A stretch of 45,516 nucleotides of DNA from Planctomycetaceae bacterium (lineage in GTDB: Bacteria; Planctomycetota; Planctomycetia; Planctomycetales; Planctomycetaceae): positions 1 to 45,516 of the forward strand of contig CANJQC010000034.1 in the NCBI GenBank assembly GCA_947476295.1, in the 5' to 3' direction. Every line of letters begins with the position of its first letter. Within the stretch, counting starts at the first letter, position 1. This document shows positions 1-45,516 of the stretch, one piece after another. The notes under the pieces are model-generated. The model had not been told where the DNA came from and made no database searches. It was given only the letters and a program-made list of their open reading frames with translations. Made by a program: the position numbers and the translations under genes.

Positions 1-1989
1 AGTGGTTTCAAACTGTCGGTCTTTGGATTTGATCCGGCGGCTGATTTTGACGCATTGGTGAAGGATGATCGGGGGCGACGAATCTTTCCCGCCAGTCCGG
101 AATTTAGTCTGTTTCTGCGAAAAGCCACTGGAGTCATGCCGCATGGCGGTGGCCAGCGTTTGCCATTCGGCTCATCCGATTATGACTTGATGCTGGCATG
201 GGTCCGTCAGGGAACACCTGCCGCTCAGGCGAATTCGCCCGGGCTGGTCAGGCTTTTTGTAAGCCCGGACGATCGGGTTCTTGATGCAAACTCTCGGCAG
301 CAAATACTGGCGACCGCTCATTATTCGGACGGCAGTGTCCGCGATGTCACGTCGGCCGCCGGTTACTCAACGAATGCTCCATTGGTCGCTGAAGTGGATC
401 GAACAGGAGTTGTGCGAACCGGGCAGATTCCCGGAGAAGCCGTCATTGGCGTCCACTACATGGGACAAGTGGCCAGTGTGCAACTGCAGCTGCCTCGAAC
501 AAGCGGTTATGCCCCGTTCGAGTTTCCGCCGCTGAATGCGATTGATGAGCTTGTCAGGATCAAACTGGAAAAGATACAGCTGGTCCCTTCGGAACTCGCC
601 GACGATGCCACGTTCCTGCGCCGGCTGTGGCTCGACACAATCGGGACTCTGCCCTCGCCTGAGGAAGTTCGACAGTTCCTGGCAGACCCCGCAGTCGATA
701 AGCGAGCACACTGGACTGACAAGGTGCTCGACCGGCCGGAGTACGCTGATTACTGGGCCCTGGTTTGGGCCGATATTCTGCTGGTGGATCGACAGAAGCT
801 CGGTGAGCGGGGCGCGTATGAACTGCATCACTGGCTGCGGCAACAGTTTGCCACAAACCGGCGGTACGATGAGTGGGTCTCCGAACTGATTACGGCTACG
901 GGCAATTCCGGAACGAATGGACCGGTAAATCTTTTTCGCGCTGCCGAGACGCCCGAAGAGCTTACTCGTACCGTCAGCCAGGCGTTTCTTGGTGTGCGGA
1001 TGGAGTGTGCGCAGTGCCATCACCATCCGTTTGAAAAATGGTCACAGGATGACTTTTACGGTTTGGCAGGATACTTCAACGGGCTGGAGCGTAAGTCCAT
1101 CGCTCCGAATCGTGTGTTCGTTTACCACGTCGGCCTGAAGGAATCCCGGATTCCGTTTTCGAATAAGCTTGTTGCGGTACGACCGCTCGACGGTGTTGCG
1201 GTGACGGCTTCCGAAGGGGATCCGCGACGTGGACTGGCAACATGGCTGGTCGCGGCCGACAACCCCTGGTTTGCGAAGCTCGCTGCCAACCGGCTGTGGA
1301 AGCATTTTCTGGGACGCGGCCTTGTTGAACCGGAAGATGACCTGAGAAGCACCAATCCGGCAACCAATGAGCCTTTGCTGGCGCTGCTCAGCCAGAGCCT
1401 GATTGATCAAAACTTCGATCTGAAGGCTCTTATGCGGACGATTCTGAATTCGCGCACGTATCAACTGTCGAGCGCGACGAATGGCAGTAATGAGGATGAT
1501 GAGCAGAATTTCTCACATCACTATGTCAGACGTCTTCCGGCCGAAGTCCTGCTGGATGCAATCAGTCACGCGACCGGAGCACCAGAACATTTCCCCGGTC
1601 GTCCGCGAGGTACGCGAGCCATCGAGTTGTGGGACAATCGCCTGCCATCGTATTTTCTTGAAATCTTCGGCCGGCCGGAGCGGACAAGTCCGTGCGAATG
1701 CGGACGTACCAGCGAGCCCACAATGTCACAAGCGCTGCATCTGATGAACGCACCGGAGGTGGAGACAAAGATCAGCAGCGCCGATGGCCGAGTGGCACGA
1801 CTGGTAGAGTCCGGGGCTGCGACCGCAGTGCTGGTGGATGAGCTTTGTCTTGCAACGCTGGGGCGATTTCCCCGAGACTCTGAGCAGCAGCTCGCACAAC
1901 AACTTTTCGAGACGGCTCCGCCACAGCAGGCGGCTCAAGATTTCCTTTGGACATTGCTCAACTCGTACGATTTTCTGTTCATCAAGTGA
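1..1989 (+). CDS. DUF1549/DUF1553 (PSCyt2/PSD1) protein, 5'-partial
   Basis: The frame is open from base 1 with no start that fits the family, so the N-terminus lies outside the window; 662 residues are visible. Reading from the edge there is the tail of a planctomycete cytochrome-like region ending near 'PHGGG', then a bacterial Ig-like (Big_2) domain at about residues 85-165, a DUF1549 domain with the hallmark CAQCHHHPFEKW (a CxxCH haem-like motif), and a C-terminal DUF1553 domain containing 'NRLWKHFLGRGLVEP'. In planctomycetes this family is usually secreted and encoded beside a DUF1501 gene, as here; its biochemical role is unknown. The next gene begins 8 nt after the stop, suggesting one transcript. 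The ATG-like TTG at 55 is only an internal codon. Confidence 0.95.
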   Translation, partial: SGFKLSVFGFDPAADFDALVKDDRGRRIFPASPEFSLFLRKATGVMPHGGGQRLPFGSSDYDLMLAWVRQGTPAAQANSPGLVRLFVSPDDRVLDANSRQQILATAHYSDGSVRDVTSAAGYSTNAPLVAEVDRTGVVRTGQIPGEAVIGVHYMGQVASVQLQLPRTSGYAPFEFPPLNAIDELVRIKLEKIQLVPSELADDATFLRRLWLDTIGTLPSPEEVRQFLADPAVDKRAHWTDKVLDRPEYADYWALVWADILLVDRQKLGERGAYELHHWLRQQFATNRRYDEWVSELITATGNSGTNGPVNLFRAAETPEELTRTVSQAFLGVRMECAQCHHHPFEKWSQDDFYGLAGYFNGLERKSIAPNRVFVYHVGLKESRIPFSNKLVAVRPLDGVAVTASEGDPRRGLATWLVAADNPWFAKLAANRLWKHFLGRGLVEPEDDLRSTNPATNEPLLALLSQSLIDQNFDLKALMRTILNSRTYQLSSATNGSNEDDEQNFSHHYVRRLPAEVLLDAISHATGAPEHFPGRPRGTRAIELWDNRLPSYFLEIFGRPERTSPCECGRTSEPTMSQALHLMNAPEVETKISSADGRVARLVESGAATAVLVDELCLATLGRFPRDSEQQLAQQLFETAPPQQAAQDFLWTLLNSYDFLFIK

Positions 1990-1997
1990 GGCACACG

Positions 1998-3323
1998 ATG
2001 ACTCCCAAATACTGTGATGGAATCGATCGTCGCGGATTTCTGCGGATGGGGTCCGTAGCGGGACTGAGTATGGCCCAGCTTCTGCGGCTGCAGCAGACTC
2101 ATGGTGTGGAGGGTACCGCGAAGAAGGATGTCAACTGCATCTTTATCTTCATCATTGGCGGGATGGCCCACCAGGACATGTGGGATATGAAGCCGGATGC
2201 TCCCGCTGAAATCCGGGGAGACTTTCGGCCGATTGAGACAAAAGTGCCCGGCATCCAGGTGTCCGACTTACTGCCGAGGATCGCTGGTGTTACCGACAAA
2301 CTTGCGATTCTTCGCAGCCTCACCCACGGCGACCCGGATCATACGGCCGGTTATCATGTGATGATGACCGGGCAACATCCGGGTTTCGGCGGAAATTTCA
2401 ACCGCAACGTGCTCAACAACAACATGCACCCGTCGTTTGGTTCGATGGTGGCGAAGCTGGGTGGCAGCTCCGGCACACTTCCGCCGTACATCTCAGTTCC
2501 TAACTTCCTGAATAGTGGTGGTCCGTCATTCTTGGGACCGAGTTATGCCCCATTCGTCATTGAAGCGGATCCCGCGTCCCCCGAGTTCTCTGTGCGTGAC
2601 ATTGTTTTGCCGGAAGGCGTCACCAGCGACCGCAGCCTGCGGCGACAGACCGCGCTGCGAGCCATCAATCACCTCGAGCACCGCGTTGACGCTCTGAGCC
2701 GACAGGAGCGATCACTCGATACATACTATGAAAAGGCGTATCAGTTGATGACCAGCGCCGCCGCAAAACAAGCCTTTGAAATCGACCGCGAGAGTCCCGC
2801 AACGCGAGACGCCTACGGCATGACGAGTCTGGGACAATGCTGCCTGCTGGCTCGCCGACTGGTCGAAGCAGGCTGCCGCTTCGTCAGTATCGAAAATGGT
2901 CACTGGGACACACATCGCAAGAACTCAGAAAGCCTGCGGGATCTGCTGGTTCCGCCCCTCGACCAGGGTGTGTCCGCGTTGCTGAATGATCTCGACGAGC
3001 GCGGTCAGCTGGATTCGACACTTGTCGTATTGACCACCGAATTTGGTCGAACTCCACGAATCAATGAGATGGCAGGACGTGACCATTGGCCGCAGGCGTT
3101 TTCCATCGTCATGGCAGGTGGTGGGTTGAAGCGTGGACTCACGATCGGAGCGACCGATAAGCAGGCGGCCAGCGTCATCGACCGTCCGATCACTCCGTCA
3201 GACATGGCAGCGACTCTGCTGACCGCACTTGGAATCAATCCGGATATCACTCTGCACACACCATTGGGCCGACCCGTCCAGCTGGCCGGAGGCGGCCGTG
3301 CGGTGCATGAGTTGTTTGCGTAG
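1998..3323 (+). CDS. DUF1501 family Tat-exported protein
   Basis: About 441 residues. ATG 1998 is chosen over the in-frame TTG at 1947 because it avoids overlap with the upstream gene and puts a twin-arginine signal at the N-terminus (DRRGFLRMGSVAGLSMAQLL). DUF1501 proteins belong to the alkaline-phosphatase/sulfatase-like fold group. Typical segments are visible: 'GGMAHQDMWDMKPDAP' near the N-terminus, 'RSLTHGDPDHTAGYHVMMTG', 'HWDTHRKNSESLRDLL' and 'TTEFGRTPRINEMAGRDHWP'. The protein probably folds in the cytoplasm and is exported folded. It is the usual partner of DUF1549/DUF1553 proteins; the substrate is not known. It is followed 28 nt later by a secreted PPC protein on the same strand. 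Confidence 0.94.
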   Translation: MTPKYCDGIDRRGFLRMGSVAGLSMAQLLRLQQTHGVEGTAKKDVNCIFIFIIGGMAHQDMWDMKPDAPAEIRGDFRPIETKVPGIQVSDLLPRIAGVTDKLAILRSLTHGDPDHTAGYHVMMTGQHPGFGGNFNRNVLNNNMHPSFGSMVAKLGGSSGTLPPYISVPNFLNSGGPSFLGPSYAPFVIEADPASPEFSVRDIVLPEGVTSDRSLRRQTALRAINHLEHRVDALSRQERSLDTYYEKAYQLMTSAAAKQAFEIDRESPATRDAYGMTSLGQCCLLARRLVEAGCRFVSIENGHWDTHRKNSESLRDLLVPPLDQGVSALLNDLDERGQLDSTLVVLTTEFGRTPRINEMAGRDHWPQAFSIVMAGGGLKRGLTIGATDKQAASVIDRPITPSDMAATLLTALGINPDITLHTPLGRPVQLAGGGRAVHELFA

Positions 3324-3351
3324 TGAAATAAAAGCCTGATCGAGGTTCAAC

Positions 3352-5796
3352 GTGGTTCGAAATCAATCTACCGGGCATTTCGATTTGCGAGAATTGACTC
3401 GCGCACTGCGGATCATTGTCTTGCTGTTGGCGAGTGTTCTTGCGCCGGCTGTCACGTGCGCTCAGCAAGTCGCCACAGATCCTTCCAGTACACACATTTT
3501 TCCTGCTGGCGGCCGGCGAGGCACAGAGGTCAATGTTCGAGTCGGAGGAGAGTGCCTGCCACCGAGTACGCGATTTCGCATCTGGGGAGAAGGACTTGCC
3601 GCCCCGCCTGTGCTGGGTGAACGTGCGACGGGAAATTACGCGCCTTCACCGAGGCGTAAACCGAGCGAGCAGCCGGTGTCTCATCCGACAGAATGGAAGA
3701 CGAACATCGCCATCGCGGCTGATGCGCCCCTGAGCCCCGGACTGTGGCGGTTGAGCTGCGCGCGGGGCGGAACGGGAGGTCGTCCGTTCATCATTGGCGA
3801 CCTGCCCGAGTTCGTCGAGAGCGAGTCCAACTCAGATCCGGATGATGCCGAAAAAATTGAAATGCCGGTCACCATCAATGGCCAGATTGCCGGCGAATGT
3901 GATCTGGATTATTACCGGTTTCAGGCGAACGTCGGAGATGTGGTCTATGTTGATACGGTCGCTGCCAGACTGGGATCTGCACTGGATCCTGTTGTACAGA
4001 TCTTTGACCCGGCAGGTCATGGCATTGCCGCGCAGGAACTCCGCGTCGGAGCGGATCCGGTGCTGGCATTTCGCGCCGATTCAACTGGCGAATACCGGCT
4101 GATGATTTCCAGCGTTACTTTTCGCGGCGGCCCGGCCTTTGTTTACCGGGTGACTGTGTCCGCATCGCCGTTTCTGCGATTTGCATACCCGGCTGGAGGT
4201 CAGTCAGGGACGACTCAAACAATCAATTTCTACTCACTGACCGGCGATCGACATTTCCAGACACTTCCGCAAACGGTGAGTTTCCCGCCGACCACAGGAA
4301 TCTTCCAGACGCATCACGGCGACTGTGGAAACGCAATACCACTTCTGGCTGGGGATCTGAACGAAGCAATGGAGACCGCGAACAATGATCTCCGCGAATC
4401 TGCAACGGAACTCCAGTGGCCGCAGGTGATGAATGGCCAACTGGAAACTTCCACCGATGAAGACTGGTATCGCCTCGTTTGTCGTGCGGGGACAACGCTC
4501 TCGGTCGAATGTCTGACCCAGCCGGGCTGGTCTGCGGCGCTGCCCATTGTCGCTCTCGTCGATGCCGAGGGGAATCTTGTGTCGTCGGTCAATGCCGTCC
4601 AGGCAATCGGTGGCACCACCCGCATTCACTGGCAGCCACCAGCAGACGGCGAGTGGTGGCTGCGGGTGCGAGATCTGCAACAGGGAATTCGCGGTGGTCC
4701 GGATTTCACTTACCGGCTGACCGTGCGTGAAGCGATCCAGAATTTTTCATTGTCTATGAAAGCGGATGTCGTCAACGTAGTCCAGGGCGCTCGTGCCGAG
4801 CTCGATGTGGCGATCGAGCATATTGCCGGGTTTGCCGGACCGATCGAACTCATCGCGGACGGATTGCCGGAAGGCGTAACCCTGGAAGGACACCAGATCG
4901 CCGCTGGCCAAACAGCGGCGAAACTGGCCTTCGTCGCCACGGAGGAGGCTCGTTCCTGCAATGTCACTCTGCGAATCAGGGGCAAAGCCGATATCGCGGG
5001 AACGTTTATCGAGCGTCCAGTTCGGGCCATGCATCTGGGGCATGATCCTGACGGGATCGGAATTGAGTCTTCCGATGTGGATCATGTGCAGCTGACGGTG
5101 GTTCATAAACCTGTCTTTCGGCTCTATTGCAATGAAGCCTACCAGTACGCTCATCGCGGCACGGTCTATCCTTACCTGATGGAAGTGGAACGCCTGAACG
5201 GTTTCGATCAGCCGATTCATCTGCAGGTCGCAGATCGCCAGATTAAAGATCTGGATGGCATCGAAATCCCTGAAACCACGATCGCTCCGGAACAGTCGCA
5301 GTTCATGCTGCCGCTTTATCTTCCGGAGACGATGCATATTAATGTTCAGGCACACTCCAATGTCTACGCCCAGGGACACGTGGCATTCGTCGATAAGTTT
5401 GGCCAGCAGCAGACGATGCTGGTGGTTTCCACAATGCGCTGCATGATTCGAACCCTGCCGACCGTTGTAAAACTGCGGAGCCTGGAACGAGAACTGTCGG
5501 GGAGTACCGACAGCAGCATCGTGTGCTCTCTTGTTCTTGACCGCACGCCGAATTTCACGGGGCCCATGCAGATCCAGCTTGTGGATCCGTTTCCGGGGAT
5601 TGCCGCCGAGGCTGTAACGATTGGACCCGGACAGAACACGGCTGAAGTGATGATTCAGGTTGATCAGTCGATGCCGCACGAGTCATCCGTTCCACTGCGA
5701 TTTCGCGCCGTCGGCATAATGGACGATGATGTTCAGGTTGTCAGTGAAGCTAAGGTCATGCTTGTGTTGCGGGATCGCGAGGCCACTGGTCAATAA
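3352..5796 (+). CDS. Secreted PPC (pre-peptidase C-terminal) repeat protein
   Basis: 814 residues from GTG 3352. The N-terminus has a Sec-type signal peptide (hydrophobic run IIVLLLASVLAPAV followed by a likely AQQ cleavage region at about residue 38). Two beta-sandwich PPC-like domains are recognisable at about residues 165-275 ('GECDLDYYRFQANVGDVVYV', 'GEYRLMISS') and 350-465 ('STDEDWYRLVCRAG', 'GEWWLRVRDL'). The rest is predicted beta-rich Ig-like sequence with no protease or other catalytic motif. Proteins of this build often follow DUF1549/DUF1501 gene pairs in planctomycetes and are presumed to be extracytoplasmic binding or structural partners. It ends 4 nt before the convergent MFS gene. 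Confidence 0.85.
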   Translation: MVRNQSTGHFDLRELTRALRIIVLLLASVLAPAVTCAQQVATDPSSTHIFPAGGRRGTEVNVRVGGECLPPSTRFRIWGEGLAAPPVLGERATGNYAPSPRRKPSEQPVSHPTEWKTNIAIAADAPLSPGLWRLSCARGGTGGRPFIIGDLPEFVESESNSDPDDAEKIEMPVTINGQIAGECDLDYYRFQANVGDVVYVDTVAARLGSALDPVVQIFDPAGHGIAAQELRVGADPVLAFRADSTGEYRLMISSVTFRGGPAFVYRVTVSASPFLRFAYPAGGQSGTTQTINFYSLTGDRHFQTLPQTVSFPPTTGIFQTHHGDCGNAIPLLAGDLNEAMETANNDLRESATELQWPQVMNGQLETSTDEDWYRLVCRAGTTLSVECLTQPGWSAALPIVALVDAEGNLVSSVNAVQAIGGTTRIHWQPPADGEWWLRVRDLQQGIRGGPDFTYRLTVREAIQNFSLSMKADVVNVVQGARAELDVAIEHIAGFAGPIELIADGLPEGVTLEGHQIAAGQTAAKLAFVATEEARSCNVTLRIRGKADIAGTFIERPVRAMHLGHDPDGIGIESSDVDHVQLTVVHKPVFRLYCNEAYQYAHRGTVYPYLMEVERLNGFDQPIHLQVADRQIKDLDGIEIPETTIAPEQSQFMLPLYLPETMHINVQAHSNVYAQGHVAFVDKFGQQQTMLVVSTMRCMIRTLPTVVKLRSLERELSGSTDSSIVCSLVLDRTPNFTGPMQIQLVDPFPGIAAEAVTIGPGQNTAEVMIQVDQSMPHESSVPLRFRAVGIMDDDVQVVSEAKVMLVLRDREATGQ

Positions 5797-5800
5797 GTCC

Positions 5801-7384
5801 TTAAGGTGCATCATCCTGTTGCTGCGGCAGCCGATAGAACAAACAGATCGGCAGCATCAACACGGCAAGTGACATGAATACCAACCACTGGTAACGAGAT
5901 ACACCATCCTGCCCGGCACACATGTTGAGCAACATGCCGACGATCCCAAAGTAGCCGGCTGACAGAAGAATTCCAATCCATGTGACCATATTCTGAACTC
6001 CCAGAACTCTCCCTTTCAGTTCGTCCGGCGGTGCCTGCTGCAGATAAACCTGCACCGGAACCACAAACATCCCCGCTGCGAATCCCAGCAGAATCATGTT
6101 CAGCCGGAGACTCCATTCCAGCATATCTACCTGCAGCACTGCTGTGAGAATGTTCGAATTAATGACGCCGGAACTCGCCGGAACTCCGAGCCATCCGCTG
6201 CCAAGAAATGCAATCATTGATAGCGACACAAAGAGCAGCCATGCTCCAGCAGTCACCCACCGTCGGCCGTTCCCGCCTTTTCCGAAGAACCCGGTTACGA
6301 CACATCCCGCAGCGATACCCAGACCAATCGCCGCGACCATCAGGCTGGTTCGCGTGGAACTTAACCCCAGCGTGGATTTGCCCAGCGTGTTGACGGCCAT
6401 CTGAGTCACACCACCGAGAAACCAGAACATAGATGCAGCAAGGATCGCCTTCAGAATTCCGCGTTCTCTCAGTACGAGCCTCTTAACGTCCGCCGGTATT
6501 GCAAAGTTTTCAGCCCGAATCTTCAGCATAGGCTCCGCGACGCGAGTCTTTGGAATCAATAAAGACGCAAGAGTTCCGACAACAGCAATACCGACCGCGA
6601 TCACACTGCCGATCCATAGTGATGTCCGAATCTGATCAAGCGCAAATCCCGCGCAGGCCGTGCCGAAGATGATCGCCAGAAATGTTGTCATCTGGACGGC
6701 ACCATTCACAGGCAACAATTTGTCGCTGCGAAACAGTTCCGGCAGAATACCATATTTTGAAGGCCCGAAAATCGCGCTGTGAGCCCCCATCAGACACAGC
6801 ACGGAGATCATCCACATTACCTTCGCGTCCGCACTAAGTCCGGGGATCAGCAGCACAACCAGCGAGACGGTCATGATCACAATCTCAGCTAGTTTACATC
6901 CTACAATCACGCGCTGCTTCGAGCAACGATCCGACAGAAAGCCGCCCAACCCGGACATCAACACAAACGGCAACGCAAACGCCGCCATCGCGATAGACTG
7001 TCGATCCGGATTCGCACCTGTCTTCCCGGCAACAAGCGCCACGTTACTGGCACAGGTCAGCAGCACCATCTGCTTAAAGTAATTGTCGTTGAAAGCTCCC
7101 ATAAACTGAGTCGTCAGAAAGCCCCAGAACGCGGCAGACGCCAACGTATGCCGCGCCGCGCTGTGCTGCGTCCCGTTTTGGTTTTCAACAACCTTCAGAC
7201 CATCATAAGGTGAAGCGTTTCGGCTATCGTCCGGCGTCGTTTTCGTTAACAATCTCAACTCCTGATGAGGCCCAATAAAGCACGCATCAGAGCAGGATTT
7301 GACCAACGCAGCAACAGCATCCTCTACGCGCAGTTCGATTCCGCGAAGGCCGCAGGCATTGAGAGTGAGCCACGGTGCATGCAT
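5801..7384 (-). CDS. MFS transporter, LplT-like (lysophospholipid transporter type)
   Basis: 527 residues if ATG 7384 is used. The conserved core starts only at about residue 82, with 'FLTTQFMGAFNDNYFKQMVL', the signature of the LplT/acyl-ACP-phospholipid O-acyltransferase N-terminal MFS group. About 12 hydrophobic segments follow; an MFS loop motif is seen at 'GGFLSDRCSKQRVIVG' and the LplT-like 'GPSKYGILPELF' is present. The first 80 residues are hydrophilic and unlike the family, so the true start may be internal (for example TTG at about residue 81). LplT flips lysophospholipids across the inner membrane for re-acylation; here no acyltransferase domain is fused or adjacent, so the substrate is inferred. 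The gene converges on the PPC gene with a 4-nt gap. Confidence 0.85.
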   Translation of the reverse strand: MHAPWLTLNACGLRGIELRVEDAVAALVKSCSDACFIGPHQELRLLTKTTPDDSRNASPYDGLKVVENQNGTQHSAARHTLASAAFWGFLTTQFMGAFNDNYFKQMVLLTCASNVALVAGKTGANPDRQSIAMAAFALPFVLMSGLGGFLSDRCSKQRVIVGCKLAEIVIMTVSLVVLLIPGLSADAKVMWMISVLCLMGAHSAIFGPSKYGILPELFRSDKLLPVNGAVQMTTFLAIIFGTACAGFALDQIRTSLWIGSVIAVGIAVVGTLASLLIPKTRVAEPMLKIRAENFAIPADVKRLVLRERGILKAILAASMFWFLGGVTQMAVNTLGKSTLGLSSTRTSLMVAAIGLGIAAGCVVTGFFGKGGNGRRWVTAGAWLLFVSLSMIAFLGSGWLGVPASSGVINSNILTAVLQVDMLEWSLRLNMILLGFAAGMFVVPVQVYLQQAPPDELKGRVLGVQNMVTWIGILLSAGYFGIVGMLLNMCAGQDGVSRYQWLVFMSLAVLMLPICLFYRLPQQQDDAP

Positions 7385-7725
7385 CGGTGAATGTTAATCC
7401 ATTTCGCCCCGCGCAGACCAGACGAGGTGCCTCCCGCACCGTTATGGCAGTCATCATGGTCGAACCCGCCCAGAGCGAATTCCATGACCTCTCGGATCTT
7501 GTCCCCTAGGCGGCTCTGCAACACGCAGTTTCTGCAAGACCGCATCGGAAATTCAGAAAAGCTGGTTCGTACGTGTAAGAACTTCCGTCAGGACCTCTGG
7601 CATAGCAGATTGAACCACGCTACACTCCGCCCAGCATGCGTCTATGTGAACCCGTTCTCAAAGGCGCGTGTCAACTGTTTGTCGATAGCTCAACTGATAC
7701 GCAGTTTAGTCGCCGTCAAACAAAC
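7385..7725. other. Gene-free stretch upstream of tRNA-Pro
   Basis: No convincing coding sequence, repeat or RNA was seen. Open frames on both strands overlap each other and the 5' end of the MFS gene, lack recognisable motifs, and are not supported by a ribosome-binding site. The stretch probably holds the promoters of the divergent MFS and tRNA genes, but I could not identify a clear -35/-10 pair. Confidence 0.5.
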
Positions 7726-7800
7726 CGGGGCGTAGCTCAGCTTGGCTAGAGCGCCTGCTTTGGGAGCAGGAAGTCGCACGTTCAAATCGTGTCGCCCCGA
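7726..7800 (+). tRNA. tRNA-Pro (UGG)
   Basis: A full cloverleaf can be drawn: acceptor stem CGGGGCG (7726-7732) with CGCCCCG (7793-7799) and discriminator A; D-arm GCTC...GAGC; anticodon stem CCTGC/GCAGG enclosing loop TTTGGGA with anticodon TGG; a 5-nt variable loop; T-arm GCACG/CGTGT with one G-U pair around TTCAAAT. CCA is not encoded. The UGG anticodon reads CCN proline codons. Confidence 0.96.
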
Positions 7801-7818
7801 TTTTTTAGCGAGAAATTG

Positions 7819-7861
7819 AACGTCGCAAGTCCTTTCCAGATAAGGGTTTGCGACGTTTTTT
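7819..7861 (+). terminator. Rho-independent terminator of tRNA-Pro
   Basis: A 16-bp inverted repeat (7819-7834 with 7842-7857, two G-U pairs) encloses the loop TCCAGAT and is followed by a T-run at 7856-7861. It lies 18 nt after the tRNA, which makes it a textbook intrinsic terminator for that transcript. Confidence 0.85.
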
Positions 7862-8026
7862 CGTGGGTGGATTTCATGGGTGACTTGGTGGTGTCCCGGC
7901 CCACATAGCCGCTGCCTGTAGCCCTCTCCATCGGCCCCTGCTTAACGGATGAGTCCCGACTCCAGAATTCCAGTTTCCGGTTTCCGGCCACCTCTGCTGA
8001 AATCTGGAGGTGGACATTCGGCATCT

Positions 8027-8266
8027 TCACCGCAGCCGCAGGTACAGGCTGTCCCTCAATCTCGGGTTTGTCATCCCGTTCATCTGCCGTAACGAACTGA
8101 CGCCGTTGTCGATCAGGATCTCTTCGTCGTATAGATGCTGAGGAACATCAACTCGCCGGTCCTCTTCTCCAATGAATCCATTCAGCGACATGGCGTAAAC
8201 GAGAGTGGCGACAGCGTCATGCTCATTCGGTCGATTACCGATTGCGGTTCGATGCGGAATTCGCGA
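8027..8266 (-). pseudogene. Possible degraded coding remnant beside tRNA-Pro
   Basis: A stop-to-stop frame of about 79 codons with no suitable start codon at its beginning. It reads as plausible protein (for example 'RPNEHDAVATLVYAMSLNGF' followed by 'IGEEDRRVDVPQHLYDEE') and has sensible codon use, while the other frames are broken. The frame ends where a second short frame (GTG at 8030, reading towards 7782) begins one base out of phase, as would follow a frameshift; that second frame runs into the tRNA and cannot be intact. I do not recognise the family. The position next to a tRNA gene fits the remains of an integrated element, but no integrase or att repeat was found. Confidence 0.3.
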
Positions 8267-8608
8267 TCAGTTCCTCAATTTCCGACCGGCAGTTACTCAG
8301 GACGGATACTCATTATGGACTAACTGCACCGAAAAATCTGCCACTATTCTTGTCAAATCAATCTGATTCAGTTGATCGCGAGGATTGCCATAAGACGCAC
8401 TTGGTGTGTCGTCATGTTGATACGCCGAAAGTCTTGACGACTTTCACTACGAGCGGGCATGTCGCAACCCATATCGCTGCGCAGCTTCCTGCACCAGTCG
8501 CCGAGCGGCCTCCAGTGAATCGAGGATTCCAGTTGGGGGCTCCTGCCATGTTGTGATCACGTTGCCAACGACGTTGCCAGTTCGCAACGTGGTCATGTGT
8601 GATCGAGT
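8267..8608. other. Gene-free stretch with a weak hairpin
   Basis: No supported gene. A 10-bp imperfect inverted repeat (8556-8565 with 8584-8593, one mismatch) lies just downstream of the leftward FemAB-like gene that ends at 8609. It could slow or end the EPS transcript, but there is no T-run, so terminator function is uncertain. Confidence 0.35.
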
Positions 8609-9682
8609 TTAGTCGAAAGCAAGTTTCTGCCGAAAGCGTCGGCAGAGTTCCATTGGCCGGTCGAATTGCTTTTGCAGCAGAGACTGACGGAACCAGCGTT
8701 TGGTTTCGTACCATCCCTTTCTGAGGCGGCCGGACACCAGTCGCAGATCCACGGCGCCTTCCCCAATGGCAATGTCTCCCGTTTTGAAACTGCCTTTATA
8801 GCGTTCTTTTCCTTTACCAAAATCGACACGCTGTATGCCTCGGCGGGCTCCTTCTTCGAGAAGTCGGAGGAGGAGAATCAAGCCCGGTGAGTACTTTTCA
8901 AAGGCTGGATTGTAGGTTGGAAACCAAAGATGAATCACACTTTCAGTCTGAAGTCCGAGATGCACGGCCAGCAGTTGATCACCTGCGTGCAATGTTGAAA
9001 ACAGTCCTGGCGAATCTGCATCCGTGGTGGTCATGTTTCGCATCAGTTCGACGAGCCATTCGTACTTCAAAACTCGTAAACGTCCTGTGCGATCGTGCTG
9101 AGCGTCCTTCCATTTGATCAGGGATTCGAGCGCGATTCGGCAGTTCGAATGGTACTCGAACCGCAGCGGGCCGATTTCCTTTTCTGCTTTGCGTGTTTTA
9201 CGAAGTGTTTCACTGACAGTCGATGCATTCGCCGCTTTTCTGCCAGCCAGATAATTTTCGTAGCCATTACTCAAATCGACAAATGGTGACGTGCTGGTGC
9301 CCCAGACATGGTGCGGAATAGGTGAGCCGACCATCGGCAGATGATCGAATTGCCACCACGTGAGTCCCGCAGCCCGCATGACTTTCGCTGTGTCAAAATC
9401 ATAATCACGTCGAACGATCGGACCGTGAAATTCCGACAATCGGCTGGACACGTTTCGAGCCAGTCCATTGGACGCACGTTGAAAGGGAAACAAGCCTGTG
9501 AGCTCTCCCGCGCTTTCGACGAGCGCGATTTCCACGTCATCACGCACCTGAGCGACAGTCTGTGTGAATTCCGGCTGAAAGAATGGGCTTTGCAGATAGC
9601 GATCGTCGCTCGCAATGGCTTTCCACTGGCTGACAAGATCCGGAGTCAGGTCTTTCGCGGCAATGATGCGGACATTGGTCAT
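8609..9682 (-). CDS. FemAB-like / GNAT acetyltransferase (BioF2-like), EPS locus
   Basis: 357 residues. The C-terminal half carries the PF13480-type acyltransferase signature 'RVDFGKGKERYKGSFKTGD', and the centre has 'HLGLQTESVIHLWFPTYNPA', both typical of FemAB/CelD-like GNAT proteins. Related proteins transfer amino acids from aminoacyl-tRNA (FemABX) or acyl groups from acyl-CoA; many EPS and PEP-CTERM loci carry one. Its ATG overlaps the stop of the upstream paralogue by 4 nt (9679-9682), so the two are probably translationally coupled and perhaps act together. It is the last gene of the leftward EPS operon. The donor and acceptor cannot be told from sequence. Confidence 0.88.
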   Translation of the reverse strand: MTNVRIIAAKDLTPDLVSQWKAIASDDRYLQSPFFQPEFTQTVAQVRDDVEIALVESAGELTGLFPFQRASNGLARNVSSRLSEFHGPIVRRDYDFDTAKVMRAAGLTWWQFDHLPMVGSPIPHHVWGTSTSPFVDLSNGYENYLAGRKAANASTVSETLRKTRKAEKEIGPLRFEYHSNCRIALESLIKWKDAQHDRTGRLRVLKYEWLVELMRNMTTTDADSPGLFSTLHAGDQLLAVHLGLQTESVIHLWFPTYNPAFEKYSPGLILLLRLLEEGARRGIQRVDFGKGKERYKGSFKTGDIAIGEGAVDLRLVSGRLRKGWYETKRWFRQSLLQKQFDRPMELCRRFRQKLAFD

Positions 9683-10881
9683 GATTGCTGAGACTCCGAT
9701 AACAGTGGAGGATTTGATGAATCCGCTCGTTGTAAAGACTGATCCGCGTGGGGCCGGTTCGATGGCTCAACTGCGGTACGAGGCGGATTTTGTCGGCTCG
9801 AAACACGGGAAACAGTAGTCGTTGCTATCTCGCGCAACTGTCTGTGCAGCACCTTCAGTCCCGGACCAACGAGGGTTTCTCTGAGAGCCACTCGTGTGCG
9901 ATACCAATTCGTCCGCAGCCAGCGGCGAACCACGTTGGTGTCCATGATCACCCGGCAGACTTCGTCAGCGCTGTTCGCGAAAGTAATCTTGTAATCTTCG
10001 TCGCCGACCCCAAAGTCAAAACGTGTTAGCCCGCGATGCGAAGCTTCGATTAACAAGCGTCGCAACAGAATTTTTCCTGGTGAGTACACCCCGAAGAATG
10101 GGTTGTAAGCCGGAAACCACCAGTGGCAGACCTGCCCGCTGATCAAACCATAATGAGCAGCCACAAGATCGTTGCCCGCGTACATCGCAGACAATACGGG
10201 TTGAAACTCACTGCTGGCGGGAACTTCAATCAGGTGATGCAGCAACTCGACAGGCCAGCCGGGTGCCAGCGTGTCAAGTTCTCTCGTGCGCAGATATTGA
10301 TCTCGTTTCCAGTCAATCAACTGCGTCAGTACTTTGCAGCAGGCTGTATGGAATTCAAAGCGAATCGGTCCGTATTCCCGGATCAGTTTGCGTTCCTTTC
10401 TCGCGAGTTGTTTCAGCTGGCAGGTGCCGGTTTGTTGCAGGCCGTTCTCCCAGGCCGCGTAGCCCATTGACAGATCGACATAGGGTGAACCTTTTGTGCG
10501 GATGACGTGCCGTTGAAAGTCCTGTCGCCAGTCAAACATTTTGGCACAAAAGAATCGTTGAATGCCTGCGGATCTCAAGATATCATCGGTACAGAAGTTC
10601 TCATGCGGGCCACTGATGATCCCCTGAAAGTCATTCAGGGATTCTCCTAACGCTGCTGGCTCGCCCGTGTCTGCCAGCTGAAACGGCAAAAACGCGACAG
10701 GTCGGCCGTTATCATTCGCCGCAATCACTTTCGCAGAGGCATTCACGTGAGCAACGGCCTGAGTAAACTCAGGCTGAAAGAAGGGACTACGAAGTGCCGG
10801 GTTGCTGCGCACCATCTCCCGCCACGCCAGAATTTCTTCGGCGGTCAACTGGTCAGGTGTGATGGTACGGGTCGAAAGCAT
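9679..10881 (-). CDS. FemAB-like / GNAT acetyltransferase (BioF2-like), paralogue
   Basis: 400 residues from ATG 10881. It has the same architecture as its downstream neighbour: an N-terminal 'NPALRSPFFQPEFTQAVAHV', a central 'HYGLISGQVCHWWFPAYNPF' and the signature 'RFDFGVGDEDYKITFANSAD'. The last 45 residues are a hydrophilic, Ser/Pro-rich tail that the neighbour lacks. The two genes look like a tandem duplication that has diverged. Likely role: modification of an EPS precursor or polymer with an acyl or aminoacyl group (inference from family and context). The start codon directly abuts the TAA of a short open frame (10882-11058). Confidence 0.87.
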   Translation of the reverse strand: MLSTRTITPDQLTAEEILAWREMVRSNPALRSPFFQPEFTQAVAHVNASAKVIAANDNGRPVAFLPFQLADTGEPAALGESLNDFQGIISGPHENFCTDDILRSAGIQRFFCAKMFDWRQDFQRHVIRTKGSPYVDLSMGYAAWENGLQQTGTCQLKQLARKERKLIREYGPIRFEFHTACCKVLTQLIDWKRDQYLRTRELDTLAPGWPVELLHHLIEVPASSEFQPVLSAMYAGNDLVAAHYGLISGQVCHWWFPAYNPFFGVYSPGKILLRRLLIEASHRGLTRFDFGVGDEDYKITFANSADEVCRVIMDTNVVRRWLRTNWYRTRVALRETLVGPGLKVLHRQLREIATTTVSRVSSRQNPPRTAVEPSNRPHADQSLQRADSSNPPLLSESQQS

Positions 10882-11058
10882 TTAGGTTGCAGAAGAAGTT
10901 TGTTTAAATTTCAAAGTGCCCATACTGTCGTCTTTGTCCAATTCAATTCCGAAAAAGACGCTCGCGCTGCTGCCCAGGTGAGTTGCAGAACGTCCTGCGT
11001 GCAAGTTGAAGCTGGCGAGTTTTTCTTTAGTCAGTATCTCAGTATCAATGACATCGTT
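10882..11058 (-). other. Gap in EPS operon with an unexplained open frame
   Basis: This 176-nt gap interrupts an operon whose other junctions are overlaps or gaps of less than 20 nt. One minus-strand frame is open through the whole gap, overlaps the end of the flippase gene and stops with TAA (10882-10884) immediately before the ATG of the FemAB-like gene. It reads '...LTKEKLASFNLHAG...' and '...FFGIELDKDDSMGTLKF...'; the last part recalls the end of an acyl carrier protein, but there is no DSL motif and no good start codon. It may be a decayed gene or chance. Confidence 0.25.
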
Positions 11059-12629
11059 CAGACGCCTTCCGTTTTTACAAACAGACGGATGGGTCTGTAT
11101 TTCATCAGTTCCGGAAACATACTTCCGATATCCAGCGCTGGCAGGCCACCGACCAGCACAACCGCAGTTCCAGCGATCGTCGCTGCGAATCGAACGATAA
11201 GCGTGTCCTCAGTAATGCTCGGCATCAGCGATGCGATGATCGTCACCTGCATCATGACAAAGAAGAGTCGCAGGCAGGTCCAGTCAACTTCCTTCAGCAG
11301 CTTCATTCTAAAGATGGTGATCTGATTACCAATGGGACGCATCAGCAAGATGATGACAGTGGTGACCGCTCCGCCTGCAACTCCCCAACGAGGAACCAAC
11401 CACAGGTTGAGACCAATGCCTGCAATGACGGTGATGATATCCGTCAGGAAAATTCGACCGACGTGTCCATGGGCTTTCAGAATTTCGTAGTTGAATCCAA
11501 CGATTGCATTCAGATAAAAGCCCAAAGCCAGCAGCGCCAGAATGATGGAGGAATCCGCGTATTGCGGTCCGAACAGAGTGACAGTGATGAATTTTGAAAG
11601 GCAGACGCAGGGCAGAAACAACGGAAAAGTTCCGACTGCGATCCACGCTGAGGTCCGCCAGAAGACCTGATCAATGGAAGCCGTTTCACCTCGAGCATAC
11701 ATGCGCGAAATGGCCGGGCCAAACAGCAATCGAAAGCTGTCGGCCACAAACGTGTTGAGTCGAGCGACCGGCAGAACGGCCTGGAATCCGGCAACACTAA
11801 TCGCTCCATGACAGAATTCCAGCACCAGCGTCACCAGCGAACCACGGACAATGACCAGCAGGTCTGTGGACAACAACGGGAAACTGAAGCCAAACACCTG
11901 TCGGGCGGGAACGTCGATTTTGTCACGCCGAAAATATTGCAGCAGATTCGCATTCTTCAAGATCTTCCACAGCACTACAAAGGAATACCATGTTCCGATT
12001 GTGCCGCAAACGACGAACGATATTGCCAGCATTCGCACATCCGTATGAGCGAAGATCAGCGGAACAACGGCAAGCACCTTCAGCAGCGGAGCGATCAGAT
12101 GCCGTCGGACAAACAGTTCTTTAGGCTTTGCAAACGTGGCGTACAATTCGTCAAAGATTGAATCGACGGCTTTCAGTGGAACCAACAGAATCAGGATCAG
12201 CATTAGTGACATCGACAGCGGATCGCGGACCAGATTCGCACTGATGTATCCCTGAGCTCCGAGAACCAGCAGCACCACACCGATGCCAATGCCCGTGACG
12301 CAGCACAGCGTCAACGCGACCGTCCCTGCCATCTTTCCGAATTCATGTTTCTCCTGAAATACCGGCGCAAAGCGGTTCAGTGTGCGTCCCAGCCCGAAGA
12401 CCGCGACGCTGGCTCCCATCGATGCGATCGACAGGCCGTATGCGAACGCTCCGTAATCGGCCTTCATCAGATAGCGAACGGTGATGACCTGCACGATGAA
12501 GTTCAGCACCATCGCGATCACACGACCGACCGTCAGCAGCGACGATCCGCGGATCAGCTTCTTTGTCTGCGACGAAGACCTGCCGTGGCCGCCTAGATTC
12601 GTCCCGCTTTGTTGTTCGATTGCCATCAT
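11058..12629 (-). CDS. Oligosaccharide flippase (Wzx-type, MVF/MOP superfamily)
   Basis: 523 residues with 12-14 hydrophobic segments spread over the whole length. The N-terminus ('KKLIRGSSLLTVGRVIAMVL' then 'VRYLMKADYGAFAYGLSI') is typical of polysaccharide flippases: a short cytoplasmic lead, first helix, then the 'R.L....YG.F' motif. Wzx proteins move lipid-linked repeat units across the inner membrane for polymerisation. The ATG pair at 12629/12626 overlaps the stop of the ligase/polymerase gene (12626-12629, ATGA), indicating translational coupling. It is in the expected place between the polymerase and the modifying enzymes. Confidence 0.92.
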   Translation of the reverse strand: MMAIEQQSGTNLGGHGRSSSQTKKLIRGSSLLTVGRVIAMVLNFIVQVITVRYLMKADYGAFAYGLSIASMGASVAVFGLGRTLNRFAPVFQEKHEFGKMAGTVALTLCCVTGIGIGVVLLVLGAQGYISANLVRDPLSMSLMLILILLVPLKAVDSIFDELYATFAKPKELFVRRHLIAPLLKVLAVVPLIFAHTDVRMLAISFVVCGTIGTWYSFVVLWKILKNANLLQYFRRDKIDVPARQVFGFSFPLLSTDLLVIVRGSLVTLVLEFCHGAISVAGFQAVLPVARLNTFVADSFRLLFGPAISRMYARGETASIDQVFWRTSAWIAVGTFPLFLPCVCLSKFITVTLFGPQYADSSIILALLALGFYLNAIVGFNYEILKAHGHVGRIFLTDIITVIAGIGLNLWLVPRWGVAGGAVTTVIILLMRPIGNQITIFRMKLLKEVDWTCLRLFFVMMQVTIIASLMPSITEDTLIVRFAATIAGTAVVLVGGLPALDIGSMFPELMKYRPIRLFVKTEGV

Positions 12630-14125
12630 GCAATGGCCGCCTGCGCATCAGGAGTCGTCCGTTTGTTCGACATGCGAGCCACGCACGTGGCGGCGTCTGT
12701 CATGGCCAGCATCAGCCAGAAGTACCGCACGTAAGACATGTGCAAAAAGATTCCCATCACGAGATATCCCGTCATTGCCAGCAGAAACGCCGACACGGTT
12801 TGTTCAAGTTCCCGTTCGGAATCCATGATCTGAGACCGAGTCCGCAGCAACGACAGAATCGTCGCCGCAAGCATGCTTAGGAACAGCATCATGCCGGGGA
12901 GTCCGGTCTCCGCAGGGATTTCCAGGAACATGCAGTGAGTTTGCCGCGAACCCTCCAGAGCTCGCAGTCCACCGATCTGTCCATATTCACGGGTGTATTC
13001 GCCGGACATATCCGGACCAACACCGAACACCGGATGATCGATTGCCATTCGTGCGGCAGCCAGCATTTCCGTAACCCGTCCTCGAATAGCTCCGTCCGGT
13101 TCTTCCTGAGTGGATGAGGCTCCGAAGATACCGAGAGCCGTTGGGACCGTCGCCAGTCGTGTTCTGTATTGAGGCACTGCGAGCAGCAAGACCAGTCCAC
13201 CAATTCCCAGCAGTCCAACCTGTTTCGGTGAGACGAACTTCAATGCGAGCCCGACCATTGACATCAGCACGAAGGCAATGGCACCGCTTCTTGAAAACGT
13301 CAGCGCACAGCCCATGGCGATCAACATTGCCGAAACCATGGCAACAGAACGCAGGCCGACGTTGCGTTCGATCCAGAATCGCGACAACGCCAGGGGAATC
13401 AGCATCAGCATCACCTGAGCATAACGGTTCTCTTCACCGATTGGACCGGTCAGACGTCGCTGATGCACGGTTCCGCGTCCTTCCGCGACCTGAAATCCTG
13501 CGCCATCGGACAGTTGTCCAAAGCCACCAAGGTCAGAATCAAACGATCTTGTCGTCTGTTGGTAGACGGAAATACCTCCCATGAAAGTGCCAGCCGCGAT
13601 CAGAGCCCAAACACTTGTCCTGAGGATCCTGGATGAACGCACGACGTTCGTGATTAGAACATACATCAGCAGCCCTTCGAACACCGTGCTCATCACCCCT
13701 TCAATGGCCTGGTCGGGTGCTCTGGAGAACATGGCTGATAGCAGTTGCCAGCCGACAAACGCAAGAATCCACGGCAAAGCGGGCCCCAAAACAATCCGCT
13801 GTCGCAGCAGAACAATGTTGTAGAGCAAAGGAATGATCAGCGGCGCGGGAGCGAGCATCGCGGCGATTGACGGCACACCATGGAAGTGGACCGCCACAAC
13901 CATGGCATTCGAGTAGATCAGGAACAGCACCACCGGGATGGTGGCATCGGGTCGAGCCAGTACAGACACCGCAGCGGGAACCGCAAGGACCGCCGCAAGT
14001 GCGACCAGCGGCTGTCCTTCCATCACGGCACCCACGGCAATCAACCCGGCGCATAGGAACGCTAACGCGATCGCCATGAGGCGACCGTCGATGCGAACAG
14101 CCGAACTGTCCAGTGGTATTGACAT
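12626..14125 (-). CDS. O-antigen ligase / Wzy-type polymerase family protein
   Basis: 499 residues from ATG 14125, with about ten or more membrane segments and one large external loop near residues 340-420. That loop contains 'RQTHCMFLEIPAETGLPGMM', which matches the H-N/x-x-x-L-x-x-x-x-E-x-G-x-x-G pattern of the Wzy_C/WaaL family. In a locus with a flippase and a co-polymerase the more likely role is polymerising repeat units in the periplasm, rather than ligating to lipid A; this is inferred. It starts 3 nt after the end of the GT2 gene. Confidence 0.88.
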   Translation of the reverse strand: MSIPLDSSAVRIDGRLMAIALAFLCAGLIAVGAVMEGQPLVALAAVLAVPAAVSVLARPDATIPVVLFLIYSNAMVVAVHFHGVPSIAAMLAPAPLIIPLLYNIVLLRQRIVLGPALPWILAFVGWQLLSAMFSRAPDQAIEGVMSTVFEGLLMYVLITNVVRSSRILRTSVWALIAAGTFMGGISVYQQTTRSFDSDLGGFGQLSDGAGFQVAEGRGTVHQRRLTGPIGEENRYAQVMLMLIPLALSRFWIERNVGLRSVAMVSAMLIAMGCALTFSRSGAIAFVLMSMVGLALKFVSPKQVGLLGIGGLVLLLAVPQYRTRLATVPTALGIFGASSTQEEPDGAIRGRVTEMLAAARMAIDHPVFGVGPDMSGEYTREYGQIGGLRALEGSRQTHCMFLEIPAETGLPGMMLFLSMLAATILSLLRTRSQIMDSERELEQTVSAFLLAMTGYLVMGIFLHMSYVRYFWLMLAMTDAATCVARMSNKRTTPDAQAAIA

Positions 14126-14128
14126 GAA

Positions 14129-15319
14129 TCAGTTTTCGGTAGCGACTGTCAGGGACTTTGTATCGAATTCCGCTCGCTGTGGTTCCCACAAGACGACTCG
14201 TTTTCCGCACAGCGATTTGTACGTCGCAATCAGGCACGCAAAGTTGACCATGCAGAAAAAGAAAGGCAGTGACAGCGGCTTCTTGCGGCCGAGTTTCGTT
14301 CCATTCAAAAGCCCGCCGAACAACGCTGCGACATAAAAGGACACCTGCCCGGCCGCCGCCAGCAGATAGAAGAGCGAGGTTTGAGCAAGCAATACACTGG
14401 TGCCAAGTAACATCAACAGCGGAAACACCATCTGGCGACGCAGGACTTTGTGTGAAAACAACTGTACAGAATAGAAGCCGTAACGCAGCGGATTCAGCAG
14501 AGTCCGCATCTGCAGGACACCGCGAAGACCGCGAGTGATGATGCGAACCTTGCGACCGAATTCCACACCGCTGCTGACAGCGACCGGTTCGTACGAAGCG
14601 GCATTGACTTCGAAAACCAACCGATAGCCTTTGGCGATGACTGCCGTTGATGTCGCAAAGTCGTCGGTCACGCCTTCGGGTACTGTGGTAAAGAGCGAAC
14701 GGCGAATCGCGTAGATCGCTCCGGTCGCTGATGTGACGCTTCCGGCGAAGCTCTGCCAGTGTTTCATGCGGCGGTCGAAGTTCCAATAGCTGCGTTCACC
14801 GGCGTCTGCCGTAGATTGGCTATCGCCTTTGGAATACCGCTGGTCTCCGGCCACTCCGCCAACCGTCGGATCTGCAAATGGTCTTACGAGGGCCGTGAGC
14901 GCATCTTTGCCGAACATGCTGTTGGCGTCTGAGAAGACCAAGATCTCACCAGTGCAATGTTCAACACTCGCATTCAACGCCGCGGCTTTACCAGCGCGGG
15001 GAAGGTTTAGCACCGTGAGTCGCGGTTCGTCGAAAGTCTTCAGAATCTCGATTGTCCGGTCACTTGAACCGTCCGACGCGACAACAATCTGCACCAGTTC
15101 GCCCGGGTAGTCGAGTGCCAGCATGTTGCGAACTTTATCGCCAATGCTGTCTTCTTCATTGTGGGCGGCAATCAACACACTGACTGTTGGCGTAACGTCG
15201 CTGCGGGTGTGCGGGCGGCGACACATCCAGCTTCGCAGCCACGACAGCAACGGGAAACCGATGTAGGTGTAGAGTATGACACCGACGGCGCTCCAGAACA
15301 GAATTTCGTTCACATTCAT
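14129..15319 (-). CDS. Glycosyltransferase family 2, membrane-bound
   Basis: 396 residues. One N-terminal membrane segment (residues 6-26) is followed by a GT-A catalytic domain: 'VSVLIAAHNEEDSIGDKV' at about 47-64, 'VVASDGSSDRTIEIL' at about 80-93, the metal-binding DxD-like 'VFSDANSM' near 131, and 'VTDDFATS' as the likely acceptor/base region. Three or so C-terminal membrane segments follow. It resembles processive or monofunctional GT2 enzymes that add sugars to undecaprenyl-linked intermediates. Its ATG overlaps the stop of the GT4 gene (15316-15319). Confidence 0.92.
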   Translation of the reverse strand: MNVNEILFWSAVGVILYTYIGFPLLSWLRSWMCRRPHTRSDVTPTVSVLIAAHNEEDSIGDKVRNMLALDYPGELVQIVVASDGSSDRTIEILKTFDEPRLTVLNLPRAGKAAALNASVEHCTGEILVFSDANSMFGKDALTALVRPFADPTVGGVAGDQRYSKGDSQSTADAGERSYWNFDRRMKHWQSFAGSVTSATGAIYAIRRSLFTTVPEGVTDDFATSTAVIAKGYRLVFEVNAASYEPVAVSSGVEFGRKVRIITRGLRGVLQMRTLLNPLRYGFYSVQLFSHKVLRRQMVFPLLMLLGTSVLLAQTSLFYLLAAAGQVSFYVAALFGGLLNGTKLGRKKPLSLPFFFCMVNFACLIATYKSLCGKRVVLWEPQRAEFDTKSLTVATEN

Positions 15320-16680
15320 AGCGTCACCTCTTCGAGGACATGCGATTTTGGCGATGCGGCAGTTGGTGCGTATTGAACGCTATGGTGGTAATTCATTGGC
15401 GCTTTTCCGCCACAGATGTGACTCAGAACTTTGCGAACGCCCGCATCTAGGCAGAAGTGATCTTCAACCGTTTTTTGTCCTGCGGCTCCGAATCGTCTCC
15501 TCAGGTCGGCATCCTCACACAATCGCTGCAGAGCTGCCGCAATCGCCGCCGTGTCGCCAGGTTCGGTCAACAGGCCGTTGACTTCGTGCTGCACCAATTC
15601 GGGGATTCCCGACAGGCGGCTGGAGATCACGGGAACTGCAGATGCCATACCTTCCATCAGCACGACGGGGATGCCTTCGCGACGTCCGTTCGCCGTTGGG
15701 ACGCTGGGTGTGACCAGAATGTCGGCGGCCTGCAGAAGTTGAATGATCTCATGCCGATCACGTCGTCCTTCGAAGACAACGACGTCAGTCAATCCCGCCT
15801 CAGCCACTTGGCGTTCCAGCATTTGCTGATCCGGGCCATCGCCGACAAGATGCAGTTTCATCTGCACGCCGTTTTCGGTCACCGTCTTGACGGCATCAAT
15901 CAGATAGGTCTGCCCTTTGACTTCGTGCAGCGTGCCTATGCACAGGACATGCAACAAGCCTGAACTCATGGCTGTCGCTGATGGTTGAACGGGACGGAAG
16001 TCGGCAGGGTTGACTCCGCAGTGAATGACCTTCACTTTGTCAGAATTCTGTTCGCCGGTGTCGTTTAGGATGGTTTGGCGGTTGTAATTCGAAATGGCGA
16101 CAACAAAAGCGGCGTCGCGAACCTTCTCGCTCAGCATATGGCGATCACGATGCAGATCCGATCCGTGCGCCACAAAACTGTAAGGGATGCCGCTGAATTG
16201 ATGGATGATCCATGCTGCGGCAGCCGGGTGACTCGCAAAATGAGCATGAATGTGATCGATCTTCAGTTGCCTCATGCGTCGAGCCAGCGTCACGCACGTC
16301 GGAAAGACGACCAACGCACCGACGAGGAATCGCCGGCAGCCGATATTGGCTCGCACGACTGTCCAAAAAGTTCCTAACCACAGCAGCGGATGAGTCAGCA
16401 GCATGCGGAGATTGTCGCGGACGATCTCCAGCGACATCAGTGGCAAAAAGTGAGCTCGATCGACAAAGTCCACAGCCTCGGGATGCATCTTCTTCGTTTT
16501 CTCACGCCGCAGCGGAAACACTTCGACGCGAGCGCCTGCTTCTTCGGCAGCCAGCATTTCGTACAGAATGAAGGTTTCCGTAATCTTTGGAAAACGGGAC
16601 ATCATGTAGGCCACACGAGGCGTAACGAACGCCTGTGACACGGACTCAGATGATTGATGATTGACTGCGATCACGTGCAA
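15316..16680 (-). CDS. Glycosyltransferase family 4 (WcaL/EpsF-like)
   Basis: 454 residues from TTG 16680; an in-frame GTG two codons later is also possible. GT-B fold: the N-terminal domain starts near 'RVAYMMSRFPKITETFILYE', typical of colanic-acid WcaL-like enzymes, with 'DHIHAHFASHPA' and 'FVAHGSDLHRD' following. The C-terminal domain has 'VLCIGTLHEVKGQTYLIDAV' and the E-x7-E sugar-nucleotide motif in 'EGIPVVLMEGMASAVPVISS'. It probably adds a hexose during repeat-unit assembly. It begins 18 nt after the co-polymerase gene and overlaps the GT2 gene by 4 nt. Confidence 0.93.
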   Translation of the reverse strand: MHVIAVNHQSSESVSQAFVTPRVAYMMSRFPKITETFILYEMLAAEEAGARVEVFPLRREKTKKMHPEAVDFVDRAHFLPLMSLEIVRDNLRMLLTHPLLWLGTFWTVVRANIGCRRFLVGALVVFPTCVTLARRMRQLKIDHIHAHFASHPAAAAWIIHQFSGIPYSFVAHGSDLHRDRHMLSEKVRDAAFVVAISNYNRQTILNDTGEQNSDKVKVIHCGVNPADFRPVQPSATAMSSGLLHVLCIGTLHEVKGQTYLIDAVKTVTENGVQMKLHLVGDGPDQQMLERQVAEAGLTDVVVFEGRRDRHEIIQLLQAADILVTPSVPTANGRREGIPVVLMEGMASAVPVISSRLSGIPELVQHEVNGLLTEPGDTAAIAAALQRLCEDADLRRRFGAAGQKTVEDHFCLDAGVRKVLSHICGGKAPMNYHHSVQYAPTAASPKSHVLEEVTL

Positions 16681-16698
16681 CTGCTTATCATGAAATAA

Positions 16699-18114
16699 CT
16701 ATACGGAGGGAGAAAATCTGGCAGACTGCGGTTGCCTTTGTTGCTGAGGCAGCAACGATCGAATCTGAGGGAGCGCGACAAGAAGAACGACGCCAAACAT
16801 CAGTCCCAGAAGTCCCGCGATACCCATCACAATGACAGGATTCGCGACGAAAGATCGTTCGCCCGGTGTTGGCGGTTCCAGTACGGACACAGCGATGCCG
16901 GCTCGACCGCCGGCGATGGCCTCGTCAACGATGTGCCACTGCTGCAGTTGAGCATGCACTGTTTCGTATGCCTCCTGTGCTCGATCAATGTCGGCCAGTT
17001 TCTGCGACTCCTTCTGCCGTGTGATTTCATCGAGATGGTTCATTCGCACATTTGTGTCGTACCGATCCTGCAGAGCCTGTTCCTGCAGACGCATGCTTTC
17101 CAGCGCCTGGCGGAGGATGCCTGGAGTTGTCTGAATCAGGCGATTCAGTTCGGCTTCTGCTGAGTCCGCATTGGTTCTGGCGGCCTGCAGTTCAGGGTGG
17201 TTTGGACCAAGCGCCTGCCGTAATTCCGCGAGTCGCGACTGGGCAAGTCGAAATCGATCCTCGACAGTGGTGGGATTCGGCATTCCTGTCCAGCCTTCGC
17301 CGTTCAAAGCAGCAAGTTCGCCTAGAACAGCATTCGCACTCGTCGTGTCCTGAGAAAGGTTCAATCCCATATCGCGGACTGCTCCCGGAGCCATCGTCAA
17401 CAGGTTATTTCCCTGAGGGCTGATGCGTGCGGCAATTCGTTCCAGCGTGATTCGCCGACTTTGAATTGTCGCCAGATTCTCATCAAGCCCGGCAAGAATA
17501 CGAGCCATCGCCACCGGATCCGCGCCAGGCGCCACATGTGACTGCATTAACTGGTCGAATTCTGCCTGCAATTCCCTGAGTGTGTTTTGCAGTTCAGTGT
17601 CACGGCCGGTCAGTGCCAGCATCAATTCGTGGTGTTCTTGCTTTTCTGTGCGGACCAGATACTCGCTATAGCTGACGACAAGAGCCTTCAGGAAATCGGC
17701 CGCTTTCTGAGCATTAACGTCCGTGTAGCGAATCAAAAGGATGCTGGTACCGACGAGCGGATCGACCTTCAGGTTTTTGGTCACGTTGACAAGTCGGCTG
17801 GACAGCATGTCAACGCTGATGCCTTTGTCAACTTGTTGAACAGCGGCTTCTATAACTGCGGGGCTCTGCATGATCTCTGATTGAGTCGGCAAAAATTCTT
17901 TGTCATGCGATGGCGAACCGGCTCGCCCGTTCAGGGCAACTTCTCGAGGTTCAACAATGATCTTCGCGCTGACTTCCTGATAGGGAGCAATGCTCGCCAG
18001 CAAAGCGGCTCCTGCCACCATGGCAAGGATGGTAGTCACTAGGACGGTTTTCCTGCCTCGCAGCAGCGCACTGAGGTCGATTGCTGGTTCAGGAGTGGTT
18101 TGCTGATTGATCAT
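16699..18114 (-). CDS. Wzz/GumC-type polysaccharide co-polymerase
   Basis: 471 residues. Membrane segments at about residues 24-44 and 425-450 flank a periplasmic domain rich in predicted coiled coil (about 150-385), the standard layout of chain-length determinants. The N-terminal 'SAKIIVEPREVALNG' and C-terminal 'SVLEPPTPGERSFVANPVIV' (proline-rich motif before the last helix) are typical of Wzz/GumC. The protein stops soon after the second helix, so there is no fused BY-kinase domain, and no separate kinase gene is present in the window. It is the first gene of the leftward EPS arm and sits opposite the sugar transferase across a 582-bp divergent region. Confidence 0.9.
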   Translation of the reverse strand: MINQQTTPEPAIDLSALLRGRKTVLVTTILAMVAGAALLASIAPYQEVSAKIIVEPREVALNGRAGSPSHDKEFLPTQSEIMQSPAVIEAAVQQVDKGISVDMLSSRLVNVTKNLKVDPLVGTSILLIRYTDVNAQKAADFLKALVVSYSEYLVRTEKQEHHELMLALTGRDTELQNTLRELQAEFDQLMQSHVAPGADPVAMARILAGLDENLATIQSRRITLERIAARISPQGNNLLTMAPGAVRDMGLNLSQDTTSANAVLGELAALNGEGWTGMPNPTTVEDRFRLAQSRLAELRQALGPNHPELQAARTNADSAEAELNRLIQTTPGILRQALESMRLQEQALQDRYDTNVRMNHLDEITRQKESQKLADIDRAQEAYETVHAQLQQWHIVDEAIAGGRAGIAVSVLEPPTPGERSFVANPVIVMGIAGLLGLMFGVVLLVALPQIRSLLPQQQRQPQSARFSPSV

Positions 18115-18696
18115 TCTGTCGTTCCGTAATGCAATTTCGTGCTGATTTCTGCCGTTCGGGGCGACGAGCTGCTGTGTATTTTGGGGAATGCTGACACGTG
18201 GATGATGAGGCCGCTTAAATTACGGATCAGATACCCTGCGTGCGCATATCCTCCCTGATGTTCCGTGTGGGAAACGTAGCACGCTCATTGGCGGACGTGG
18301 TCGCAGCACGGGCAATTCGGGGTTTGACGCGCGAGTGTTCAGGCACCTAACCCACATGATTCGCGTAACCCGCACCACCGGCGTCGAAACGATATCGACG
18401 CATTGAGTCAAAGTAGCCATCGGATCGACTGGCATTGTCAGAACCACCGAGCAGGCCCGAATCGGTTTTGGCCGAGGACCGTTCCTGATAGCCGTCGGAG
18501 TTTCAACTGATGATCCGTTCTGTGGTTAAAATGCAACCATCAATCTGTCACTCTCTTCACAGAAACCCTGTCAAAAAATCCTCCAGAGTCATACACTCAT
18601 GTTGACTCGGTTTTAAGTTTTTTTGGCAAAAGTATCTCCTTAACAACACGTTCACGCTTTATTTCCGACAGGCCTGCAGGGGGGACACAGCGCATC
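18115..18696. promoter_or_regulatory. Divergent intergenic region of the EPS locus
   Basis: 582 bp between the two divergent EPS arms; it must hold the promoters for both unless transcription enters from further away. The last 150 bp before the sugar transferase are AT-rich, with a TTGACT at 18602, but I could not pair it with a convincing -10. A G-rich ribosome-binding site (18679-18685) precedes ATG 18697. The left half contains an unexplained open frame, listed separately. Confidence 0.5.
18347..18502 (-). pseudogene. Possible C-terminal gene remnant, Gly/Ser/Tyr-rich
   Basis: A stop-to-stop frame of 51 codons with a protein-like reading ('GYQERSSAKTDSGLLGG', 'SRSDGYFDSMRRYRFDAGG') but no start codon near its beginning. 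It resembles the low-complexity tail of a secreted or surface protein. The rest of such a gene is not present, so it would be a remnant; chance cannot be excluded. Confidence 0.22.
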
Positions 18697-19386
18697 ATGG
18701 CAGTTCTTGCTTCAATCTCAAAAAGTAGTTCCGAGAGGTGGTTGCTGAATACCGGCAAGGGTGACGCGGAACGTCTCGGGCTAGGGCGTCTTTATTTCAT
18801 CAGCAAACGAATCATCGATCTGGGAATCTGCCTGACGCTGATGCCGTTCGTGTTGCCGGTTGTTGCGCTCTGTGCGATTGCTCTCTGGGTAGAAAATCCC
18901 GGGCCCATCGTCTTCACTCAGAACAGAACAGGACGGGGCGGCTATCGATTTCGGATGTATAAGTTACGTACCATGGTGACGAATGCTGAAGAGCTGAAAG
19001 AACAGCTGCGGCATTTGAACGAATTGACCTGGCCGGATTTCAAGATCAGCAACGACCCGCGAGTGACTCGTGTCGGCAGAATACTCAGAAAGACGAGCCT
19101 GGATGAGTTGCCCCAGATTTTCAACGTCATCAATGGTGACATGAGCCTTGTGGGGCCACGGCCAACGTCGTTCAGCGCAAACACTTACACTTTGTGGCAC
19201 ACCGAACGCCTTGAAGTAAAGCCCGGCATCACCGGGCTCTGGCAGGTCAGCGGTCGCAGCGATGTCGATTTCGACGACCGTCTTCGACTTGACATCGAAT
19301 ACATCCGCAAACGCAGTGTCTGGTTCGACCTGAAGCTGTTGTACCGCACAATCGCTGCAGTCGTTAAGCCAAGAGGCGCTTACTAA
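18697..19386 (+). CDS. Sugar transferase, undecaprenyl-phosphate phosphoglycosyl transferase
   Basis: 229 residues from ATG 18697. A short, membrane-re-entrant helix (about 40-65) precedes the bacterial sugar transferase domain (PF02397 type): 'NPGPIVFTQNRTGRGGYRF' (68-85), 'YKLRTM' (88-93), 'LRKTSLDELPQIFNVINGDM' (130-149, with the catalytic Asp-Glu pair), 'SLVGPRP' (150-156) and 'KPGITGLWQVSGRSD' (175-189). This is the short, monotopic form of the PglC/WcaJ family, lacking the long N-terminal membrane domain. It starts EPS synthesis by transferring a sugar-1-phosphate to undecaprenyl phosphate. It is the first gene of the rightward EPS arm. Confidence 0.95.
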   Translation: MAVLASISKSSSERWLLNTGKGDAERLGLGRLYFISKRIIDLGICLTLMPFVLPVVALCAIALWVENPGPIVFTQNRTGRGGYRFRMYKLRTMVTNAEELKEQLRHLNELTWPDFKISNDPRVTRVGRILRKTSLDELPQIFNVINGDMSLVGPRPTSFSANTYTLWHTERLEVKPGITGLWQVSGRSDVDFDDRLRLDIEYIRKRSVWFDLKLLYRTIAAVVKPRGAY

Positions 19387-19398
19387 GGAACGAAACAG

Positions 19399-19456
19399 GT
19401 GGGGCAGGTTTTCAGCCTGCCATTGAAATCACCGGCAGGTCAGAAGCCTGCACCAC
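19399..19456. repeat. REP-like imperfect inverted repeat
   Basis: Two 23-nt arms (19399-19421 and 19434-19456) pair with several wobbles around a 12-nt loop. The GCAGG/CCTGC core and the lack of coding potential suggest a dispersed intergenic palindrome, but a genome search would be needed to show it is repeated. It lies just after the sugar transferase stop. Confidence 0.5.
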
Positions 19457-19561
19457 AGAAGTTGATTCGGGGCAATTTCCAGGAGCACGTTTTCAGGGCT
19501 ATTGATGTTCCAGAGATTCTCAATCGACGCTATCTATGAACACTTAGTTTAAGACTTAGGT

Positions 19562-20431
19562 ATGAAAACTCATCGCATCTGGACAATTACCACACTTTGC
19601 TGGTTCTTTGCGCTGTTCAATGTCGAACGGATTTTCCCGCAGGTTGACATTGCTTCATTCGTCTACGGGCTGTCTACGCTGATTGGCGTGTCGATGTTGG
19701 CATCTCCTTTCCTGCGACGGCAGAGATTTGGACTCGTGGCTGCCGGCTTCGCAGTGATCTGGATCGTCGGAAAGTGCGTACTTGGCTATGCCGTTGATCT
19801 TTCCGCTCTTCCAATTGCGTTAACAGAAGTATGCGCGATGATTACTTCGCAATACCTGTGCCTGAAAGTGGCTCAGAATACAGATGAGTTTGTCCTGACC
19901 TCGACGCAAATGCTGGAAATCCTGAAGGCCACGTCCGTCCCGTTTATTCAAGTATCGGAGTTCGCACTTCTCGACGAAATTCGCCGCGCTCGAAGGCACG
20001 AACGCCCGCTGACTTTCGCGTGTCTCACACCCGGAAAAGTCACTTCAGATGCTCTGGCCGGACTGGTGAAAGAGCTGACCGACTCACTGAGCAAAGAATA
20101 CATTGTCGGAGGAATCAGCCGCATCCTGCGAATGGAGACCAAGTCGCATGACCTGGCCGTTCGTGTAGGGGATCAAATTCTGATGCTGCTGCCGGAAACC
20201 GATGCCGGTCAGGGCAAAGCGATGTGCAGACGTATTCAATCCACCGTGGCAGAGAAACTTCAGATTCCAATGACCACAGAAGTCTTCGCATTTGGTACGG
20301 ACGAACTGACGTTGTCGGGAGTGCTGGATCGAATGCGAAAACTGGAGAACCGGGCCTTCGATTCGGAAGTCTTTGAACTGCAACCGAGTAAACACGATGT
20401 GCCAAAAACAGCCACCGCAAATGCGTTCTGA
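19562..20431 (+). CDS. Membrane protein with degenerate GGDEF-like domain
   Basis: 289 residues. The N-terminal half has three or four hydrophobic segments (about 8-24, 33-48, 57-75, 82-100). A short linker leads into a domain that begins like a GGDEF domain ('FALLDEIRRARRHERPLTFA', 134-153) and ends like one ('DQILMLLPETDAGQGKAMCR'). Where the GG[D/E]EF loop should be, the sequence is RVGDQI (201-206), and the usual GTP and metal ligands are not seen, so it is probably not an active diguanylate cyclase. It may act as a scaffold or GTP sensor. It lies between the sugar transferase and the deacetylase, 5 nt before the latter, so it is almost certainly part of the EPS operon. Confidence 0.7.
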   Translation: MKTHRIWTITTLCWFFALFNVERIFPQVDIASFVYGLSTLIGVSMLASPFLRRQRFGLVAAGFAVIWIVGKCVLGYAVDLSALPIALTEVCAMITSQYLCLKVAQNTDEFVLTSTQMLEILKATSVPFIQVSEFALLDEIRRARRHERPLTFACLTPGKVTSDALAGLVKELTDSLSKEYIVGGISRILRMETKSHDLAVRVGDQILMLLPETDAGQGKAMCRRIQSTVAEKLQIPMTTEVFAFGTDELTLSGVLDRMRKLENRAFDSEVFELQPSKHDVPKTATANAF

Positions 20432-20436
20432 ATACT

Positions 20437-21465
20437 TTGAGACACGGATTTCTGCTGATGATCGCGTCAATTCTAAAAAAAATGGCTGTACAGATCTCGG
20501 ACACGCGTGCGTTCGAGATGGCTGTCGATCACGCTGAGCGTCGCAACCGGAATCGCCCCTTGTTGCGAGTGCTGGCATATCATCGCATCGACGAAACCTG
20601 CGCTGACGATCCTTATTACCCAAGCCTGATTAGTACCACTCCGTCACAATTTGCAGCTCAGATTCAATGCGTCGCAGAACGGTATCATGTTTGTTCGATG
20701 CAGGATGTCGTGGCAGCCGCGAAGAAAAAATCGACGCTGCCTGCAGAATCCGTCCTGCTGACTTTTGATGATGCCACGCGAGATTTCGCGATCCATGCGT
20801 GGCCTGTCCTGAAATCATTTGGATTGCCAGCCACTGTGTTTGTGCCCACCGCTTATCCGGACAATCACAACCTTCACTTTTGGTGGGACAGGCTTTATCG
20901 AGCCGTGCTGTGTTCACCTCAGGACACCCAAATCTCTACGCCAGCCCACGGCCGAATCTGTCTAACGTCTCCAACGCAGAGACGGCGGGTTTTTCGGCAG
21001 TTGAAAGAATACCTGAAGTCAATTCCTCACAGTGAATTTCAACACGTCATGACAGACATCACCGGGGCTGCGAATGTGGCGGACCCTGAGCACAACAATG
21101 TCCTGAGTTGGAAAGCACTTCGAGCACTTCAGGAGGACGGTGTAACCCTCGCGCCGCACACTCACAGTCACCCAATGCTGAATCGTCTGCCGCTGGATGA
21201 GATACGGCACGAAGTCCAAATGTCCTGCAAAGTATTGACTTCAGAGGTTAAAGACGTCTCGCGCACACTGGCATATCCTGCCGGTGGAGTTTCTGACGAT
21301 GCCGTGCTCGCAATGGCCAGTGAAAGGATTGATCTGGCCTTCAGCACCAAGCGAGGACTGAATGATCAGCATTTTTCCAATCCATTTCGGCTGCAGCGAA
21401 TCAACATCGGTGCCCGAACGACGCGTGGCCTGCTGAGAATGCAGTTGGCAAACTGGGGGCGATAA
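20437..21465 (+). CDS. Polysaccharide deacetylase (NodB-homology, CE4)
   Basis: 342 residues from TTG 20437; ATG 20458 is an equally good start. NodB motifs are visible: 'LAYHRID' near residue 46, motif 1 'LLTFDDATRDF' (107-117) with both Asp residues, 'GLPATVFVPT', motif 2 'LAPHTHSHPMLN' with the H-T/S-x-x-H zinc ligands, and motif 3 reduced to 'LAYPAGG' instead of R-P-P-Y-G. It probably removes N-acetyl groups from the EPS or its precursor. No signal peptide is evident, so cytoplasmic action on lipid-linked sugar is possible. It is part of the rightward EPS arm. Confidence 0.9.
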   Translation: MRHGFLLMIASILKKMAVQISDTRAFEMAVDHAERRNRNRPLLRVLAYHRIDETCADDPYYPSLISTTPSQFAAQIQCVAERYHVCSMQDVVAAAKKKSTLPAESVLLTFDDATRDFAIHAWPVLKSFGLPATVFVPTAYPDNHNLHFWWDRLYRAVLCSPQDTQISTPAHGRICLTSPTQRRRVFRQLKEYLKSIPHSEFQHVMTDITGAANVADPEHNNVLSWKALRALQEDGVTLAPHTHSHPMLNRLPLDEIRHEVQMSCKVLTSEVKDVSRTLAYPAGGVSDDAVLAMASERIDLAFSTKRGLNDQHFSNPFRLQRINIGARTTRGLLRMQLANWGR

Positions 21466-21534
21466 TCCGATTCTGCTCATTTTGACGATTATTCCGGCCG
21501 ATCTGTAAGCAAGACAATCCTTAACCGCGCAGGT

Positions 21535-23124
21535 GTGGCCAGACCGCTCATGGACCGTTCGTCGGTAAAACAGAATCCCAAGACATTCGCTCTCATTCGT
21601 CGCTCGCTTTTGGCGATGAGTGCGATGTTGTGCATATTCTGCATGGGCTGTTATGCACCAATGCATTCTCCAGGCATTGCGGCACGAACACTGCCCGATG
21701 AATTTCGCTGGCCCATTCGAACGTCTGCGGCTCCGCTGAATTACTCACAGCTGGTTGGACAGGCCCCAAGTATTTACTTGCTGGGAACCGGTGACAAGCT
21801 CCTGATCACCGCGCCCGATCTCATCGCCCAGGGGCAATCTGAACCGTTCGAGGTGCAGGTGCTGGACCATGGCGAAATCTATCTGCCGCGACTCGGGCCA
21901 GTTGTCGTCGGTGGAATGTCGATCGCCCAGGCTCAACAACAAATCAATCAGGCGCTGGCAAGCGGGCTGCTGACCAACCCTAATACCGTGATGACGTTGA
22001 AGGAAAAGGGAACCGTCAATGTCCTCGTTCTGGGAGCTGTCAAACAGCCTGGTGTACACGCCTTGCCGCGAGATGAAAACGATGTCGCTCACGCACTGGC
22101 CGCCGCACAGGGATTTTCGGAGGACGCTGGCGATGTGATTGAAATTCATCGTCGCAGCATGGCTCTTCCTTCACAGGTACTGAATGCCGCGACACAGCCG
22201 GGTCCGCAGCTTCAAGGGCTGGCGAATGCACCGGCAACTGCTTCCGGTAGAACTGGACCTCCTCTGTATCAGGCGTCTGCCGGTCATCAGCTTTCTGCGC
22301 CTCAAACAAACTTCCAGCCGCCGCAACAGACGTCGCTGGCACCTTCGACTTTTTCACCAGCTCTTCAAAACGGCGGCGGAATGCAGCCTGGCGGAGTGCC
22401 CGCGACATCGGAATCAGTTGGGGGGAACCAGCAAGACCCCACATTTCAGCTGACCGGCTATCGAAACTCCGCCTCCCGTTACTCGCTGCCAACGACACCG
22501 ATCTCGCCCCTTCAATCCAGTTTGCCACCTGGGCAGGGCCACAGCGGATACGCGGATAGCACGATGATTGGCGGACATTCTCTGGGATCTTTCGACGGCA
22601 GTGGTGAGTTTAACGGAGGCATTTGCCAGCCCCCGCCAATTCTCAGAATTCCGCTGCGAGGCGAGAACGGGATGACGAATCCGCGCGATGTGATTCTAAA
22701 CCCCGGCGATGTGCTTGTGATTCCACAAGAAACGGCCAAAGTGTTTTATGTCGTTGGGCCACTCAGCCAACGGAACAGCATTCGCTTCTCGACGAATAAC
22801 AAAGACCGCGAAATTGGCGGCGGCCTGCTGCTTCCCGATGATCGCGAAATTGATGTCGTCACGGCCGTTGCGATGGCCGGTTACATCGATCCTATCGAAT
22901 CACCAACGACGGTCACGGTGCATCGGCTCCTGCCGGACCGCAGCCCACTGCTGATCCGCGTTGATTTGCTTGCCGCTCGATGCGACCCGCAGGAAACGGT
23001 GATGGTGCAATCGGGTGACATCATCTATCTGAATCCGGATCTTTGGTGGTATAGCCGCAGAACATGGGACCGCATTATCGACCGAGCACTCGGCACGGCT
23101 ATTGGCCGCTGGTTGACGAATTGA
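21535..23124 (+). CDS. Wza-like polysaccharide export lipoprotein (OPX, SLBB)
   Basis: 529 residues from GTG 21535; ATG 21550 is an alternative. A lipoprotein-like signal ends at Cys39 ('LCIFCMGC'). The polysaccharide export domain begins at about residue 80 ('YLLGTGDKLLITAPDL') and contains 'GEIYLPRLGPVVVGGMSIAQ'; a first SLBB segment follows ('VNVLVLGAVKQPGVHALP'). Residues of about 215-375 are a Gln/Pro/Ser/Gly-rich low-complexity insert, after which a second SLBB segment resumes ('VFYVVGPLSQRNSIRF'). The C-terminus ends with 'GDIIYLNPDLWWYSRRTWDR'. OPX proteins form the outer-membrane exit pore for EPS; the long insert is unusual. It is the last gene of the rightward arm. Confidence 0.92.
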   Translation: MARPLMDRSSVKQNPKTFALIRRSLLAMSAMLCIFCMGCYAPMHSPGIAARTLPDEFRWPIRTSAAPLNYSQLVGQAPSIYLLGTGDKLLITAPDLIAQGQSEPFEVQVLDHGEIYLPRLGPVVVGGMSIAQAQQQINQALASGLLTNPNTVMTLKEKGTVNVLVLGAVKQPGVHALPRDENDVAHALAAAQGFSEDAGDVIEIHRRSMALPSQVLNAATQPGPQLQGLANAPATASGRTGPPLYQASAGHQLSAPQTNFQPPQQTSLAPSTFSPALQNGGGMQPGGVPATSESVGGNQQDPTFQLTGYRNSASRYSLPTTPISPLQSSLPPGQGHSGYADSTMIGGHSLGSFDGSGEFNGGICQPPPILRIPLRGENGMTNPRDVILNPGDVLVIPQETAKVFYVVGPLSQRNSIRFSTNNKDREIGGGLLLPDDREIDVVTAVAMAGYIDPIESPTTVTVHRLLPDRSPLLIRVDLLAARCDPQETVMVQSGDIIYLNPDLWWYSRRTWDRIIDRALGTAIGRWLTN

Positions 23125-23476
23125 CGCGTGTCTTATATTCCGCGTGATTCTGACGGAGATGTTTTGCTGTAGCCGGATTCTGACAAATCCAGCTACATGG
23201 CATTTGTGGCCGCGCGGGGTATAAATCGCCCCGAAGCATCGCGTCCCCATTCCTGCCCAGCGGCTTGCAAAGCTGCGACTCGCAGTCGCTTTGGCCCGTC
23301 TGCGTTCCTGCCATTCGCGGCGGCATGTTGCACAAATGCCACGCTGTGTTTCTGCAAAACCAGCAAAATGAGGCGACCATCGACCGCTGATGGGGTAGGG
23401 TCACTTAACGTTCACTGAAATCTTCACAGGTTGTCGGTGCAGCGTCCCCGTATTCAGCACGAGAAAGGTCTCTCCG
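23125..23476. other. Gene-free stretch with short hairpins
   Basis: 352 bp without a supported gene. It holds an inverted repeat at 23168-23197 (12-bp arms, one mismatch, 6-nt loop) and a 5-bp GC hairpin at 23215-23233. Neither has a T-run. They may be dispersed intergenic palindromes and may also protect the 3' end of the EPS mRNA. The region separates the EPS locus from the dehydrogenase/ATP-grasp cluster and probably holds the promoter of the latter. Confidence 0.5.
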
Positions 23477-24409
23477 TTGAAGCCAGCAGCGACAACAACT
23501 CATCAGACAGTTATCGGGATTCTTTCTCCCGGTGAGATGGGATCTGCGCTGGCAGAAGTGTTGCGGGATCGAGGATTTGAAGTCATCACAACTTTGACGG
23601 GGCGGAGTCCACGAAGCACGGAATACTGTGAGCGATCTGGTGTTGCTGCTCGGAAGTGCCTCGCTGACGTTGTCAGCCAGGCCGATGTGATCATCTCGAC
23701 AGTGACTCCCGACGCCGCAGTCGCTGTTGCCAGCCAGGTCAGACGAGAAGCCGCACGTCTCGACGCTTCATTAATTTACGTGGATGCGAACTCGGTATCG
23801 CCTCAAACCATCGGGCGGATCGCCGACGAATTCCAGGACAGCAATATCCAGTTTGTCGATGCAGCGATTCATGGGCTCGCTTCTCGGCTGAAGACTCAGG
23901 GTACCATTTTTGCCAGTGGCTCCGCCGCTGGCGTCGTCAGCGAGCTCTTCGGTACCGACGTTCGAGTCAGAATTCTGGGGGGCGAGCCCGGAAATGCATC
24001 ACTCATGAAAATGACGCTGGGTGGCATGTCGAAAGGAATCATCGGGCTGTTTTTGCAAAGCAGTCTACTGGCACAACACGTCGGGATGGCGGACGAATTC
24101 TGCGACGAGTTGGGCCATTACTACCCTGACGTTTTGAATTTTGTCGAACGATCGCTGCCAACGTTTGGACAGCATGCCGCACGACGTGCTGCGGAAATGC
24201 GTGAACTTGAAGCATCACTGAGCGTTGCCGGGCTGCCAACTGGGATGGCGGTGGAATTGTCCAGACTGTTTTCTGCTCTGAATGAAAGCGACATGGCAGC
24301 AGTTTGTGGACGTGGAGTTCAACCGATGTCGCTGAAAAAACTGATTGAACTCTTGTCTGAATCGCGATTGTCAGTCATTACAGATCGTTTAGCAGCGACA
24401 GTGGTTTGA
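23477..24409 (+). CDS. NAD(P)-dependent dehydrogenase, DUF1932 C-terminal domain
   Basis: 310 residues from TTG 23477, preceded by a GAAAGG ribosome-binding site. The N-terminal Rossmann fold has the dinucleotide motif 'VIGILSPGEMGSALAEVL', as in 6-phosphogluconate and 3-hydroxyisobutyrate dehydrogenases, with 'VIISTVTPDAAVAVA' and 'LIYVDANSVSPQTIGRIADE' following. The C-terminal half ('GGEPGNASLMKMTLGGMSKG') carries the conserved Lys of the family and matches DUF1932. These enzymes oxidise beta-hydroxyacids; the substrate here is unknown. It lies 6 nt before the RraA-family gene, so the pair probably acts in one pathway. Confidence 0.88.
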   Translation: MKPAATTTHQTVIGILSPGEMGSALAEVLRDRGFEVITTLTGRSPRSTEYCERSGVAARKCLADVVSQADVIISTVTPDAAVAVASQVRREAARLDASLIYVDANSVSPQTIGRIADEFQDSNIQFVDAAIHGLASRLKTQGTIFASGSAAGVVSELFGTDVRVRILGGEPGNASLMKMTLGGMSKGIIGLFLQSSLLAQHVGMADEFCDELGHYYPDVLNFVERSLPTFGQHAARRAAEMRELEASLSVAGLPTGMAVELSRLFSALNESDMAAVCGRGVQPMSLKKLIELLSESRLSVITDRLAATVV

Positions 24410-24415
24410 CCTAAA

Positions 24416-25198
24416 ATGAAAGTAAGTTCGATGGCGAAGAAACTTAGATCTGCAGAGTTAAATCCCGGTCCGGGATTCCGAATTCGACTGGACTTCGAAC
24501 GGCTCAGCGTCTCACTGATGCAGGAGTTATCACAGTTTGCAGTGCCGGACATCTCTGACTTATTGAACCGGCTTTATGCCGTTGACCCGGAAATTCGGTG
24601 CCTTTCCGGAAGATATCGTCTCTGTGGTCCCGCCTGCACTGTTAAGGTTTTTCCGGGTGATAACCTGATGGTGCACAAGGCACTGGATATCGCGAAGCCG
24701 GGTGACATCATTGTTGTTGATGGCAGTGGCTCACGAACAAACGCGCTGATTGGCGACATCATCTGTACAAAAGCCCGTCATCGCGGCATTCAGGGCTTTG
24801 TAATCGATGGACTGATCCGCGACCTGCCGGCAATTGAAGAACTTGGCTACCCGGTGTTTGCACGTGGTACGACGGCCATCGGCCCTTTGCATCGTGGACC
24901 TGGCGAAATCAACTTTCCAATTGCCTGCGGAGGTACTGTCGTCAATCCTGGCGACGTGATCATCGCTGACGACGCTGGAATGGTTGCCGTTCCCCGCGAC
25001 ATCGTGAGCACAATCGCCGACATACTCACCAGCCAGAAAGACACAAACCGGGCCTATCTATCTGCTGTGCGCCGGGGAGAATTTTCAAATGAATGGGTCG
25101 ACAATCTGCTCGCTCAGCATGACTGCCTGATTGTCGATGCCGCTCCGGAAGAGCTGTCAGCGACAATCCCGTCAGATGATGTCCTCGTCGCAGGATAA
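24416..25198 (+). CDS. RraA family protein (HMG/oxaloacetate aldolase-like)
   Basis: 260 residues from ATG 24416 (ATG 24431 also possible). The RraA fold is clear: 'VPDISDLLNRLYAVD', 'GPACTVKVFPGDNLMVHKAL', 'KPGDIIVVDGSG', 'ALIGDIICTKARHRGIQGFV', and the active-site stretch 'IDGLIRDLPAIEELGYPVFA' with the Arg-Asp pair that binds substrate and metal. 'NPGDVIIADDAGMVAVP' closes the core. Members are either class II aldolases acting on 4-hydroxy-4-methyl-2-oxoglutarate or oxaloacetate, or RNase E inhibitors; pairing with a beta-hydroxyacid dehydrogenase favours an aldolase/decarboxylase role. The family was formerly mislabelled as a menaquinone methyltransferase. Confidence 0.9.
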   Translation: MKVSSMAKKLRSAELNPGPGFRIRLDFERLSVSLMQELSQFAVPDISDLLNRLYAVDPEIRCLSGRYRLCGPACTVKVFPGDNLMVHKALDIAKPGDIIVVDGSGSRTNALIGDIICTKARHRGIQGFVIDGLIRDLPAIEELGYPVFARGTTAIGPLHRGPGEINFPIACGGTVVNPGDVIIADDAGMVAVPRDIVSTIADILTSQKDTNRAYLSAVRRGEFSNEWVDNLLAQHDCLIVDAAPEELSATIPSDDVLVAG

Positions 25199-25281
25199 TC
25201 GGCCAGTGACAGAATCTCCACGCCGTCGTGAGACAACGCGATGGACTTCGTTTCTTTAGTTCCCCTGTTTCGAACGGTCAA

Positions 25282-26406
25282 ATGACTCGTCTTCTGACAA
25301 TTCAGGCACTCGCCCACCGAGCTGTTTCCCTTTGGGGGAAGACCGGTCGACAGTCTGCTGCAGCGAAGCGTCAACAGGCGGACTTCTACAAGGTCGCGTG
25401 GCGCGAGGCAGCGGACAGTCTGGAAGCGGATCTTGAAACTCTTGATCAGGACGTGCTTGCTATTCGAAAAGGCGGCAAGTCAACACGTGTTTTTTTGAAT
25501 TACACGGAGCTGGATGACCCGGTGTCGCTGCGAATCGCCGGCAACAAACCACTCGTTCACAGGTTGCTGCGATCACAGGGGATTCCAACCCCGGCTTATC
25601 GTGAATTCACACTTAAGACTCTTACGGACGCAGGTGAGTTCCTGCAGCAGCACGGCACTTGTGTGGTCAAACCCGCCGCCGGCACCGGTGGCGGAAACGG
25701 AGTCACAACCGGTGTTCAAACGGTTCGGCAACTCCGACAGGCGTCTGTCGTCGCGGCCGGTCATAGTTCCAGCCTGATCATTGAACAGCAGATTGCTGGT
25801 GCGAACATCCGACTCTTATTTCTTGATGGCCAGCTGCTGGATGCCATTGACCGTCGCCCGCCGACCGTCACGGGAGACGGTCGCAGCAGGATCGGCCAGC
25901 TCGTTGAAAACGTGAATCAACAGCGTCTGCAGGCGGGGTTTTCAGTCGCACAGTCAGTCTTAAAGCGGGACCAGGACATGCGCCAGACGCTCGCGGCGCA
26001 GGGTCTCACGTTGACGTCCGTTCTACCGGTCAACAAGACCGTGCAGTTAAAGACTGTCATCAACGACAATACGGCAGACGACAACATTTGCGTCATCGAT
26101 TCGTTGAACACAGCGCTGATTGACGAGGCGCGTTCTGCAGCGGATGCCGTCGGCCTGCGGCTGGCGGGTGTGGATATTGTCACGCCGGACGCCTCACGCT
26201 GTCTCACTGACGCTGGCGGTGTCGTACTGGAAGTGAACTCGGCACCGGGCTTCTATTTTCACTACGCCGCGCGCAATGGCCGCACTCCGGTTGCCATTCC
26301 CGTGCTTGCTGCATGCCTGAACTGCCCAATCGATTCGGGTGTATGGAAAGTACGTGAAATTGCATCGGTGTCGCGTGACCTTTGCGAAGTGACCTCAACG
26401 CTCTAA
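25282..26406 (+). CDS. ATP-grasp ligase, cyanophycin-synthetase-like
   Basis: About 374 residues from ATG 25282; an in-frame GTG at 25228 would add 18 residues without family support. The ATP-grasp fold shows 'GNKPLVHRLLRSQGIPTPAY', the glycine-rich nucleotide loop 'VVKPAAGTGGGNGVTTGV', 'IIEQQIAGANIRLLFLDGQL', 'PPTVTGDGRSRIGQLVENVN' and the metal-binding end 'GGVVLEVNSAPGFYFHYAA'. These are the features of the ATP-grasp domain of cyanophycin synthetase and GshAB-type enzymes, but the Mur-ligase domain of CphA is missing. It should form an amide bond between a carboxylate and an amine; substrates are unknown. It is followed 31 nt later by a second ATP-grasp gene. Confidence 0.88.
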   Translation: MTRLLTIQALAHRAVSLWGKTGRQSAAAKRQQADFYKVAWREAADSLEADLETLDQDVLAIRKGGKSTRVFLNYTELDDPVSLRIAGNKPLVHRLLRSQGIPTPAYREFTLKTLTDAGEFLQQHGTCVVKPAAGTGGGNGVTTGVQTVRQLRQASVVAAGHSSSLIIEQQIAGANIRLLFLDGQLLDAIDRRPPTVTGDGRSRIGQLVENVNQQRLQAGFSVAQSVLKRDQDMRQTLAAQGLTLTSVLPVNKTVQLKTVINDNTADDNICVIDSLNTALIDEARSAADAVGLRLAGVDIVTPDASRCLTDAGGVVLEVNSAPGFYFHYAARNGRTPVAIPVLAACLNCPIDSGVWKVREIASVSRDLCEVTSTL

Positions 26407-26437
26407 ACAGGCCCGAAAAGACGACGGAACACAATTA

Positions 26438-27661
26438 ATGCCTCCAGCGACGACCTTCATCGAACCAACGCAATCACGGGAACGCGCAGCGACTGTCGCA
26501 CGACCGGCGCTGCCACCCGTCATTATCATCGGTGGAAACGACAATGCCTTGTCACTTGCACGTGGCTTTGGTCGCCGGGGAATCGACGTCTACGTTGTCA
26601 ATCAGCCGAACGCCGATGTCGCGAAGAGTCGGTTCGTGAAAGTCATTGAGCTCCCCGATCACCCTTCGTTCGAAGAGGCTGCAGCAGACTGGCTGTGCGG
26701 AACGAATTCAGATCACCTGCAACAAAGTGTGCTGCTGGCAGCCAGTGATGAGGGACTGTCAATCCTCGCGAAATACCATGAATTGCTCTCTCAGCGATTT
26801 CTTCTGGATCTTTGCAATCCCGTCGCACAGCTGCAGATGCTGGACAAGCTGGACACCTATCTTCTGGCCCGCAAGGCAGGAGTGCCGACGCCCAAATTCT
26901 GGCAGGTGAGCACACAGGATGATCTGGCAAAACTTCGTGATGAACTCGTCTATCCGATTATTGTGAAGCCCGTCCTGTCTCACGTCTTTCAGCAGAAATT
27001 CCGCACGAAGTTTATCGTTGCCGACAATTTTGAGCAGCTGGCTGATGCATTCGGCGTCGCGGCTGATGCGAACATTGACGTACTGTTGGTTGAAAAAATT
27101 CCCGGACCGGACACGCAACTCTGCAGCTACTACACGTGGCTGGATGAATACGGAAACACGGCTTTCGATTTTACGAAACGGATCATTCGGCGGTATCCAG
27201 TCAACATGGGGCTCGCAACGTACCACGTCACGGATCATGTTGAGGGTGTCAAAGAGCACGCCGTCAAACTGTTTCGCCATGTCGAGCTGCAGGGACTGGC
27301 AAATGCGGAATTCAAATACGACGCTCGCGATGGTGTGCTGAAACTGATCGAATGCAATGCCCGGTTCACGGCCGCCAACGGCCTGGTGGCTCGTGCCGGA
27401 ATTGACCTCGGTGCATTGGTCTACAATCGTCTGACCGGACTTCCGTTGCCGCCGTTGGACGACTTTCGCGACGGATTGACATTGTGGGATCCGATGCGGG
27501 ATTTTAAAGCGTTTCTTGAGCTACGGCGAAGTGGAGAGCTCACCCTTCTCGACTGGCTTCGCAGCGTGTCTCGGTGGCACTGCTTTCCGGGTTTTGACCT
27601 GATGGATCCACGTCCCGGGCTGGTACGACTCATGCGGCGTCTGTGTAAGCCCGGCAAGTAA
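26438..27661 (+). CDS. ATP-grasp carboxylate-amine ligase (D-Asp ligase/PylC-like)
   Basis: 407 residues. The N-terminal pre-ATP-grasp domain starts with 'PPVIIIGGNDNALSLARGFG', then 'VLLAASDEGLSILAKYHELL'. The ATP-grasp domain contains 'DKLDTYLLARKAGVPTPKFW', 'YPIIVKPVLSHVFQQKF', 'VEKIPGPDTQLCSYYTWLDE' and 'KLIECNARFTAANGLVARAG' with the metal-binding Glu-x-Asn-x-Arg. This is the layout of stand-alone ligases such as D-aspartate ligase and PylC-like enzymes. It is not closely similar to the preceding ATP-grasp protein, so the two likely catalyse successive ligations. A frameshifted membrane-protein gene follows. Confidence 0.88.
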   Translation: MPPATTFIEPTQSRERAATVARPALPPVIIIGGNDNALSLARGFGRRGIDVYVVNQPNADVAKSRFVKVIELPDHPSFEEAAADWLCGTNSDHLQQSVLLAASDEGLSILAKYHELLSQRFLLDLCNPVAQLQMLDKLDTYLLARKAGVPTPKFWQVSTQDDLAKLRDELVYPIIVKPVLSHVFQQKFRTKFIVADNFEQLADAFGVAADANIDVLLVEKIPGPDTQLCSYYTWLDEYGNTAFDFTKRIIRRYPVNMGLATYHVTDHVEGVKEHAVKLFRHVELQGLANAEFKYDARDGVLKLIECNARFTAANGLVARAGIDLGALVYNRLTGLPLPPLDDFRDGLTLWDPMRDFKAFLELRRSGELTLLDWLRSVSRWHCFPGFDLMDPRPGLVRLMRRLCKPGK

Positions 27662-27697
27662 CTCACTGATTCTGGTATCACCGCAGGAAACCACGTG

Positions 27698-28455
27698 ATG
27701 AGCTCTTTCGAATTCAGTCGTGACAGGAACATTGGCAATGTGTTCTCCGGCCGCGATGTCGTCACCAGACCATCTTACAATTTTTGCATTTATCTGGGCG
27801 TGCCAGGCTCTGGTGCACTAGGGATTTTATTCCAGCTGGCTGAACGAGAATGATCCGCGAGGCTGGATGCTGACAATTCTTGCGGTCGGCACATTACTGC
27901 GACCATCGTCACTGCCGCTGTTTTCCGGCATGTTGCTCAGCAGCATTGTCTACAACGTTGCGAAGTGGCCATTTGTGGTGAATCACATCCTGCTGGAGAC
28001 GATCATTAATGCCACAATTCTGGGAGCCATCATTGCCACCCTGCTCGGTCGCCGGGAATTCCGGCACTTCGACGACAAATTCCGTATGGAGGTCTTTCAG
28101 CGATTCTCCCCCGTCATCTGGATCATGCTGGTGACCGGGTTTATCGGAGGACGATCGGTTTGCCATCCGGGATTTCTTTTCACGCAGCATTTTGATTCTA
28201 ACGATGATGCTGTTTTCAGCAGGCGAAGAAGTGTTTGCGATGAGGATTGCTGTACCGGCCGAAGCGGCGTATCTTCGTGTCGCCCTTCGGCTGGATATGC
28301 AGCAACCAGCAGCGGACAAACTTGACTCGGGTCAGCGCGTTCGCTTCTGTCTCATTATCACCACAGGTTTTCCTGCCGACGCGAGCGACGAAAATCACCT
28401 GGCCGCATGTATGCGACATCAGCCGGTGGCGTTTCGAGGTATGCGACTCATGTGA
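27698..28455 (+). pseudogene. Frameshifted polytopic membrane protein
   Basis: A ribosome-binding site (AGGA at 27685-27688) and ATG 27698 open a 51-codon frame ending at 27853. A second frame (+1), open from 27822, carries two or three clear membrane helices ('LPLFSGMLLSSIVYNVAKW', 'TIINATILGAIIATLLG', 'FSPVIWIMLVTGF') until about 28150. A third frame then takes over with another hydrophobic run ('RSILILTMMLFSAGEEVFA') and stays open to 28455, overlapping the end of the convergent oxidoreductase gene. The simplest reading is one membrane protein broken by two frameshifts, possibly of the HTTM-like type; family assignment is weak. Sequencing error is an alternative. Confidence 0.6.
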
Positions 28456-30689
28456 TGGCTTCCCGGTTCCGCATCAATCGTCACGGCAATTGACTTGAAC
28501 GCTGGTGTTTTTGAAAGCGGGTCAACCGTGCTGGGAATAAGGACGTTGGATTCAGGGTAGTACATCGCGACGTTGCCAGCGCGAATATCGAATTCACGCA
28601 CCAGGATGTAACGCATTTCACCGGTCTCACTTTTGATCCTCACGCGCTGTTCGGGTTGCAGACCGAGTCGCGTAATATCGGCAGCGTTCATTAGAATCAC
28701 GTCGCGGCGTTCCTGACCTCGGTAGAGATCTTGTTCGTCGTACACAACGCTGTTGAACTGTCCTTCCGAACGCATGGTCATCAAGCGCAGTTGACCGGCC
28801 GAGAGGGTCGATGCAGGCAATTCGATTGGATGGAACTTTGCTTTGCCGGACGCCGTTGGAAACTTGTAGTTGTCAACTGCTCGCCCCGGGACGTGGAATT
28901 CTTTTTTTGTCGCGTCGATCGTCTTCAGTTCTTCATAGCCGGGGATCAGGTCAGCCATCAGTTCGCGAACAGCCGCATGGCTTTCCATTTTTGACCAATC
29001 CAGACGATTGTCGTCGGGGAATACCCTGCGTCCAATTTCGGCAAGGATCGAGACTTCACTGCGCACGTTGCTGTGCCGCGTCGGACCGCCGTCGCTCAGC
29101 CGCACGTAGCTGAACATGGATTCCTGAGTCGTCGATTGCTGTTCTTCATCACGAGGCAGCACGGGTAAAATAAAAGTCTCTTCACCCGTGCCCCATGCGT
29201 GTCCGGTGTTCAAGGTCGTCGAAAAATAGACGACCGTCTTCAGTTTTTGCATCGTATCGAAAGCGCGTTTCGAATTTGGATTGCTGCCGTAGAGATTTCC
29301 GCCAAGGCACAATGCAAAATCCATCGCCCCGGCGTGCGCCGCATCCATGCAGGCCATCGTGTCAAAACCCGGCGATGTCGGTGGTCGGATTCCCAACTGC
29401 TTTTCAAATCGTTCCAGCATGTTCTGCTTCAAGGCGGGAGCCACTCCAACGGTGCCCAGGCCCTGCACATTGCTATGGCCCCGAATCGGCATCAGCCCCG
29501 CATGGGCTCGCCCGACCATGCCGCGAAGCAGTGCCAGATTCGCAATGGCGTGGACGTTGCGAGTTCCGTGCAGGTGATGCGTGATCCCCATGCACCAGGC
29601 GATGACAACGTTTTTGGCCTGCACATACTGGTCAGCAATGCTGCGCAAAGTGTCGCGATCGACGCCGCTTTGTGCGACAATCGCGTCCCACGTTGCAGCC
29701 TGCACAGTTTTCAGAAATTCATCAAAGCCTTCTGTGTGCCTAGCGACAAAACTTTTGTCGTGCCCATCGCGTTCGATCACGTCTTTGGCGATTCCGGTCA
29801 GCAAAGCCAGATCGCCACCGATATGAGGCTGCACGTACTGACTGGCGATCTGAGTCCCAAACAGCAGACTGCGAACGTCACTGGGGACTCGGAAATTTTC
29901 CAGTCCCAGCTCTTTCAATGGATTGACGACAATAATTCGACCGCCCTTACGACGAATCTCCATCAGCGATCGCATGAGTCGTGGATGATTTGACGACGGA
30001 TTCGCCCCGATCAGAATGCACAAATCAGTGTGCTGCAGGTCTTCCAGCCGAACCGTGCCGGCTCCCGTTCCTATCGCCATTCCCAGACCGACGCCGCTGG
30101 CCTGATGACAATAGTAAGAACAATTGTTGACGTAGTTCGTGCCGAACAATCGCGCGAGCATCTGAAACAGGAATCCCGCTTCGTTCGACGCACGCCCGCT
30201 GGCATAGAAAAAACTGCGTTCCGGGCCGGCGGCTTTCATACGTTCGGCAAGAGTCGAAATGGCATGATCCCATGTCGTGACTTTGTACGATGTTGCTCCC
30301 TTGGCAAGGTACAAGGGTTCACTGATGCGACCGGAAATCTCCAACTGCCGCGACGTCATTGCACGCAGTTGGTTGAGGCTTAGCTTCTCGATCACGTCCG
30401 CCCGTAGCGCGCCTTGCATGTCGGAGGCCATCGCCTGAAACGACTTTTTGCAGACTTCAGGAAAATGGCCGCCTTCGTTGACCATGCCGCCGAGTTGCCC
30501 ACCCATGCCGACCGCACAGGTCTTGCAGGTGTTTTTGGAACGCATGGCCTTCCACATGTTCCAGAAGCCGACTCGCCGAGCCAGCTTTAGGCTGTACCCA
30601 ATGGCTTTCCATCCACCACCGCTGCGAGGACGACGCATGGCCGCTTTGCTCCAATTGTTCGAACGACGAAGTACCGATGACCAAACCAT
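28419..30689 (-). CDS. FdhF/YdeP-family molybdopterin oxidoreductase
   Basis: 756 residues from ATG 30689. The N-terminus has the iron-sulfur region 'KNTCKTCAVGMGGQLGGM' (C55, C58) and a further Cys80, rather than the full C-x2-C-x3-C-xn-C set of formate dehydrogenase H. 'NNCSYYCHQASGVGLGMAIG' (189 on) aligns with the molybdenum-ligand loop, with Cys194-His195 in place of SeCys-His. Further molybdopterin-binding stretches are 'CILIGANPSSNHPRLMRSLM', 'GMVGRAHAGLMPIRGHSNVQ' and a C-terminal molydopterin-dinucleotide domain ('MTMRSEGQFNSVVYDEQDLY'). This matches the YdeP group (length about 760), often cytoplasmic and linked to acid resistance in enterobacteria; the substrate is unknown. No FdhD or electron-transfer partner is adjacent. 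Confidence 0.93.
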   Translation of the reverse strand: MVWSSVLRRSNNWSKAAMRRPRSGGGWKAIGYSLKLARRVGFWNMWKAMRSKNTCKTCAVGMGGQLGGMVNEGGHFPEVCKKSFQAMASDMQGALRADVIEKLSLNQLRAMTSRQLEISGRISEPLYLAKGATSYKVTTWDHAISTLAERMKAAGPERSFFYASGRASNEAGFLFQMLARLFGTNYVNNCSYYCHQASGVGLGMAIGTGAGTVRLEDLQHTDLCILIGANPSSNHPRLMRSLMEIRRKGGRIIVVNPLKELGLENFRVPSDVRSLLFGTQIASQYVQPHIGGDLALLTGIAKDVIERDGHDKSFVARHTEGFDEFLKTVQAATWDAIVAQSGVDRDTLRSIADQYVQAKNVVIAWCMGITHHLHGTRNVHAIANLALLRGMVGRAHAGLMPIRGHSNVQGLGTVGVAPALKQNMLERFEKQLGIRPPTSPGFDTMACMDAAHAGAMDFALCLGGNLYGSNPNSKRAFDTMQKLKTVVYFSTTLNTGHAWGTGEETFILPVLPRDEEQQSTTQESMFSYVRLSDGGPTRHSNVRSEVSILAEIGRRVFPDDNRLDWSKMESHAAVRELMADLIPGYEELKTIDATKKEFHVPGRAVDNYKFPTASGKAKFHPIELPASTLSAGQLRLMTMRSEGQFNSVVYDEQDLYRGQERRDVILMNAADITRLGLQPEQRVRIKSETGEMRYILVREFDIRAGNVAMYYPESNVLIPSTVDPLSKTPAFKSIAVTIDAEPGSHHMSRIPRNATG

Positions 30690-30783
30690 CTAGCCGCAAA
30701 TGGATGCAAATCTACGCGAATAGCCGCAGGAGCAACAAGAAAGTCCGAATCGAAGTGTTGACTGATGACTGCATGAACAGGCC

Positions 30784-31182
30784 TTAGTCATCATCATTTG
30801 GCGGTTCGTACACATACCCATCGGCATCGACTGCGTATTTCAACAACACTTCCATTGAGAGGTGTTCGATGGCGGAAATATGCGTTGCCCTCAAAGCCAG
30901 CTGCGGTGCGAAGCCGGCTTCGAGTGCTTCGATCCAGCGTGGAAGGCACAGGCACCAACGATCACCCGCTTTCAAGCCGGCAAAGCTGTACTCCGGATGC
31001 GGCGTGGACAGATCGTTGCCAGCCTTCTTTGAAAACCTTAGAAACTCCGCCGTCATCACCGCGCAGACTGTGTGCATGCCATGATCATCGCCACATGTTT
31101 CGCATTTGCCCGTGCGAAAAAATCCTGTCAGTGGATCTGCAGAACAGACAAGCAGATCGTCTCCGAAAACATTCTTGGACAC
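30784..31182 (-). CDS. DUF2237 family protein
   Basis: 132 residues from GTG 31182, chosen because AGGAG (31192-31196) lies 9 nt upstream and the family motif begins at once ('SKNVFGDDLLVCSADPLTGF'). Upstream in-frame residues to 31272 do not fit the family. DUF2237 is a short, Cys-rich domain; visible here are 'CETCGDDHGMHTVCAVMTAE', 'GNDLSTPHPEYSFAGLKAGD' and 'RWCLCLPRWIEALEAG'. The function is unknown. It is transcribed towards the molybdopterin oxidoreductase gene 94 nt away, and the two may be co-transcribed. Confidence 0.88.
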   Translation of the reverse strand: MSKNVFGDDLLVCSADPLTGFFRTGKCETCGDDHGMHTVCAVMTAEFLRFSKKAGNDLSTPHPEYSFAGLKAGDRWCLCLPRWIEALEAGFAPQLALRATHISAIEHLSMEVLLKYAVDADGYVYEPPNDDD

Positions 31183-31525
31183 GATTGAACACTCCTGAAT
31201 CAGAACAACTGCCCATTGCCAAAACACAAATGAAGTCCATGAGCTACAGCATAGCTGAATTCTCCAGTGCATGGCAGCGTTAAAACAGCCGGTAGAATCG
31301 GAAGAAACGTAAAGTTCGGAGCATTCATCCGTCGATGCTAGCGACGAGGCACGATGCGCATGATCAATAGCCGGGGGGGCGACGAAGCGGCAGTTTCAGC
31401 TTCGACTGATCAAAGTCTGCATTTTTCGACAGTACGCCTGGGGATTCTCAACGACGTCATGTGTAACAAAGCCGATCCACGTCGCGTCCTGCCATTTCGT
31501 TCAGTCTGTCAGAAGGAAAATTGCC
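31183..31525. other. Gene-free divergent region
   Basis: 343 bp between the leftward DUF2237 gene and a rightward membrane-protein gene. No motif or repeat stood out. It should hold the two divergent promoters; a purine-rich ribosome-binding site (AGAAGGAA, about 31509-31516) precedes ATG 31526. Confidence 0.45.
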
Positions 31526-32179
31526 ATGCAAAATGGTGATATCGAGACGCAATTCACAGAAGATTCCATAACACCAGCCGCGGAACCAGCACGTCTCGCT
31601 GCCACTGAATCTGTGCGGACTGAGTCCACGACCGAATTCAACTCGGACGCTGCGAAGGAAACAGCATCGGTCGTTGCGGGTTCGACTTTAATTCCATCCG
31701 GCAACATTCGGCTGCGATCGCGAATTGGATCGTTCTGGCAGCGACTGCGCGATCAGCGTCGCGAAGCCGCTGCGGTGGTCGTATTGATCGTGATGACAAT
31801 CGTATGGCTCGACACCGGCAGTTCGAAAACCGGCACAGCATCATACGCGCCGGATCCGCTCGACGGTTACGAAGCCGTGCTTTCAGACTTTGAACCTGTC
31901 GGTGACAGCCAGCCGAGGTGTGAATCCGCCGATCCGTTTGAATCATCATCAGGGAATGCCTTCGGTAGCGGCTTGTCTGCTGCGCAGTCGAAAGTCTCCG
32001 CATCAACAAACAGACCGTCGGCAGCCTTTGGTGGATCAACATCAGAGCCAACTGCTCGCTATCCGGATGACGCTCGAGCTTTCAACGCATTTGAAAACAA
32101 TACATCCACGGGCGATGGTTCCGATCAGCAACTGCCTCGCAAGGTGAAGTTTGTCGGACGCATCAAGCCCGCCAACTGA
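31526..32179 (+). CDS. Hypothetical single-span membrane protein
   Basis: 217 residues from ATG 31526 with a good ribosome-binding site. A hydrophilic, Glu/Thr/Ala-rich N-terminal part (1-65) is followed by a basic stretch ('LRSRIGSFWQRLRDQRREA'), one membrane helix ('AAAVVVLIVMTIVWL', about 87-101) and a Ser/Gly/Asp-rich, probably disordered C-terminal half. The basic flank on the N-side suggests the N-terminus is inside and the tail is periplasmic. I do not recognise the family. It lies 43 nt before an ExeA-like ATPase and is likely co-transcribed with it. Confidence 0.7.
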   Translation: MQNGDIETQFTEDSITPAAEPARLAATESVRTESTTEFNSDAAKETASVVAGSTLIPSGNIRLRSRIGSFWQRLRDQRREAAAVVVLIVMTIVWLDTGSSKTGTASYAPDPLDGYEAVLSDFEPVGDSQPRCESADPFESSSGNAFGSGLSAAQSKVSASTNRPSAAFGGSTSEPTARYPDDARAFNAFENNTSTGDGSDQQLPRKVKFVGRIKPAN

Positions 32180-32222
32180 CATCTTTGCAATCAATTCACG
32201 GTACCATTTGAAAGCACGTCGC

Positions 32223-33047
32223 ATGTACGAATTGTACTGGAAACTCAACCAAAAACCTTTCACTCAGCGCCAGGACCCCGCCCGATTCTATCGCAGCAAG
32301 AGCCATCAAACGGCATTACTGCGACTTAAGTACGCATTGGACAATCTCGCTGGTCCTGGGCTCATTCTTGGCGCATCCGGCACCGGCAAGACGGGTCTTG
32401 TGAAACTCTTGACAACCGATCATAAAGCCTTCCAGCCACTGGTCCACATCGTGTTCCCGGCGATTTCTCCTGAGGAACTGCTGCGTCTTATTGCCAGTGA
32501 AGTTGCGACGTTTGCATCTGTCAGTCCCGTGATCTCGCCAGGAACCGACGGTGTATTGCGTGAGATTCTGACTTCCCTTAGGCGGCTTGCAGTCACCGGC
32601 CATCGCACGTTGTTGTGCTTTGATGATGCGCACTTGCTTTCAGAAGAAGCGCTCCTGCATGTTGTGCAGCCTTTGTTGAATCTGGCCGAATCCGAAGACC
32701 GTGCGCTGCTGGCCATCTTGCTCGTCGGGCAGCCTGTGCTGTCCTCCAAAATTCGTAAACTGCATCAGATCAGCGAACGTATTGCTGTGACCACCGCACT
32801 CACCGGCTTCACAGCGAATGAAACGTCTGACTATGTACGCAGCAGTCTCCTGCAGTCCGGTGGACGTTCAGATATTTTTTCCGCAGACGCACTGCAACGA
32901 CTGTTCGAAATCACGACGGGCAACCCGCGTCGGATTAATCGTCTGGGCGACCTGGCACTGCTCGTGGGTTATGCCGAACAACTCGGCCAGATTACCGCCA
33001 GCCAGATAGATGCCGTGTCTGCGGAGCTCATGCCTGCGGCCGCGTAA
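32223..33047 (+). CDS. ExeA-like AAA ATPase
   Basis: 274 residues from ATG 32223, where the family start motif 'MYELYWKLNQKPF' begins; the frame is open 24 codons further upstream but would overlap the previous gene. Walker A is 'GASGTGKT' (50-57) and Walker B is 'TLLCFDDAHLL'; the sensor/arginine region 'TGNPRRINRLGDLALLV' lies near the C-terminus. This matches the AAA_22/ExeA group, whose members act in type II secretion, transposition target choice and EPS/PEP-CTERM systems. The C-terminal peptidoglycan-binding domain of true ExeA is absent. No secretion genes are nearby. It ends 13 nt from the convergent LptF/G gene. Confidence 0.9.
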   Translation: MYELYWKLNQKPFTQRQDPARFYRSKSHQTALLRLKYALDNLAGPGLILGASGTGKTGLVKLLTTDHKAFQPLVHIVFPAISPEELLRLIASEVATFASVSPVISPGTDGVLREILTSLRRLAVTGHRTLLCFDDAHLLSEEALLHVVQPLLNLAESEDRALLAILLVGQPVLSSKIRKLHQISERIAVTTALTGFTANETSDYVRSSLLQSGGRSDIFSADALQRLFEITTGNPRRINRLGDLALLVGYAEQLGQITASQIDAVSAELMPAAA

Positions 33048-33060
33048 CGCAACACTGCAG

Positions 33061-34182
33061 CTATGTCTGCACAAGGCCCGACGTCCAGGTGCTGATAATG
33101 CCCCCCAAGATGACTGGCAGCCAGGCTGCGAAATCAGGACTCACTTTTCCGATGGAACCAAGGGCGAAACAACCCTGAGCGACCATATAAAGCATTCCCA
33201 GCACGCCCGCACAGACGACCATATTCGTAATCAGGCTGTGTGATTCTTTACGCATCACCAACGGTAATGCAATAGCGATGTTGAGCAGACACAGGAATGG
33301 GCGTGTAATGCGAGCATGCAGTGCCAGACTTTGACCTCGCACGGGCATCGGGCCCGTTGATGGATTCTGAATGCGTTGAATCAACTGCATTGACGACAGC
33401 AGCTTCAGATTTCGACCACGATTGTAAAGCTGATCGAAGCTGACTTCCGAAGCGATGAATACGTCCTTTCCGTTGCTGCTCGGAATGATGCGTTTGCGTC
33501 CGACTTCAGTTAGAAGGTCCGTATCCAGGACGCCTACCAGATTCTGCAGCAACCAGCCGGAGCGATGTTGAGCCGTTTGGCTGATGAACGTCGCCTTCTC
33601 CGCTTTCAGCACACAGATCTGACTCGCGATTTCCGGTTTCGGAAGCGTGAAACTTGCTCCGACAAGCGTCTGATTGTGAACAAGCACCTGGTCGCCATCA
33701 ATGTGCATCAGATAGTTCCAGTAATCGTAAACTGGTTCTACTTTTTGCACTTGAGCCGTTTTGCTTCCCCGCGGAGTTTGCAACTGCACTGCCAGACCGG
33801 GAATGATAAATTCCTGATTGGCAATCAGGGCTCCATTGAGAATCGCGGCGGCGATGAGCAGTGGTTTGAGTAGACGAAAAGCAGGAATACCTGCAGCAAG
33901 GATCGGATACGTTTCCGAGTGCTTCTGAAGCATTGCCAGAACCACGATGACTGAAATGACGATCAGAATCGGGCCGGCCATTTCAAAAAACTCACAGGCA
34001 CGGTAAGCATAGAATTCCAGAACTCGTCGAAAAAGCTCCACATTAGAAGCAGAAACTACCTGGAAGTCGTCAATATTCATGAACAGGTCGATCACGATAA
34101 ACAGTCCGTACGCGGAGACAAAGAATACTACAAACGTATGCAGCAGTCGTCCCAGCAGATACCTGTCGAAAGTGGTAAACAT
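33061..34182 (-). CDS. LptF/LptG-family permease (YjgP/YjgQ)
   Basis: 373 residues. Three membrane segments near the N-terminus ('LLHTFVVFFVSAYGLFIVID', about 62-80 and 100-118) and three near the C-terminus enclose a periplasmic beta-jellyroll-like domain (about 140-265), the standard LptF/LptG build. The opening 'TTFDRYLLGRLLHTF' is characteristic. LptF and LptG form the inner-membrane part of the LptB2FG transporter that extracts lipopolysaccharide; only one such gene is in the window, so a partner must lie elsewhere. It implies an LPS-type outer membrane, consistent with the Wza-like exporter. Confidence 0.9.
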   Translation of the reverse strand: MFTTFDRYLLGRLLHTFVVFFVSAYGLFIVIDLFMNIDDFQVVSASNVELFRRVLEFYAYRACEFFEMAGPILIVISVIVVLAMLQKHSETYPILAAGIPAFRLLKPLLIAAAILNGALIANQEFIIPGLAVQLQTPRGSKTAQVQKVEPVYDYWNYLMHIDGDQVLVHNQTLVGASFTLPKPEIASQICVLKAEKATFISQTAQHRSGWLLQNLVGVLDTDLLTEVGRKRIIPSSNGKDVFIASEVSFDQLYNRGRNLKLLSSMQLIQRIQNPSTGPMPVRGQSLALHARITRPFLCLLNIAIALPLVMRKESHSLITNMVVCAGVLGMLYMVAQGCFALGSIGKVSPDFAAWLPVILGGIISTWTSGLVQT

Positions 34183-34816
34183 CCTGTTTCCAGCTGTCGT
34201 GCGCTGCGATCCGTCGCAAGCGCTCGCCCTAAATCTGTTTCCGCCGTTGTGTACGCTGACGCATTACAGTGGACCAGCGGATTTCAGGTCAAGATCGGGT
34301 TACACACCACACGGCCGGAAATGAGTCCGGCGAGCGGAGCGGCGTAAACCCTCCGGTACATCGCCTTTGTACCGGCAAGCTGACGCATGACGTTCGCCAA
34401 TTCTCTCGCTCATGACCGCGCGGACGAGGTCTCCGGAACGGTCCGATGCCACGTCCGGCAGAACCTGTTCACGCATGGCAGCCTCGATTGCCCAATTCTG
34501 ACCTTTCCTCAATTTCGGCAAACGGCTACGGTCCGCCCTCTTCGGCAAGAACTGCCGCAGCAGAATTTGCTGCGGCAGTCTTCGCCAAAGCGGCACAGCA
34601 TGTGCGGAAATTGAGTTTGTTCAGAAGGAAAGCTGAAACAACTAATGTTTCGGCTCTGATTCTGAAAAAGTTGCCAGCAGTTCTTGTAACTCTGACAACA
34701 CGCTCGGTTCACCTGAAATGGAATTCAGCGACCGGGCAACGTGTTTGAAATCTCATGCAGGATTGCAGGAGAGCTTCGATCCGAGCTCACATTCACTTTA
34801 GGCAGGGAAGCCACCT
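34183..34816. other. Gene-free stretch with a hairpin
   Basis: 634 bp without a supported gene. Bases around 34310-34380 are GC-rich with the look of a dispersed intergenic repeat ('GAGTCCGGCGAGCGGAGCGG'). A perfect 12-bp inverted repeat is listed separately. Short frames on the minus strand read partly like protein (for example 34650-34750) but have no start codon. The end of the stretch has a GGGAAG ribosome-binding site for the gene at 34817. Confidence 0.45.
34551..34579. repeat. Perfect 12-bp hairpin
   Basis: Arms at 34551-34562 and 34568-34579 are exact reverse complements (ACTGCCGCAGCA) around the 5-nt loop GAATT. There is no T-run on either side, so it is not a standard terminator. 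Its origin may be a dispersed palindrome. Confidence 0.6.
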
Positions 34817-36436
34817 ATGAAGCTGATCATGTTGCTGATGATGGCCTTTGATGGTGCATCAGATTCAGCCCCCGATGTGCAGTTGCTCGATTTCTCTGCG
34901 GGCTACTGCGCCCCCTGTCAGCAAATGGTGCCGATCCTGCAACGCATGGAACAGGCAGGATTTCCGATCCGGCAGTTAGATATCGCCGAGGACCCGGAAC
35001 TGACCAAACGCTTCAGTGTCGATCGTATCCCGACGCTCGTGCTACTGGTTGAAGGTAAAGAAGTCCGTCGATTTGTCGGGCTGACCAGTGAAGATGAACT
35101 TCGTCGTGCGATGAACAAGGCGGCGGCGGATCTATCGGAAACACGCACAGCGGCGACAGTGTCCGGAGAGCAGCAGTATGTGTCGGTCGAAACCGAACTC
35201 AATGGCTCCGCTGAAAAACTAAAGATTAAAAATGATGGAGCGGCGGATCATCCCGAGGTGACACGTGTGCCGGAGCAGCGTTCACTGGGTGACATGTTCC
35301 GTCGTATGATCGGCAAGGGATCGGACGGATCCAATGTCCCGACTCTGCGAGGCCAAGATCCGGCTTCGACCGAAGATATAACTTCGGATGCAATGAAGAC
35401 CGCTTTTGCAGCGACCGTGCGAATTCGAGTGGCGGGTAAGTCCACTGAAGACGGCAAATACCTTCAGGACGTCGGCACAGGCACTATTATCCACAATGCG
35501 ACCGGTGAGGCCATCATTCTGACGTGTGCTCACTTGTTTCTGAATATTGCGGTGAAGGAAGCCGTGGTGGAAGTGGAAGTGTTTGAAGACGGAAAAGCCG
35601 TTACCTATCCGGCCAAACTGGTAGGCGGTGATCACGACGCGGATTTGGCCCTGTTGCGGATTCGAACATCAAAGACTTTTCCTGTCGCGAAACTCAGTGC
35701 AAAGACTGCTGAAGCCAAACCGGGTCAGCCCATGGTCAGCTTCGGTTGCAATGACGGAGCTGATCCAACGCGACTGGACACGAAGCTGGTTGACATCAAC
35801 CGTTACGATGGTCCGCCGAATTTTGTCTGCACGATTGATCCCATCAGCGGCCGCTCGGGCGGCGGGTTATTCAGTACCAGCGGAGAACTGCTGGGCGTCT
35901 GCAGTTGTGCAGACCGGAAGACTCATGAAGGACTCTATGCTGCACATGGTGCAATTCTCGAACTGGTGAGTTACTGCGAGCTAAAAAAAATTCTGAAGCC
36001 AAATGGTGCGACGGGAGGCGAAGATCCGTCAGAAATGTTCAAGGATCAGATGGAGAAACCAGCCTCGGGAAATCCTGAATCCAACCCCGCGATTGCCAAA
36101 GTACCATCGCCCACGACATCGCTGTCTGACTCGGACAAATTCGGTGACTTCCGCGAAATCTCTCCCGATACACTGCTTGAACGCCCAAGTGCTGCTCCGT
36201 CCGTAACACCGGCCCGCATTCAACCATCGACACAACCTGCAGTGGCATCGAACTCAACTGGTCCGGAAATCACAATTGTGATCGACGATAAGATTCCGGG
36301 GTCTCAGAAGAAAACGATCGTGATCCCGCAAGCGAGTGCGTGGATGCTGGAAATGCTGACGGGAGAAACCGCCGAAACCGCATCGCCAGTGACCACAGCC
36401 CTGCGACCTGTGCGAATGACGACTGCGAGACGATGA
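34817..36436 (+). CDS. Thioredoxin domain fused to trypsin-like serine protease
   Basis: 539 residues. A thioredoxin-like domain comes first (about 18-105) with active site 'YCAPCQQMVP' (C31, C34) and the cis-proline region 'DRIPTLVLL'. After a linker (105-190) comes a chymotrypsin-fold protease domain: His239 in 'LTCAHLF', Asp276 in 'DHDADLALLRI', Ser347 in 'ISGRSGGGLF'. The catalytic triad is therefore complete. The last 140 residues are Pro/Ser-rich and probably disordered, with no PDZ domain. The short hydrophobic start ('KLIMLLMMAF') could be a signal peptide, which would place the protein in the periplasm, where disulfide exchange and proteolysis could be linked in quality control (inference). 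Confidence 0.85.
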   Translation: MKLIMLLMMAFDGASDSAPDVQLLDFSAGYCAPCQQMVPILQRMEQAGFPIRQLDIAEDPELTKRFSVDRIPTLVLLVEGKEVRRFVGLTSEDELRRAMNKAAADLSETRTAATVSGEQQYVSVETELNGSAEKLKIKNDGAADHPEVTRVPEQRSLGDMFRRMIGKGSDGSNVPTLRGQDPASTEDITSDAMKTAFAATVRIRVAGKSTEDGKYLQDVGTGTIIHNATGEAIILTCAHLFLNIAVKEAVVEVEVFEDGKAVTYPAKLVGGDHDADLALLRIRTSKTFPVAKLSAKTAEAKPGQPMVSFGCNDGADPTRLDTKLVDINRYDGPPNFVCTIDPISGRSGGGLFSTSGELLGVCSCADRKTHEGLYAAHGAILELVSYCELKKILKPNGATGGEDPSEMFKDQMEKPASGNPESNPAIAKVPSPTTSLSDSDKFGDFREISPDTLLERPSAAPSVTPARIQPSTQPAVASNSTGPEITIVIDDKIPGSQKKTIVIPQASAWMLEMLTGETAETASPVTTALRPVRMTTARR

Positions 36437-36502
36437 TACACTGGGTTCTTCAACAACCGCTGTCTTCGCGAAGTTTACTTCTTTTCTAACACTGCATTTT
36501 GT

Positions 36503-37900
36503 TTACTCAGAAACTTCTAGTGCATCCTGTTCTGGCGTGGCGGCTTTCTGAAGTCCAGATGCTGGTTCCGGAGTTGGTTGAACTGGAGTTTCGATTTCAA
36601 AACTGCTGCCGGTATCACTCAGTGGAACCAGAAATAGCTGACCCGATTGAAGTGACTGGATCTTTTTATCAATGGATGGTTCCAGCGTGCTGTCGATAAA
36701 TGATACGCTCCTGTAAATCGAACGAGCGAGCTCGGAACGACCGATCGCTGCGGCCAGGTCCCCAAGTTCGATTCGCGCTTGAGCATCATCGCGAGTCTTG
36801 ACAACTTCGCGCAGTTTGGCAGAAAAATTTAACTCCAACTCTTTGAGCTGATCAACGTTCTGCTGAGCTGCAACCGCCAGTTTTTCTTCCCCCGCAATCG
36901 TCGCAAGCTTTACAACGATTTCGAAAAGCTTTGAATTGCGTGAGTGAATCCGAAGCGGTTTCTGCAGATTAGTCAGCGCCTCAATTGCTTTTTCCTTTGA
37001 GCCAATTCCGGCCATAATCCTGCCGTAGGTCAGATTGGCCGTGGCGTCATAGGGGACCACTTTCAGGGCAATATCGAGTGTTGCGATCGCCTGTTCAGTT
37101 TCACCTTTTTCAAGCTGTACCAATGCGCGAGCAGAATCTCGAACGCCTTCAGAATCCAAAACTGACAAGAATTCTTCAATGCCGTTTAAGTTGCCCGTTT
37201 CGATCCGGCACATGACGAGGCGATAGACCTTATTGGAATTTGTAGGATCGTTCGGATCCGCAATGAGCGATGCTTCGTACTCCGTCGCCGCTTCCGCGTA
37301 CTGGTCCGTATCTGAATTGATATCGGCGATCAACTGATGCACAAGGCCGAGCCTGAACTTGCGTTCTCGCAAAGTCATGAGGTGCTTCAGGGATTCGTCC
37401 CAGCTGATCATGTCCTTTAGAACATACGCCAGACTCAGCCGAACGTCATCGACACTCTCGTCTTCCTGAAGAATCGTTTCGTAGGCTGCGATGCATTCGG
37501 CTCGCTGACGCGATCGCAGGTAGGCATTCCCAAGCTGCGTCAGTGCCTTGATGCGAATTTTGGGTTCCTTCGATGCGTCCTGAAGAAACGGAATCGCCAG
37601 AAGAGGCTTGGATTTCCCGAGATTTAACATACCTTCGAGCAGTTTTTGTTCTGCGGCGTACTCAGGAAATTTCTTCAAATTCTGGACACTGCGTTCGATC
37701 GCAACGGCGTCACCTTTTTCGATCGCGACCATGCCTTCCTGAACGTACATCCGGGGGTCTTCAGGAATAGCTTTCTTCACCAGCGTAGTGACGACGAAAA
37801 CCCCGAAAATGACTAGGATCAACCACAACCACCAGGGAATTCCACCAGAAACTCGTTTGGGCGCGGGGACGGGTCTGGAGAGTGCGGGCTTTGGTGACAT
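36503..37900 (-). CDS. Membrane-anchored TPR protein
   Basis: 465 residues from ATG 37900. An upstream extension to 38158 is open but would overlap the divergent ApbE gene and looks non-coding. The N-terminus is a short Pro-rich cytoplasmic lead, then one membrane helix ('WWLWLILVIFGVFVVTTLV', about 25-43), then a long helical region of tetratricopeptide-type repeats (about 55-400; for example 'LTQLGNAYLRSRQRAECIAA' and 'ATANLTYGRIMAGIGSKEKA'). A Pro/Glu-rich tail ends the protein. Such proteins act as scaffolds in envelope complexes; no partner is evident. The gene is convergent with the thioredoxin-protease gene. Confidence 0.8.
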   Translation of the reverse strand: MSPKPALSRPVPAPKRVSGGIPWWLWLILVIFGVFVVTTLVKKAIPEDPRMYVQEGMVAIEKGDAVAIERSVQNLKKFPEYAAEQKLLEGMLNLGKSKPLLAIPFLQDASKEPKIRIKALTQLGNAYLRSRQRAECIAAYETILQEDESVDDVRLSLAYVLKDMISWDESLKHLMTLRERKFRLGLVHQLIADINSDTDQYAEAATEYEASLIADPNDPTNSNKVYRLVMCRIETGNLNGIEEFLSVLDSEGVRDSARALVQLEKGETEQAIATLDIALKVVPYDATANLTYGRIMAGIGSKEKAIEALTNLQKPLRIHSRNSKLFEIVVKLATIAGEEKLAVAAQQNVDQLKELELNFSAKLREVVKTRDDAQARIELGDLAAAIGRSELARSIYRSVSFIDSTLEPSIDKKIQSLQSGQLFLVPLSDTGSSFEIETPVQPTPEPASGLQKAATPEQDALEVSE

Positions 37901-38132
37901 AATTCGAGTTGCTTCACTTTCTGAACACTTGGGATCGACGGGACGGTAGTCCTGGCAAACAGAAACGAACTGAATTTTCATAACAACTGCGTGGCATGCA
38001 ACCACGGGTTCGACGTCAGAATAGACAGTTTTCCTGTTTCCGATGGTTGTTACGGCAATTTCGTCTATGGTATTGGGTGTTTTCTGACTTGAAATGATTC
38101 CTTGCAGATTTCGTGCTGCGAAACACCTTACG

Positions 38133-39233
38133 ATGCCCGACCCACTGACTTTTGCCACTCGCCGAGACCTGCTTTCTGGCCTGAATCCCGTTCGCGCTTA
38201 TAAAAATCGCGATTCTGAGGCAAATCCGGCTTCCAGTTCGCGTACGCAGCCGTCGGCAGGAATTACTGTCCGACTTTCCGCGCGGACGATGGCATGTGAT
38301 TTTTCCGTCATTATGAATCCCGGACCGACGGAACAAATCGAGGCCGCTGGCGAGGCTCTGGAACTGATCTACGCAATCGAAGGCTGGCTGAGCATTTATC
38401 GGGAATCCAGTGAGTTGTCGGTCGTCAACCGCACCGCCGCTGAATTTCCGGTCAGTGTTCGCAGGGAACTGTTCGATCTGCTGAAAAAAGCCGTGGAAAT
38501 CAACGTCCGCACAGGCGGAGCGTTCGATATGGCGACTGGTTCCTTGACGCGATTGTGGCGAGTCTGCCGCCGGGATCATCGGATTCCCGTGCAGGCTGAA
38601 ATAGATGCGGCGCTGACGCAGGCCGGGCTAAAATACGTGGATCTGCTCCCTGATTCGCAAAGCGTGGCGTTTAGTCGACCGGGAATTGTGCTGGACCCTG
38701 GAGCAATCGGAAAAGGATATGCGTTGGACGAAGCATGCGATTGGCTGGGCCGATTCGAACATGGCCCGAACTCGTTTCTGCTCCACGGCGGACACAGCAG
38801 TTTGCTTGCGCGAGGTGGACACAACGGTCATCCGGGCTGGCCAGTCGGCCTCGGAAATCCGCTCTTCACAGAAAAACGCCTAGGCACGCTATTGCTTTGC
38901 GACCGGGCGATGGCGACAAGCGGGTCGAATATCCAATTTTTCCGACATGAAGGAAAACGTTACGGGCACATTCTTGACCCACAGACCGGCTGGCCAGTCG
39001 ATGGAATGCTGTCGGTGACGGTTTTGGCCACATCAGCAGCCCTGGCTGACGCACTCTCGACGGCATTTTTCGTAATGGGAGTCGAAAAAGCCCGGCGCTG
39101 TTGCGAGAATTGGCTGGACGTCGCTGCTATCCTATTGCCCTTTCCGAACAAGGGAAACAAAGTCCAGCCGACCGTTGTAAACATTCCTGAGGAACACATC
39201 GTCTGGGACGAAGACCAGATCATGAGACCTTGA
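38133..39233 (+). CDS. apbE: FAD:protein FMN transferase (ApbE family)
   Basis: 366 residues from ATG 38133; an in-frame TTG at 38094 gives a longer, less likely start. Family features: 'RTMACDFSVIMNPG' near residue 65, 'IEGWLSIYRESSELSVVNRT' (variant of the E-x-x-x-S-x-y-x-x-x-S-E-l-S-x-l-N motif), 'TGGAFDMATGSLTRLWR', 'VLDPGAIGKGYALDEACDWL', 'FLLHGGHSSLLARG', and 'MATSGSNIQFF' with 'GHILDPQTGWPV' near the C-terminus, all matching ApbE. ApbE attaches FMN covalently to Thr residues of flavoproteins such as Nqr/Rnf subunits. No lipobox or clear signal peptide is seen. No target flavoprotein is adjacent. Confidence 0.92.
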   Translation: MPDPLTFATRRDLLSGLNPVRAYKNRDSEANPASSSRTQPSAGITVRLSARTMACDFSVIMNPGPTEQIEAAGEALELIYAIEGWLSIYRESSELSVVNRTAAEFPVSVRRELFDLLKKAVEINVRTGGAFDMATGSLTRLWRVCRRDHRIPVQAEIDAALTQAGLKYVDLLPDSQSVAFSRPGIVLDPGAIGKGYALDEACDWLGRFEHGPNSFLLHGGHSSLLARGGHNGHPGWPVGLGNPLFTEKRLGTLLLCDRAMATSGSNIQFFRHEGKRYGHILDPQTGWPVDGMLSVTVLATSAALADALSTAFFVMGVEKARRCCENWLDVAAILLPFPNKGNKVQPTVVNIPEEHIVWDEDQIMRP

Positions 39234-39282
39234 GGCTTGGAATTCGAACGCACTTCCAGAAAGAAATCGGAGATTTTCTCCC

Positions 39283-40497
39283 GTGGTTGATATTCGCCGA
39301 TATTCGCTCGCCGCTGTCGTGCTGCTCGTCGTTTTGCGAGTTGCCATTGGATGGCAACTGCTCTACGAGGGTATGTGGAAAATTGACACGCTCAGCACAC
39401 AGTCGCCGTGGTCATCGGATGGCTACCTGAAAAGTGCTCAAGGGCCGTTTCGCGGTCTTTTCCGATCCATGTCCGGGGATCCCGACGATAAGTCATGGCT
39501 GAATCCGGATGCCGTCGCAGCGCGCTGGGATATTTTTAGTCAGCGTTTCAGCCGTCACTATCAGCTGAGCGACGGGCAAAAGTCTCAGCTTAAAAAACTG
39601 ATTGACGGTGCCAGCAGCCATGACGCGGTGCTGGGCATAACGAAGTTGCCCGAGGGCGTGGATTTCACTGCTCTGCGACTGGACAAGACCATCTCGTTCG
39701 ATGGTGCGGCAAAGCGACTGAAGATTGATGGACAACGGCGAATGACGTCTTCTGAAAAAGCCAGTCTCGAAGCACAAGTCGCCGATCGCACAGGCGACGA
39801 CTACGATCAGTATCGCAAGGCACTGGATGAAGCGTTCACACGCGCCAGTCGCCTGTCATACAAAGAACGTATGCGAGCCCATCTGCTGGGTGATCCGGAT
39901 AACGCTGGTCTGGTCGATGGTCGCATCAGTCAGATCGAACTCTATAACCAAATGGTGAAACGATACGAAGATCGACTGGCCTCAGCCGAACTGACGTTCG
40001 AACAGGATCACCTCAATCGCATCTGGTCAGATGCCCGTGCGAAGGCTCGTGACTTGGCTGGGCCGGTGATGGCATTGGACAAGGAACTGAAGGAAGAGGC
40101 GCTGAAGATTCCCGAGGTGTCTCAGTTGGCTCGGGGACCGTTGTCACCGCCGCTGTCGCCAATTCGCATTGTCGATCTACTCACAATCGCAGGCTTGGCG
40201 GGGTTGGGGATTCTGTTGATTGTCGGACTGTTTTCACGATTTTCAGCCTTGTCCGCCGCCTTCATGGTGTTTGGCTTTTACCTTGCGATGCCTCCGCTGC
40301 CGGGAGTGCCCGATGCGCCGGGGCCGGAGCATAGTTTTATTGTGAACAAAAATCTGATTGAAGTCTTTGCCTTGCTGGCATTGGCGTCAGTTCCGACTGG
40401 TTATTGGTTTGGATTGGATAAACTTGTCGCTGGATTTTTCTGCAAACGGAAGACGGCGAAAGCTGTGGAGAAGAAATTTGAAGCGGCAAAGCGCTAG
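39283..40497 (+). CDS. DoxX-type membrane protein with large soluble insert
   Basis: 404 residues from GTG 39283. A first membrane helix with the DoxX-like opening 'LLVVLRVAIGWQLLYEGMWK' (about 13-32) is followed by about 240 mostly hydrophilic, helix-rich residues (about 45-285), then three membrane helices ('IVDLLTIAGLAGLGILLIVG', 'LSAAFMVFGFYLAMPPLPG', 'KNLIEVFALLALASVPTGYW'). DoxX proteins normally have four helices and about 140 residues, so the extra domain sits between helix 1 and helix 2, on the periplasmic side. Function unknown; DoxX relatives act in quinone or thiosulfate oxidation or redox stress. Confidence 0.75.
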   Translation: MVDIRRYSLAAVVLLVVLRVAIGWQLLYEGMWKIDTLSTQSPWSSDGYLKSAQGPFRGLFRSMSGDPDDKSWLNPDAVAARWDIFSQRFSRHYQLSDGQKSQLKKLIDGASSHDAVLGITKLPEGVDFTALRLDKTISFDGAAKRLKIDGQRRMTSSEKASLEAQVADRTGDDYDQYRKALDEAFTRASRLSYKERMRAHLLGDPDNAGLVDGRISQIELYNQMVKRYEDRLASAELTFEQDHLNRIWSDARAKARDLAGPVMALDKELKEEALKIPEVSQLARGPLSPPLSPIRIVDLLTIAGLAGLGILLIVGLFSRFSALSAAFMVFGFYLAMPPLPGVPDAPGPEHSFIVNKNLIEVFALLALASVPTGYWFGLDKLVAGFFCKRKTAKAVEKKFEAAKR

Positions 40498-40537
40498 CTG
40501 GGTGTTGATTTAGTCACTCGGATCAAGTTTTCGTTTC

Positions 40538-40593
40538 AACGGCAAGCCGTAGGCGACTGTTTCCCTGAACGCCGACGCCTGCGGCTTGCCGTT
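40538..40593. repeat. REP-like hairpin, 18-bp arms
   Basis: Arms 40538-40555 and 40576-40593 pair over 18 bp with a single G-U, leaving a 20-nt loop. The 'AACGGCAAGCCG' type core in a short intergenic gap after the DoxX gene suggests a dispersed palindrome; it may also act in mRNA 3'-end protection. Confidence 0.6.
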
Positions 40594-40696
40594 AAACGAT
40601 GAAATCAACAGACCGCTGGTCGCTGGTAACTGATGGCGACCCTTCGGGGCAAAAACACAACAACTCACGATCAAAGTTATAGTGGAGATGATGACC

Positions 40697-42247
40697 ATGG
40701 AAATCACACCTGAGCAGGCTCAAATCGGAAAAGACAACTTCAACGAAGTCGTCGGCCTTACACGCCGCGACTTTATCAAAGGCACGGCGGCTGCCGGCGT
40801 CGGTCTTGGTGCATTGTACTTCGATTATGAGAAACTGAACGGGTCTCCAATCAAAGCTGCGTTTATTGGCTGCGGAGATGAAGCCAATGTGCTGCTGACC
40901 GAGCATCCGACGGAATACATGGAAGTCGTCGCGATCGCCGACCCGCGAAAGGCAAATATCGAAGATACATTCAGGGGAACTCATCCGGAAGCTCGCGTAG
41001 GGCTGATCAAAAAGCTTGGACAGGACAAGGCTGGCACCGTGCAGGTCTTTGAAAGCCATCTCGAATTGCTGCAGGCACGAGCCGACGGAAAGGTGAGTTT
41101 CGATATGGTGGTGATTGCTGTGCCTCTCAGCCAGCATGCACCGATTGCGATCGCCTGCCTTGACGCAGGACTGCATGTACTCACCGAAAAACTGATGGCT
41201 CACAATATCACTGAATGCAAGCAGATGATTCGTAAGGCCGACGAAAAGGGCCTGCTGCTGGCGGTCGGTCATCAGCGGCATTACAGCGTGCTGTATGACA
41301 ACGCAAACGATCTGATCAAGAAGGGTCTGCTGGGTGATATTAAATTCATCCGCGCTCAGTGGCACCGCAATAATAGTTTCCCCGGACGCGACAGCTGGCG
41401 TAAATGGGAAGATACACCGACTGCGGAGCGAGAGCATCTCCTAGAACTCGAAAAATCCGGCAAGCTCAAGGAACTGGGTTATGACAGTGCTCAGCAGCTT
41501 GTGGACTGGCGACTATATAACAAGACCGGCGGCGGACTTATGGCGGAACTCGGAAGTCATCAGATGGATGCATCGAGTATTTTCCTGGGCAAGAAGCATC
41601 CGCTGGCTGTGCAGGGCTACGGCGGAAAGAACTTCTACGGGGTCAAAGGACTTGGTCCGGAAGACAAATGGATCGATGACCGCGACATTGATGACCACAT
41701 TTATGTGACTCTGGAATTTCCTGGCAAACTCTATGAACAAGAAAAGAATGACATCGCAATCGTGACATATTCTTCGATCAGCACCAATCGTCAGGAATTC
41801 TACGGGGAAACAGTCTTCGGCAGTCGAGGCACACTGGTGATGAAGGAAGAAAAAGAAGCATTGCTGTACAAGGAACAAAGCCCGTCCAGCGGCGGTGGGC
41901 TGGATCAGCGTTTGTGGGTGATTGACAATGCCAAGGGTGGCGGACCAGCACTCGACAGCTACAACACGGCCGCCCCCAGCGCCGCAGGTGCGATGGCTCA
42001 GGCAGGCATGGGTGACAAAGTCAGCCGCGGTTACAAGGAAGAAATGGAACACTTCTGCTATTGCATCAGCAACAAGCTGGGCGCCGACAAACTGCGTTGC
42101 AACGGCCGCGTCGCGATGGCCGATGCGATCATGGCTCTCACGGCAAATCTGGCGATGAAGCATAAGAAACGAATTGTGTTCAAAGACGAATGGTTCGATC
42201 CGTCCAGCGACGCTGTTCCGGAAACAGATGAACAGATCACAGGGTAA
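40697..42247 (+). CDS. Gfo/Idh/MocA-family oxidoreductase, Tat-exported
   Basis: 516 residues from ATG 40697, which has GGAG (40684-40687) 9 nt upstream; earlier in-frame GTG/ATG codons would place that site inside the gene. The N-terminus has a twin-arginine signal ('[20 protein letters not shown]'). The Rossmann fold follows ('[16 protein letters not shown]'), then '[18 protein letters not shown]', '[20 protein letters not shown]' and '[18 protein letters not shown]', where the family's E-K-P is E-K-L but the Lys is kept. The C-terminal part has '[20 protein letters not shown]'. Family members act on sugars or cyclitols with NAD(P) cofactor; secreted forms are very common in planctomycetes. 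Confidence 0.93.
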
Positions 42248-42256
42248 TCAAATCGC

Positions 42257-42364
42257 ATGGGACGCTGGCCTGACAATCGTCGCTCCAATCTGATCGCCTT
42301 TGCGCTGATTTTTGTCTTGTTTCCACTGCTGGCATGGGCCTGTGTGTGGATTATGAAACGTTAG
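42257..42364 (+). CDS. Possible 35-residue membrane miniprotein
   Basis: ATG 42257, 9 nt after the oxidoreductase stop, opens a 35-codon frame ending TAG 42364. It has a basic N-terminus ('MGRWPDNRRSN'), then one strongly hydrophobic helix ('LIAFALIFVLFPLLAWACVW') and ends 'IMKR'. This is a typical layout for a bacterial single-span miniprotein, and the close spacing suggests co-transcription with the gene upstream. No canonical ribosome-binding site is evident, so translation could be coupled to the upstream stop. Chance cannot be excluded for a frame this short. Confidence 0.5.
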   Translation: MGRWPDNRRSNLIAFALIFVLFPLLAWACVWIMKR

Positions 42365-42457
42365 GTGTTGGAAAAAAGAGGCAGGAATTAATAGCCAAAT
42401 GGCCCGAAGGTTCCTTCGCAATATTGGTTCCTGATCCCTTTTCCCAACTGTTCTGCT

Positions 42458-43963
42458 GTGAAAGAAGTCTCTGTGTCCAATGCTGCTCCCGCTGCGCAAA
42501 CTGCTGCGTCTTCCGTCAACAAGGCGACGTTGTTCATCGTCTTCCTGACGGTCTTTATCGATCTGTTGGGTTTTGGAATTGTGCTGCCGCTGCTGCCACG
42601 TTACGGAGCCCTCTTTAATGCGAGCGGCTGGCAGCTCGGAATGCTCATGGCTTCGTTTTCAGCCATGCAGTTTATCTTCGCGCCGATGTGGGGCAGTTTA
42701 TCTGATCGTATCGGTCGTCGACCGATCCTGCTGCTGGGGCTGGCGGGATCCACGATCTCTTACGGACTGTTTGGTTATGTGTCCGCTCAGGGCCGCGACG
42801 CTCTAATTTTTGGATTCAGTCCCCTAGTTTGGATGTACGTGACACGCATCGGAGCCGGCATTGCCGGTGCCACGATCTCGACGGCCCAAGCTGTGATTGC
42901 GGACTGTACCGGACCGGAAGGTCGCGGCAAGGGAATGGCGTTGATCGGCGCGGCGTTTGGAATCGGATTCACATTTGGTCCGCTGATCGGCGCGATCTGC
43001 GTTTCGAATGACGCCGCTGTCGCACTAAATGATCCACAATGGACGATGGTCAAGTCATGGAGCGATGACACCACTCCGGTCTCTAAGCAGCAATTTCTGG
43101 ATGAAGTGTTTCAGAAATCAGTGGTTTCTGATGCCAACAAAGAAGCCATTTCTTCGTTGCTGGCAACACCAATGCTTCAAGCTGAACTTAAACGTCGTCT
43201 GCTGGAACCGCCATCCGGGATGCCTGGATATGTGGCATCGGTACTTTCCGCGCTGGCGTTCCTGCTGGCGACGGTGAAACTTCAGGAATCCCGCAGGCCA
43301 TCCGAGTCGGGTCAGCGATCATTACACCGCGCGTTTCGGCCGGGTGAAGCGATACGGCATCTTTCAACCCCCGGAATGTCGATCATCCTGTTCGCTGTGT
43401 TCATTACGACTTTTGGATTCGCACAGTTTGAAAGCACATTGTCGTTGCTGACCAGCGAATTTGGTTACAGCACGCAATGGAATTTTTTGCTGTATGCGTA
43501 TGTTGGACTTGTGTTGTCGATCGGACAGGGAATGCTGGTGCGTCGTCTGTTGCCGCGACTTGGCGAACGTCGCATGGCGTTGATCGGCGTAACGCTGATG
43601 ACGATCGGATTTTCACTGATTGGATTCGCGGGCATGAAGATCCTGCCGCCGGTGTCGCTGTGGTTCATCCTGCCCATTGTCGTCATTGGATTTTCCGCGG
43701 TGACACCTTCGCTGCAGTCGATGCTGTCACAGGCTGCGTCGAGCGACGAACAGGGATCAGTGCTGGGGACTGGCCAGAGCCTGTCTTCGCTGGCGCGAAT
43801 CCTTGGACCGTCGCTCGGCATTCCTTTACTGCGTCAATCGACATCTTTGCCCTACTTTCTGGGTGCCGCCCTCATACTCAGTGGCGGTGCCTTGATCCGC
43901 CGTATGCCGGGAAAGAAAAGTAGTGATCACTCGCGTCCTACAGTTTCTCATAGGCAATCTTAA
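42458..43963 (+). CDS. MFS transporter, TetA-like, with enlarged loop
   Basis: 501 residues from GTG 42458. The N-terminal half has the TetA-like start 'FIDLLGFGIVLPLLPRY', MFS motif A 'GSLSDRIGRRPILLLG' and motif C-like 'GAAFGIGFTFGPLIGAIC'. About 65 hydrophilic residues (about 187-252) then separate helix 5 from helix 6, where TetA has only a short loop. The C-terminal six helices follow ('MSIILFAVFITTFGFAQFES' on). Drug:H+ antiporters and other MFS exporters share this form; the substrate is unknown. The last 26 nt overlap the end of the convergent metallopeptidase gene. Confidence 0.88.
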   Translation: MKEVSVSNAAPAAQTAASSVNKATLFIVFLTVFIDLLGFGIVLPLLPRYGALFNASGWQLGMLMASFSAMQFIFAPMWGSLSDRIGRRPILLLGLAGSTISYGLFGYVSAQGRDALIFGFSPLVWMYVTRIGAGIAGATISTAQAVIADCTGPEGRGKGMALIGAAFGIGFTFGPLIGAICVSNDAAVALNDPQWTMVKSWSDDTTPVSKQQFLDEVFQKSVVSDANKEAISSLLATPMLQAELKRRLLEPPSGMPGYVASVLSALAFLLATVKLQESRRPSESGQRSLHRAFRPGEAIRHLSTPGMSIILFAVFITTFGFAQFESTLSLLTSEFGYSTQWNFLLYAYVGLVLSIGQGMLVRRLLPRLGERRMALIGVTLMTIGFSLIGFAGMKILPPVSLWFILPIVVIGFSAVTPSLQSMLSQAASSDEQGSVLGTGQSLSSLARILGPSLGIPLLRQSTSLPYFLGAALILSGGALIRRMPGKKSSDHSRPTVSHRQS

Positions 43964-44819
43964 ACAACTCTTCGCAGTCTTTGAACTTCCCGGATGTCAG
44001 TCCCTTCTTGAACCACTTGACTCGTTGGTCGGAGCGACCGTGAGTAAATCGTTCCGGAACAACATGTCCTGTCGCTTCACGTTGAAGTGTGTCGTCGCCG
44101 ATCTGGTTGGCGGCGTTGATGCCTTCTTCCATATCGCCGTCTTCCAGAATGTCGTACGCTTTGTGAGCATGATGAGCCCAGACACCGGCGAGGAAGTCGG
44201 CCTGCAGCTCCAGCCGCACGGACATCTGATTTGAAAGTCGTTCGTCTCGTTGCGACCTTGCCTCGTTGACGATGTCGCTGAAACCAGTCAGGTTCTGCAC
44301 ATGATGAGCGATCTCATGGGCGAGCACGTACGCCTGAGCAAAATCACCCTTGGCATGATGGCGTGTCGCCAGTTCATCAAAGAACGAAGGATCGATATAA
44401 ACCTGCTCATCAGCCGGACAGTAAAACGGCCCCATCACGGCACTGGCGTTTCCGCAACCGGATGCAACGCTGTCCGAGAAAATAACGACCTTCGGAGGCG
44501 TATAGACAGCTCCCTGAACTTGTTCCTTGAAAAGCTTCGTCCAGATTGTCTCTGTATCGTGCAGAATAACACTGATAAATTCCTTGCTTTTGTCGTCAAT
44601 GCCTTTTCCCGGAGTTGCTGGCGCAGAAGCAGCTCGATCTTGGAGATTTTTGGCGACGTTGACCACCAATCGCTGCTGATCTTCAGTCGCACCGAACATT
44701 TTCATGGCGATCATCAATACGAGCAGCAGCAAGCCACCACCGCCCGCCGCAACCGCCGGCCCTCGCATGCCGCGACGATCCTCAACATTTGAACTTTGTT
44801 CACGACCTTCCCACTTCAT
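43938..44819 (-). CDS. Neutral zinc metallopeptidase (YpfJ family)
   Basis: 293 residues. A basic N-terminal stretch with 'RRGMRG' leads to one membrane helix ('GGGGLLLLVLMIAMKMFG', about 26-43). The catalytic domain has 'VVIFSDSVASGCGNASAVMG', 'FYCPADEQVYIDPSFFDEL' and the zinc-binding 'HEIAHH' (168-173). The C-terminal region 'FTHGRSDQRVKWFKKG' with a following Cys is typical of the family. YpfJ proteins are inner-membrane anchored with the peptidase domain in the periplasm; physiological substrates are not known. Transcribed leftwards, convergent with the MFS gene. Confidence 0.93.
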   Translation of the reverse strand: MKWEGREQSSNVEDRRGMRGPAVAAGGGGLLLLVLMIAMKMFGATEDQQRLVVNVAKNLQDRAASAPATPGKGIDDKSKEFISVILHDTETIWTKLFKEQVQGAVYTPPKVVIFSDSVASGCGNASAVMGPFYCPADEQVYIDPSFFDELATRHHAKGDFAQAYVLAHEIAHHVQNLTGFSDIVNEARSQRDERLSNQMSVRLELQADFLAGVWAHHAHKAYDILEDGDMEEGINAANQIGDDTLQREATGHVVPERFTHGRSDQRVKWFKKGLTSGKFKDCEELFKIAYEKL

Positions 44820-45168
44820 GATGTCGTCTCGCTGGAAAAAACTGCACTGCAGCCTGCCAAGTGCTTTGGCAACGCCGGATTGATTGGGTCAACATATTTC
44901 TTGAGAGGATTCTAGCCATCGCCGTTCGGATTCTACAGAACGATCGTCGGAGCCAGTAAAAAAATATCGTGACGGATCTTTGCGAGCTTTCAATCAACCC
45001 CGACCACTGGCTTTTGAAGTTTCGCATTTCAGACCTTCCGGGCCTTATACAGCGACCCAATCGGGTTGTGAGCGAATCCCGCGCCAAATTTTTCCCATAA
45101 TCACCACGCCAGCTGTGAGAAGGATCCGCATTGCGGCAAAAGCGGTCACTCAGTTGCAGGGGATACCT
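44820..45168. other. Gene-free stretch left of the tandem repeat
   Basis: 349 bp without a supported gene; short frames on both strands have no motif or ribosome-binding site. It probably contains the promoter of the leftward YpfJ-type gene. No internal repeat was seen. Confidence 0.45.
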
Positions 45169-45516
45169 GGGCCATCGTTTGCTCCACTTTCGCTATAAAT
45201 CTCTGTGGCTCCGTGCCTCTGTGAGGAAGAAATTGTTCTCACGGAGGCACGGAGTTCGCGGAGGAAGTGAGTTGCGGAGAGGAGGTTCGCGGCGAGCTGC
45301 GTTTTCCAATTCGTCTACCGGGGCCATCGTTTGCTCCACTTTCGCTATAAATCTCTGTGGCTCCGCGCCTCTGTGAGGAAGAGATTGTTCTCACGGAGGC
45401 ACGGAGCTCGCGGAGGAAGTGAGTTGCGGAGAGGAGGTTCGCGGCGAGCTGCGTTTTCCAATTCGTCTACCGGGGCCATCGTTTGCTCCACTTTCGCTAT
45501 AAATCTCTGTGGCTCC
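45169..45516. repeat. 152-bp tandem repeat, 2.3 copies, cut by window edge
   Basis: Units start at 45169, 45321 and 45473 (each opening GGGCCATCGTTTGCTCCACT), a spacing of exactly 152 bp. The first two copies differ at a few positions only (for example GTGCC versus GCGCC just after CTCC). Each unit has a 17-bp hairpin: CTCCGTGCCTCTGTGAG pairs with CTCACGGAGGCACGGAG around a 12-nt loop; in copy 1 the stem has a single G-U, in copy 2 an added mismatch. The array continues past the right edge, so the copy number is unknown. The CTCTGTGGCTCCGTG type core is known to me as a widespread intergenic element. Confidence 0.9.

Follow-up and report, generated by a model that had tools for sequence, protein, structure and literature searches.

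An RraA and ATP-grasp cassette recurrently linked to exopolysaccharide loci: a candidate route to non-sugar decoration of a planctomycete surface polymer

In the window, the 45,516-nucleotide stretch of Planctomycetaceae DNA that was analyzed as a whole, a complete Wzx/Wzy-dependent exopolysaccharide (EPS) locus occupies positions 8609-23124, carries two overlapping FemAB-like genes at one end, and is followed by a cassette encoding a dehydrogenase (dh), an RraA-family protein (rraA), two ATP-grasp proteins (AG1 and AG2) and a broken HTTM-like membrane protein. The recurrence of this cassette in surface-polysaccharide clusters of quite different bacteria suggests a so far unknown, non-sugar decoration of the polymer. 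On balance we lean towards a reading in which the cassette is a plug-in module that produces an acid or amino-acid substituent and joins it, through an amide link, to a cytosolic precursor of the repeat unit, the FemAB-like proteins performing a second, independent modification.

The EPS locus brings together a flippase, a polymerase, a chain-length protein, an initiating phosphoglycosyltransferase, glycosyltransferases and an outer-membrane polysaccharide export (OPX) protein, and gene coordinates and Pfam matches bear out the positions and families given in the first-pass annotation. The minus-strand operon encodes a Wzz/EpsF-like chain-length protein (16699..18114; PF02706, 2.2e-6; TIGR03017, 4.5e-13, under its cut-off) with no kinase domain match, an EpsE-like GT4 glycosyltransferase (15316..16680; PF00534, 3.8e-37; NF041876, 5.2e-64, under its cut-off), a GT2 glycosyltransferase (14129..15319; PF00535, 1.9e-24), the Wzy polymerase/ligase (12626..14125; PF04932, 1.2e-17), the Wzx flippase (11058..12629; PF01943, 1.2e-9), whose gene overlaps wzy by 4 bases, and the PF13480 (Acetyltransf_6) proteins FemB (9679..10881; 2.5e-33) and, as terminal gene product, FemA (8609..9682; 1.3e-30). 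The plus strand carries the genes for the phosphoglycosyltransferase (18697..19386; PF02397, 4.8e-64), for hp19 (19562..20431), for a polysaccharide deacetylase (20437..21465; PF01522, 1.6e-18) and for OPX (21535..23124; PF02563, 8.5e-14). The hp19 protein has two hydrophobic segments and is weakly diguanylate-cyclase-like (NF038266, 4.1e-4, under its cut-off), with no Pfam family match, and is also present in sister EPS loci (G081, G077, G037, G516, G040 and G022). Compared with other Wzx/Wzy-dependent loci that contain PF13480 genes, the window has every core part and differs by the added dh-rraA-ag1-ag2-HTTM cassette, which occurs in four of the nine family genomes that have the window's Wzy type.

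The cassette follows OPX after a 352-base gap (23125..23476, plus strand), in which a scan that performed no better than on shuffled sequences found no promoter-like or terminator-like site on the plus strand and one terminator-like site on the minus strand; the corresponding gap measures 298 bases in G516 and at least 259 in G077. The first gene, dh (23477..24409, plus strand), encodes a beta-hydroxyacid-dehydrogenase-type enzyme with a DUF1932 domain (PF03446, 6.9e-13; PF09130, 2.4e-12; MTH1747, 4.2e-27). It is followed by rraA (24416..25198, plus strand), the product of which belongs with RraA and the HMG/CHA aldolases (PF03737, 7.7e-48; NF004850, 237 bits against a cut-off of 231; 3noj, 2.2e-34), from which it differs by sitting with ATP-grasp genes. 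Its residues D114, R135 and D136 correspond in the alignment to D102, R123 and D124 of 3NOJ, which we take to be catalytic. The D-X20-R-D spacing that they form, presumably a signature of HMG/CHA-type class II pyruvate aldolases, is kept in the window protein and in 15 of 16 cassette RraA proteins, and is absent from that of G818, a locus that also lacks ag1. According to PMC5065237, most homologs have one of two such motifs. RraA is proposed to be a metal-dependent pyruvate aldolase/decarboxylase. The HTTM-like gene (27662..28134, plus strand) is interrupted near its start, its similarity to the G081 copy, which is open over 499 aa, stops at 28134, and its HTTM matches lie under the Pfam cut-off. 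As a separate observation, an Ldh_2 enzyme in place of the hydroxyacid dehydrogenase, an oxygenase and the HTTM-like protein are variable parts of the cassette.

AG1 (25228..26406, plus strand) and AG2 (26438..27661, plus strand) are dissimilar. AG1 aligns across the ATP-grasp domain with cyanophycin synthetase, N-acetylglutaminylglutamine synthetase and GshF, sharing an R-x-P-x-x-V-x-G-x-G stretch, and its scores are below the cut-offs of these models (NF010623, 1.2e-48; profile match to 7wac, 1.2e-39), which are 547-871 long as against its 392 aa. Residues K107, K148, D316, E335 and N337, which we take to be ATP/Mg positions, are invariant among 16 AG1 sequences, and together with the full-domain match they place the protein in this ATP-grasp group. 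An identity as cyanophycin synthetase itself is not supported (TIGR02068, 163.6 bits against a cut-off of 850, for a protein of only 392 aa). AG2 is PRK12767-like, with weak matches to PRK12767-type and Ddl-type models (NF009402, 2.5e-11, under its cut-off), and K137, K177, E219, E291, E305 and N307 are invariant among 17 sequences. The best fold match of its structure model (pLDDT 74.5) is the L-amino-acid ligase 3vot (6.5e-14). AG2 is probably a carboxylate-amine ligase, but its capacity to form amides stays short of proof, as PurK (8.2e-14) scores much like 3vot and so does a biotin-dependent carboxylase (9.7e-14). The amide-bond chemistry proposed earlier for both enzymes is plausible, given the conserved binding positions and the peptide-bond-forming relatives of AG1. 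In the loci of G040 and G022, which have no cassette, hp19 and the deacetylase gene flank a gene for a distant AG2 relative (PF15632).

A known counterpart is found in Campylobacter jejuni, where, according to PMC11800379, the TupA-like C-terminal domain of Cj1438 is an ATP-grasp amidoligase of capsule synthesis. AG1 and AG2 could work like this enzyme in that it is encoded within a capsule locus and places an amide on a sugar residue; Cj1438C, however, works on glucuronic acid as part of a fusion with a glycosyltransferase, whereas AG1 and AG2 are separate proteins that match other ATP-grasp models and are accompanied by RraA and the dehydrogenase.

The arrangement of cassette and EPS locus is not due to chance, because the four of 150 family genomes with an AG1 ortholog are also the four with an AG2 ortholog (hypergeometric 4.9e-8). 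All four also have a Wzy relative at E<=1e-20, itself present in nine of the 150 (Fisher 6.2e-6; 1.0e-4 when the near-identical G081 is left out). Relatedness is not accounted for in these P values, and the ortholog thresholds were chosen after viewing the gap in the hit lists (1e-106 vs 1e-37 for AG1, 1e-148 vs 1e-36 for AG2). Pairwise distances, uncontrolled for the species tree, are correlated between ag1 and ag2 (r 0.94), rraA and ag2 (0.85), and rraA and ag1 (0.84).

Linkage was followed in 18 loci from Planctomycetota, Acidobacteria and Gammaproteobacteria in which at least two of rraA, ag1 and ag2 lie close together, all three being present in 16. EPS-type genes are found within the stretch read in 15 of the 18 (two of these having a lone flippase only), namely in 9/9 planctomycete, 3/4 acidobacterial and 3/5 gammaproteobacterial loci; among the latter, G818 has a full cluster on the opposite strand and the other two a flippase alone. 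In G828 a flippase is the sole EPS-type gene nearby, and the flippase adjoining the second copy in G515 is truncated where the contig stops and falls under the Pfam cut-off. Gene order around the cassette varies locally among EPS-linked loci, and in relatives the cassette is continuous with the EPS operon: dh shares 11 bases with a kinase gene in G400, starts 2 or 50 bases downstream of wzy in G505 and 83 in G345, and in G077 comes after femB on the same strand as wzz-gt4-gt2-wzy-wzx. In G037, dh would share 4 bases with the deacetylase gene if it started at an ATG, an alternative GTG lying 26 bases after that gene. The first-pass assignment of the ATP-grasp cluster to the EPS locus is thus supported, and the contrary outcome, a cluster found mostly without such a locus, is not what the neighborhoods reveal. 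Contrary cases are G514, with no EPS genes in 10 kb downstream and a contig that begins 0.7 kb upstream of dh; the first copy in G515, whose 6-kb contig carries no EPS genes; and G919, where no EPS genes are recognized around rraA-ag2-ag1 in the 8.6 kb read before it and the 8.1 kb read after it. Strict dedication of the cassette to EPS is doubtful because of this standalone copy in G919. Other points that count against the plug-in reading are the gap after OPX and the broken HTTM-like gene in the window, the missing ag1 and RraA motif of G818, and the flippase-only linkage of G828 and of the second G515 copy.

The scheme that we infer, from substrates and acceptor to the order and location of steps, would begin with the building or trimming of a small keto or hydroxy acid by RraA and the dehydrogenase. 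Using ATP to activate carboxylates, AG1, whose relatives attach amino acids to carboxyl groups, and AG2 would then create one or two amide bonds. The acid, or an acid-amino-acid conjugate, would be attached in the cytosol to a lipid- or nucleotide-linked repeat unit, on one of its amino sugars or uronic acids, the deacetylase possibly freeing the accepting amine. Decoration would be followed by Wzx flipping, Wzy polymerization and OPX export, placing the product on the EPS, and the two FemAB-like proteins would independently attach another group, either acyl or aminoacyl. Simple hydropathy, as distinct from a signal-peptide program, finds no hydrophobic segments in FemA, FemB, the deacetylase, Dh, RraA, AG1 or AG2, which fits action before export.

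A possible but less probable explanation is that the product of the cassette is a free small molecule, such as a capped dipeptide or hydroxy-acid conjugate that serves as a solute, a metal ligand or a secreted metabolite, and that a common surface or stress programme, or genomic islands, keep the cassette near EPS genes. N-acetylglutaminylglutamine synthetase, GshF and cyanophycin synthetase, the kin of AG1, yield free or intracellular products, the G919 copy is standalone as far as read, a TauD-family oxygenase gene adjoins rraA in G828, and export of a metabolite through the HTTM-like protein or a lone flippase is conceivable. This explanation is opposed by the linkage in 15 of 18 loci across three phylum-level groups with differing local orders, by the close joining of dh to kinase, deacetylase or wzy genes, and by co-occurrence with one Wzy type.

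The first-pass annotation had also suggested that FemAB-like and ATP-grasp enzymes jointly attach amino acids or a short peptide to the polymer, which now appears unlikely. Six of the 11 readable cassette loci contain FemAB-like genes, which adjoin the cassette in G077 and share its locus in G000, G345, G456, G505 and G589. They are missing from the other five (G037, G516, G400, G663 and G552), the whole assemblies of G400, G663 and G552 lacking any PF13480 match, while FemAB pairs lie beside wzy without a cassette in G040, G022 and G020. FemAB is hence separable from the cassette, and a single joint machine is not supported; co-occurrence of femB relatives with the cassette is not significant either (2/4 vs 20/146, P 0.10, G081 being scored as lacking femB though contigs break there). 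The coupling of the pair within the EPS operon stands as regards the 4-base overlap of the two minus-strand frames, but the pair forms the 3' end of the operon rather than its middle. FemB is 53% identical to its G077 match and 36% to FemA. By sequence, 'FemAB' is best taken as a fold-level label: PF02388 (FemAB) matches only 2 of 14 relatives, at E>=0.017, short of a FemAB/FemX transferase assignment, and sequence-profile searches reached neither FemX nor another relevant solved structure. The pyrophosphate loop of acetyl-CoA-dependent GNAT enzymes reads [RQ]-x-x-G-x-[GA]; in the one stretch inspected, which we take for this loop, 14/14 sequences lack the [GA] two residues past the conserved G. 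The joint scheme draws on a poor, low-confidence FemB model (pLDDT 55.8, TM about 0.3), for which Foldseek placed first FemX (1.5e-6) and Sba18/Sbb17, aminoacyl-tRNA-dependent enzymes associated with streptothrisamine, with the acetyltransferase VipF (1.1e-5) close behind, so that either kind of donor, aminoacyl-tRNA or acetyl-CoA, is compatible with the model. According to PMC12945691, Orf11 glycylates the amino-sugar compound streptothrisamine from Gly-tRNA. Orf11 is presumably a relative of Sba18/Sbb17.

A chance position of the cassette behind the exporter gene, as a metabolic operon of its own, is very improbable: the 352-base gap, the lack of evident coupling in the window itself and G919 are outweighed by an association repeated with differing orders in other families and phyla, and the idea is largely contradicted by how closely dh joins its neighbors in G400, G037, G505 and G345.

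If decoration of the EPS by the cassette is accepted, a further, tentative proposal can be made, namely that RraA, a hydroxyacid dehydrogenase or Ldh_2, two ATP-grasp ligases and sometimes an oxygenase and an HTTM-like protein constitute a mobile, self-contained pathway in Planctomycetota, Acidobacteria and Gammaproteobacteria. A pyruvate-derived hydroxy acid might be made in situ and amide-linked, alone or via an amino acid, to the repeat unit. EPS decorations of this non-carbohydrate kind, encoded together with the genes for their biosynthesis, would represent a new class. Because EPS loci that are otherwise alike may have or lack the cassette (G077 vs G040), its effect on the polymer is testable by comparing relatives. 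The chemistry of surface polymers beyond model organisms is largely unknown, and the conserved cassette offers a way to recognize, from sequence, a substituent that would escape plain sugar analysis. If correct, the decoration reading would provide substrates for two ATP-grasp proteins and for the RraA subfamily PRK06201, which in NCBI is named just 'hypothetical protein'.

The exopolysaccharide (EPS) locus of the window, which is contig C34 of an assembly of 5.99 Mb in 252 contigs (genome G000), is formed, according to gene calls and family matches, by the minus-strand operon wzz-gt4-gt2-wzy-wzx-femB-femA (18114 to 8609) and by a divergent plus-strand set (18697-23124) that encodes a phosphoglycosyltransferase (pgt), the protein hp19, a polysaccharide deacetylase (deac) and the export protein OPX; together, these constitute a complete Wzx/Wzy EPS locus. 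After 352 bases, the plus strand carries the cassette (23477-27661), with genes for a DUF1932 dehydrogenase (dh), an RraA protein and two dissimilar ATP-grasp proteins (AG1 and AG2), separated by successive spacers of 6, 29, and 31 bases. Behind ag2 lies what is left of a gene for an HTTM-like membrane protein (27662-28134), which is found at this position in eight of nine planctomycete loci, counting the broken copy of the window, and whose relatives score under the Pfam HTTM cut-off. In genome G081, 99.5% identical to the window over 9.1 kb, this gene is an open frame of 499 aa (locus L038, 8665-10164); in the window an interruption lies close to the start of the gene, and the similarity with G081 stops at 28134, short of the expected gene end, so that here the HTTM step may not be needed or the product may differ.

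A scan for promoters and terminators gave a result no better than shuffles. In the family search, no tyrosine-kinase domain match was found for the Wzz-like protein (16699-18114), and any BY-kinase control would therefore have to be encoded elsewhere. The protein hp19 (19562-20431) displays two hydrophobic segments and weak similarity to diguanylate cyclases; it occurs in EPS loci both with and without the cassette, and may be a regulator of the EPS locus.

Orthologs of AG2 (E<1e-140) and of AG1 (E<1e-100) are present in the same four of 150 family genomes (G000, G081, G077, and G037), these being the four counted among 40 that match AG2 at E<=0.001. Matches to AG2 between 1e-36 and 1e-17 (G124, G094, G042, G115, G117, G071, G031, and G048) were dropped as paralogs, and no rraA, ag1 or dh match was found in the stretches read from seven of these eight genomes (all but G031); matches weaker than 1e-17 were dropped without reading, except for G040 and G022, while AG1 matches between 1e-38 and 1e-20, in frames of 600-999 aa that recall cyanophycin synthetase in size, were left uncounted. 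In wider samples, where tallies are lower bounds given that few candidates were scored per genome, AG2 was detected in at least 6 of 392 genomes of the phylum at E<=1e-60 (the own genome, G037, G345, G456, G505, and G400), in at least 4 of 247 from the phylum of G514, an Acidobacteria MAG, and in at least 10 of 321 from the class of G515, a Gammaproteobacteria MAG, five of them at E<1e-115. Five of these ten (G834, G847, G863, G971, and G1079; 1e-67 to 1e-75) were dropped from the count, neither rraA nor ag1 having been found in the stretch read. A pattern scan of named species genomes yielded six loci, one of them from an additional planctomycete (L048, G516). The resulting set comprises 18 loci from 17 genomes with at least two of rraA, ag1, and ag2 inside a few kilobases, all three being present in 16; an ag2-ldh2 pair on a 5-kb contig (G955) was excluded.

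The link between the ATP-grasp cluster and the EPS locus, proposed in the first-pass annotation, is borne out by conserved neighbourhoods, with EPS-type genes in view at 15 of the 18 cassette loci (a flippase only in two), including all nine of Planctomycetota. In G077, wzz-gt4-gt2-wzy-wzx-kinase-femB-dh-rraA-ag1-ag2-HTTM lie on one strand, with pgt-hp19-deac-opx divergent. G516 presents wzz-wzx-gt4-gt2-wzy-NHL-cytochrome c-kinase-dh-rraA-ag1-ag2-HTTM, with pgt-hp19-deac divergent, and G037 presents gt4-gt2-wzy-NHL-cytochrome c-wzx/kinase-deac-dh-rraA-ag1-ag2-HTTM. The order wzz-wzy-dh-rraA-ag1-ag2-HTTM-deac is common to G345, G456, and G505, with femAB, pgt, gt2, and opx nearby, and with wzx and gt4 seen in G345 and G505 (the corresponding side of G456 being unread), while G400 carries kinase-dh-rraA-ag1-ag2-wzx together with gt2, gt4, deac, and OPX genes. 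An APH-type kinase gene lies inside the operon in G077, G037, G516, and G400. On the broken contigs of G081, pgt, hp19, deac, and opx are found beside the cassette, and wzy on a separate contig. Two further observations concern these loci: in G037 and G516, wzy is separated from the kinase or wzx gene by genes for an NHL/glucose-sorbosone-dehydrogenase-like protein and a cytochrome c (L035 6142-8612; L048 3407-5799), and large NRPS genes with condensation, AMP-binding, and nitroreductase domains directly follow the OPX gene of G037 (L036 6495-14101).

The suspicion that the 352-base gap marks the border of two independent units is countered by these relatives, though not by the window itself. 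In G400, dh overlaps the last 11 bases of the kinase gene. G037 offers two start codons for dh, one 4 bases ahead of the end of the deacetylase gene and the other 26 bases beyond it. The distance from wzy to dh is 2 or 50 bases in G505 and 83 bases in G345; G456 has several possible starts, ranging from 98 bases short of the wzy end to 76 bases past it, and the gaps before dh in G516 (298) and G077 (259-352) resemble that of the window.

EPS-type genes also accompany three of four cassettes in Acidobacteria, the fourth (G514) lying at a contig edge. G663 and G552 share pgt-rraA-ag1-[343/347-aa protein]-ag2-dh in a cluster with OPX, to which G663 adds WbqC and PIG-L, and in G589 rraA-ag1-ag2-dh is found with glycosyltransferases, a deacetylase, and two PF13480 genes. 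Proteins of approximately 330-347 aa with similar N-termini (L076 15145-16176; L080 12942-13985; L097 7416-8408) are encoded between the two ATP-grasp genes in a pair of Acidobacteria loci and ahead of rraA in the gammaproteobacterial genome G919; no Pfam match was found for the two that were scanned, those of L076 (343 aa, G663) and L097, and the shared N-terminus is one we take to be reminiscent of PhyH-type oxygenases. In Gammaproteobacteria the linkage holds at three of five loci: G818, with a flippase, Wzy_C, UDP-GlcNAc 2-epimerase, and GT4 on the strand opposite to the cassette; G828, with a flippase and a TauD oxygenase upstream; and the second copy of G515, where a flippase-like gene, cut by the contig end and below the Pfam cut-off, adjoins ag2. 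The first copy of G515 is on a 6-kb contig. An Ldh_2 (malate/lactate dehydrogenase) gene accompanies the cassette in the first copy of G515, G828, and G818, where dh was not found. The counterexample is G919, whose cassette has no recognised EPS gene in the ~8 kb read to either side; as a standalone cassette, as far as read, it supports the alternative that the cassette may make a free metabolite rather than an EPS substituent.

The first-pass annotation had also suggested that the FemAB-like and ATP-grasp enzymes could form a single decorating system, and this union is not supported. Among 11 readable loci (nine of Planctomycetota and three of Acidobacteria, minus G081, whose assembly is without the femAB stretch), PF13480 genes occur in six (G000, G077, G345, G456, G505, and G589) and are absent from five; in two of the latter, G037 and G516, they are on other contigs only, and for G400, G663, and G552 no PF13480 match was found in the whole assembly. 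Conversely, G040, G022, and G020 carry wzy and a FemAB pair without an AG1 or AG2 ortholog. As each is found without the other, FemAB belongs to the underlying EPS locus, with the cassette as an addition to it. In G040 and G022, a distant AG2 relative (PF15632, ‘ATPgrasp_Ter’) lies between the hp19 and deacetylase genes (L082 18399-19901; L085 581-1954).

Glycine in the Myxococcus spore coat and amino-acid amides in O-antigens are leads to which no evidential weight is given here. PF13480 is the only family matched by femA and femB, and among 14 relatives the runner-up families, namely the arginyl-tRNA-transferase C-terminus (3/14, best 0.0079), FemAB (2/14, 0.017), FemAB_like (1/14, 0.076), Acetyltransf_1 (1/14, 0.12), and an unrelated kinase domain (1/14, 0.15), are too weak to decide. 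In all 14, the Y-S-P-G-x-x-L stretch, which we take for the GNAT pyrophosphate loop, is without the [GA] of the acetyl-CoA motif. The AlphaFold model of femB, for which three sequences were used, is of too low a quality (pLDDT 55.8) for judging a tRNA-binding surface. In the fold comparison, FemX of Weissella and the aminoacyl-tRNA-dependent synthases Sba18 and Sbb17 come first, and acetyltransferases such as VipF and tandem GNATs are only ~10- to 40-fold behind in E-value. A double-GNAT architecture is common to FemX and Orf11, which glycylates streptothrisamine from Gly-tRNA, according to the accessible text of a review (PMC12945691). Together, this leans towards aminoacyl transfer, short of showing it.

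Regarding the cassette enzymes, RraA matches the HMG/CHA aldolase 3NOJ (2.2e-34), its D114, R135, and D136 aligning with D102, R123, and D124; of 16 cassette RraA proteins, 15 retain the D-X20-R-D spacing, which we take to be that of the motif, the exception being G818. The dehydrogenase is of the beta-hydroxyacid type, with MTH1747 as its nearest solved structure. AG1 gives matches to the ATP-grasp domain found in cyanophycin synthetase, NAGGN synthetase, and GshF. For AG2, the libraries searched yielded no close relative whose function is known; partial PDB matches, from single-sequence and profile searches, are confined to the regions that bind ATP in VanA/Ddl, carbamoyl-phosphate synthase, and biotin carboxylases, and were not taken as an indication of function. 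Its model (pLDDT 74.5) adopts the ATP-grasp fold, with an L-amino-acid ligase as first match, and PurK and biotin-dependent carboxylases match about equally well. Positions that, from general knowledge of the fold, we take to bind ATP or metal are invariant in 16 AG1 and 17 AG2 sequences.

These features would be compatible with a pathway in which RraA and the dehydrogenase convert pyruvate or oxaloacetate into a small hydroxy or keto acid, the two ATP-grasp enzymes form one or two amide bonds, and the deacetylase could free an amine. By simple hydropathy, hydrophobic segments are absent from all seven candidate modifying enzymes (femA, femB, deacetylase, dh, RraA, AG1, and AG2), consistent with their acting on precursors in the cytosol. 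ATP-grasp amidoligases are already known in capsule synthesis, as in the C-terminal domain of Cj1438 (accessible text of PMC11800379), and PMC12419801, in the portion consulted, cites an amidoligase survey (Iyer and others, 2009). The literature search, which that survey lay outside, returned no paper pairing RraA with ATP-grasp or ATP-grasp with FemAB and EPS, and none on FemAB with Wzx/Wzy, PF13480 with EPS, spore-coat glycine, or Planctomycetota EPS clusters.

The preferred reading is thus that of an EPS locus carrying a modification cassette that has apparently not been described before. Where the cassette is missing, AG2 paralogs are still often near polysaccharide genes: GT4-like genes in five of the seven stretches from family genomes (L039, L040, L043, L044, and L045), and OPX together with phosphoglycosyltransferase or GT4 genes adjoining the match in three of the five dropped gammaproteobacterial genomes (G1079, G863, and G834; L102, L103, and L104). 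The ATP-grasp branch to which AG2 belongs may therefore serve polysaccharide loci in general.
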